Below, in pieces: positions 1 to 34,185 of a stretch of 34,185 nt of DNA (within the stretch, counting starts at the first letter, position 1; the number at the start of each line of letters is the position of its first letter). The translations under genes were made by a program, and so were the position numbers. Under the pieces are notes generated by a model. That model worked only from the letters and a program-made list of their open reading frames with translations, was not told where the DNA came from and searched no databases. This DNA is from Bacteroidales bacterium (GTDB lineage: Bacteria > Bacteroidota > Bacteroidia > Bacteroidales > JAADJA01): assembly GCA_030596605.1 (NCBI GenBank), contig JAUVJI010000034.1, positions 1-34,185 on the forward strand, read 5' to 3'.

Positions 1-27
1 ACCTTTGTTTTTGTGTTTTTGAGCATA

Positions 28-74
28 CACCTAAATAGGTGAAAAAACACGAGACCTGCAAGTGATTGCAGGTC
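28..74 (-). terminator. Two hairpins downstream of the 103-486 gene
   Basis: A perfect 8-bp stem (GACCTGCA at 53-60, TGCAGGTC at 67-74) lies just past the stop of the minus-strand gene. On that strand it is followed by TCGTGTTTTTTCAC, a reasonable intrinsic-terminator tail. A second 6-bp palindrome, CACCTA-AA-TAGGTG (28-41), follows. Read on the plus strand the first hairpin is followed by TTATTTTT, so it may work in both directions. Confidence 0.6.
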
Positions 75-102
75 TTATTTTTCAACAACTTATCGTTTAC
101 TA

Positions 103-486
103 TTAATAATTCCTTGCGGAATTAAGGGTAGATAGCATTTTAGCCAAGGTAATTGAATGGTTCTTTGGTTTTATCAGCGCAGTAATAGCTTTCTGGCATT
201 TTTCCATCCAGCTCCTTAAGTGTAAAACCCTTAAACTTCCTTCAACATCCATATTTTCCAGGATCTTTGTCAGCTTGTCAAATTCCTGGTCTTCGTTTAA
301 AGTATCATTCTCCTGTTTCATTGCCTGCATTTTGAGTGGTGGTGGGGAGTTTATCTCTGTGGTATCGTCTGTCAATTTCTTTTGTTTCTGGTGGTAAGCT
401 GAACGACATTTATCGCAGCAGAATAGGGCTGTACTTCTTTGTGGAGTAAAATCATTGCCACAATATTTACATTGTTTTGTTGTCAT
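103..486 (-). CDS. Small zinc-finger-like protein, function unknown
   Basis: This 127-residue cytoplasmic protein starts with a Cys-rich module: C6-x2-C9, then 13 residues, then C23-C24-x2-C27, followed by a basic stretch (RSAYHQKQKK). This spacing would bind one zinc ion. Similar short N-terminal zinc ribbons occur in Bacteroidota proteins from mobile or accessory DNA; that is recollection of the general class, not a match. The rest is polar and predicted mostly helical, with no recognisable enzyme motif. It is the last of three small minus-strand genes and ends in a hairpin terminator. A DNA- or RNA-binding role is plausible but unproven. Confidence 0.6.
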   Translation of the reverse strand: MTTKQCKYCGNDFTPQRSTALFCCDKCRSAYHQKQKKLTDDTTEINSPPPLKMQAMKQENDTLNEDQEFDKLTKILENMDVEGSLRVLHLRSWMEKCQKAITALIKPKNHSITLAKMLSTLNSARNY

Positions 487-520
487 ATTTATTCGTTTTT
501 ATGAATGTTATTATTTACGA

Positions 521-547
521 TTAAAAAAGGGTGGCCTTAGCCACCCT
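521..547 (-). terminator. Intrinsic terminator after the 64-residue gene
   Basis: AGGGTGGC (528-535) and GCCACCCT (540-547) form a perfect 8-bp GC-rich stem with a 4-nt loop. On the minus strand it is followed by a run of six T (rc of 523-528). It sits 15 nt past the stop of the 563-757 gene and separates that transcript from the next gene, 103-486. Confidence 0.85.
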
Positions 548-562
548 ATTAATGAAATAGTT

Positions 563-757
563 TTACTCATCTGAAACTTCAACCAACTCCATTAAATCCA
601 ATATTGCTTCGCGTTCTTCCCTCGAATAGGAAACCTCAATTAGGATCTCCTCTTCTTCCGTAACTCCAACATTTGAATTTGTAAGTTGGTTTTCGTCCAG
701 ACATTCAACAAACTCGACTATCAAGTCTGTTGGTACGTTAAAAATTTGTTTTGCCAT
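563..757 (-). CDS. Very acidic 64-residue protein, function unknown
   Basis: This short cytoplasmic protein begins MAKQIFNVPTDLIVEF and is very acidic, with a run of four Glu in the middle (TEEEEILIEV) and an acidic C-terminus. There is no signal peptide, membrane segment or Cys. The perfect terminator right behind it supports a real transcription unit. Its neighbours are a HTH protein upstream and a zinc-finger-like protein downstream on the same strand. I do not recognise the family. Small acidic proteins in accessory regions are sometimes inhibitors or partners of DNA-binding proteins, but nothing here proves that. Confidence 0.6.
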   Translation of the reverse strand: MAKQIFNVPTDLIVEFVECLDENQLTNSNVGVTEEEEILIEVSYSREEREAILDLMELVEVSDE

Positions 758-817
758 TTTTAAAAATTTAATTAATAAATATTTGAATTCCCATGGCTTT
801 TGGCCATTATCTTTATA

Positions 818-1111
818 TCACTTTTTACCATTATTTTGCTTTTGAATATCGTCAATAATATCAGCCTTTCTAAAAAAAACCAGGTGTCCCTTGCGGATCG
901 GTGTTGGGATAATGCCATCCTTTTCCCATTCTCTCAATGTTACCAAGGAAATATGGTAAATATCAGCTACCTCCTGACGGGAGAGCAAAACAGGTATATT
1001 GGGGTCACCATTAAGAGATTGATCATCGAAATGCTCCTTAACAGCTTCCTTTATCCAGAGCTTCAGTTCATCTTTGCTTATTATTGTTAATATGACTTTA
1101 TCCAAATTCAT
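818..1111 (-). CDS. Excisionase/MerR-like helix-turn-helix protein
   Basis: The open frame extends up to 1174, but I prefer the ATG at 1111 (protein MNLDKVILTI..., 97 residues), because similar Bacteroidota HTH proteins are about 90-105 residues and the extra N-terminus (MGFKCLKIIF...) looks like untranslated AT-rich DNA. Residues 41-85 match the HTH_17/excisionase pattern: a helix starting LSRQEVADIYHIS, then VTLREWEKDGIIP, then a wing-like GHLVFFRKADI. This fold binds DNA and is common in Xis proteins and small regulators on integrative elements. No integrase is visible in the window, so an excision role is only a possibility; a local transcription regulator is equally likely. Confidence 0.75.
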   Translation of the reverse strand: MNLDKVILTIISKDELKLWIKEAVKEHFDDQSLNGDPNIPVLLSRQEVADIYHISLVTLREWEKDGIIPTPIRKGHLVFFRKADIIDDIQKQNNGKK

Positions 1112-1256
1112 TTTCGTGCGTACTGGCTGCAATTTTAATATTAAAAAAATGATTTTCAGGCACTTGAAACCCAAAAGCTACCCTATAGGTACCTTCTTGG
1201 CACCTTCATTTTTTTGTGTCAGAATGTAGTATGGAGAAAATAGAATAGGATGAAAA

Positions 1257-2168
1257 CTATTTTTTAATGAAATCCAGTTTTATTCTTTGGGTAACATAAA
1301 TTTCCTTGTTCTTAGAAAAATAAGATTTAATATACCCGGGAGACATGTCTTTTATTTGTTTGTGTGCATTCCTATATTGAAAATTTTCAGCGATCCAGTC
1401 AATTACATTTGTTTTTGATGCATGACAGTTGTCAACGTCTTCAAGCCTTACAAACACATCTATAAGTTTGTTTGCATTACTTAAAAAAAGGATCTTACCA
1501 TCATATTTATAACCGTTAATCAGGTTTTTCAATATTGGTCGGTGTGGTACTTCAAAATATATTTTTAGAGTTGCAAATAATTCTTCACGAATATCTGAAA
1601 TAATATCAATGGAATAGGGATCCTTTTCAAGGTTTTGATCATCGCTTTCTTCCGATTCTGGAATATCCTGATCATTGCCTTTGTTCGCATCTATTGATGC
1701 TATCTGCAAATCTTTTAATTGATTAATTGAATCTGTGATATATTTTGAAATTTCTTCAGACTGTTGATAAAAATTTGATTCTAAAAATCCTTTTGTTTTG
1801 TTCCCTTCCAGATAAGATGATAATATTTCAATTTTCTGGTCAACACTAAAGGATTTATTATTCTTTATGTAAATAATAAGCTTATGGTAGATTTGGCTAA
1901 CAATTTCCCAAAAGATTTTATGATTTTCCGGTTTTACTCCTATTTTTTGGCGTACATGTGGATAGACATCAATCAAATCATCACCGTATAAATTTTCATC
2001 AAAAACTCCATCTTTAAAATAATTTAATCGATTTGAATCGCTGAGAAGAACAATGCGCATAAATGCCATATAGCGAAGTGCTGGAAGGCGATCAACTTGT
2101 ATTAACTTTAATAATAGAGGTCTGATACCAGCGGCTCCAACAATTATTTTAAGGATTTTCTTATCCAT
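1257..2168 (-). CDS. Hypothetical protein, 303 residues
   Basis: I do not recognise this protein. It is soluble, rich in Lys, Asp and Ile, and has two likely folded parts: a helical N-terminal part (about 1-165) and a C-terminal part (about 195-303) ending with MSPGYIKSYFSKNKEIYVTQ. An acidic linker (NDQDIPESEESDDQNLE, near 170-185) separates them. There is no signal peptide, Cys cluster or nucleotide-binding motif. It is the first gene of the minus-strand group and is separated by about 145 bp from the HTH gene. The company of HTH and zinc-finger-like genes suggests accessory DNA. Confidence 0.55.
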   Translation of the reverse strand: MDKKILKIIVGAAGIRPLLLKLIQVDRLPALRYMAFMRIVLLSDSNRLNYFKDGVFDENLYGDDLIDVYPHVRQKIGVKPENHKIFWEIVSQIYHKLIIYIKNNKSFSVDQKIEILSSYLEGNKTKGFLESNFYQQSEEISKYITDSINQLKDLQIASIDANKGNDQDIPESEESDDQNLEKDPYSIDIISDIREELFATLKIYFEVPHRPILKNLINGYKYDGKILFLSNANKLIDVFVRLEDVDNCHASKTNVIDWIAENFQYRNAHKQIKDMSPGYIKSYFSKNKEIYVTQRIKLDFIKK

Positions 2169-2339
2169 ATAAATTTTTTGAATAAAATTAGGAAATATTT
2201 AAGTATTACAGTGGCTTTTATTAATTGAAGCTAATTTTTCCTATCATGGTGAACCCTAAAGGACTGAAGTCGAACCAATTCATTATTGTTTTGAAGAGAC
2301 TGTCGCTCTGTATTCCTTTATTTAAAGGAGGCTTAGCAC

Positions 2340-2444
2340 ATGTCACATAAAGTAAAAATGGTCGAACTTATTCACATCAAAAATAATATTTTCATTTTCA
2401 ATTACATAGGCATAGTACAAAACTTCTTATGGCTAATTAATTAA
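2340..2444 (+). CDS. Possible 34-residue small protein
   Basis: AAAGGAGG at 2324-2331 lies 8 nt before an ATG that opens a 34-codon frame (MSHKVKMVELIHIK...) ending in TAA at 2442-2444. The C-terminal half is hydrophobic (NNIFIFNYIGIVQNFLWLIN) and could be a short membrane segment. In a genome group that often lacks Shine-Dalgarno sequences, the strong site is the only reason to list this. It may be chance. Confidence 0.25.
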   Translation: MSHKVKMVELIHIKNNIFIFNYIGIVQNFLWLIN

Positions 2445-2585
2445 CTATAATGATTCAGGCCTTGCATTAAGGATTTAAAAAATAAAATTTTCGGTGAGGA
2501 GCACGATTATTCTATATGTAATTAATTGGAAAATATCTCCAAATAACTATAATTAAATAATAATATCTCATCAAAAAAATTTATA

Positions 2586-2616
2586 TTTGTTGAATGTATA
2601 TATAAATCTAATTTTA
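2586..2616 (+). promoter_or_regulatory. Housekeeping-type promoter for the 2637 operon
   Basis: TTTG (2586-2589), 19 nt, then TAATTTTA (2609-2616) fits the Bacteroidota primary-sigma consensus TTTG-N19-TAnnTTTG with one mismatch in the last base. It is 21 nt before the preferred ATG at 2637. Confidence 0.55.
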
Positions 2617-2636
2617 ATTACTTGATATTTCTTCAA

Positions 2637-3386
2637 ATGAAATGGTATAAAAATATCCAATCAATATCTAAAATACCTTTTACATTATTGTTTATTATTT
2701 TATTACATTCATTTGTTAGTGGTCAAAAAAGTGATACACTTTCTAAGAATCAAAGAACACCACATAAGTTTTTTAAGATTGGCCTTGAAGGGGGGATTAT
2801 ATATACTGATCCCAAAGATGTGAACACCTCTATCGAAAGTTGGGTAAATTCAATTGGTTCCTCTACAAGAGGGAAACTCTATCAGGATATTCATATTGGT
2901 CTGGTGGCAAATGGATATATTGCCCTAACTCCAGTTAAATTTTTAGATATCAGGCCAGAATTTGAATATAGTTATATTCCCAAATCATTCAAATTTGATT
3001 ATGGATCCAAAGCTCTGGATATAGGAATATCATCTTATTCACCTGGTATTTCTGTCAACTTTCTTCTAGGCGTTTGGAGATTAGGTGGTGGTTTTTTTAA
3101 CTATTACTGTAATATAAAATGGGAGGATTTTCAAAATGATTATTCTGACACATGGAAGGGAGATAATTTCGGTTATCAGGTGTATGGTGGAATCAATCCA
3201 AAAACGAAATCAAATGTAGGAATGTCTATCAATTTTGTATATAGGAATATTGTTATTGAAGAACTAAGAAATAGCAATAATCAAGTTGTGATGGAGGAGG
3301 GAGAAGACAGAAATTTTAAACTTGATCTATCCGGCTTTGAATTCAGGCTGGGACTTTATTATAAATTTTTAAGAGTTTGGAGGTAA
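2637..3386 (+). CDS. Outer-membrane beta-barrel protein
   Basis: The open frame begins at a TTG (2622), but the ATG at 2637 gives a clean signal peptide (MKWYKNIQSISKIPFTLLFI, hydrophobic core LLFIILLHSFVSG). The mature part has alternating hydrophobic and polar residues in strands (GLEGGIIYTD, LDIRPEFEYSYIP, FGYQVYGGINP) and ends with an aromatic barrel-like strand (FRLGLYYKFLRVW). This resembles small Bacteroidota outer-membrane barrels. Substrate and partners are unknown. It is first in an operon with a lipoprotein and a giant T9SS protein, and its end almost touches the next start, so it may help display or anchor them. Confidence 0.7.
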   Translation: MKWYKNIQSISKIPFTLLFIILLHSFVSGQKSDTLSKNQRTPHKFFKIGLEGGIIYTDPKDVNTSIESWVNSIGSSTRGKLYQDIHIGLVANGYIALTPVKFLDIRPEFEYSYIPKSFKFDYGSKALDIGISSYSPGISVNFLLGVWRLGGGFFNYYCNIKWEDFQNDYSDTWKGDNFGYQVYGGINPKTKSNVGMSINFVYRNIVIEELRNSNNQVVMEEGEDRNFKLDLSGFEFRLGLYYKFLRVWR

Positions 3387-3388
3387 AA

Positions 3389-4408
3389 ATGAAAAGAAAT
3401 AAATTTATTATTAATATCCTTTCTTTCGTTTTCATGGTTTTATTTATTCTGATATCATGCGAGAAAGAAGAATCCAACGAGGGGGAACAGCCTCTTCTTT
3501 CTGATATACTAACAAATGCTTATGTAGATGAAAATGTTGGTATCTTTTCTACAGATAATCTACCAGAGGCTACATCATCAATTATACCGATAATTGAGGG
3601 CAGTTCACAAGTAATTAAAGGTGGCTCCCTGATATTACTTCTTGAAACGAATGAACCATGTAATAAAATATTTGTAGGAAATTCAACAGTATCTGATACG
3701 GCACAAAATTACTTGAATGCGAAATTCATCAATCACTCTAAAGGGCATTTTGTGATTAATTTTGATAATAGTACAAATAAAATGGATCGGATTGAAAACA
3801 CCCCAACGATTCCAGCAATTGATAAAGAAAAAATCCTGATTTCAAAACAGTTAAACAGTATTTATAAATCATCAGATGATTTAGGAGAAGTTTATTTGTT
3901 GATTATAACCTTTTCCGAATCAACACCCTATAATTCATTTACATTGAATATTGTAGTTAACTCCAGCTCAGGAACAAGTCAAATTACTGAACATAAGGTT
4001 GTTGTTAATCCAACAGCTTCTGCATCTGACTTTCTGCAGGTAAGTCTTAACTGGGCTTACCCGGTAGATCTGGATTTGCATGTTGAAACTCCCAACGGTA
4101 ACGATATTTACTTTGGAACACCGGTTGGACAAAATGGAGGCATCCTGGATCTTGATTCTAATCCGGCCTGTAATATTGACAATATAAATAACGAGAATAT
4201 TACTTGGGGATACAATACACCGGCAAGTGGTACATATAAAGTCAGAGCGGATTTATGGTCTTCCTGTAATTATTATAAATCTATTCCATTTGTAGTAACT
4301 GTAAATTTGAAAGGGAACACGACTATTTCCTCAGGTGAATTCTCACCATCAGAGGAAACTTATGGTGCAGCATTCTCAGGTAGGATGATATCAACATTTA
4401 GTTTTTAA
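3389..4408 (+). CDS. Lipoprotein with YfaP/DUF2135-like domain
   Basis: The start is the ATG at 3389 because GGAGG (3379-3383) sits 5 nt before it; the open frame extends to a TTG at 3377. The signal peptide ends in a lipobox (FILISC, then EKEESNEG), so the protein should be lipid-anchored. Residues about 215-320 match the DUF2135/YfaP pattern: NWAYPVDLDLHVETPNG, GGILDLDSN, ENITWGYNTPASGTYKVRA. That beta-sandwich is typically encoded with or near von Willebrand A proteins, and the next gene encodes one. The region before it (about 60-210) is unassigned. I infer that it works with the 4460 product at the cell surface. Confidence 0.75.
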   Translation: MKRNKFIINILSFVFMVLFILISCEKEESNEGEQPLLSDILTNAYVDENVGIFSTDNLPEATSSIIPIIEGSSQVIKGGSLILLLETNEPCNKIFVGNSTVSDTAQNYLNAKFINHSKGHFVINFDNSTNKMDRIENTPTIPAIDKEKILISKQLNSIYKSSDDLGEVYLLIITFSESTPYNSFTLNIVVNSSSGTSQITEHKVVVNPTASASDFLQVSLNWAYPVDLDLHVETPNGNDIYFGTPVGQNGGILDLDSNPACNIDNINNENITWGYNTPASGTYKVRADLWSSCNYYKSIPFVVTVNLKGNTTISSGEFSPSEETYGAAFSGRMISTFSF

Positions 4409-4459
4409 ATATGAAAAATCATGCTTAAACAATAATTTATTGAACAAAAAGATAAAGCG

Positions 4460-7400
4460 ATGAATAAAATATACAAACACCGAAGTCTTTTTCTATTAAC
4501 TTTTTTATTGAATTTTGGTTTTTCTCAAAACCAATATCTTTCCGGACAAAATAATCCTGAAGAAATCAATAATGGTTTTGTTTTCATTGATGGGAAATAT
4601 ATCGAGGCACCCTATAAAGTTGTACTTCATAATTCATGCTTCCTCATTAATGGAAATCTAATATTTAAAATTCCGGAGTTAAGACCAGAGATAGAAGTCA
4701 ATTTTAATCCTATTACGCCTAATTATTTGTCAAAGGAAACTACAATTTATGATTATCTAAGTATTAAGTGGGACAATTATTATTCCATATATTACGCTAA
4801 ACTTGTTTATTTATTCAATCACAACAGTAAAGAAATTGCAAAACAAAAAATTATTGAATATCTAAAATCTTTGCCGTTTGTAAAAAATGTTGAGATTGAT
4901 TCGAATGTAACATTACGAATTACTGATTATCATAATAATTATTGTAGGTTGGATATTTGTCCTCCAGAAAATAATTTAACTATAGTCGAATCTAAAGAAG
5001 AAAAGAAGAGATTACTTGAAGAAATGATTCAAATTTATTGGGATAGATTAAATAAAGGGGATTGCTTCTTCTTTTTTGAGAATGGTACTGAAATTTCAAT
5101 GTCCTTTAGAAAATCAATAATCTTAATTCCACAGGTACTAAATATTCTAATGGATAATACTAGAACGATTGAAAGTAAATTGAAAAGTCTAATTGGTATA
5201 AACCTTTTTCCTGATGATAGTAAATATTCATTTTTAACATTAATTGAGAATTTTCAACCGAATCAAAATTTAGAAAACAGGATTAACAAATTTATTCATT
5301 TAATCAATGAAAGACCTCATTTGAAATCGGTAGAGAAAAGTTTTAATAATAATAGCTCTAATAGCACTATAGCAAATAAAAATGATTTCATTCAAATGAA
5401 AAGTCTAACTACGTCTTTTTCACCAAAGGGGACATTTTTTTATGTCTATTCTCCAGCTGCTTTTGATTGGTTTGCTTTCCCATCCCATGAGTACCAACAT
5501 GTTGGTAATCTCATTAAAGATCAGAATTATTTGGTTACTACTGCAATTTTTCGTGATTTGACCAGCAATGATAATGATTTTGGCTCTTGCTCAACTGAAA
5601 ACTTTATCAATTGTAGAGATGCAGCTTTTTTATATGTTCCAACTCATGGAAATGAAGAAGCATTAGCTGGAGTTTTTTTAAAGGATTATCTTCAAGTTGG
5701 GACTTGGTTAACAGGGACACCAGGAATGGAAATTAAGTACTATAGTAAATATAACATGTATTTTGCCTATGTTTTATCCGATTGGTTCACTTCAAATTGG
5801 AAACCTTCTCTTACTCAATCAAATGCAATATCAATTATATCAGCTTGTCATTCAGCACCCAATATTATACAATCAATTGGTGGTGGTGTTTGTTTCGGTT
5901 ATACAAATACAACGGATTTTATTGCAAATGAATATAATAATTATATCCTTTTAAAAAGAATGAACGGATCGTTTAATGAAGGAAATTATAGATCTGCAAA
6001 ATCTGCTTTCCAATTAGGTTGGTTCATGAACGGATTTAGTATGGAGGGAAATGGAAATATAACCCTTTGCCCAGCGACAGATAAATTCGATCCAAAGAAT
6101 GGAGATAAAGTAGCTACTAATGGTATCGGGTATTTTATGGTTGATACTTATTGTAGAGATAATATGCCTGCAACTGAAGCGCTTACCTTCGAAATTGATC
6201 CTCCAGGTAATGCAACAATTGATAATATCAAATGGGAATCTTTGGGAGGAAATGCAAATAAAATTACTTATAAATGGCACTCTCAGGAAAATGGAAGTTT
6301 TAAAATTACAGCAACGGCTCATGCAGACAAAATTGCAAGTGGGGGAGTAGCATTTGGTGTACACCATCTTGATGGCGATAGAAAAACACCAAATGGGGAT
6401 AATGTTGTTTATACATTCACCCATGCAGGTCCATCAATCTGTTATATCCTCGACCGATCAGGATCAATGGAAGGAGCTCCATTAGCGAATGCTAAATCCG
6501 CAGCAATCCAGGGTATTTATTCAATGAACATAGGTGATGAGGTTTCGGTAGTTTCATTTGCAGCTTCTTCAAGCGTTAATTATTCCCGTCATGAAATATC
6601 AGGAGCCGCTGAAAGACAGGCTGCTATGAATGCTGTGAATTCTTTAAACGCAGTTGGAGCGACATCCATTGGTGCCGGATTATTAACCGGTTACAATCAA
6701 CTTTTAAATTCAGAGCGAAAGACACGTAATTATGTTTTATTAACTGATGGTGACGAGAACAGAGCACCATGGATTGCTGATGTAATTCATCTATTTCAGA
6801 ATTTAAAAGAGGATACAGTCCATCATATTCATACAATTGCTTTTGGTCAGGGAGCAAATCAGCAACAAATGGCAGAGATCGCCCGACTTACTGGTGGATT
6901 GTATGCATATAGCCCAACACAAAACGATCCCCTTGCCATCATGAATATTTTTAATACTATACAAAATGAAATATCAGGAGGACAGACTTTATCAAAAGAG
7001 AAAAATAGTTTCTCAGGTATTCAATTCTTTACATATGATGCTTATATAGACTCAACAATCTCAGAAAAGAGAATCACACTTATATGGGATAACATTAATG
7101 AGAATATCGAATATGAGCTTATAACTCCGACAAACCAGGAAGTAAATGAAAACAACTGGACGACCTTTCCAGGAATTACCTATGTAAGTGGTCCAGGTAT
7201 AAAATATTACACATTAAAATCACAGGAAATAGGAAGCTGGAAGGCAAATATTTCTTCCACTGATCCAAATAGTACAACTACATATGCATTGGTTCAAACA
7301 GCCTTTAGTACATTAAAAATGGAGACTAACTTTGATAAGCAGCTTTATTCAATTTATGAGCCTATTCAAATAACAGCCGAATTGTTGAATATTGGTGATG

Positions 7401-8917
7401 CAGTTATCGGATCAGAAATTCTAGTAGATATTTCGACACCTTCCGAGAAAGAAATTGCTATAATTCAAATGAAAAGAGAATTAGGAGTATATAGTGAAAT
7501 CCTTTATGAAGATTTTATTAATAATATAGAAGCAAAGTGTAAAGGATTAAACGATCATAGAGGCATAACATCATTAATTTTATTTGATGATGGAAACCAT
7601 GGGGATGAAGAACCTAACGATGGTATTTATAGCAACTGGTTTAAACAAGCTGAGTCTGAAGGAACTTATTCATTTAATATTTCTGCAATAGGTGAACTTG
7701 CAGGTATTCCCTATTCAAGAATTAAATCTACAGATATTTATATTGAATATGCTGAATATGTAAAACAGATAGTTGCGTTACCTATGGGTTGGAGTGGAAT
7801 TTCATCCAGTGTTGTTCCATATAACAGTGATCTCGATCAAATTATGTCCAATCCGATTACTTACAACAATTTGTTATACATGCAATCCGATTCTGGCATA
7901 TATATACCCAATCATGTTAATGAAATTAGGGATTGGAATTATATGAATGGCTACAAAGTAAAAATGGAAATGTCGGAACAAATTGATATTTATGGTCCTA
8001 ATTTTACGACAAACAGGATTGCTCCACTTAAAAAAGGAATAAATTTATTACCAGTATTAACATCCTTTCCTGTTTCTTCTGATGAGGTGTTTGGTGAAAT
8101 GAGTAAAAATTTAAAGTTTGCTTATGATATTTATTCAGGTGAAGTTTTTTGCCCGGCAGGTGATTTATATTCACTTCAAAATCTATTACCAGGAAAAGCA
8201 TACCTTGTTGGTGTTTATAATGATTGCGAAGTGATTTACCCCCAGTATCCAGTTAATAGTTCAAGCATCAATTATGAAAAACATAAACCTCCTGAATATA
8301 AAAATGCCCCAATAGAATACATTAATACAGGTATTCCACATATCATTTCAATACAGGAATCCGCAATAGACAATATAAAAATGGGTGATCTTATTATAGT
8401 AAATACAACAGAGGATGTATGTTGTGGCATGTCAGAGTATTTGGGAGATGTTGGAAACTTAGCCCTAATTGCATTTGGTGATGATTATATTACTCAAGAG
8501 AAGGATGGATTTTATTCCAATGAATATTTTAACATTAAATTATACAGATCATCAAATAACAAATATTATCCGTTAAAAGTAACCTATAATCATTTAATGC
8601 CAAACTCTGAAAGGTTTGAAGAGTATGGTTTATCAGTGATTACTGCAATTGATGTTGGTGATTATGGAAACAATGATGAATTTATCGTTAAAGTTTACCC
8701 AAATCCCTTTACTGATGAAACAATTATTGAAGTTCCAAATAAACAAGGTAATTCATATCATTTTAGGATCTACAACTCATCAGGTATGCTAATAAAAGAA
8801 GTAACCGATATTAATTCGAGTTATATTATTTTTCAGAGAGAAGATTTACGTGGAGGAATATATTTTATTGAATTTATTGGTGAACAGATTTATACAGGTA
8901 AAATGATTATTTATTAG
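4460..8917 (+). CDS. T9SS-secreted caspase/gingipain-like and VWA protein
   Basis: This 1485-residue protein has a signal peptide (about 1-23, ending FGFSQ), an unassigned N-terminal part, then a region resembling the caspase/C25/CHAT clan: VPTHGNEEA with H396-G397 and ISIISACHSA with C463 after hydrophobic strands. Next comes a von Willebrand A domain (about 660-840) with a complete MIDAS: D665-R-S-G-S669, ATSIGAG and TDGDEN (D763). CLCA-like beta-sandwich segments follow (FDDGNHGDEEPNDGIYS). The C-terminus (about 1410-1485: KVYPNPF..., GGIYFIEF, GKMIIY) is a T9SS type A sorting domain. Thus it is predicted to be exported and attached to the cell surface. The MIDAS suggests metal-dependent adhesion. 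The His-Cys pair is suggestive of peptidase activity but needs a structure to confirm. Operon partner: the YfaP-like lipoprotein. Confidence 0.8.
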   Translation: MNKIYKHRSLFLLTFLLNFGFSQNQYLSGQNNPEEINNGFVFIDGKYIEAPYKVVLHNSCFLINGNLIFKIPELRPEIEVNFNPITPNYLSKETTIYDYLSIKWDNYYSIYYAKLVYLFNHNSKEIAKQKIIEYLKSLPFVKNVEIDSNVTLRITDYHNNYCRLDICPPENNLTIVESKEEKKRLLEEMIQIYWDRLNKGDCFFFFENGTEISMSFRKSIILIPQVLNILMDNTRTIESKLKSLIGINLFPDDSKYSFLTLIENFQPNQNLENRINKFIHLINERPHLKSVEKSFNNNSSNSTIANKNDFIQMKSLTTSFSPKGTFFYVYSPAAFDWFAFPSHEYQHVGNLIKDQNYLVTTAIFRDLTSNDNDFGSCSTENFINCRDAAFLYVPTHGNEEALAGVFLKDYLQVGTWLTGTPGMEIKYYSKYNMYFAYVLSDWFTSNWKPSLTQSNAISIISACHSAPNIIQSIGGGVCFGYTNTTDFIANEYNNYILLKRMNGSFNEGNYRSAKSAFQLGWFMNGFSMEGNGNITLCPATDKFDPKNGDKVATNGIGYFMVDTYCRDNMPATEALTFEIDPPGNATIDNIKWESLGGNANKITYKWHSQENGSFKITATAHADKIASGGVAFGVHHLDGDRKTPNGDNVVYTFTHAGPSICYILDRSGSMEGAPLANAKSAAIQGIYSMNIGDEVSVVSFAASSSVNYSRHEISGAAERQAAMNAVNSLNAVGATSIGAGLLTGYNQLLNSERKTRNYVLLTDGDENRAPWIADVIHLFQNLKEDTVHHIHTIAFGQGANQQQMAEIARLTGGLYAYSPTQNDPLAIMNIFNTIQNEISGGQTLSKEKNSFSGIQFFTYDAYIDSTISEKRITLIWDNINENIEYELITPTNQEVNENNWTTFPGITYVSGPGIKYYTLKSQEIGSWKANISSTDPNSTTTYALVQTAFSTLKMETNFDKQLYSIYEPIQITAELLNIGDAVIGSEILVDISTPSEKEIAIIQMKRELGVYSEILYEDFINNIEAKCKGLNDHRGITSLILFDDGNHGDEEPNDGIYSNWFKQAESEGTYSFNISAIGELAGIPYSRIKSTDIYIEYAEYVKQIVALPMGWSGISSSVVPYNSDLDQIMSNPITYNNLLYMQSDSGIYIPNHVNEIRDWNYMNGYKVKMEMSEQIDIYGPNFTTNRIAPLKKGINLLPVLTSFPVSSDEVFGEMSKNLKFAYDIYSGEVFCPAGDLYSLQNLLPGKAYLVGVYNDCEVIYPQYPVNSSSINYEKHKPPEYKNAPIEYINTGIPHIISIQESAIDNIKMGDLIIVNTTEDVCCGMSEYLGDVGNLALIAFGDDYITQEKDGFYSNEYFNIKLYRSSNNKYYPLKVTYNHLMPNSERFEEYGLSVITAIDVGDYGNNDEFIVKVYPNPFTDETIIEVPNKQGNSYHFRIYNSSGMLIKEVTDINSSYIIFQREDLRGGIYFIEFIGEQIYTGKMIIY

Positions 8918-8967
8918 ACTTTATTAAATCAACTTTAATTCGAAATGTTTATTTACTATAATTTATT

Positions 8968-9003
8968 GGGCCTATGTAAATAAAAAAAGCCCGTATTTTT
9001 TTA
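8968..9003 (+). terminator. Weak possible terminator after the VWA gene
   Basis: GGGC (8968-8971) and GCCC (8989-8992) flank a long A-rich loop and are followed by GTATTTTTTTA. The stem is only 4 bp, so this is a tentative call based mainly on the T-run and position. Confidence 0.35.
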
Positions 9004-9182
9004 TGCAAGCTTGTAAATATTTATTTAATACATCCTTAAGGAGTTGAGCCACAACATAATAGAATATATTTGGTTATAAAGAATACTAAGAGAAAAGCAT
9101 TTAAAATGACCCACTTTTGACCCCTTCTATCGATGTCAATTCTATATACTATTCATTTATAATTGTTTAAGTTTATTACCAG

Positions 9183-9200
9183 CGGTCGGGAAATCGACCG
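9183..9200. other. GC-rich 6-bp hairpin in AT-rich DNA
   Basis: CGGTCG-GGAAAT-CGACCG is a perfect inverted repeat of a composition unlike the DNA around it. There is no T-run, so it is not a normal terminator. It could be an operator, a recombinase site or chance. Confidence 0.4.
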
Positions 9201-9353
9201 TAAACCAATTCATTCTAACGAGCTAATTGAATTTGAATTATATCAACTAAAAATAACTCGTAATCCCTTTCTATAGCATATAATCCATTATTAACATTCT
9301 AACCTGAACAAATCCATAAGACTTAAATCTCCAAGTAAAATAAATTACCACGT

Positions 9354-9380
9354 TGTCACAAATTTAATAGATGAGGTACT
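9354..9380 (+). promoter_or_regulatory. ECF-type promoter, site A (before 9460)
   Basis: TGTCAC (9354-9359), 17 nt, TACT (9377-9380). It is one of six sites with identical -35 hexamer and spacing. TAC lies 83 nt before the ATG of the T9SS cargo gene at 9460. Confidence 0.75.
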
Positions 9381-9459
9381 CATGGTGAATTTGTTACTAA
9401 AAGCACTGAAATTATGAGAATATCAAAACATATTGTTTAACCTTTAAAATTAAGACATC

Positions 9460-11133
9460 ATGAAAAATTTAAACTTTATTCTATCCAGTAAAATCACAAC
9501 TTTCATCTATTACATGTTTAACAATAAATTATGCATGAAATGTTTCTCAAGACCTTACCCGATTTCTTCTTTTACAAGAAATAATTACAGTTCAAATCAT
9601 CATTTGTCTGAATTGCTTATTAAAAATCTGAATTTCAGGAAAATATTTATTTTATTTTCAGTATTCATTATGTTGTATTTATACTATTCCAGGGATGTAA
9701 GGTCACAAGGTATTGAAACTCTATCTAACTCAAAACCTATTGAAAATAGTTTTGTTTCAATAAAACATTTTGATTCATACTATGATGTAGATGCTTTGAG
9801 GTATGATAATAGAACTAATCAATTATTACCATTATCATCCGAATATCCTCGAACTAAAGGTGTTGTAAATTCAATTTCGAATCAACCATATTATGCACAA
9901 ACTATTTTAGAAAAATCCTCAAATCTATTACATCAAAAAGATAATGATAAAAAAACTGAAGAAAAAGTTAATAGAGAAAGCACTTCAAAAGGATTGACAT
10001 TAATTATGTCAGAAGGATTTGAAGGATCCTTCCCAAATAGTTTATGGTCAGCAAATAGTAGTAGCGGTTATACAGATGCTTATTGGGATGATGCAACATG
10101 TAAAGATTATAATGGGAGTTATTCAGCACATTGTGCTGACATGGGAAGTCAGAGCGTTAGTTGCGGATATGATTATCCGAATGATATGAAAGCATATATG
10201 GTATATGGTCCATTTGATTTATCGAATGCAACTGATGCATATTTAAATTTTCATTGGTGGGCTCATACGGAATCAGATTATGACTATTTTCAGGTTATGG
10301 CTTCAAAAAACGGAACAAATTATTATGGGGTTCAATGGTCAGGTAACAATACCAACTGGTATCAGTACACTTTCGATTTAACAGATGTTTATACGATAGG
10401 AAATCTATGCGGGCAACAAGAGGTTTGGATTGCATTCTTTTTCCAAAGTGATTACACTGTTTCAGAACCTGAAGGTGCTTACGTCGATAATGTAGAATTG
10501 TGGAAATATTCCTCAACTCAATATGAGCCAGATTTGACCATAGCCAGTGGCAGTTTTAGTCCAAATCCAGTAAACATTGATGATTATTTAAGCATTGATG
10601 TTCAAATTAAAAATATTGGACTAGGTGCTGCAACCAGTTCCCGTATAGAATACTATCTTTTAATAGATCCTAGCAGTGGAGTTTATGATTGTTATTTAGG
10701 ATATGATTATGTTACTCTAGAACCTGGGGAAGCAGGTAACGAAACAATTACAATAGATCTGGAAAACATCAGTTGTATAAGTGGGGGCTATTATTATATT
10801 AGTGTATATTTTGTAGATGAAAACGAAGGAGAGTACCACATTACCCCTTTGGAAATTATGACTACTGGTATTTATGATAATACTTCTTTAGATCATTTAA
10901 TCAAAATCTATCCTAATCCTGTTGAAGATATTCTAACTATTGAAAATCAGCATGAAGAATTATCTGATAATATGAATATTATGATATGTGATTTAACAGG
11001 TAAACAAATTTTATCAAAACCTTTTCACAAAAAGATAACAAATCTTGATTTAAGTAAATTATTAACAGGTGTTTATTTTTTGAAAATTAGTAATGATAAT
11101 GATTTTATAACGGAAAAAATAATAAAAAAATAA
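9460..11133 (+). CDS. T9SS cargo protein with MAM-like and CARDB-like domains
   Basis: A 557-residue exported protein. Residues about 180-350 resemble the choice-of-anchor J/cleaved-adhesin (MAM-like) beta-sandwich: EGFEGSFPNSLW, DAYWDDATCKDYNGSYSAHC, YVDNVELWKY. Residues about 355-450 look like a CARDB Ig-like domain (PDLTIASGSFSPNPVNIDD). The C-terminus (about 485-557: LIKIYPNPVEDIL..., LTGVYFLKIS) is a T9SS type A sorting domain, so it should reach the cell surface. The N-terminus is odd: the hydrophobic segment (FRKIFILFSVFIMLYLYYS) starts only near residue 59, leaving an unusually long pre-signal region. Translation may begin further downstream at a non-ATG codon. No catalytic motif is seen; adhesion is the likeliest role. 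It has its own ECF-type promoter. Confidence 0.75.
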   Translation: MKNLNFILSSKITTFIYYMFNNKLCMKCFSRPYPISSFTRNNYSSNHHLSELLIKNLNFRKIFILFSVFIMLYLYYSRDVRSQGIETLSNSKPIENSFVSIKHFDSYYDVDALRYDNRTNQLLPLSSEYPRTKGVVNSISNQPYYAQTILEKSSNLLHQKDNDKKTEEKVNRESTSKGLTLIMSEGFEGSFPNSLWSANSSSGYTDAYWDDATCKDYNGSYSAHCADMGSQSVSCGYDYPNDMKAYMVYGPFDLSNATDAYLNFHWWAHTESDYDYFQVMASKNGTNYYGVQWSGNNTNWYQYTFDLTDVYTIGNLCGQQEVWIAFFFQSDYTVSEPEGAYVDNVELWKYSSTQYEPDLTIASGSFSPNPVNIDDYLSIDVQIKNIGLGAATSSRIEYYLLIDPSSGVYDCYLGYDYVTLEPGEAGNETITIDLENISCISGGYYYISVYFVDENEGEYHITPLEIMTTGIYDNTSLDHLIKIYPNPVEDILTIENQHEELSDNMNIMICDLTGKQILSKPFHKKITNLDLSKLLTGVYFLKISNDNDFITEKIIKK

Positions 11134-11186
11134 GTTCATTCCAGTGTAGCATCTATTACAAATTTTAACATAAAACACTATTAATC

Positions 11187-11216
11187 AGGGGCTGCTTTTT
11201 ATTCGAAGCAGTCTCT
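11187..11216 (+). terminator. Intrinsic terminator after the T9SS cargo gene
   Basis: An 11-bp stem (11187-11197 with 11206-11216, including two G-T pairs) surrounds an 8-nt loop and is followed by ATTTTAATATTT. It isolates the 9460 gene from the sigma operon. Confidence 0.75.
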
Positions 11217-11446
11217 ATTTTAATATTTCAATTGCTGATATTAAATATATTGTTTCCTATCCTACTAAAAAGAATTTCTTGAATAAATCCAACTAATTAT
11301 TCATATTCCGATAAATTCAATTGTCTCATAAAATTTTTTGCATATCTTTATGAGCCTAATCCACCAAAATGATAGCTTATTTAAGGAATATTGGCAGATT
11401 TCAGTTATATTTCAGAATTTCATTAAATAGAAATTTTATATTTAAC

Positions 11447-11473
11447 TGTCACATAATTTAAACTTTAGATACT
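11447..11473 (+). promoter_or_regulatory. ECF-type promoter, site B (sigma autoregulation)
   Basis: TGTCAC (11447-11452), 17 nt, TACT (11470-11473). The TAC is only 6 nt before the first ATG of the sigma gene, so the mRNA would be leaderless or translation would start at the second Met (11500). This site suggests that the sigma factor activates its own operon. Confidence 0.75.
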
Positions 11474-11475
11474 AT

Positions 11476-12066
11476 ATGTATAAATACTCAGAAAAAGAAA
11501 TGATTGATGGACTTATATCATGGGATGAAACAATTATTAAATATATAATTAAAATTAATTATCCTACAATAAAATCGATGGTACTTAAATACAGAAATAC
11601 GCTACTAAATCCTATGGAAATATTCCACAGAGGATTATACATTCTTAGAGATAATCTTTTAGAAAGTAAATTTAAAGGACAATCAATCATGTCAACGTAT
11701 TTGTACTCAATCTGTCGCAATCTATGCAGGAAAGAGTTCAAAAGGATGGAAGGATTTACAGAACTTTCTGACAATTATAAAGGTGAAACTTTTGATACAA
11801 GTGACAAAACTGAAATTTTAGATAAATTGCTAATTCTTAAAAATAAACTTTCGGAGGATTGTAAAGAAATTATTAATCTAAGGCTACGCATAGGTGAGCG
11901 AGACCCTGAATCAAGTGAATATAGATCATATGATGAAATAGCTCAAATTAGAAATATTGAAGTAGCTAATGCAAGACAACTATTTCATCGTTGTAAAGAA
12001 AAACTAATAAGCCTTGTAAAGGATGATCAATTTTTAAATAAATATTTAAAAAATAATGTTAAATAA
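11476..12066 (+). CDS. ECF RNA polymerase sigma factor
   Basis: This 196-residue sigma-70 family protein has region 2 at about 45-92 (FHRGLYILRDNLLE, then QSIMSTYLYSICRNLCRKEF) and region 4 at about 118-185 (KLSEDCKEIINLRL, SYDEIAQIRNIEVANARQLF with the HTH, then HRCKEKL). The size and lack of regions 1 and 3 fit the ECF class. The next gene, 9 nt away, encodes a one-TM anti-sigma-like protein, so its activity is probably controlled at the membrane. The autoregulatory promoter overlaps the first ATG. Met9 at ATG 11500, preceded by a purine-rich AGAAAAAGAA, is the better start if transcription begins at that promoter. I infer that it recognises TGTCAC-N17-TAC sites across 9.3-25.4 kb. Confidence 0.9.
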   Translation: MYKYSEKEMIDGLISWDETIIKYIIKINYPTIKSMVLKYRNTLLNPMEIFHRGLYILRDNLLESKFKGQSIMSTYLYSICRNLCRKEFKRMEGFTELSDNYKGETFDTSDKTEILDKLLILKNKLSEDCKEIINLRLRIGERDPESSEYRSYDEIAQIRNIEVANARQLFHRCKEKLISLVKDDQFLNKYLKNNVK

Positions 12067-12075
12067 AATATTGAG

Positions 12076-12807
12076 ATGGCTCTAAACAAAGAAGATATTA
12101 ATCTTATTAACAGGTATTTTGACAAAGAATTATCTTCCAAAGAAATTGAAGAATTCAATAAAAAAATACAACAAGATCCTGAATTTGCTGAAGAAATCAA
12201 CTTAAGGAAAGAAATTGAATTTCAATTACACAAAGTTGATGAATATGAGAAATCGAAAGATTTAGTGTATTCTTTAATATCAGAAAAACAGTCTATTTTT
12301 AGAAACTCCTGGACATATGTTGCCATTGCAGCATCAATTGCATTTCTTATCGGGATATATGTACTACTAAAACCGACTGAAAATGGAGTTGAAGATATTT
12401 TGATAACTGAAGAAATAACTGATAGCAACAACTTTATCACTCCACAATTCGATGAACTAGAATACAAAGCTGATCAATACTTTTACGAAAAATTTAAAAT
12501 CAATTCGGGTCAAATCATTGAAATTGGTTCCGCTGAATTTATACACTTAGATATTTTAAAAGATTCTATTGACATTGCAGATACTTCTCAAAAGGCCATA
12601 TACTTAACTGAGATTTACATTTATAAAACTGATCAGAAAATAGATACACTATTATATTTTACAAGTGATAATATTTCTAAAGGTAAGTATATTTATTTAA
12701 AGGACACTATTGTAGATGCTAAACTTTTTTGGCATGCAGAGGCTAAAGAAACAGGTGATGATATATTGATTTTAACCGAAAACATCAGAATAAAAAATAA
12801 AAGATAA
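12076..12807 (+). CDS. Anti-sigma factor, single-pass membrane protein
   Basis: The 243-residue protein starts with a short helical domain (about 5-55) with the pattern typical of Bacteroidota anti-sigma factors: LINRYFDKELSSKEIEEF, then QQDPEFAEEI. One TM segment follows (about 79-98, WTYVAIAASIAFLIGIYVLL), and the remaining 145 residues should be periplasmic. There is no zinc HxxxCxxC motif and no FecR domain signature, so sensing is not obviously tied to a TonB receptor. Position directly after the sigma gene and before a transglutaminase-like exported protein supports its role. Release of sigma could follow proteolysis or ligand binding in the periplasm; this is inference. Confidence 0.8.
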   Translation: MALNKEDINLINRYFDKELSSKEIEEFNKKIQQDPEFAEEINLRKEIEFQLHKVDEYEKSKDLVYSLISEKQSIFRNSWTYVAIAASIAFLIGIYVLLKPTENGVEDILITEEITDSNNFITPQFDELEYKADQYFYEKFKINSGQIIEIGSAEFIHLDILKDSIDIADTSQKAIYLTEIYIYKTDQKIDTLLYFTSDNISKGKYIYLKDTIVDAKLFWHAEAKETGDDILILTENIRIKNKR

Positions 12808-12821
12808 AAAATAGAAGTTGA

Positions 12822-14294
12822 ATGAAAATTATAATACTATATATAAAACAAAGTCTTATTACCCTAACTTTCCTTATTCAAGGTTATAGCTTCTGTCAAA
12901 AGGATACAAATGATATTGATTTTCAAAAACAATTTGATGATTTCAATAAAAGTATCACAAAAGAATTCTATGATTTTAAGAGCAAAAATGATTCTATATT
13001 TCTAAAATTTTTAGATGACTCCTGGCGGGAATTTAAAATGTTTCGAAATGACCGATCAGTAGTACCTAAACCAGAAAAACAACCTGTAGCAGAAGAAAAG
13101 ATTGACCAGGGATTTAAAATTCTTCCAAGAAAGAACGATAAATTAATTTATAACAATGGTAATGAACCAGAATATAATTTTGAAATAATTGATAAAATCA
13201 ACCTTAACGAATTTGATTGTACTAAACAGTTTGATTATTATGGATCAAATTTGAATAGTTATTATTCAAAGAAAGATTTACCGCAAGTTGATGAAATTTC
13301 AAAAGAAGCAGTTAGCCAGTTCTTTAGGCGAGCAATGTCTTCTAATAAATTGAATGGCACAATACAACTGTTAAAACAAACGGCAGACAGCTTAAAACAG
13401 AATGATTGGGGTTACATTTTATTACTAAAATCAGCAGCCCGGGAAATATTTGAATCACTCAATGATCAAAAACTGTTCATATGGTATGCTCTACTGAAAA
13501 ATTATAATGATGTAAAATCCGGATTAGATAAAAACAGGTTCTATTTGCTTGTTAACACCAGTCATGAGGTCTACAACACTTCATATTTTATCCTCAACAA
13601 TAAAAAATATTATCTGATTGCATTTGAGGATGACCCTGATGAGATTGCCATATTAATTTCGCATGAAGCGGAATATCCTAATGCGACTAATCAAATCTCT
13701 TTATTCTTGAAAGTAACTCCTTTGTTCATGCCAAATAATATTACTAGGTCATTTATTTTCAGGGATGATACATTTAATATACAAATTAATAAAAATCTCA
13801 TAGATTATTATAATGACTACCCTGATGCTGATTTAAATCTTTACTTCAGTACGCCTGTTTCCAATTCGATATTATATAAACTCCACGAATTCTTTAATGA
13901 TTTATTTATTGGTAAAAATCAAGTACAAATCATTGATATTTTGCTGGAATTTATTCAACTTTCGATTGCATATAAAAACGATATAGATCAATTTGGATAT
14001 GAAAAATATTTGTTTGCAGAAGAAACACTTTACTATCCGTACGCTGATTGCGAAGATAGGGCTGTTCTATTAGCAAGGTTAGTTATTTATTTTACAGATT
14101 TATCAACTGTAGGTCTGAGTTACCCTACTCATATTTCATTAGCTGTTGCTTTCAATGAAAAGATTCAGGGGGATTATCTTTTCTATAATGATAAAGAATA
14201 TTATATTTGTGATCCGACATACATTGGGGCCAAAAGTGGAAATGGTATGGAGGATTTAAGAAATGTACAACCAATAATAATTGATTATGAATAG
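12822..14294 (+). CDS. Exported transglutaminase-like cysteine hydrolase
   Basis: After a signal peptide (hydrophobic LITLTFLIQGYSFC), the 490-residue protein has a long unassigned part rich in Asp, Asn and Lys, and a C-terminal transglutaminase-like fold (about 390-490). The catalytic triad is visible: C410 in YADCEDRA, H437 in YPTHISLAVAF and D464 in ICDPTY. This superfamily includes papain-like peptidases, amidases and cross-linking enzymes, so the reaction cannot be named. It is third in the sigma operon, right after the anti-sigma gene, and its end overlaps the next gene by 8 nt. It could act on envelope proteins, or on the anti-sigma factor itself; that is a hypothesis. Confidence 0.75.
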   Translation: MKIIILYIKQSLITLTFLIQGYSFCQKDTNDIDFQKQFDDFNKSITKEFYDFKSKNDSIFLKFLDDSWREFKMFRNDRSVVPKPEKQPVAEEKIDQGFKILPRKNDKLIYNNGNEPEYNFEIIDKINLNEFDCTKQFDYYGSNLNSYYSKKDLPQVDEISKEAVSQFFRRAMSSNKLNGTIQLLKQTADSLKQNDWGYILLLKSAAREIFESLNDQKLFIWYALLKNYNDVKSGLDKNRFYLLVNTSHEVYNTSYFILNNKKYYLIAFEDDPDEIAILISHEAEYPNATNQISLFLKVTPLFMPNNITRSFIFRDDTFNIQINKNLIDYYNDYPDADLNLYFSTPVSNSILYKLHEFFNDLFIGKNQVQIIDILLEFIQLSIAYKNDIDQFGYEKYLFAEETLYYPYADCEDRAVLLARLVIYFTDLSTVGLSYPTHISLAVAFNEKIQGDYLFYNDKEYYICDPTYIGAKSGNGMEDLRNVQPIIIDYE

Positions 14295-15219
14295 GAATTT
14301 CATTTGCGAATCAATATCGAAATTATTCTTTACTTTTTTATTGGTATTAATTCACTCCTTTTTGTTTTGTCAAAACATTAATAAAGTTAAGGTAACCGGA
14401 AGCTATGAAATTAGAATAGAAACCAATATGACAAAGGAAGATACTCGCGAAAAAGCTAGGGAGTTAGCCATGATCAACGCAATAGAAAATGAATTTGGGA
14501 CATATGTTGGACAGGACGCAGATATTATGCTCGAAAATGGAAAAATGAGCTACAACATCATTGGAACAACAAAGGTAAGAGGCGAATGGATAAGGACAAT
14601 AGAGTGTAAGTTTGACGAAGCCAATCGTAAAATAGAAGGGCAATATGGTGATGAATACGAAACCTGGATAACATGTAATATTAAGGGAATTGCTAAAAGG
14701 GCAAAACCAAAAGCTAATATTGAATTTCAAACTTTAAATTGTCCTGATTCAAAATGTCGAACAACAAATTTTTTTTCCGGAGAGTCTTTGTACTTACATT
14801 TTAAAAGCCCGGAAAACGGATTCCTCAACATTTTCCTAAGTGATGGAACAACCGTTTTCAGATTACTGCCATATGACTATATGACTGATAATTATCTAAA
14901 AGCAGTATATGTAACCGGCGATAAAGAATATTTGTTCTTCTCAGAGGACAATCAATATTTTGATAGTGAAATCGTAGATGACTATGAACTGTTTACTTTA
15001 AAGGATAAGGAGTTTAATTCACTTTATATAGTTTTTGCTGAAGATGTTTATGCAAAACCAATGCTGGATAATAGCCAAGTTATCACAGAATATAAAGAAA
15101 ATTATCGGCTGCCTAAGTCCCTAGACCATGAAAATTTTATAGATTGGTTGTCAGATAATCGCGCTGTTATGGATAGTTTCCAGGTTCGAAAAATAAAAAT
15201 CAGTATATCAAAACAATAA
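14287..15219 (+). CDS. Exported FlgT/LPP20-like and DUF4384-like protein
   Basis: The frame runs back to a TTG at 14281, but the ATG at 14287, which overlaps the upstream stop (TATGAATAG), is the likely start. After the signal peptide (FTFLLVLIHSFLFCQ), residues about 30-130 show the pattern of repeated acid/base helix and strands seen in FlgT/LPP20-type domains (GSYEIRIETNMTKEDTREKA). The second half resembles DUF4384, with GESLYLHFKSPENGFLNIFL and SDGTTVFRLLP. DUF4384 is often found in, or encoded beside, caspase-family proteins, and an exported caspase is encoded about 2 kb downstream. Its role is probably scaffolding or sensing in the envelope. Confidence 0.65.
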   Translation: MNRNFICESISKLFFTFLLVLIHSFLFCQNINKVKVTGSYEIRIETNMTKEDTREKARELAMINAIENEFGTYVGQDADIMLENGKMSYNIIGTTKVRGEWIRTIECKFDEANRKIEGQYGDEYETWITCNIKGIAKRAKPKANIEFQTLNCPDSKCRTTNFFSGESLYLHFKSPENGFLNIFLSDGTTVFRLLPYDYMTDNYLKAVYVTGDKEYLFFSEDNQYFDSEIVDDYELFTLKDKEFNSLYIVFAEDVYAKPMLDNSQVITEYKENYRLPKSLDHENFIDWLSDNRAVMDSFQVRKIKISISKQ

Positions 15220-15228
15220 GGACTAACC

Positions 15229-16224
15229 ATGAAAAAAATAAAATTTCTAAAACAGACTTTTTCAGTATTGATATTTTATTGTATAATATCATTGATCATT
15301 AGTTGCGGGACTGATGATGAACCTTACATTTTACCAGAAGTTACTACTGTAAAACCAACAAGTATTAAGGCTACCACTGCAAAAAGTGGTGGAAACATAG
15401 CCAGCCAGGGTAGCTCTCCAATTACAGCATTTGGAGTTTGCTGGAGTACAGATAGTAGCCCTTCTCTATCCAATAAGTTGGGATCTACAAATGATGGCAG
15501 TGGAATAGGAAATTTCAGCAGCATTTTAGGAGAATTAATACCGGAAACATTTTATTATATTAAAGCTTATGCAACCAATAGCTCAGGTACAGCTTACGGA
15601 AATGCCGAGTCCTTTAAAACAGGTGGAATGATAACAGATATAGAAGGAAATGTTTACAATACAATTGAAATTGGTAATCAAACCTGGATGGCAGAAAACC
15701 TAAAAACAGCTACTTATAATGATGGAACAACAATTCCACTGATTACAAACGATAATCAATGGATAAATTTAACCACACCAGGTTATTGCTGGTATAATAA
15801 TGATGCAGGTACAAACAAAAACACTTATGGTGCAATATATAATTTTTATACTATAAACACAGGAAAGCTTTGCCCATCTGGCTGGCATGTACCAACCGAT
15901 GGAGAATGGACAATATTATCTGATTACCTGGGGGGAGATAGTATTGCCGGTGGGAAATTAAAAGAAGCAGGAACAACTCATTGGACATATCCCAATACCG
16001 GTGCTACCAACGAAAGTAATTTTTGGGCACTCCCTGGTGGTGTCCGTGTTGCATGGGATGGATTATTTTATGCAAGATATGAATTTGCTGGATGGTGGAC
16101 AGCTTCAGAAATGTCTTCAAATCATGCTTACGGTCGTTTTCTAAATTATGATGAAGTTGCTGTAAGCAAAAATGAATGGGTATCTAAAGCTTATGGATAT
16201 AGCGTCCGATGCATTAAAGATTGA
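15229..16224 (+). CDS. FISUMP-domain lipoprotein
   Basis: The signal peptide ends in a lipobox (LIISC, then GTDDEP). Residues about 35-130 form a fibronectin III-like domain (VTTVKPTSIKATTAKSGGNI, FYYIKAYATNSSGTAYG). Residues about 133-331 are a FISUMP domain, the Fibrobacter succinogenes major paralogous domain: IEIGNQTWMAENLKTA, LCPSGWHVPTDGEW, ESNFWALPGG, ending YSVRCIKD. FISUMP proteins are surface proteins of unknown biochemical function. It is the last gene of the sigma operon, 9 nt after the preceding stop, and has paralogs at 21377 and (truncated) at 20876. Confidence 0.9.
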   Translation: MKKIKFLKQTFSVLIFYCIISLIISCGTDDEPYILPEVTTVKPTSIKATTAKSGGNIASQGSSPITAFGVCWSTDSSPSLSNKLGSTNDGSGIGNFSSILGELIPETFYYIKAYATNSSGTAYGNAESFKTGGMITDIEGNVYNTIEIGNQTWMAENLKTATYNDGTTIPLITNDNQWINLTTPGYCWYNNDAGTNKNTYGAIYNFYTINTGKLCPSGWHVPTDGEWTILSDYLGGDSIAGGKLKEAGTTHWTYPNTGATNESNFWALPGGVRVAWDGLFYARYEFAGWWTASEMSSNHAYGRFLNYDEVAVSKNEWVSKAYGYSVRCIKD

Positions 16225-16304
16225 AGTTTGGATAATAAATTTTCTTAAATGGATTCGATAAAATCCACATCTTAAATAAAAAATCTAAGTTTCTTATTTA
16301 ATGT

Positions 16305-16331
16305 TGTCACATTTATAATATATATGGTACA
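16305..16331 (+). promoter_or_regulatory. ECF-type promoter, site C (before 16385)
   Basis: TGTCAC (16305-16310), 17 nt, TACA (16328-16331). TAC is 57 nt before the ATG at 16385. The extended -35 is TTGTCACA. Confidence 0.75.
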
Positions 16332-16384
16332 AACAATTGTATAAATTAATTAATATAAATATTTAATAATTAAAAACATTAAAA

Positions 16385-17032
16385 ATGAAAAAATTAGCAC
16401 TAATTTCAGCAATCGGCTTATTATTAATGGCAATGTTAAATCCATTAACAGCACAAACCACAGAAAAAGAAGCCAATAAAGAAGTTAAATCAAAAGCCAC
16501 TAAAAAGGCCAGGAAGGAAGCTAAAAAGCTTAAAAAAGAGGGCTATTTTGTTGCTCCTGGGGCTTTACCAATTGACAAACAACTTGAAAATGCCTGGACA
16601 AAACAATACATGCAGGATGAAGAAGGATATCCTTTGTATATTGTTGCAACCGGTCAGTCTGTTGGCGAAACACAAACCGCTGCCAAAATTCAGGCTACGG
16701 AGACAGCCAAGCTTGAACTGGCAGGAACCATTAGAACCAATGTAGCGGCACTAATTGAGAATAATATTGCAAACATGCAGCTTAATAATGAAGAAGCCTT
16801 ATCTATTACAAAAACTGTTGCAGCAGCTAAAAACATTATTGCAGAGGAATTGGGCAGGGTGATACCTCTGGTAGAATTGTATAAGAAGATCGATAAAAAT
16901 GTTGAAGCAAATGTTCGTTTAGCATATGATAGCAAAACAGCTAAAGAAGCTGCTAAAAGAGTTATCCGCAAAAAACTTGAAGAAGAAACAGATCTATTAC
17001 AAGAAAAACTCGAAAAATTAATGAATTTTTAA
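16385..17032 (+). CDS. Exported LPP20-like protein
   Basis: The 215-residue protein has a signal peptide (MKKLALISAIGLLLMAMLNP, cleaved near TAQ), a Lys-rich stretch (about 34-56, KKARKEAKKLKKEG) and then an LPP20-like core (about 80-190): LYIVATGQSVGETQTAAKIQ, with helices of repeated Ala and Thr and a hydrophobic strand pattern. There is no lipobox, so it is probably periplasmic. The C-terminus is a charged helix (KKLEEETDLLQEKLEKL). It has its own ECF-type promoter and lies upstream of the exported caspase gene, separated by a hairpin that may let only part of transcription through. Function unknown. Confidence 0.65.
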   Translation: MKKLALISAIGLLLMAMLNPLTAQTTEKEANKEVKSKATKKARKEAKKLKKEGYFVAPGALPIDKQLENAWTKQYMQDEEGYPLYIVATGQSVGETQTAAKIQATETAKLELAGTIRTNVAALIENNIANMQLNNEEALSITKTVAAAKNIIAEELGRVIPLVELYKKIDKNVEANVRLAYDSKTAKEAAKRVIRKKLEEETDLLQEKLEKLMNF

Positions 17033-17043
17033 GGTTAGTAGAG

Positions 17044-17085
17044 GTCATGGTATTGGGGATAAAACCTGGTACCATGACTATTTTT
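17044..17085 (+). terminator. Hairpin between the LPP20-like and caspase genes
   Basis: A perfect 9-bp stem, GTCATGGTA (17044-17052) and TACCATGAC (17070-17078), has a 17-nt loop and is followed by TATTTTTAAA. It looks like a terminator. No ECF-type site lies after it, so it may be a partial terminator that sets the ratio of the two gene products. Confidence 0.7.
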
Positions 17086-17137
17086 AAATATGCACAAAAC
17101 ATCATTCAATAAAATCAACACCTAAAAAAGCAATAAA

Positions 17138-18817
17138 ATGAAAAAGCAATTTCTACTCCCGATCCTGATAACATTGATGTCATACAACCTTTTTCCCCAA
17201 GTTGTTACGGGAGTCAGTGAATCCAAGTTTGTTAATATTACAAGTGAACCGCTTCAACCTCCTTTTATTGAAATAGAAAAGGAAAGTCTCAGGTTTACTG
17301 ACATTAATGACAATAATATCATTGATGCAAATGAAACATCTTATCTTCATTTTACAGTTAGAAATACAGGACAGGGTCCAGGCCTTAACCTGAGAGTTAT
17401 GCTTCAGGAAACAGGGAATAAAAGTGGCCTGGAATATGACAAAGAAACATCCTTAGGTTCATTGCCTTCCGGTGAATCCCTGGATGTGAAACTGCCAATT
17501 TCTGCTGATATGTCACTTCTGGATGGCTTAGTCACCTTCAATATTCGTATTGAAGAGACCAATGGTTTTGGTACTGATCCTATACCGATGCAGGTACAAA
17601 CTAAAAAGTTTGCTTCTCCTTTGATAAAAGTTGTTGATTATAGCATAACAAGTAAAAGTGGAACAACAATTCAGAAAAAAGTAACTTTCGGCTTGCAGGC
17701 TCTGGTTCAAAATATTGGACAGGGAATGGCAGAAGATGTAACTGTTAACGTTATTTTTCCTGAAAACATTTACTGTTTATCAAATAACCAAACAGTTTAT
17801 ATCAATAACCTTCTCGCAGGTCAGCAACAAGTAATTGAATATTCACTTGTTACAACTATTAACTATTCAAGCACAGAAATTCCTATTACATTTGAAATGA
17901 ATGAAAAACTTGGTGAATATGCCGAAAACTATTCTCTCACTTTAGCAATGAATCAGGCTGTTTCAAATGAAAAGATTGTTGTGCAAGGAAAAGAAGAAGA
18001 AGATAAAATAATTGTATTCGGTTCACTCACCTCCATTGTAGATAAAGATATACCCATTAATAGGTCAAAAAATCCAAACAGGATTGCATTGATTATTGGT
18101 AATGAAGATTATTCTGAAAATTTAAATCCAGAGGTTAATGTTCCATACGCAATATCAGATGCAAGTATCTTTAAAGAATACGCAGTTAAAACGCTGGGAG
18201 TTGAAGAAAAGAACACCTTTTTGTGTTTAAATGCAACAGCTGGTAAGATGCAGGCTGAGATCGAACGGATTGCTTTGCTTGCTCAAATGATTGATAATGC
18301 CGAACTAATATTCTACTATGCAGGGCATGGATTTCCCGATGAATCCACGAATATTCCATATCTTATTCCTGTTGATGTAACTGCCGCCAATCTGGGATCA
18401 GCAATTCGGTTATCAGATGTGTATGAAAGATTTGCGAATACAGGTGCAAAAAGAATAACCGTTTTCCTGGATGCTTGTTTTTCAGGAGGTGGCAGGAATC
18501 AAGGATTATTGGCTGCCAGAAGCATAGCAATAAAACCAAAAGATGAGCGAGTTAGTGGCAATATGGTTGTTTATGCAGCAAGTACAGGCGAGCAATCAGC
18601 CTTACCATATGAAGAAGAGAAACATGGAATGTTCACCTATTTTCTGTTAAAAAAATTACAGGAAACCAAAGGAGATATAACCTATTCTGATCTTGCTGAG
18701 TATTTAAAGCAAAATGTATGTGTAGAATCGCTACGAGTTAATCGCAGAGAACAGGATCCTATTATCACTGCTAGTCCTTCTGTTACGGAAATTTGGAAAG
18801 ATTGGTCGTTTAAATAA
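17138..18817 (+). CDS. Exported caspase (C14-like) with two Ig-like domains
   Basis: The 559-residue protein has a signal peptide (MKKQFLLPILITLMSYNLFP) and two CARDB-like Ig domains (about 45-160 and 165-275; TSYLHFTVRNTGQGPGL and LQALVQNIGQGMAEDVT). The caspase domain is about 310-545: RIALIIGNEDYS, FYYAGHGFPDE with H397, and TVFLDACFSGGG with C447. The catalytic His-Cys dyad is intact. Late elements (VVYAASTGEQSALPYEEEKH, MFTYFLLKKLQ) match bacterial caspase-family proteins. Most such bacterial proteins are Arg/Lys- or Asp-specific proteases, but specificity is not readable here. An exported caspase acts outside the cytoplasm. It lies after the LPP20-like gene and before two barrel paralogs, and within the ECF segment. 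Confidence 0.85.
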   Translation: MKKQFLLPILITLMSYNLFPQVVTGVSESKFVNITSEPLQPPFIEIEKESLRFTDINDNNIIDANETSYLHFTVRNTGQGPGLNLRVMLQETGNKSGLEYDKETSLGSLPSGESLDVKLPISADMSLLDGLVTFNIRIEETNGFGTDPIPMQVQTKKFASPLIKVVDYSITSKSGTTIQKKVTFGLQALVQNIGQGMAEDVTVNVIFPENIYCLSNNQTVYINNLLAGQQQVIEYSLVTTINYSSTEIPITFEMNEKLGEYAENYSLTLAMNQAVSNEKIVVQGKEEEDKIIVFGSLTSIVDKDIPINRSKNPNRIALIIGNEDYSENLNPEVNVPYAISDASIFKEYAVKTLGVEEKNTFLCLNATAGKMQAEIERIALLAQMIDNAELIFYYAGHGFPDESTNIPYLIPVDVTAANLGSAIRLSDVYERFANTGAKRITVFLDACFSGGGRNQGLLAARSIAIKPKDERVSGNMVVYAASTGEQSALPYEEEKHGMFTYFLLKKLQETKGDITYSDLAEYLKQNVCVESLRVNRREQDPIITASPSVTEIWKDWSFK

Positions 18818-18856
18818 CATTGTTACAATGGAAATTTAATCAAATATAACCATAAA

Positions 18857-19846
18857 ATGAAAACAGGAATATTCAACGGTTTAAAAGTAAGAACTATATT
18901 AATAGTAATCTTCCTGACCACATTTCATATTCTTTCTGCTCAACAAGTAAAAAATGTCACTTTCGAGCAAAGGGATAAAAAAATAGCAATTTCATACGAT
19001 ATTGAGAATGAAAATAATCTTGACACTTATGATGTAAAAATTTACTACAGTATTGATGACGGTTTGTTCTGGATAGGACCGTTGCAATATATTTCAGGTG
19101 ATACTGGTTCAGAAATTAAACCGGGAAAAGCTAAAATTATAATTTGGGATGTTTTAAGTGAAACCACAAATTTGATTGGCAACCTTCAATTTAAGATTAC
19201 AGCTAAAGTTCATTATGTTATGGACAAAAGTTATTGGAAAACGTTTTATCAATATATGATAGGTATTAAGTCCGGTCTAAATATAGCCAAGCAGGTGGGT
19301 TATATGGATGACTATTCAAAATCTCTCGTGGGTTTTAACATAGGAGTATTTCACAGATTTAATGGGGACGGCCTTGTTTCAATCCAGCAGGAGATACTAT
19401 TTGACCGTAAAGGATCCAAATATAATTTATCTGAAATTTCGTACAATAATAATAATTATACTACTTATTTTGATTATCTTTCAATCAATCCGATCATTGT
19501 TCAAATTAATATCAGAAAGACCAGTCCGAGGATTTATCCTGAATTAGGATTATCAATTGGAGTCCTGTTTAATCGCAATAAAATTGCTGATTCTTATGAT
19601 ATTGTTGAAAGTGAGGTGGAACCGCTTGAAAGTGGTGACTATGAACAAGTAAATGTACAAGCTTTTGCTGGTATAGGTATAATTGTCTATAACCGAAAAA
19701 ATTGTATCTCATTTAGCTTAAGATATTGTTATGGAATTAGTGGTATTTATGATAATAATGGTTTAAGTTATTATGATTCATATCAATCGGATAATATACA
19801 AAAATACAATAGAGGTTTTTCTATAAATATGGGAATTTTATTTTAG
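18857..19846 (+). CDS. Beta-barrel protein with N-terminal Ig-like domain, copy 1
   Basis: After the signal peptide (RTILIVIFLTTFHILSAQ), residues about 30-115 form an Ig-like domain with VKNVTFEQRDKKIAISYDI, YSIDDGLFWIGPLQYISGD and GKAKIIIWDVLSE. Similar domains are attached to other exported Bacteroidota proteins. The rest (about 125-329) is a PorT-like eight-strand outer-membrane barrel (YMIGIKSGLNIAKQVGYMDD, ending NRGFSINMGILF). The next gene is a paralog. The Ig-like domain is more conserved between the two than the barrel, so the former may carry the shared interaction. No promoter of the ECF type is visible just upstream, so transcription probably comes through from the caspase gene. 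Confidence 0.75.
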   Translation: MKTGIFNGLKVRTILIVIFLTTFHILSAQQVKNVTFEQRDKKIAISYDIENENNLDTYDVKIYYSIDDGLFWIGPLQYISGDTGSEIKPGKAKIIIWDVLSETTNLIGNLQFKITAKVHYVMDKSYWKTFYQYMIGIKSGLNIAKQVGYMDDYSKSLVGFNIGVFHRFNGDGLVSIQQEILFDRKGSKYNLSEISYNNNNYTTYFDYLSINPIIVQINIRKTSPRIYPELGLSIGVLFNRNKIADSYDIVESEVEPLESGDYEQVNVQAFAGIGIIVYNRKNCISFSLRYCYGISGIYDNNGLSYYDSYQSDNIQKYNRGFSINMGILF

Positions 19847-19848
19847 AA

Positions 19849-20790
19849 ATGATACTCATGCGAACTATATATAATTTCAAACATAATAGGACAGTAGTAA
19901 TTTTAGCAATATTTATTTTATTATACCAGCCATTTATAAAAGCTCAAAAAGTAGAAAATGTAACATTTGAACAAACGAATAAAAATATAGCAATCTCTTA
20001 TGATATAGAGGAAGAAAAAAACATCGACACATATGATATAAAGATTTTCTATAGCATTGATGATGGTTTATCATGGAAAGGGCCTTTGCAATATGTGTCA
20101 GGTGATGTGGGAGAGTCACAAAAGGCAGGAAAAGCTAAAACCATCATTTGGGATGTTTTAAAAGAAACAACCGAACTAACTGGTAATGTGAAATTTCAAA
20201 TAAAAGCTAAGCCACATTATATTGACAAAAAATCCATAGAGAAATCCAGGAAATATATGATAGGATTTAAAGGTGGTTTGAACATTTCAAAACGGCTTAA
20301 TTATATTGAAGTTTATATCAAATCAAAAACTGGTTTTAACATAGGTATGTTTCATAAATTCCAGTTTAATAATGTTTTAGGATTTCAGTCTGAATTGTTA
20401 TTTGACCGCAAAGGATACACTTTTGATCTCTCACTTTATGGAGAAGATGAGTTATATCCTGTAAACATTGATTATTTTTCTGTAATTCCATTTTTATTTA
20501 ATCCATCATTCGGATCAAGAAATACCAAGTTTTATTTTGAATTAGGTCCATTTTTGGAAGTTCTTTTAACACAAAAGAAACTTTATCCTGTCCTGGAACA
20601 AATTGAAGAAGAATTTAATATTCCTAACATGGATACCTGGTATTCAGCAGCTGATTGTGGATTGATTTTAGGTGCAGGACTAGCATTTTATACAAATAAA
20701 TCATGCGTTATTTTAAATTCACGGTATAGTCAGGCATGGGTAAATGGTACAAGCAGTTGTTTTTCATTTAATGTTGGTATTTTATTTTAG
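19849..20790 (+). CDS. Beta-barrel protein with N-terminal Ig-like domain, copy 2
   Basis: This tandem paralog begins 2 nt after the preceding stop; the ATG at 19858 is an alternative start. The signal peptide (TVVILAIFILLYQPFIKAQ) and Ig-like domain closely match copy 1: VENVTFEQTNKNIAISYDI, YSIDDGLSWKGPLQYVSGD and GKAKTIIWDVLKE. The barrel shares the YMIGFKGGLNISKRLNYIE start and the SFNVGILF end but differs in its loops. Duplication followed by divergence of the surface-exposed part is the simplest explanation. Confidence 0.75.
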   Translation: MILMRTIYNFKHNRTVVILAIFILLYQPFIKAQKVENVTFEQTNKNIAISYDIEEEKNIDTYDIKIFYSIDDGLSWKGPLQYVSGDVGESQKAGKAKTIIWDVLKETTELTGNVKFQIKAKPHYIDKKSIEKSRKYMIGFKGGLNISKRLNYIEVYIKSKTGFNIGMFHKFQFNNVLGFQSELLFDRKGYTFDLSLYGEDELYPVNIDYFSVIPFLFNPSFGSRNTKFYFELGPFLEVLLTQKKLYPVLEQIEEEFNIPNMDTWYSAADCGLILGAGLAFYTNKSCVILNSRYSQAWVNGTSSCFSFNVGILF

Positions 20791-20875
20791 TAAAATGAAA
20801 CTATTTATAGGCTTAATTATATTATTAACATGTATAAATTATATCAGAGGGAAAAACATATTTTTAAAACATGAA

Positions 20876-21265
20876 ATGATGAAAAAATTATCCCTATTAT
20901 TCTTTTGCTTCACAATAATTATATCAATATTGATATGCTATGGATGTAAAAAAGATCCGGTGGTACCAACTATTGAAACAATTACTGCTACAAATATAAC
21001 ATCAACTTCTGCTATTAGTGGTGGAACTATAAGAAGTAATGGTGGAGCAGATATTATAGAAAGTGGCATTATGTATACAATTCCCAATACAATTACTACT
21101 TGGGGAGTCCTCTGGCACAAATCAGGTGATGGAACTAAAATGGGTTCATTCACAAGTACATTGACAGGATTATCATCTGATCCAACTTGTAGCTACCAAG
21201 CTTATGCTGAGAATAGTGCTGGTACAGGCTATGGTGAGATGAAAACCTTTACAACTTTTCCATAG
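20876..21265 (+). CDS. Short lipoprotein, FISUMP paralog lacking the FISUMP domain
   Basis: The frame extends upstream to 20744, but that part overlaps the preceding gene. The start is the tandem ATG-ATG at 20876/20879, giving a lipobox signal peptide (MMKKLSLLFFCFTIIISILI, cleaved before C in CYGCKKD). The mature part (about 100 residues) is a single fibronectin III-like domain (TIETITATNITSTSAISGGT, YQAYAENSAGTGYGEMKTF). The 15229 and 21377 proteins have the same domain followed by FISUMP, while this one stops at KTFTTFP. It may be a decayed copy or a domain used alone. Confidence 0.65.
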   Translation: MMKKLSLLFFCFTIIISILICYGCKKDPVVPTIETITATNITSTSAISGGTIRSNGGADIIESGIMYTIPNTITTWGVLWHKSGDGTKMGSFTSTLTGLSSDPTCSYQAYAENSAGTGYGEMKTFTTFP

Positions 21266-21376
21266 GATGAAGAGGTTGTTAAAATATAGTTTTAAAAAGT
21301 GGAAGATTTTAACAAGATTTCTATTCTAATTCAAATATTGAGGATGTTTACAATTAAACTAATAAATTATTATACT

Positions 21377-22348
21377 ATGAAACGATTAATCTATTACGCT
21401 TTAATTCCTATTGTAGTTATATTGTTGACAATGTGTAGTTCAGACGATCCTCCATTTATTGCTCCGGAAGTTGAAATCAAGGGTATTACATATTTAACTT
21501 CAACCAGTGCTGAATGTGAATGGGAATTAATTAAAAGTGGCAGTTCTGATGTTACAGCCTGCGGCATATGTTGGAACACAACCGGAAATCCCTCCTTAGA
21601 CAATTACGAAAGAAAAACAACAGACAATGTCGAAATAGGAGTTCTTAAAAGCACTCTTTCAAGCTTGGCACTGGAAGAAACTTATTTTGTAGTAGCCTAT
21701 GCGACAAATGAACGAGGAACAGGTTATGGAGATATATTAAGTTATGATCATGCATACGAATGTGGATTATCAATTGAATACTCCGGTAAAATTTATGAAA
21801 CTGTGGAAATAGACAACCAATGCTGGTTTAAGGAAAACCTTAATATTGGAACAAGAATAGAGGGATCAGATTATCCGTCAAATAACACTACTATTGAAAA
21901 ATATTGTTATAATAACTATGAGACCAACTGTGGTATTTACGGAGGTCTTTACAAATGGGACGAAATGATGCAATACGTTACAACAGAAGGCACCCAGGGC
22001 ATTTGCCCTGGAGGTTGGCATGTGCCAACTTCAAACGAGTGGCAATTATTAGTCAATAATTTAGGTGGTATTTACAATGCAGGTAAAAAACTTAAAATGA
22101 CCGGAACACAGTATTGGCAAGCTCCAAATAGTGCAACAAATGAAAGTGGATTTTCAGCATTACCAGGTGGGTATAAACTTTCTCATAGCAATTATTATGA
22201 AGAAAAAAATGAATCCGCCTACTTTTATACATCAAGTCCAGATTGGGATGAATGGAGGTTTATAAGTCTTTCTTCAGGCAGTTCATCAGTATATACAAAT
22301 ACTACATCACTGGCAGCATTTTCTGTCAGATGCATCAAAGATCAATAG
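21377..22348 (+). CDS. FISUMP-domain lipoprotein, second full copy
   Basis: The frame starts at GTG 21299, but the ATG at 21377 gives a proper lipobox signal peptide (MKRLIYYALIPIVVILLTMC). It contains a fibronectin III-like domain (about 25-125: SAECEWELIKSGSSDVTACG, YFVVAYATNERGTGYG), then FISUMP (about 140-324): VEIDNQCWFKENLNIGT, GICPGGWHVPTSNEW, NESGFSALPGGYKLS, FSVRCIKDQ. It has extra Cys (CYNNYETNC, CGLSI) compared with the 15229 paralog, so disulfides are likely. It is followed by the O-antigen ligase-like gene. Confidence 0.85.
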   Translation: MKRLIYYALIPIVVILLTMCSSDDPPFIAPEVEIKGITYLTSTSAECEWELIKSGSSDVTACGICWNTTGNPSLDNYERKTTDNVEIGVLKSTLSSLALEETYFVVAYATNERGTGYGDILSYDHAYECGLSIEYSGKIYETVEIDNQCWFKENLNIGTRIEGSDYPSNNTTIEKYCYNNYETNCGIYGGLYKWDEMMQYVTTEGTQGICPGGWHVPTSNEWQLLVNNLGGIYNAGKKLKMTGTQYWQAPNSATNESGFSALPGGYKLSHSNYYEEKNESAYFYTSSPDWDEWRFISLSSGSSSVYTNTTSLAAFSVRCIKDQ

Positions 22349-22361
22349 ATTAATTCACATT

Positions 22362-24221
22362 GTGAAAGATTTGAGGATTTTCTCCAGAGTATTTCTGTGG
22401 ATATTATTTTATCCGATAACATTAATATTTACATATAAAAATCTCGATCCGGGATTGCATATTAAGTTTTTGGCACTTTGTATTTGCAACTTTATATTGC
22501 TAACCTACTTAATAATTACTCGAAATAAATATCAACCAACTAAAATTCTCCATTCTATTATTAATAATAAAATAGTATTTGCCTATGTTGCATTTCTTAT
22601 ATTCCTGTTTATAAGTGCTTTAAATTCAAGAAATAACTCAGATGCTCTAATTGAACTTTCGAGATTTATTTCATATTTAGTACTTATAGTTTTTTTGACC
22701 ATTATTTATATTAATAATCAAAGTACTTTCTTGGATCAAATAGTGAAAATTGTTATTACACTTAGCTTCATTACTGTAAGTTTGTCACTTTTTCAAATGA
22801 TTACCGGGGTATTTAGATTGGGTTTTCAAAATTTTAATCAACTTTATGAAGTCCATAGTATCTTTCAACACAGAAATCTCTTTGCTCAAATCCTATTTCT
22901 TTCCATTCCTTATACTTTGTATGGTGCTTCATTTACACCAACAAAATTCTGGAGAATTTTTGCCAAGGTGGTTTCAGTTCTTATTCTGGCATTAATTATA
23001 ATTTTAGGTTCCAGAGCAGTGTGGTTGGCATTTTTCACATTTTTTACGTGTATATTAATAATTTTAGTTGCAAATCAAAATCTAAGAAAAAGTGTAAGTA
23101 CGATTTTAAAAAGTAGAAGCTTACTATTGATTATCCTCACTTCAATAATTATTTCAAGTAGCTTTTTTATTTATTTCGGATCGTTCAATAAAATAGAATT
23201 GGATGATGAATATAAAGAGCTATTAAATACATTATCAGTTACAGATAGGATTGAACTTTGGAAGAAATCATTTAATCTTATAAAAGAAGCACCTGTTTTA
23301 GGACATGGTTTGGGAAGTTGGAAGATTGAAATACTTCGTTTTGGCAATCAAGGTTTGATATCGGAGAATAACAGGACTTTTTATCAACGTCCTCATAATG
23401 ATTACATTTCATTGCTCTCAGAATCAGGCATAATAGGTTTAATACTATACCTTTCAATCTTTATTTTATTAATACAAAGTCTATTAAGGAATTTAATAAT
23501 CAATCATTCAAAAGAACAGGTTTTGTTTAATTTATTACTAATATCCACATTGCTCGGTTATCTTACATTTTCATTTTTTAGTTATCCTAAAGACCGTGTT
23601 ATTCAAAACATTTATATATCTTCAACAATTGTTTTTGCCATTATTCAGGAAAAGAAGAAATATTCATTTGTTAGATTAAATAAAACATTTTTATATTGCA
23701 TAATTTCATTCATCATAATAATCATTATTTTATTTCTATTTCTGTCATATTCCAGGTTTACATCAGAAAAACATATTTATACTATTCATAATCATAAAAA
23801 CTCAAAGGAGTGGTATAAAATTCATTGGGAGGTTGATGCTGCCAAAACCCTTTTCTGTAAATTGGATCAGTTTACAGCTCCTTTAGATTTTTATTCTGGA
23901 TTGGCGAGCATTCAAATGGGCAATTTTTCAGATGCAAAGGAATATTTGACTTCAGCTATCAACCTGAATCCATATCATGTAGATTTATTGAACAATCTTG
24001 GAATAACCTATATGCATAATGAGGAAATGGAAAATGCAATGAAAATGTTTCGAAAGGGTTTACAAATAGCACCAAATCATCAGGAATTAAATCTAAGTCT
24101 TGCTTATGCCTATTACTTAAATAAAGATTATAATGACGCCTTGATACAGTTGAAGCGAGTTACTAAACTTGATTCTCATCCAATTTACAGGTTTTTAATT
24201 GGAGAACTTAAACAGAATTGA
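22362..24221 (+). CDS. O-antigen ligase/polymerase-like membrane protein with TPRs
   Basis: This 619-residue protein starts at a GTG. Residues about 10-500 have ten or more TM segments. The Wzy_C/WaaL-like region has the large periplasmic loop with GHGLGSWKIEILRFG and the signature RPHNDYISLLSESGIIG (near 342-358), followed by TM segments. Residues about 505-610 are TPR-like helices (LASIQMGNFSDAKEYLTSAI, LNNLGITYMHNEEMENAMKM). It probably joins or polymerises surface glycan. In T9SS bacteria, A-LPS carries cargo, so a ligase here would fit. Whether it makes LPS or another glycan is open. Its start is 13 nt after the FISUMP stop, suggesting an operon. Confidence 0.8.
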   Translation: MKDLRIFSRVFLWILFYPITLIFTYKNLDPGLHIKFLALCICNFILLTYLIITRNKYQPTKILHSIINNKIVFAYVAFLIFLFISALNSRNNSDALIELSRFISYLVLIVFLTIIYINNQSTFLDQIVKIVITLSFITVSLSLFQMITGVFRLGFQNFNQLYEVHSIFQHRNLFAQILFLSIPYTLYGASFTPTKFWRIFAKVVSVLILALIIILGSRAVWLAFFTFFTCILIILVANQNLRKSVSTILKSRSLLLIILTSIIISSSFFIYFGSFNKIELDDEYKELLNTLSVTDRIELWKKSFNLIKEAPVLGHGLGSWKIEILRFGNQGLISENNRTFYQRPHNDYISLLSESGIIGLILYLSIFILLIQSLLRNLIINHSKEQVLFNLLLISTLLGYLTFSFFSYPKDRVIQNIYISSTIVFAIIQEKKKYSFVRLNKTFLYCIISFIIIIIILFLFLSYSRFTSEKHIYTIHNHKNSKEWYKIHWEVDAAKTLFCKLDQFTAPLDFYSGLASIQMGNFSDAKEYLTSAINLNPYHVDLLNNLGITYMHNEEMENAMKMFRKGLQIAPNHQELNLSLAYAYYLNKDYNDALIQLKRVTKLDSHPIYRFLIGELKQN

Positions 24222-24380
24222 GTTTATTGCAGGACTCTGTAATCGATAAATAACAATGTGCTATTTTTCGCAAACCTATCTGCGTTGATTGATAGCATTT
24301 GGTCGTTACAGGCAATTTCATTCTATTTTATAAGTTCCATCTAATATTTAGGTTCACTTCATTTTATTTTAAGATTTTAT

Positions 24381-24407
24381 TGTCACAATATATGCCTCCA
24401 GATTACT
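24381..24407 (+). promoter_or_regulatory. ECF-type promoter, site D (before 24444)
   Basis: TGTCAC (24381-24386), 17 nt, TACT (24404-24407). TAC is 40 nt before the ATG at 24444, with GGAGG (24435-24439) in between. Confidence 0.75.
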
Positions 24408-24443
24408 AACTAATGTATTTAACTAATTAAAATTGGAGGAAAA

Positions 24444-24767
24444 ATGAAAACAACAAAAATTTTTTTAGTAATCGCAATTTTTTCATTTGCGACTATGGGA
24501 TTTTCTCAGAAGCATGGCGCTAATAAAGCGTTGTCTGTAAGAATATCCCTAAACTGTGCTCAACAAAACTTTGGTCTCGTTGTAGCCATGTACCATCAAC
24601 TTAATGATGATTTTTTGCAAAATGAAACGAATGGTTATTATGTTGCTCAGGTCATCTACAAGAACACACCTTATTTGATCTATGGTAATCTGCAGGAATG
24701 GAAACTCTTTTTCTCAAGAGACATTCATGATTATGCAGTAAAGATGAATCAACAGTTACCTGATTGA
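24444..24767 (+). CDS. Small exported protein, new family member 1
   Basis: A 107-residue protein with a strong Shine-Dalgarno GGAGG (24435-24439) 4 nt before its ATG and an ECF-type promoter. Signal peptide MKTTKIFLVIAIFSFATMGF, cleaved near SQ. The mature protein has a single Cys (C38) in VRISLNCAQQNFGLVVAMY, then NDDFLQNE, AQVIYKNTPYLIYGNLQEW and KLFFSRD. Much of this pattern is shared with the 24964 product, but I do not recognise it as a known family. A good terminator follows (24790-24817), so it is a one-gene transcript. Likely periplasmic or secreted. Confidence 0.75.
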   Translation: MKTTKIFLVIAIFSFATMGFSQKHGANKALSVRISLNCAQQNFGLVVAMYHQLNDDFLQNETNGYYVAQVIYKNTPYLIYGNLQEWKLFFSRDIHDYAVKMNQQLPD

Positions 24768-24789
24768 AAAATTAAGCGAGGTTAATAGT

Positions 24790-24827
24790 AAGGCCATCTC
24801 AAGTTTGAGATGGCCTTGTTTATTTTA
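24790..24827 (+). terminator. Strong intrinsic terminator after small protein 1
   Basis: A perfect 12-bp stem, AAGGCCATCTCA (24790-24801) and TGAGATGGCCTT (24806-24817), with a 4-nt loop and GTTTATTTTA after it. Confidence 0.9.
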
Positions 24828-24886
24828 AGCAGGATTTTCTATCAATATTAATAATAAGGGTTATGCTTCCAAAACACGGTCTAATT

Positions 24887-24913
24887 TGTCACAACTCTCT
24901 ATCTAAAGCTACT
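24887..24913 (+). promoter_or_regulatory. ECF-type promoter, site E (before 24964)
   Basis: TGTCAC (24887-24892), 17 nt, TACT (24910-24913). TAC is 54 nt before the ATG at 24964. It lies too close to the alternative start at 24919 (9 nt) and so supports 24964. Confidence 0.75.
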
Positions 24914-24963
24914 AATAAATGAAATCAGCAATTAAAATCAACTTTAAAAGATGGAGGTTTAAA

Positions 24964-25275
24964 ATGGAAAATACTTTATTTCTTACAGGATTCATAATTA
25001 TTGTATTCGTTATTATAGCTACTAAAGAATTAAAATTTATAAATCGGCAGATGAATTTGAAAATTCCATTGAGTTGTGCAGTACATGACCTAGCACTTGT
25101 AAATGCAATGCATTCTCAAGTCAATTTTGATTTTTTGCTAAGGGACGAATCAAAGATTGAAGGTTTTAATGCTCAGATATACTATTATCAAAAGCATTAT
25201 AACATTTCAGGCACTTTTGAGGAATGGACTTTATTTTTCAATGGAAGTGAATTGTTATCCAATATGGTTGTTTAG
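24964..25275 (+). CDS. Small membrane-anchored protein, new family member 2
   Basis: The start is the ATG at 24964, because GGAGG (24953-24957) and ECF site E fit it; the frame extends to 24919. The 103-residue protein has an N-terminal hydrophobic segment (LFLTGFIIIVFVIIAT) without a clear cleavage site, so it is probably anchored. The rest matches the 24444 product: KIPLSCAVHDLALVNAMHSQ, then NFDFLLRDE, GFNAQIYYYQKHYNISG and EEWTLFF. Shared positions include the Cys-Ala, the AM-x2-Q-x-N-x-DFL run and the EW-x-LFF end. I cannot name the family. Confidence 0.75.
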   Translation: MENTLFLTGFIIIVFVIIATKELKFINRQMNLKIPLSCAVHDLALVNAMHSQVNFDFLLRDESKIEGFNAQIYYYQKHYNISGTFEEWTLFFNGSELLSNMVV

Positions 25276-25327
25276 TATAAACCAAAAATAACAGTTACTC
25301 TTTTATTAGATATAAATAGAATTTTAA

Positions 25328-25354
25328 TGTCACTTTCTGCTCGTTATAGTTACA
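25328..25354 (+). promoter_or_regulatory. ECF-type promoter, site F (before 25405)
   Basis: TGTCAC (25328-25333), 17 nt, TACA (25351-25354). TAC is 54 nt before the ATG at 25405. Confidence 0.75.
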
Positions 25355-25404
25355 AATAGAAAGAACTATCAATATTAAAGATCTTTTAAAAAAGGGAGGT
25401 TACT

Positions 25405-25965
25405 ATGAAATATTTTAAATTGTTTTCAACGTTAACAACTATACTGCTGGCAATGTCAGCATTTTCACAAAAGTCCGGTTTACCAAATGTTGATGTTTAC
25501 ACGCTTGAAGGCCGTTCCATATCTGCAGAGATAATAAATAACGACGGGAAACCATTGCTAGTGGTTTTCTGGAAAACAAATGACAAAGATTGTTTGGAAC
25601 AAATTTCAATGTTTAACGAAATTTACAATGATAGTCTTAAGACAAAAGGTGTCAAGTTTGTGGCAATTTGCGTAAATTGTACGGGCAATTTATATCATAT
25701 AAAACCATTCGTTTATGGCCATGATTTCAATTTCGAAGTTTATGTGGATAAAAACGGGGATTTGAAAAGAGCTATGGCTGTACCAGAATTACCCTTCACC
25801 ATCCTATTTGATCAAAATATGAAAGTTTTTAGCCAGCATATAGGATATTGCAGAGGAGATGAAAATCTCATTTGCAGTATAGTTGATAAATGTTTGGAGA
25901 TGAGAGGGCAGCAAGATGACTTGGTAGAATATACGAATCCCGAGTTAAAAGTTAAAGATGACTAA
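25405..25965 (+). CDS. Exported thioredoxin-fold protein lacking the first Cys
   Basis: The 186-residue protein has a signal peptide (YFKLFSTLTTILLAMSAFSQ) and a TlpA/AhpC-like thioredoxin fold. The active-site position is VVFWKTNDKDCLEQ: in the usual FWxxxCxxC the first Cys is replaced by Asp (D60) and only C63 remains. The segment after it contains ICVNCTGN, a second CxxC (C89, C92), and the cis-Pro loop is present (PELPFTILFD, P130). More Cys follow (C149, C156, C162 approximately). So it is unlikely to be a normal oxidoreductase. It may be a chaperone-like or mono-thiol variant. A GGGAGG sequence (25394-25399) precedes the ATG, and it has ECF site F. Confidence 0.8.
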   Translation: MKYFKLFSTLTTILLAMSAFSQKSGLPNVDVYTLEGRSISAEIINNDGKPLLVVFWKTNDKDCLEQISMFNEIYNDSLKTKGVKFVAICVNCTGNLYHIKPFVYGHDFNFEVYVDKNGDLKRAMAVPELPFTILFDQNMKVFSQHIGYCRGDENLICSIVDKCLEMRGQQDDLVEYTNPELKVKDD

Positions 25966-26074
25966 TTGTGAAGAATAAACAATCACCAACTAAAATAATT
26001 CACACATTGAGTTATATATTGAATAGACAGAATAAGAAATAAAACGACCCCCAATCCGACCCCTATAAAAGAAA

Positions 26075-26107
26075 AAACCCTTGTAAGTTTTTTATTTACA
26101 AGGGTTT
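26075..26107 (-). terminator. Terminator of the tRNA-Asp transcript
   Basis: A perfect 12-bp stem (26075-26086 with 26096-26107) has a 9-nt loop. On the minus strand it is followed by a T-rich stretch (rc of 26065-26074, TTTCTTTTAT-like). It lies 14 nt past the tRNA 3' end. Confidence 0.9.
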
Positions 26108-26121
26108 AATTTTACTGGATG

Positions 26122-26196
26122 CGGTCCGGACGAGACTCGAACTCGCGACCTCCTGCGTGACAGGCAGGCATTCTAACCAAGCTGAACTACCGGACC
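26122..26196 (-). tRNA. tRNA-Asp (anticodon GTC)
   Basis: The reverse complement folds as a complete tRNA: acceptor GGTCCGG/CCGGACC with discriminator G, D-arm GTTC...GAAT, anticodon arm CCTGC-CTGTCAC-GCAGG with anticodon GTC, and T-arm GCGAG-TTCGAGT-CTCGT. The CCA end is not encoded. It is at the 3' end of a unit that starts with four degenerate tandem copies of its own 5' half. Confidence 0.97.
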
Positions 26197-26528
26197 AATA
26201 TTATTTGCTTCTTCTTCGGTGATTCAGTGACCTTCCCGCCAACAAGCGGGACATTCTAACCAAGCTGAACTACCGGACCAATATTATTTGCATCATTTTT
26301 GGTGGCTCAGCGACCTTCCCGCCAACGAGCGGGACATTCTAACCAAGCTGAACTACCGGACCAATATTATTTGCTTCTTTTTCGGTGGTTCAGCGACCTT
26401 CCCGCCAACAAGCGGGACATTCTAACCAAGCTGAACTACCGGACCAATATTATTTGCTTCTTTTTCGGTGGCTCAGCGACCTTCCCACCAACAAGCGGGA
26501 CATTCTAACCAAGCTGAACTACCGGACC
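26197..26528 (-). repeat. Four 83-bp tandem units carrying the tRNA-Asp 5' half
   Basis: Four units of exactly 83 bp (26197-26279, 26280-26362, 26363-26445, 26446-26528). Each, on the minus strand, begins with the same 28 nt as tRNA-Asp (from the 5' end through the D-arm), followed by a new 6-bp hairpin TCCCGC-TTGTTG-GCGGGA (plus-strand positions 26234-26251 and every 83 bp), AGGTCGC as in the real tRNA, a weak third arm, and an A-rich spacer. The real tRNA is the fifth copy in register. The anticodon and the 3' acceptor strand are absent from the four units, so they are not functional tRNAs. Short open frames through this array are not genes. Confidence 0.9.
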
Positions 26529-26565
26529 AATATATTTTAAATAACGTTTCCCTGAAATGGGAGTG

Positions 26566-26595
26566 CAAAAATAGTATTTTTTTTAACTCTCCAAA
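26566..26595 (-). promoter_or_regulatory. Promoter for the tRNA-like array and tRNA-Asp
   Basis: On the minus strand TTTG (26592-26595), 18 nt, then TATTTTTG (26566-26573) fits the Bacteroidota primary promoter, one base shorter in spacing than the usual 19. Start of transcription is expected around 26555-26560, about 30 nt before the first unit at 26528. Confidence 0.7.
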
Positions 26596-26636
26596 TTATT
26601 TTTTTACTATTTGTAAAATTTTATTAGGCACACTCT

Positions 26637-28742
26637 TTATATTTTTATTTCCTTCGCCCCCTGATTGCCTAAAACGTAATATTTAATACCTGCTTTTTCA
26701 CATTCCTCTACCCATTTATTGACTTGCCAAAATGAATTGGAGTTATCAATGATCAATTCCTCAAATTCAAAAATATTTTCAAGATCAGAAATATTGATCC
26801 TGGAATTATTTGTTATCAAAATGTAATCAACATTCATTTTGGTATCAGTAGGGTAAAGTTTGAATTCATTATTGATTATCACAAATTTTTTATCATAAAA
26901 CTGAATGAAATTTCCCTTTTTATACAGGCTCTGATCAAAAAAGTCATTTTCCAGGTTTACAATATTTTCATAACTTCCAATACCTGATTTAATTCGGTTA
27001 TTCACAACATGGTAATTCAATTTGTTGTCATCATTCATCAAAACTGAATCCGTAAGTAATGTTCCTTTTTTACCATTCATAAAATCAACAACTGTTGAGT
27101 TTCTTACATTATAAATAATGATCTTTTTCTGATTGACATTTTGATATAAACGATATGAGAATGACAAAAGGAGTAAAACTACCAATCCGAGCGCATGAAA
27201 AGAATAGATCTTTTTCCTGTACAATAGCAAAAATGATATTGAAACAATCAAACAATAAATTAAAATAGCCTCATTTGAATCGATATATACACCTCGAAAT
27301 GTTGAGAAGCTTAAACCTTCAATAAGTTTCACAGAATAGTTCAAAAACCAGATTATCTTCACAAGCAAAAAAGAGAAAAGAGAGGAAATAAATGGAATCG
27401 GCGAAGTGAACAAAACCAAAATTCCGGTATATATTATCAGCATGGATGCTGGAATTGCAATAAGGTTGGTAACAAGGAATAAATTGGGAAACTGGTGAAA
27501 ATAGTATAAACTGAGTGGAAATGTTGCCAATGTCGCCGCTATGGAAACAACTGAAATTTGCCAGATTTTTCGCAATAGCCGGTTACCTGGAATAAACAAA
27601 CTGTATATTGGACGATACAGCCAAACTATTCCAAAAACGGCGAGGTACGAAAGCTGAAATCCAACTTCAGTAATGATAAATGGATTGATGATCAGTAATA
27701 GAAAAGCTGAAGCAGCCAATGAATTGTATATGTTCACTTTTCGCTTAACCAAACCGCTGGCAATAACAAAAGAAAACATGGTGGACGCTCTTAATACTGA
27801 TGGAGAAAAACCTGTTATAAGCGCATATAACCATATCAGCCCTAATAGAATAAATACTTTTATAATCCTGGTTGATCTTCTTTTATTAAGAAAAATTAAC
27901 AGGCTATTCAATATAAAATAAATGATACCTACATGCAATCCTGAAACACATAAAATATGCATCGCTCCCGCACCTGAAAACTCTTTCAATTGCTCATTGT
28001 CAAGAAAATCATCATAGCCTAATAGTATTGCTGAAACAACAGCAAATTCTTTTCCCTGAATATTTTGCTTTTGCAGGATTTCCATAAAAACCAACCTGAG
28101 TTTCAATCCTATGGTTTTTGCAATATTTCCATTATTAGACGATAAAATTTTCCATGCACCTGTCCTGATGTAACCTTGATTATAAATACCTTTATTGGAT
28201 AAATATCGCTTGTAATTAAATTCAGCAGGATTCATGGGAGGGCTGACCTCACTCAAATTAGCCCGGATAATCAGCCGGTCGCCAAAAGAAATGTTTTTAA
28301 CAAGACTATCTTTTTGGAAATACAATATCAATTTCCCTGATATATTCTTCCAATTAAGACTATCCTTGCAGGTAACAGCCCTGGCAATAACTTTATATGA
28401 ATTCGGTTTTTCTGTAACTTGTTCTGTAACCTGAATTATAAATTCGTCATGTTGCGTTATAAAATGCGAGATATTGTTGTTTTCGTATTTGGGTGAGCAC
28501 AAAATTGCATATTGATAACCAGAAACTAAAATGAAAAGATTCAATAATACACCTGTGATCCAGCGATTATTATAGCCAATACGCTTTGAAAAAAACAATA
28601 CCAGTATAGCATAAATCAAAAGAATAATCAGAGTACCTGGAAATAATCCCTGAACCGGTGTATCAAACTTTATGGCCAGCAGGATTCCTGCCATAAAAGG
28701 AAAAACTAATCGGATAAATGGATATTGGTGCCAGATTTTCAC
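26637..28742 (-). CDS. comEC: ComEC/Rec2-family DNA uptake channel
   Basis: A 701-residue membrane protein. The N-terminal DUF4131-like part (about 20-175) has two or more TM segments and a beta domain; the competence domain (about 220-510) carries the signature MHILCVSGLHVGIIY and several TM segments. This is the inner-membrane channel for single-stranded DNA in natural transformation. The C-terminal part (about 540-701) sits where other ComEC proteins have a metallo-beta-lactamase-like domain, but I see no HxHxDH motif, as in many Bacteroidota. It ends 41 nt from the tRNA-array promoter and is divergent from the gene at 28819. Confidence 0.9.
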   Translation of the reverse strand: MKIWHQYPFIRLVFPFMAGILLAIKFDTPVQGLFPGTLIILLIYAILVLFFSKRIGYNNRWITGVLLNLFILVSGYQYAILCSPKYENNNISHFITQHDEFIIQVTEQVTEKPNSYKVIARAVTCKDSLNWKNISGKLILYFQKDSLVKNISFGDRLIIRANLSEVSPPMNPAEFNYKRYLSNKGIYNQGYIRTGAWKILSSNNGNIAKTIGLKLRLVFMEILQKQNIQGKEFAVVSAILLGYDDFLDNEQLKEFSGAGAMHILCVSGLHVGIIYFILNSLLIFLNKRRSTRIIKVFILLGLIWLYALITGFSPSVLRASTMFSFVIASGLVKRKVNIYNSLAASAFLLLIINPFIITEVGFQLSYLAVFGIVWLYRPIYSLFIPGNRLLRKIWQISVVSIAATLATFPLSLYYFHQFPNLFLVTNLIAIPASMLIIYTGILVLFTSPIPFISSLFSFLLVKIIWFLNYSVKLIEGLSFSTFRGVYIDSNEAILIYCLIVSISFLLLYRKKIYSFHALGLVVLLLLSFSYRLYQNVNQKKIIIYNVRNSTVVDFMNGKKGTLLTDSVLMNDDNKLNYHVVNNRIKSGIGSYENIVNLENDFFDQSLYKKGNFIQFYDKKFVIINNEFKLYPTDTKMNVDYILITNNSRINISDLENIFEFEELIIDNSNSFWQVNKWVEECEKAGIKYYVLGNQGAKEIKI

Positions 28743-28818
28743 ACTGAAAAATACAAAAAAATGTTGAATTCAAATATTTTTATCTGATATTTGTCATTGC
28801 TAATTATAAAACTAAGAT

Positions 28819-29505
28819 ATGAAATATGCTTGCCTGACTTTCTTAATTGCTTTGTTTACTGCATTCAGCATAGATTTAAATGCACAGGAAGAATCAGAAA
28901 TGAAATACATATTTACAGGAGAAAAAAAAATTAAAGTTTCTGGTTTTATAGGACCGATCATGGAATTTTCTGCCATCCAAAATGACTTTGCATTTTTTAT
29001 GGGCGGTCAGGGTGCTTTGATCTTTAATCAAAAATTTTATTTTGGGGGATATGGAGAGGGATTAACAACGCGACATTATAGTGATTATTGGATTTACGAT
29101 AAATATACTGGAGACTTTTATTCAACCGATGGATATATTTCTTTCGGACATGGTGGTTTTTTACTGGGATATATTCACAAATCCAACAAACCCATTCATT
29201 TTGGTATCAGTTCCAGGATAGGTTGGGGTGCTATCAATACATTTCCAATCAAAGAGATTGAGCCTTATTATTATGAATATGATGATTCTCATAAAGATCA
29301 TGTATTTGTTGCCATCCCCCAAATAGAAGTAGAATTCAATTTCACTAAATGGTTTAAGGTAAATGCCGGGATTGGTTATCGTATCGTAGCAGGTATTGAT
29401 AAAGAAATAATCTTTGATGATAAAAACTCCAAAATGATATATGATAAAAAGGACTTCAATAAACCACAAGGAACTATAACACTTTGCTTTGGATTTTTTA
29501 AATAG
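28819..29505 (+). CDS. Small exported barrel-like protein
   Basis: The 228-residue protein has a signal peptide (MKYACLTFLIALFTAFSIDL, cleaved near NAQ). The mature part has alternating Gly-rich and aromatic strands (GGQGALIFNQKFYFGGYGEG, GHGGFLLGYIHKS, FKVNAGIGYRIVAG) and ends in a Phe-terminated strand (GTITLCFGFFK), as expected of an outer-membrane barrel. I do not recognise a named family. It is divergent from comEC by 76 nt and lies 141 nt upstream of the TonB receptor gene. Confidence 0.65.
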   Translation: MKYACLTFLIALFTAFSIDLNAQEESEMKYIFTGEKKIKVSGFIGPIMEFSAIQNDFAFFMGGQGALIFNQKFYFGGYGEGLTTRHYSDYWIYDKYTGDFYSTDGYISFGHGGFLLGYIHKSNKPIHFGISSRIGWGAINTFPIKEIEPYYYEYDDSHKDHVFVAIPQIEVEFNFTKWFKVNAGIGYRIVAGIDKEIIFDDKNSKMIYDKKDFNKPQGTITLCFGFFK

Positions 29506-29646
29506 TTTTCCGGTTAAATGAAATCTTATCCGAATTGCATGTTGCAATATTTCACTTAATCAATCGTCTCTGATCATAAAATATAAAGTTGTTACAACCG
29601 TTTTGATTTTTATTTGTCTTTTAGCAAGTGAATAAACCTGCTTTTA

Positions 29647-32016
29647 ATGAAAAGTAATAATTCAATGAGAAATTTTTTATTTCAGGTTACTATTGGAATC
29701 CTTTTTATTACTTCTTCATTTATTAGCTTGGCTGAAGGGGAAGAAAGCGTAAAGCGCTATACCATCAGCGGCTTCATTCGTGACATAGAAACCGGTGAAG
29801 ATCTGATCGGGGCGACAGTTTATGTAAAGGAGCTTAAAATTGGCACTACATCAAATGTCTATGGATTTTACTCCTTGAGTTTTGAAGAGGGAACATACAC
29901 TTTAGCCATTTCATATATCGGGTATCAAACAAGCGAAAAAACCATCGAACTGAATGATGATATTACTTATAATGTTGAATTGTCATTGGCAAACCAGGAG
30001 ATTGAAGGGATCATTGTTACAGGAGAAGCGCTAAATGAGAATGTTACAAAAGCTGAGATGAGCACGATCAAAATGGATGCTAAAACCATTAAAGAGATAC
30101 CTGCCTTGATGGGTGAAGTTGATATTATAAAAGCGATCCAACTTTTACCCGGTGTACAGACAATTGCTGAAGGAAGCTCAGGTTTTAGTGTTCGCGGGGG
30201 AAGCATGGATCAAAATCTCATTCAATTGGATGAAGCAACTATTTACAATGCTTCCCACCTCATGGGTTTCTTTTCGGTGTTTAATAACGATGCCATTGCG
30301 GATGTAAAATTGTATAAAGGGGATATTCCGGCATCCTCAGGTGGGCGATTATCTTCCCTACTTGACGTGAGAATGAAAAATGGCAATTCAAAAAAATATT
30401 CAGTAACCGGGGGTATCGGAACCATTTCAAGCAGGTTAACGGCGGAAGGACCTATTGTAAAAAATAAAGCTTCATTTATCCTTTCAGGAAGAAGGACTTA
30501 TTATGATCTCTTTTTCAAACTTTCGAGCAATGAGGATTACCAGGATATAGGTATGTATTTTTATGATCTGAATGGAAAAGTTAATTACAATATAAACGAT
30601 AATAACAGGGTATTTGTATCAGGCTATTTTGGTAAGGATGTTTTTAAAAGCCCTGATTTTAAAACCGGATGGGCAAATCAGACATTTACAGTTAGATGGA
30701 ATCATCTTTTTTCAAAAAAGCTATTTTCAAATTTCACCGCACTTTATAGTAAATTCGATTATGAACTCGGGATGCCTGAAGGATCAGTCTACTCATTTGA
30801 ATGGATCTCAAACCTGAAAGATTATGGGGGAAAAGTAGACTTCAGCTATTATCTGAATGCAAACAATGCGATAAAATTTGGAGTTAGTTCAACTTTTCAC
30901 GAATTCGTTCCGGGAACTTTGAAGCCCCTGGGTTCAGAGTCTGCATTTAATGAAATTACTGTTGAGAACAATAGTGGCCTTGAATCAGCTATTTACGTGA
31001 GTAACGAACAAAAAATCGGATCAAGGATCATTCTCAAATACGGATTAAGATTTTCTCATTTCGTGAATGTAGGAAAATCTACCATTTATAATTTTGAAAA
31101 CTATGAACTTCAGGATTCAATGGTCTATGGAAAAGGTGAATTTTTCAGCCCGTATTACGGATTGGAACCCAGGATTGGAGGAGTGTTTATCATTAATGAA
31201 CGATCATCAATTAAAGCCAGTTACGCCCGAACAAGGCAATATGTTCATCTGGCCCAGAATTCAACTGCCGGAACACCCTTCGACATATGGTTCCCGTCTA
31301 CTCCTAATGTAAAACCACAAATAGCAGATCAATATGCCCTGGGATATTTTAGAAATTTTAAGGAAAACACCATCGAAGCCTCGGCAGAGGTTTATTACAA
31401 ACATATAAATAATGCTATTGATTTTAAAGATCATGCTGAATTATTATTGTATGAATATTTTGAGGGTGAATTGCGATTTGGTGAAGCATGGGCCTATGGA
31501 ATTGAATTTATGGCAAAATATGATATTAATAAATTCAATGGCTGGGTAAGCTATACTTTATCAAGAACCGAAAGAAGGATCAATACCATTAATCATAATA
31601 ATATATACCGGACAACTTATGACAAACCACACGATGTTTCAATAGTAATCAATTACAATACAAGTAAAAGGGTTTCAATAAGTGCAGTATGGCTGTATTC
31701 TACAGGTTCGGCAGTTACTTTTCCATCCGGCAGGGCAGAATTCGGAGGAACTAATTTCCCCATTTTCACCGAAAGAAATGCATACCGGATAAAGGATTAT
31801 CACAGGCTCGATCTGTCGCTTACATGGAGAAGCAAGGATAAACCCAATAAGAAATTCGCAACGGATTTGAATTTCTCAATATACAATGTTTATAACAGGA
31901 AAAATCCCTGGGTTATCAACTTTTTAACAGACGCAGACACAGGGGAAACATATGCAGAAATGACCTACCTTTTCGGGATTGTACCTGCTATTACATTTAA
32001 CTTTAAATTTAATTAG
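29647..32016 (+). CDS. TonB-dependent outer-membrane receptor
   Basis: The 789-residue protein has a signal peptide, a carboxypeptidase-regulatory-like domain (about 36-115: YTISGFIRDIETGEDLIGAT, GFYSLSFEEGTYTLAISYIG), a plug (about 140-245: IIKAIQLLPGVQTIAEGSSG, FSVRGGSMDQNLIQLDEATI) and a 22-strand-type barrel to the C-terminus, ending FNFKFN. The substrate is not predictable from sequence. The following gene encodes a DUF4249 lipoprotein, the usual partner of this receptor type. No sigma/FecR pair is beside it. Met7 (29665) is an alternative start. Confidence 0.9.
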   Translation: MKSNNSMRNFLFQVTIGILFITSSFISLAEGEESVKRYTISGFIRDIETGEDLIGATVYVKELKIGTTSNVYGFYSLSFEEGTYTLAISYIGYQTSEKTIELNDDITYNVELSLANQEIEGIIVTGEALNENVTKAEMSTIKMDAKTIKEIPALMGEVDIIKAIQLLPGVQTIAEGSSGFSVRGGSMDQNLIQLDEATIYNASHLMGFFSVFNNDAIADVKLYKGDIPASSGGRLSSLLDVRMKNGNSKKYSVTGGIGTISSRLTAEGPIVKNKASFILSGRRTYYDLFFKLSSNEDYQDIGMYFYDLNGKVNYNINDNNRVFVSGYFGKDVFKSPDFKTGWANQTFTVRWNHLFSKKLFSNFTALYSKFDYELGMPEGSVYSFEWISNLKDYGGKVDFSYYLNANNAIKFGVSSTFHEFVPGTLKPLGSESAFNEITVENNSGLESAIYVSNEQKIGSRIILKYGLRFSHFVNVGKSTIYNFENYELQDSMVYGKGEFFSPYYGLEPRIGGVFIINERSSIKASYARTRQYVHLAQNSTAGTPFDIWFPSTPNVKPQIADQYALGYFRNFKENTIEASAEVYYKHINNAIDFKDHAELLLYEYFEGELRFGEAWAYGIEFMAKYDINKFNGWVSYTLSRTERRINTINHNNIYRTTYDKPHDVSIVINYNTSKRVSISAVWLYSTGSAVTFPSGRAEFGGTNFPIFTERNAYRIKDYHRLDLSLTWRSKDKPNKKFATDLNFSIYNVYNRKNPWVINFLTDADTGETYAEMTYLFGIVPAITFNFKFN

Positions 32017-32022
32017 AAAAAC

Positions 32023-32880
32023 ATGAAAAAAACAGGTTTAATAATAATCATAGCAATTAGTATAATTCTTAACGGATGTACCGAACGGATTGAAATTGAA
32101 CTGGATTCCACTTATACCCGACTGGTAGTAGAAGGACATATCACCAATGAAACCAAGGCACATTGGGTGAGACTCACCAAATCAGTGGATTATTACCACA
32201 ATACTCCAGCGCCAACCATAAGTGATGCCATTGTTACTATAAGTGTAGAAGATACAACGATAATCCTTACAGAAAGTGATCACATTGACAGTGCAGGATA
32301 TTATAAAACAACTCCTGATTATACCGGAGTAATAGGTGGCACATATTCCCTTGAGATTGAACTGCCTGAGGAGATAGATGGAGAAAAGAATTTCTCTGCA
32401 TCAAGTGAATTAAACCCGGTTGCCCCTATTGATTCCATTAGAATAGAATATTTTGAGGAATGGTATGGCTATTGGGAAGTACAGCTTTTCGCATGGGATC
32501 CTGTAGAAACAGAGGATTATTACACATTCAATGTATACCGATATGATACTTTATTAACATATCCTATCAATGAGATTACAATTAGTGATGATAGTTATTT
32601 TAATGGCAATTTTATCAACGGTGCATCTATTTATTATTTTGTTACTGATGATGAATATGGAGAATACCTTTATCCGGGAGATAGCATTACAGTCCAGATG
32701 AGTGGGATCACACAGGAGTATTATAATTTTTTGTACGAATTCCAGGATGAAACCAGTGAATTCAGGAATCCCCTTTTCAATGGGCCACCGGCAAACATCA
32801 GTACAAATATTTCAAATGGGGCAATAGGATTTTTTGCCGCTTATTCGGTTTCTTATGCAAGTACTGTTTACCAGGAATAA
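32023..32880 (+). CDS. DUF4249 lipoprotein, TonB receptor partner
   Basis: The lipobox signal peptide ends ILNGC (then TERIEIELDS). The mature protein has the DUF4249 pattern: RLVVEGHITNETKAHWVRLT, ISDAIVTISVEDTTIILTES, GGTYSLEIELPEEIDG, and a C-terminal GPPANISTNISNGAIGFFAA. Such lipoproteins are encoded right after a TonB-dependent receptor in Bacteroidota and are thought to cap or feed it from the outside, though the ligand is unknown. It starts 6 nt after the receptor stop. The following gene is convergent, 4 nt away. Confidence 0.85.
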   Translation: MKKTGLIIIIAISIILNGCTERIEIELDSTYTRLVVEGHITNETKAHWVRLTKSVDYYHNTPAPTISDAIVTISVEDTTIILTESDHIDSAGYYKTTPDYTGVIGGTYSLEIELPEEIDGEKNFSASSELNPVAPIDSIRIEYFEEWYGYWEVQLFAWDPVETEDYYTFNVYRYDTLLTYPINEITISDDSYFNGNFINGASIYYFVTDDEYGEYLYPGDSITVQMSGITQEYYNFLYEFQDETSEFRNPLFNGPPANISTNISNGAIGFFAAYSVSYASTVYQE

Positions 32881-32884
32881 TATT

Positions 32885-33955
32885 TCAGAACCCATAAGCG
32901 AAACTCAAGGATAACCGATCACAATGAATATCTTCTGCCTGTTTCAATGAAAACATGTCAACGGCTTGAGGGTAATAGATTATATGGGAATACCCAAGCA
33001 TAATTTCAAATTGTTTTAATTCATACCCCACCAGCATTGAATAATTATGGCATTTGTAGGAATAACCGTCAATATTATAACGGGGAGTAAATGAAAACTC
33101 AGGATTTATTTTCAATCCTGCATGATTAATCTGGAAACCGATGATATAATCCAGGTTATTGAACGAAAAATCACTTCGCAAATCTTTATTTGAAAAATCA
33201 TCCCTGCGAAAAGTAAAATAAATGTTATACAGGGTTTTATCTTCTTTTGTAGGTTTTTTGAGATAATCATCTCCAACGGAGAGAGTTAAAAATGACATAT
33301 TTCTGAATTCGCCAGGTAAAGAAACCTTTGCTTTGTCAGATTCTACAACGCTTTCAATTTCCTCAATTTTATAGGTATAACTATTATAAATAGTATGCGA
33401 TGAATGAAGGTATTGAACTGAAAACAACTTATTTCGAAAATACAATGACAGATCATAACCGAACGGATAGGATTTGCTGAAAAAACGTTCATTCCCAATG
33501 TAATTATACCGTAAACCCAATCCTACCTGAAACCGCCCAAAAGTCGTATCATTTAACCACAAAGTCCGAATGATCTGTAAACCCGGCGAGAATACGTTGT
33601 TTATTCCTTCCTTATCGTAAACTTTAACCAGAATCGGAGATTTGTTATAAACGTCAGGAACCTGTGAAGCGCCAGAAAAAAATGCCTGGAATCCAATACC
33701 GAATTCAGTATTCCGAAGCATCCGGCTTTCCTTTTGGTTAAATTTAAATCTTGAAATAAGGTGAAAATTATCAAGCAGGTTTGGAACTGTATTTTGGTAT
33801 TTTAAATTTGAATATGTTTTGAAACCAATCTTTAACTTTTGCTCATTTATAAGTTGAGATCTCAGGTTAGAGTATAAATCAAAAGATTCGTGAAAATATT
33901 GTCCTCTTATTACCGAAAAAGACAGAACAAAAAAAATCACCAGCCCGTAACGCAT
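32885..33955 (-). CDS. Outer-membrane beta-barrel protein, 356 residues
   Basis: Signal peptide MRYGLVIFFVLSFSVIRGQ, then a run of amphipathic strands (NTEFGIGFQAFFSGASQVP, FQVGLGLRYNYIGNERFF, FEIMLGYSHIIYYPQA) ending with a Phe-terminated strand (RLSLSFAYGF), so an outer-membrane barrel is likely. A PorP/SprF-like barrel was considered, but its usual N-terminal motif is not evident. It follows a gene with a repeat-rich (VCBS/FG-GAP-like) C-terminus on the same strand, 33 nt away, and is convergent with the DUF4249 gene. Confidence 0.65.
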   Translation of the reverse strand: MRYGLVIFFVLSFSVIRGQYFHESFDLYSNLRSQLINEQKLKIGFKTYSNLKYQNTVPNLLDNFHLISRFKFNQKESRMLRNTEFGIGFQAFFSGASQVPDVYNKSPILVKVYDKEGINNVFSPGLQIIRTLWLNDTTFGRFQVGLGLRYNYIGNERFFSKSYPFGYDLSLYFRNKLFSVQYLHSSHTIYNSYTYKIEEIESVVESDKAKVSLPGEFRNMSFLTLSVGDDYLKKPTKEDKTLYNIYFTFRRDDFSNKDLRSDFSFNNLDYIIGFQINHAGLKINPEFSFTPRYNIDGYSYKCHNYSMLVGYELKQFEIMLGYSHIIYYPQAVDMFSLKQAEDIHCDRLSLSFAYGF

Positions 33956-33988
33956 AGAATACTAACCTCTGTTTATTGAAAATATTAT

Positions 33989-34185
33989 TTAGTCAAGTTG
34001 AAAATTCACAACTTTATTCTCTAAACCAATGATCAAATCGGTTTTGTCGTTTTTATTCAAACTTCCCACAATAAAAGAATTGATTCCGTATAGATTCTGT
34101 TCAACATAAGCAAGGCCATTTTTATCGAAAACAATTATCTCATTATTTTCAGGGTTCATGATTCCAAGATAAAGTTTATTTTGCT
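33989..34185 (-). CDS. C-terminal end of a VCBS/FG-GAP-like protein
   Basis: A partial gene: the frame is open from the right edge of the window to a TAA at 33989-33991 and encodes the last 65 residues. The sequence (LYLGIMNPENNEIIVFDKNG, then INSFIVGSLNKNDKTDLIIG, and LENKVVNFQLD at the end) resembles the repeat units of VCBS/FG-GAP beta-propeller proteins. The rest of the protein is outside the window. Its stop is 33 nt before the barrel gene at 33955. Confidence 0.6.
   Translation of the reverse strand, partial: QNKLYLGIMNPENNEIIVFDKNGLAYVEQNLYGINSFIVGSLNKNDKTDLIIGLENKVVNFQLD

Follow-up and report, generated by a model that had tools for sequence, protein, structure and literature searches.

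The motif TTGTCACA-N16-TAC(T/A) is very probably a promoter recognized by the ECF sigma factor encoded at position 11476 of the Bacteroidales DNA considered here and by close relatives of this protein. Through it the sigma factor, itself probably restrained by an anti-sigma factor, would govern a limited and mainly local set of envelope genes. The window, meaning the whole stretch of DNA that was analysed, comprises 34,185 nucleotides and represents the entire contig C108 of a 4.34-Mb assembly. The element stands at the sigma operon and at its targets and follows the sigma gene across genomes, an arrangement that is, as far as sequence can tell, that of an autoregulated ECF regulon.

Predicted promoter elements and genes of the window

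Six exact copies of TGTCAC-N17-TAC, which can also be written TGTCACA-N16-TAC, are present in the window, all on the plus strand, and further exact copies are absent from either strand. Shuffled sequences contained 0.10 copies on average and two at most, with none of 100 shuffles reaching six, which agrees with the chance expectation of about 0.1 given in the original prediction; its coordinates, strand and 17-nt gap were likewise verified for every site. When one mismatch is tolerated, 9 matches are obtained versus 3.89 expected, so it is the exact class of sites that stands out. As had been described, each site lies between ORFs taken as genes and is oriented toward the next ORF, and the -35 sequence, said to be usually extended, reads TGTCACA at five sites and TGTCACT at 25328.

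The site at 11447..11472 (+) stops just 3 nt short of the ATG of the sigma gene (11476..12066, +). The product of 196 aa contains sigma-70 regions 2 and 4 only, the general hallmark of ECF sigma factors, scores 46.9 bits against the TIGR02937 cut-off of 42.9, and its profile matched ECF sigma factors in the PDB. The adjoining gene (12076..12807, +) encodes a probable membrane anti-sigma factor, characterized by one hydrophobic stretch near residues 80-96 in 16 of 16 relatives, that of the window included, and by a weak zf-HC2 match in six of them. It is followed by a gene for a probable periplasmic LapG/transglutaminase-like cysteine protease (12822..14294, +), in which C410, H437 and D464 are invariant in all 12 sequences, with LapG as the top fold match (E 0.02) and Transglut_core detected in one of the 12 at 0.012. 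Genes for a DUF4384-like exported protein (14281..15219, +; 19.1 bits, under the Pfam cut-off) and a FISUMP-domain lipoprotein (15229..16224, +; PF09603, 137 bits) come next.

The site at 16305..16330 (+) precedes the gene of an LPP20-like exported protein (16385..17032, +), downstream of which an exported caspase (C14) with a CARDB repeat is encoded (17138..18817, +). Of this previously named pair, the caspase matches PF00656 (63 bits), and the LPP20-like label finds a weak fold match (Foldseek best E 2.7e-3, with Tip-alpha and Lpp20 ranked first), no Pfam family being matched. The remaining sites are located at 9354..9379, before a T9SS-tailed exported protein (9460..11133; TIGR04183, 50.3 bits), at 24381..24406, before a small exported protein (24444..24767), at 24887..24912, before its paralogue (24919..25275), and at 25328..25353, before a TlpA/redoxin-like protein (25405..25965; PF00578, 39.2 bits), all sites and genes being on the plus strand. 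The two small proteins share 38% identity over 68 aa (E 2e-13), and the earlier labels of T9SS cargo, small paralogs and thioredoxin-like protein are borne out. For the second paralogue, the possible start at 24919 lies 6 nt past the TAC, and the start at 24964, preceded by GGAG as judged by eye, is more plausible. Beside the sites of relatives, no homologues of these four presumed targets were detected, and it is the exact motif that points to 9354, 24381, 24887 and 25328 as sites of this sigma factor. The proposal that the sigma factor would activate the genes behind all six sites is supported by conserved sites for its own operon and the LPP20-like gene, and for the other four by the motif.

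Conservation of the element and extent of the probable regulon

Eighteen strong relatives of the sigma factor, 32-39% identical to it, were compared. Seven of the loci (L102, L103, L107, L109, L112, L114 and L115) apparently carry the same sigma genes as other database matches, each being counted once; L112 equals L114 around the element, and L114 was omitted from column counts, helix rows and tree rows. In all 17 testable relatives (L106 has no upstream DNA), the exact TGTCACA-N16-TAC is found on the plus strand at the sigma gene, around which median identity is 38% in the spacer and 30% in the 60 nt upstream. The element is missing at 8 of 8 weak relatives, at 29 of 29 wider sigma homologues and at 20 of 20 other ECF genes of the source genome. 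The 18 loci hold 11 further sites, 10 of them on the sigma strand, versus 0.10 expected, and the anti-sigma operon recurs in these loci. The comparison of related genomes that had been proposed as a check thus finds the element tracking the sigma gene.

All five LPP20-like genes that flank sigma loci of relatives are preceded by the element. The gene was found in 38 genomes, and 29 relatives' loci, together with an additional copy on contig C65 of genome G098, were examined; LPP20-like genes from some site-holding stretches form a biased sample, since these stretches were chosen for holding a site. Within the order, 24 of the 29 loci belong to genomes in which no sigma match was found at E 1e-9, and an exact site is absent from all 24. 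Sites kept without the sigma gene, which the original prediction had named as contrary evidence, were therefore not seen at these loci. An exact site is missing at some LPP20-like genes of sigma-positive genomes: G062 has CAC for TAC, and the C65 copy of G098 has no site. Genome G003 was rejected as a site-bearing, sigma-less case: its contig C64 breaks off partway through the cluster's DUF4384-like gene, so the sigma gene may simply be unassembled.

At the level of whole genomes, the assembly contains 17 exact sites, six of them in the window, and 12 matches to the backwards pattern; the scan suggested earlier thus recovers the cluster in the window, with no clear overall excess. Over 19 sigma-positive genomes, 88 matches to TGTCACA-N16-TAC were counted versus 76 for the backwards control, on which basis a large genome-wide regulon was rejected; the regulon looks small. 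Outside the loci, many matches fall inside ORFs. Because all 17 genomes of the genus contain the nine-base pattern somewhere, a bare match is uninformative without its place; viral contigs yielded 33 pattern matches and no relative.

Relation to ECF41 and a sister family

The promoter of ECF41 sigma factors is described as TGTCACA-n16-CGTC, and these proteins as carrying a fused C-terminal regulatory domain (PMC3426412). The present system shares with this description the identical -35 TGTCACA and the 16-nt spacing, and in the region 4.2 helix Arg-Gln/Lys occupy the same positions in 9 of 9 ECF41 rows and 18 of 18 rows here. Membership in ECF41 was nevertheless rejected, since the ECF41 model TIGR02957/SigJ gives 15.1 bits against a cut-off of 323.25 with residues 151-178 alone aligned, the protein ends after region 4 with no fused C-terminal domain, its gene has a probable anti-sigma neighbour, the -10 position is TAC(T/A) rather than CGTC, TAC being found in the window and in 17 of 17 relatives, and the sigma factors lie on a separate tree branch (support 100/100). 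The original prediction had already placed the protein outside ECF41 by its missing extension and its -10 and had recognized the ECF41-like -35, all of which stands; the spacer difference it proposed does not, as the distance from TGTCACA to the -10 is 16 nt in both. In nine ECF41 loci, the 600 nt ahead of the ECF41 gene contained no site, and seven exact TGTCACA-N16-CGTC matches occur elsewhere in the 3.8-kb loci, on either strand.

Among the wider sigma homologues, the nearest (profile E 1e-25 to 1e-16) belong to a sister Bacteroidota ECF family defined here, in which GGTTAC-N16-TAT is found upstream in 14 of 29 loci, the element again being near the sigma start. This family differs in its -35 GGTTAC, its -10 TAT and its helix, which reads NAK[TN] in 9 of 15 rows. 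Recognition of the TGTCACA -35 would fall to the second helix of region 4.2 and its Asn-Ala-Arg-Gln/Lys signature; in relative L078, TGTAACA stands at the sigma gene and the helix has NARV in place of NAR[QK]. A short-peptide PDB search with the helix returned only two unrelated chains. With a common -35 and common helix residues in two separate sigma lineages, -35 specificity can be probed directly by exchanging residues in laboratory reporters.

Start codons, proposed feedback and comparison with known systems

In the predicted mechanism, the putative membrane anti-sigma factor encoded alongside probably restrains the sigma factor until an envelope signal releases it. The sigma factor would then transcribe its own operon, including the genes for the anti-sigma factor, LapG-like protease, DUF4384-like protein and FISUMP lipoprotein, as well as the LPP20-like/caspase genes and, in the source genome, those of the T9SS cargo, the two small paralogues and the thioredoxin-like protein. 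At 22 target sites with a clear next gene, the leader from site to start measures 21-103 nt. Downstream starts were adopted for three of them (24964 in the window, L187:2354 and L190:3070), the first starts giving 6, 55 and 76 nt; the sites dropped from this set (L104:9553; L118:16517, on the minus strand within an ORF; the second L188 site; L189; L192; L193-L205) mostly lie inside ORFs or ahead of unrelated genes. At the 18 sigma genes, that of the window included, the best start follows the -10 by at most 6 nt, overlaps the element or precedes it. This contrast between a short or absent predicted sigma leader and the leaders of the targets is new here.

Because the element overlaps or crowds the sigma start codon, simple positive autoregulation is doubtful, and the feedback transcript may yield anti-sigma factor but little sigma factor. 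A plausible but tentative proposal is that the autoregulated promoter over the sigma start forms a conserved self-limiting circuit, whose transcript has little or no sigma start and serves the anti-sigma and protease module, and that a change of two residues in the -35 helix, from Lys-Thr/Asn to Arg-Gln, shifted the family's preference from GGTTAC to TGTCACA, converging on ECF41. Ordinary positive autoregulation, with sigma translated from a feedback transcript that begins at the sigma AUG and has little or no leader, is possible, although we regard it with some doubt. It fits the sigma genes of the window, L103, L109 and L117, with an ATG 2-6 nt past the TAC, and the sister family, where 14 genes have a GGTTAC site and 10 of them an in-frame GTG 5-6 nt past the TAT (9 of the 10 from one family, f159). 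It does not fit the 11 of 18 sigma genes in which the best start, an ATG, precedes the entire element, or the three (L108, L111 and L116) in which a TTG or GTG overlaps it; the upstream ATG is, moreover, fixed among varying bases in two subgroups, at -22 in 4 of 4 and at -14 in 5 of 5. A sequence of the housekeeping-promoter form TAnnTTTG occurs upstream of the sigma start in 4 of 17 cases versus 18% by chance, which gave no lead.

It is unlikely that translation of the feedback transcript begins at a later start codon and gives a shorter sigma factor. An in-frame ATG, GTG or TTG lies 26-60 nt past the TAC in 13 of 18 sigma genes, that of the window included, much as in target leaders, and Streptomyces SigR is described as one sigma factor with two start points (PMC5472188); five genes (L102, L103, L104, L108 and L116), however, have no such codon, the codons are mostly TTG at no fixed position, and several would truncate the conserved N-terminal segment. 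It is very improbable that a different regulator, with its gene elsewhere, binds the element and controls both the sigma operon and these targets. The sites could serve as an operator, direct action of the sigma factor being inferred, and at most sigma genes the element falls within the ORF or on its border, an unusual position for the promoter of a sigma gene. Its layout, two short blocks at a fixed distance and in one orientation, 21-103 nt ahead of 22 target starts, is nevertheless the geometry of an ECF promoter; the -35 and 16-nt spacer equal those of the mapped ECF41 promoter (PMC3426412), the helix residues fit this -35, and across genomes the sites go with the sigma gene.

A sigma factor, its promoter, its probable anti-sigma factor and its targets could thus be derived from sequence alone, with conservation at 32-39% identity, and the exported LapG-like protease, caspase and LPP20-like proteins gain a regulatory context. 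The self-limiting circuit, if true, would let feedback raise the brake and not the driver.

Among the titles and abstract openings searched, with subscription papers mostly outside coverage, none was found that describes this sigma/promoter system, and no paper was found joining TGTCACA, Bacteroidales and promoter. The nearest parallel to the proposed circuit is sigH-rshA of Corynebacterium glutamicum, where a sigma-dependent promoter within the sigma coding region is reported to drive rshA alone, serving the anti-sigma factor but not sigma (PMC3489674); that system is actinobacterial, and the element here sits at the 5' end of the sigma gene. In Streptomyces sigR-rsrA, two promoters, isoforms, anti-sigma factor in excess and a non-canonical GTC start are described (PMC5472188), so that an unusual sigma start is common to both, whereas sigR is set apart by the GTC codon and by an autoregulatory promoter that precedes the gene. 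Compared by description, SigP of Porphyromonas gingivalis is also a Bacteroidota ECF sigma factor tied to type IX secretion, regulating secretion components below a two-component system (PMC4800418), whereas the system described here has one T9SS cargo and a probable anti-sigma factor encoded in the operon.

The sites in the window and the host assembly

The sequence TGTCAC-N17-TAC occurs exactly six times in the window, at 9354, 11447, 16305, 24381, 24887 and 25328, with 0.10 copies expected and six reached in 0 of 100 shuffles, so the sites listed in the original prediction are real and exact. Their described placement also holds for the ORFs taken as genes: all six lie on the plus strand between such ORFs, with one gene after each. 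The proposed whole-genome scan found 17 exact sites in the host assembly (4.34 Mb, 88% complete), 6 of them on this 34,185-base contig, which the window covers in full. Over 19 sigma-positive genomes, the absence of a clear genome-wide excess of TGTCACA-N16-TAC (88 matches versus 76 for the backwards control) indicates a small regulon. The predicted regulon is supported for the site of the sigma gene (11447) and that of the LPP20-like gene (16305), and is plausible for the remaining four; the arrangement at the sigma start and the ECF41-like helix described below are additions to it.

Upstream of the cluster, positions 4460-8917 encode a T9SS-tailed protein of 1485 aa that has a von Willebrand-like match; no site precedes it. 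Downstream, a minus-strand tRNA-Asp gene (26121-26196) overlaps an 83-bp tandem array (26169-26537; 4.5 copies, 94% matches), the unit of which combines the 5' part of the tRNA-Asp with a different G+C-rich inverted repeat.

Relatives of the sigma gene and their putative targets

The ORF at 11476 encodes an ECF sigma factor, for which matches at E 1e-20 or better were obtained in 7 of 393 genomes of the order, including the window's own, and within one family in 2 of 16, indicating a patchy distribution. A six-member alignment compared with an 84,980-species contig collection yielded 18 strong relatives (E 4e-25 or better, all from Bacteroidota or 'Chlorobiota' metagenome assemblies) and 8 weak ones, 26 in total, a set that is incomplete because the scan relies on two peptide patterns, although these are blind to upstream DNA. 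All 17 strong relatives with upstream DNA carry an exact TGTCACA-N16-TAC there. In a set of 17 sequences TGTCACA and TAC never vary, and G precedes TAC in 13. Conservation does not extend to the 16-nt spacer (median identity 38%) or to the 60 nt before the element (30%). The more divergent relative L078 has TGTAACA-N16-TAC. The element was absent from the 8 weak relatives, from 29 of 29 wider homologues in the class and from all 20 other ECF genes of the window's genome, one of which has just 110 nt upstream.

LPP20-like genes are present in 38 of the 393 genomes, permitting the suggested comparison of genomes with and without the sigma factor, which agrees with the prediction: the site accompanies 17 of 17 strong sigma relatives with upstream DNA and 0 of 24 LPP20-like loci from genomes without a sigma match at E 1e-9. 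Those 24 are among 29 LPP20-like loci of relatives examined, of which three (G003, G098 and G230) have an exact site; it was not found at the G289 locus, and sigma-positive G062 has CAC in place of TAC. G098, itself sigma-positive, carries another LPP20-like copy that lacks the site.

Within the 18 sigma loci, 11 additional sites were found (0.10 expected), ten on the sigma strand. Among them are sites before all five LPP20-like genes in the flanks, as well as before a caspase, a FISUMP, a lipoprotein and a protease gene (L108, L106, L116 and L104, respectively); on other contigs of these genomes, in stretches fetched by site, sites precede further LPP20-like, caspase and FISUMP genes. The sole site opposite to the sigma strand (L118:16492-16517) lies inside an ORF. 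Another of these exact sites (L104:9553-9578) is not directly followed by a called ORF; it lies about 390 nt before the sigma start and possibly serves a small RNA or is a second promoter of the sigma operon. On contig G000:C104, TGTCACT-N16-TAC occurs as two identical matches separated by 1252 bp (L005/L006), and G001 has an identical pair; these are apparently a repeated element outside the regulon.

A homologue of the probable anti-sigma gene (12076 in the window) follows the sigma gene in 15 of 18 loci by BLAST; L107 and L113 carry a comparable ORF at this position without a BLAST match, and L119 is cut. In L103 the anti-sigma gene is the last of the operon. The LapG-like protease gene (12822) is found in 15 of 18 loci and the DUF4384-like gene (14281) in 10, many contigs being short. 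Cys, His and Asp are invariant in 12 of 12 sequences of the protease, whose model (mean pLDDT 81) is closest to LapG (E 0.02); for the 16385 model (pLDDT 86) the best matches are Tip-alpha and Lpp20 (E 0.003). Most products have an N-terminal signal peptide or lipoprotein-like segment, as judged by eye, so a role in the envelope is likely.

Position of the element at the sigma start

At 22 target sites, TAC lies 21-103 nt before the start codon, three starts having been picked by hand (window 24964, L187:2354 and L190:3070). In the 18 sigma genes, including the window's, the best-placed start is always at most 6 nt after TAC: an ATG follows the element by 2-6 nt in four (window, L103, L109 and L117), three (L108, L111 and L116) have a TTG or GTG overlapping it, and in 11 an upstream ATG reads in frame through the element. 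The position of this ATG is fixed in two subgroups (-22 in 4/4; -14 in 5/5 chosen members), with varying bases around it.

Transcription from ECF promoters usually begins 5-9 nt after the -10 element. A start at this distance from TAC would place the 5' end of the sigma-dependent RNA at the sigma AUG or further inside the coding sequence; such an RNA would carry the anti-sigma and later genes intact, so the sigma start codon may be excluded from it. Counting against this exclusion, no housekeeping promoter was found before the sigma start (TAnnTTTG pattern in 4 of 17, with 18% expected by chance). Likewise, 13 of 18 genes have, 26-60 nt past TAC, an ATG, GTG or TTG in frame from which a shortened sigma could be translated instead. 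Leaderless translation of sigma is suggested by analogy with a sister family, other Bacteroidota ECF sigmas with GGTTAC-TAT upstream, in which 10 of 14 site-bearing genes, nine from one family, have GTG 5-6 nt after TAT. An anti-sigma in excess has precedents in sigH-rshA of C. glutamicum (PMC3489674) and sigR-rsrA of Streptomyces (PMC5472188).

Proposed recognition of the -35 and comparison with ECF41

The region 4.2 helix reads NAR[QK] in 18 of 18 rows of the window family, and L078 pairs NARV with TGTAACA. In the sister family, 9 of 15 helix rows read NAK[TN], and GGTTAC-N15-17-TAT lies upstream at 14 of 29 loci (L163-L185); two sisters, L159 and L160, have Arg-Lys and no site, showing that the residue pair alone is insufficient. 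The tree separates ECF41 from the window family plus sisters at 100/100, leaving the window family unresolved as one clade beside the sisters. A survey of 296 genomes in the phylum gave nine ECF41 proteins, six of them above the family cut-off; all nine have [NHT]CR[QK], and TGTCACA-N16-CGTC occurs at 7 of their 9 loci. Judged from these sequences, the window family and ECF41 appear to have converged on a common -35 by way of identical residues in this helix.
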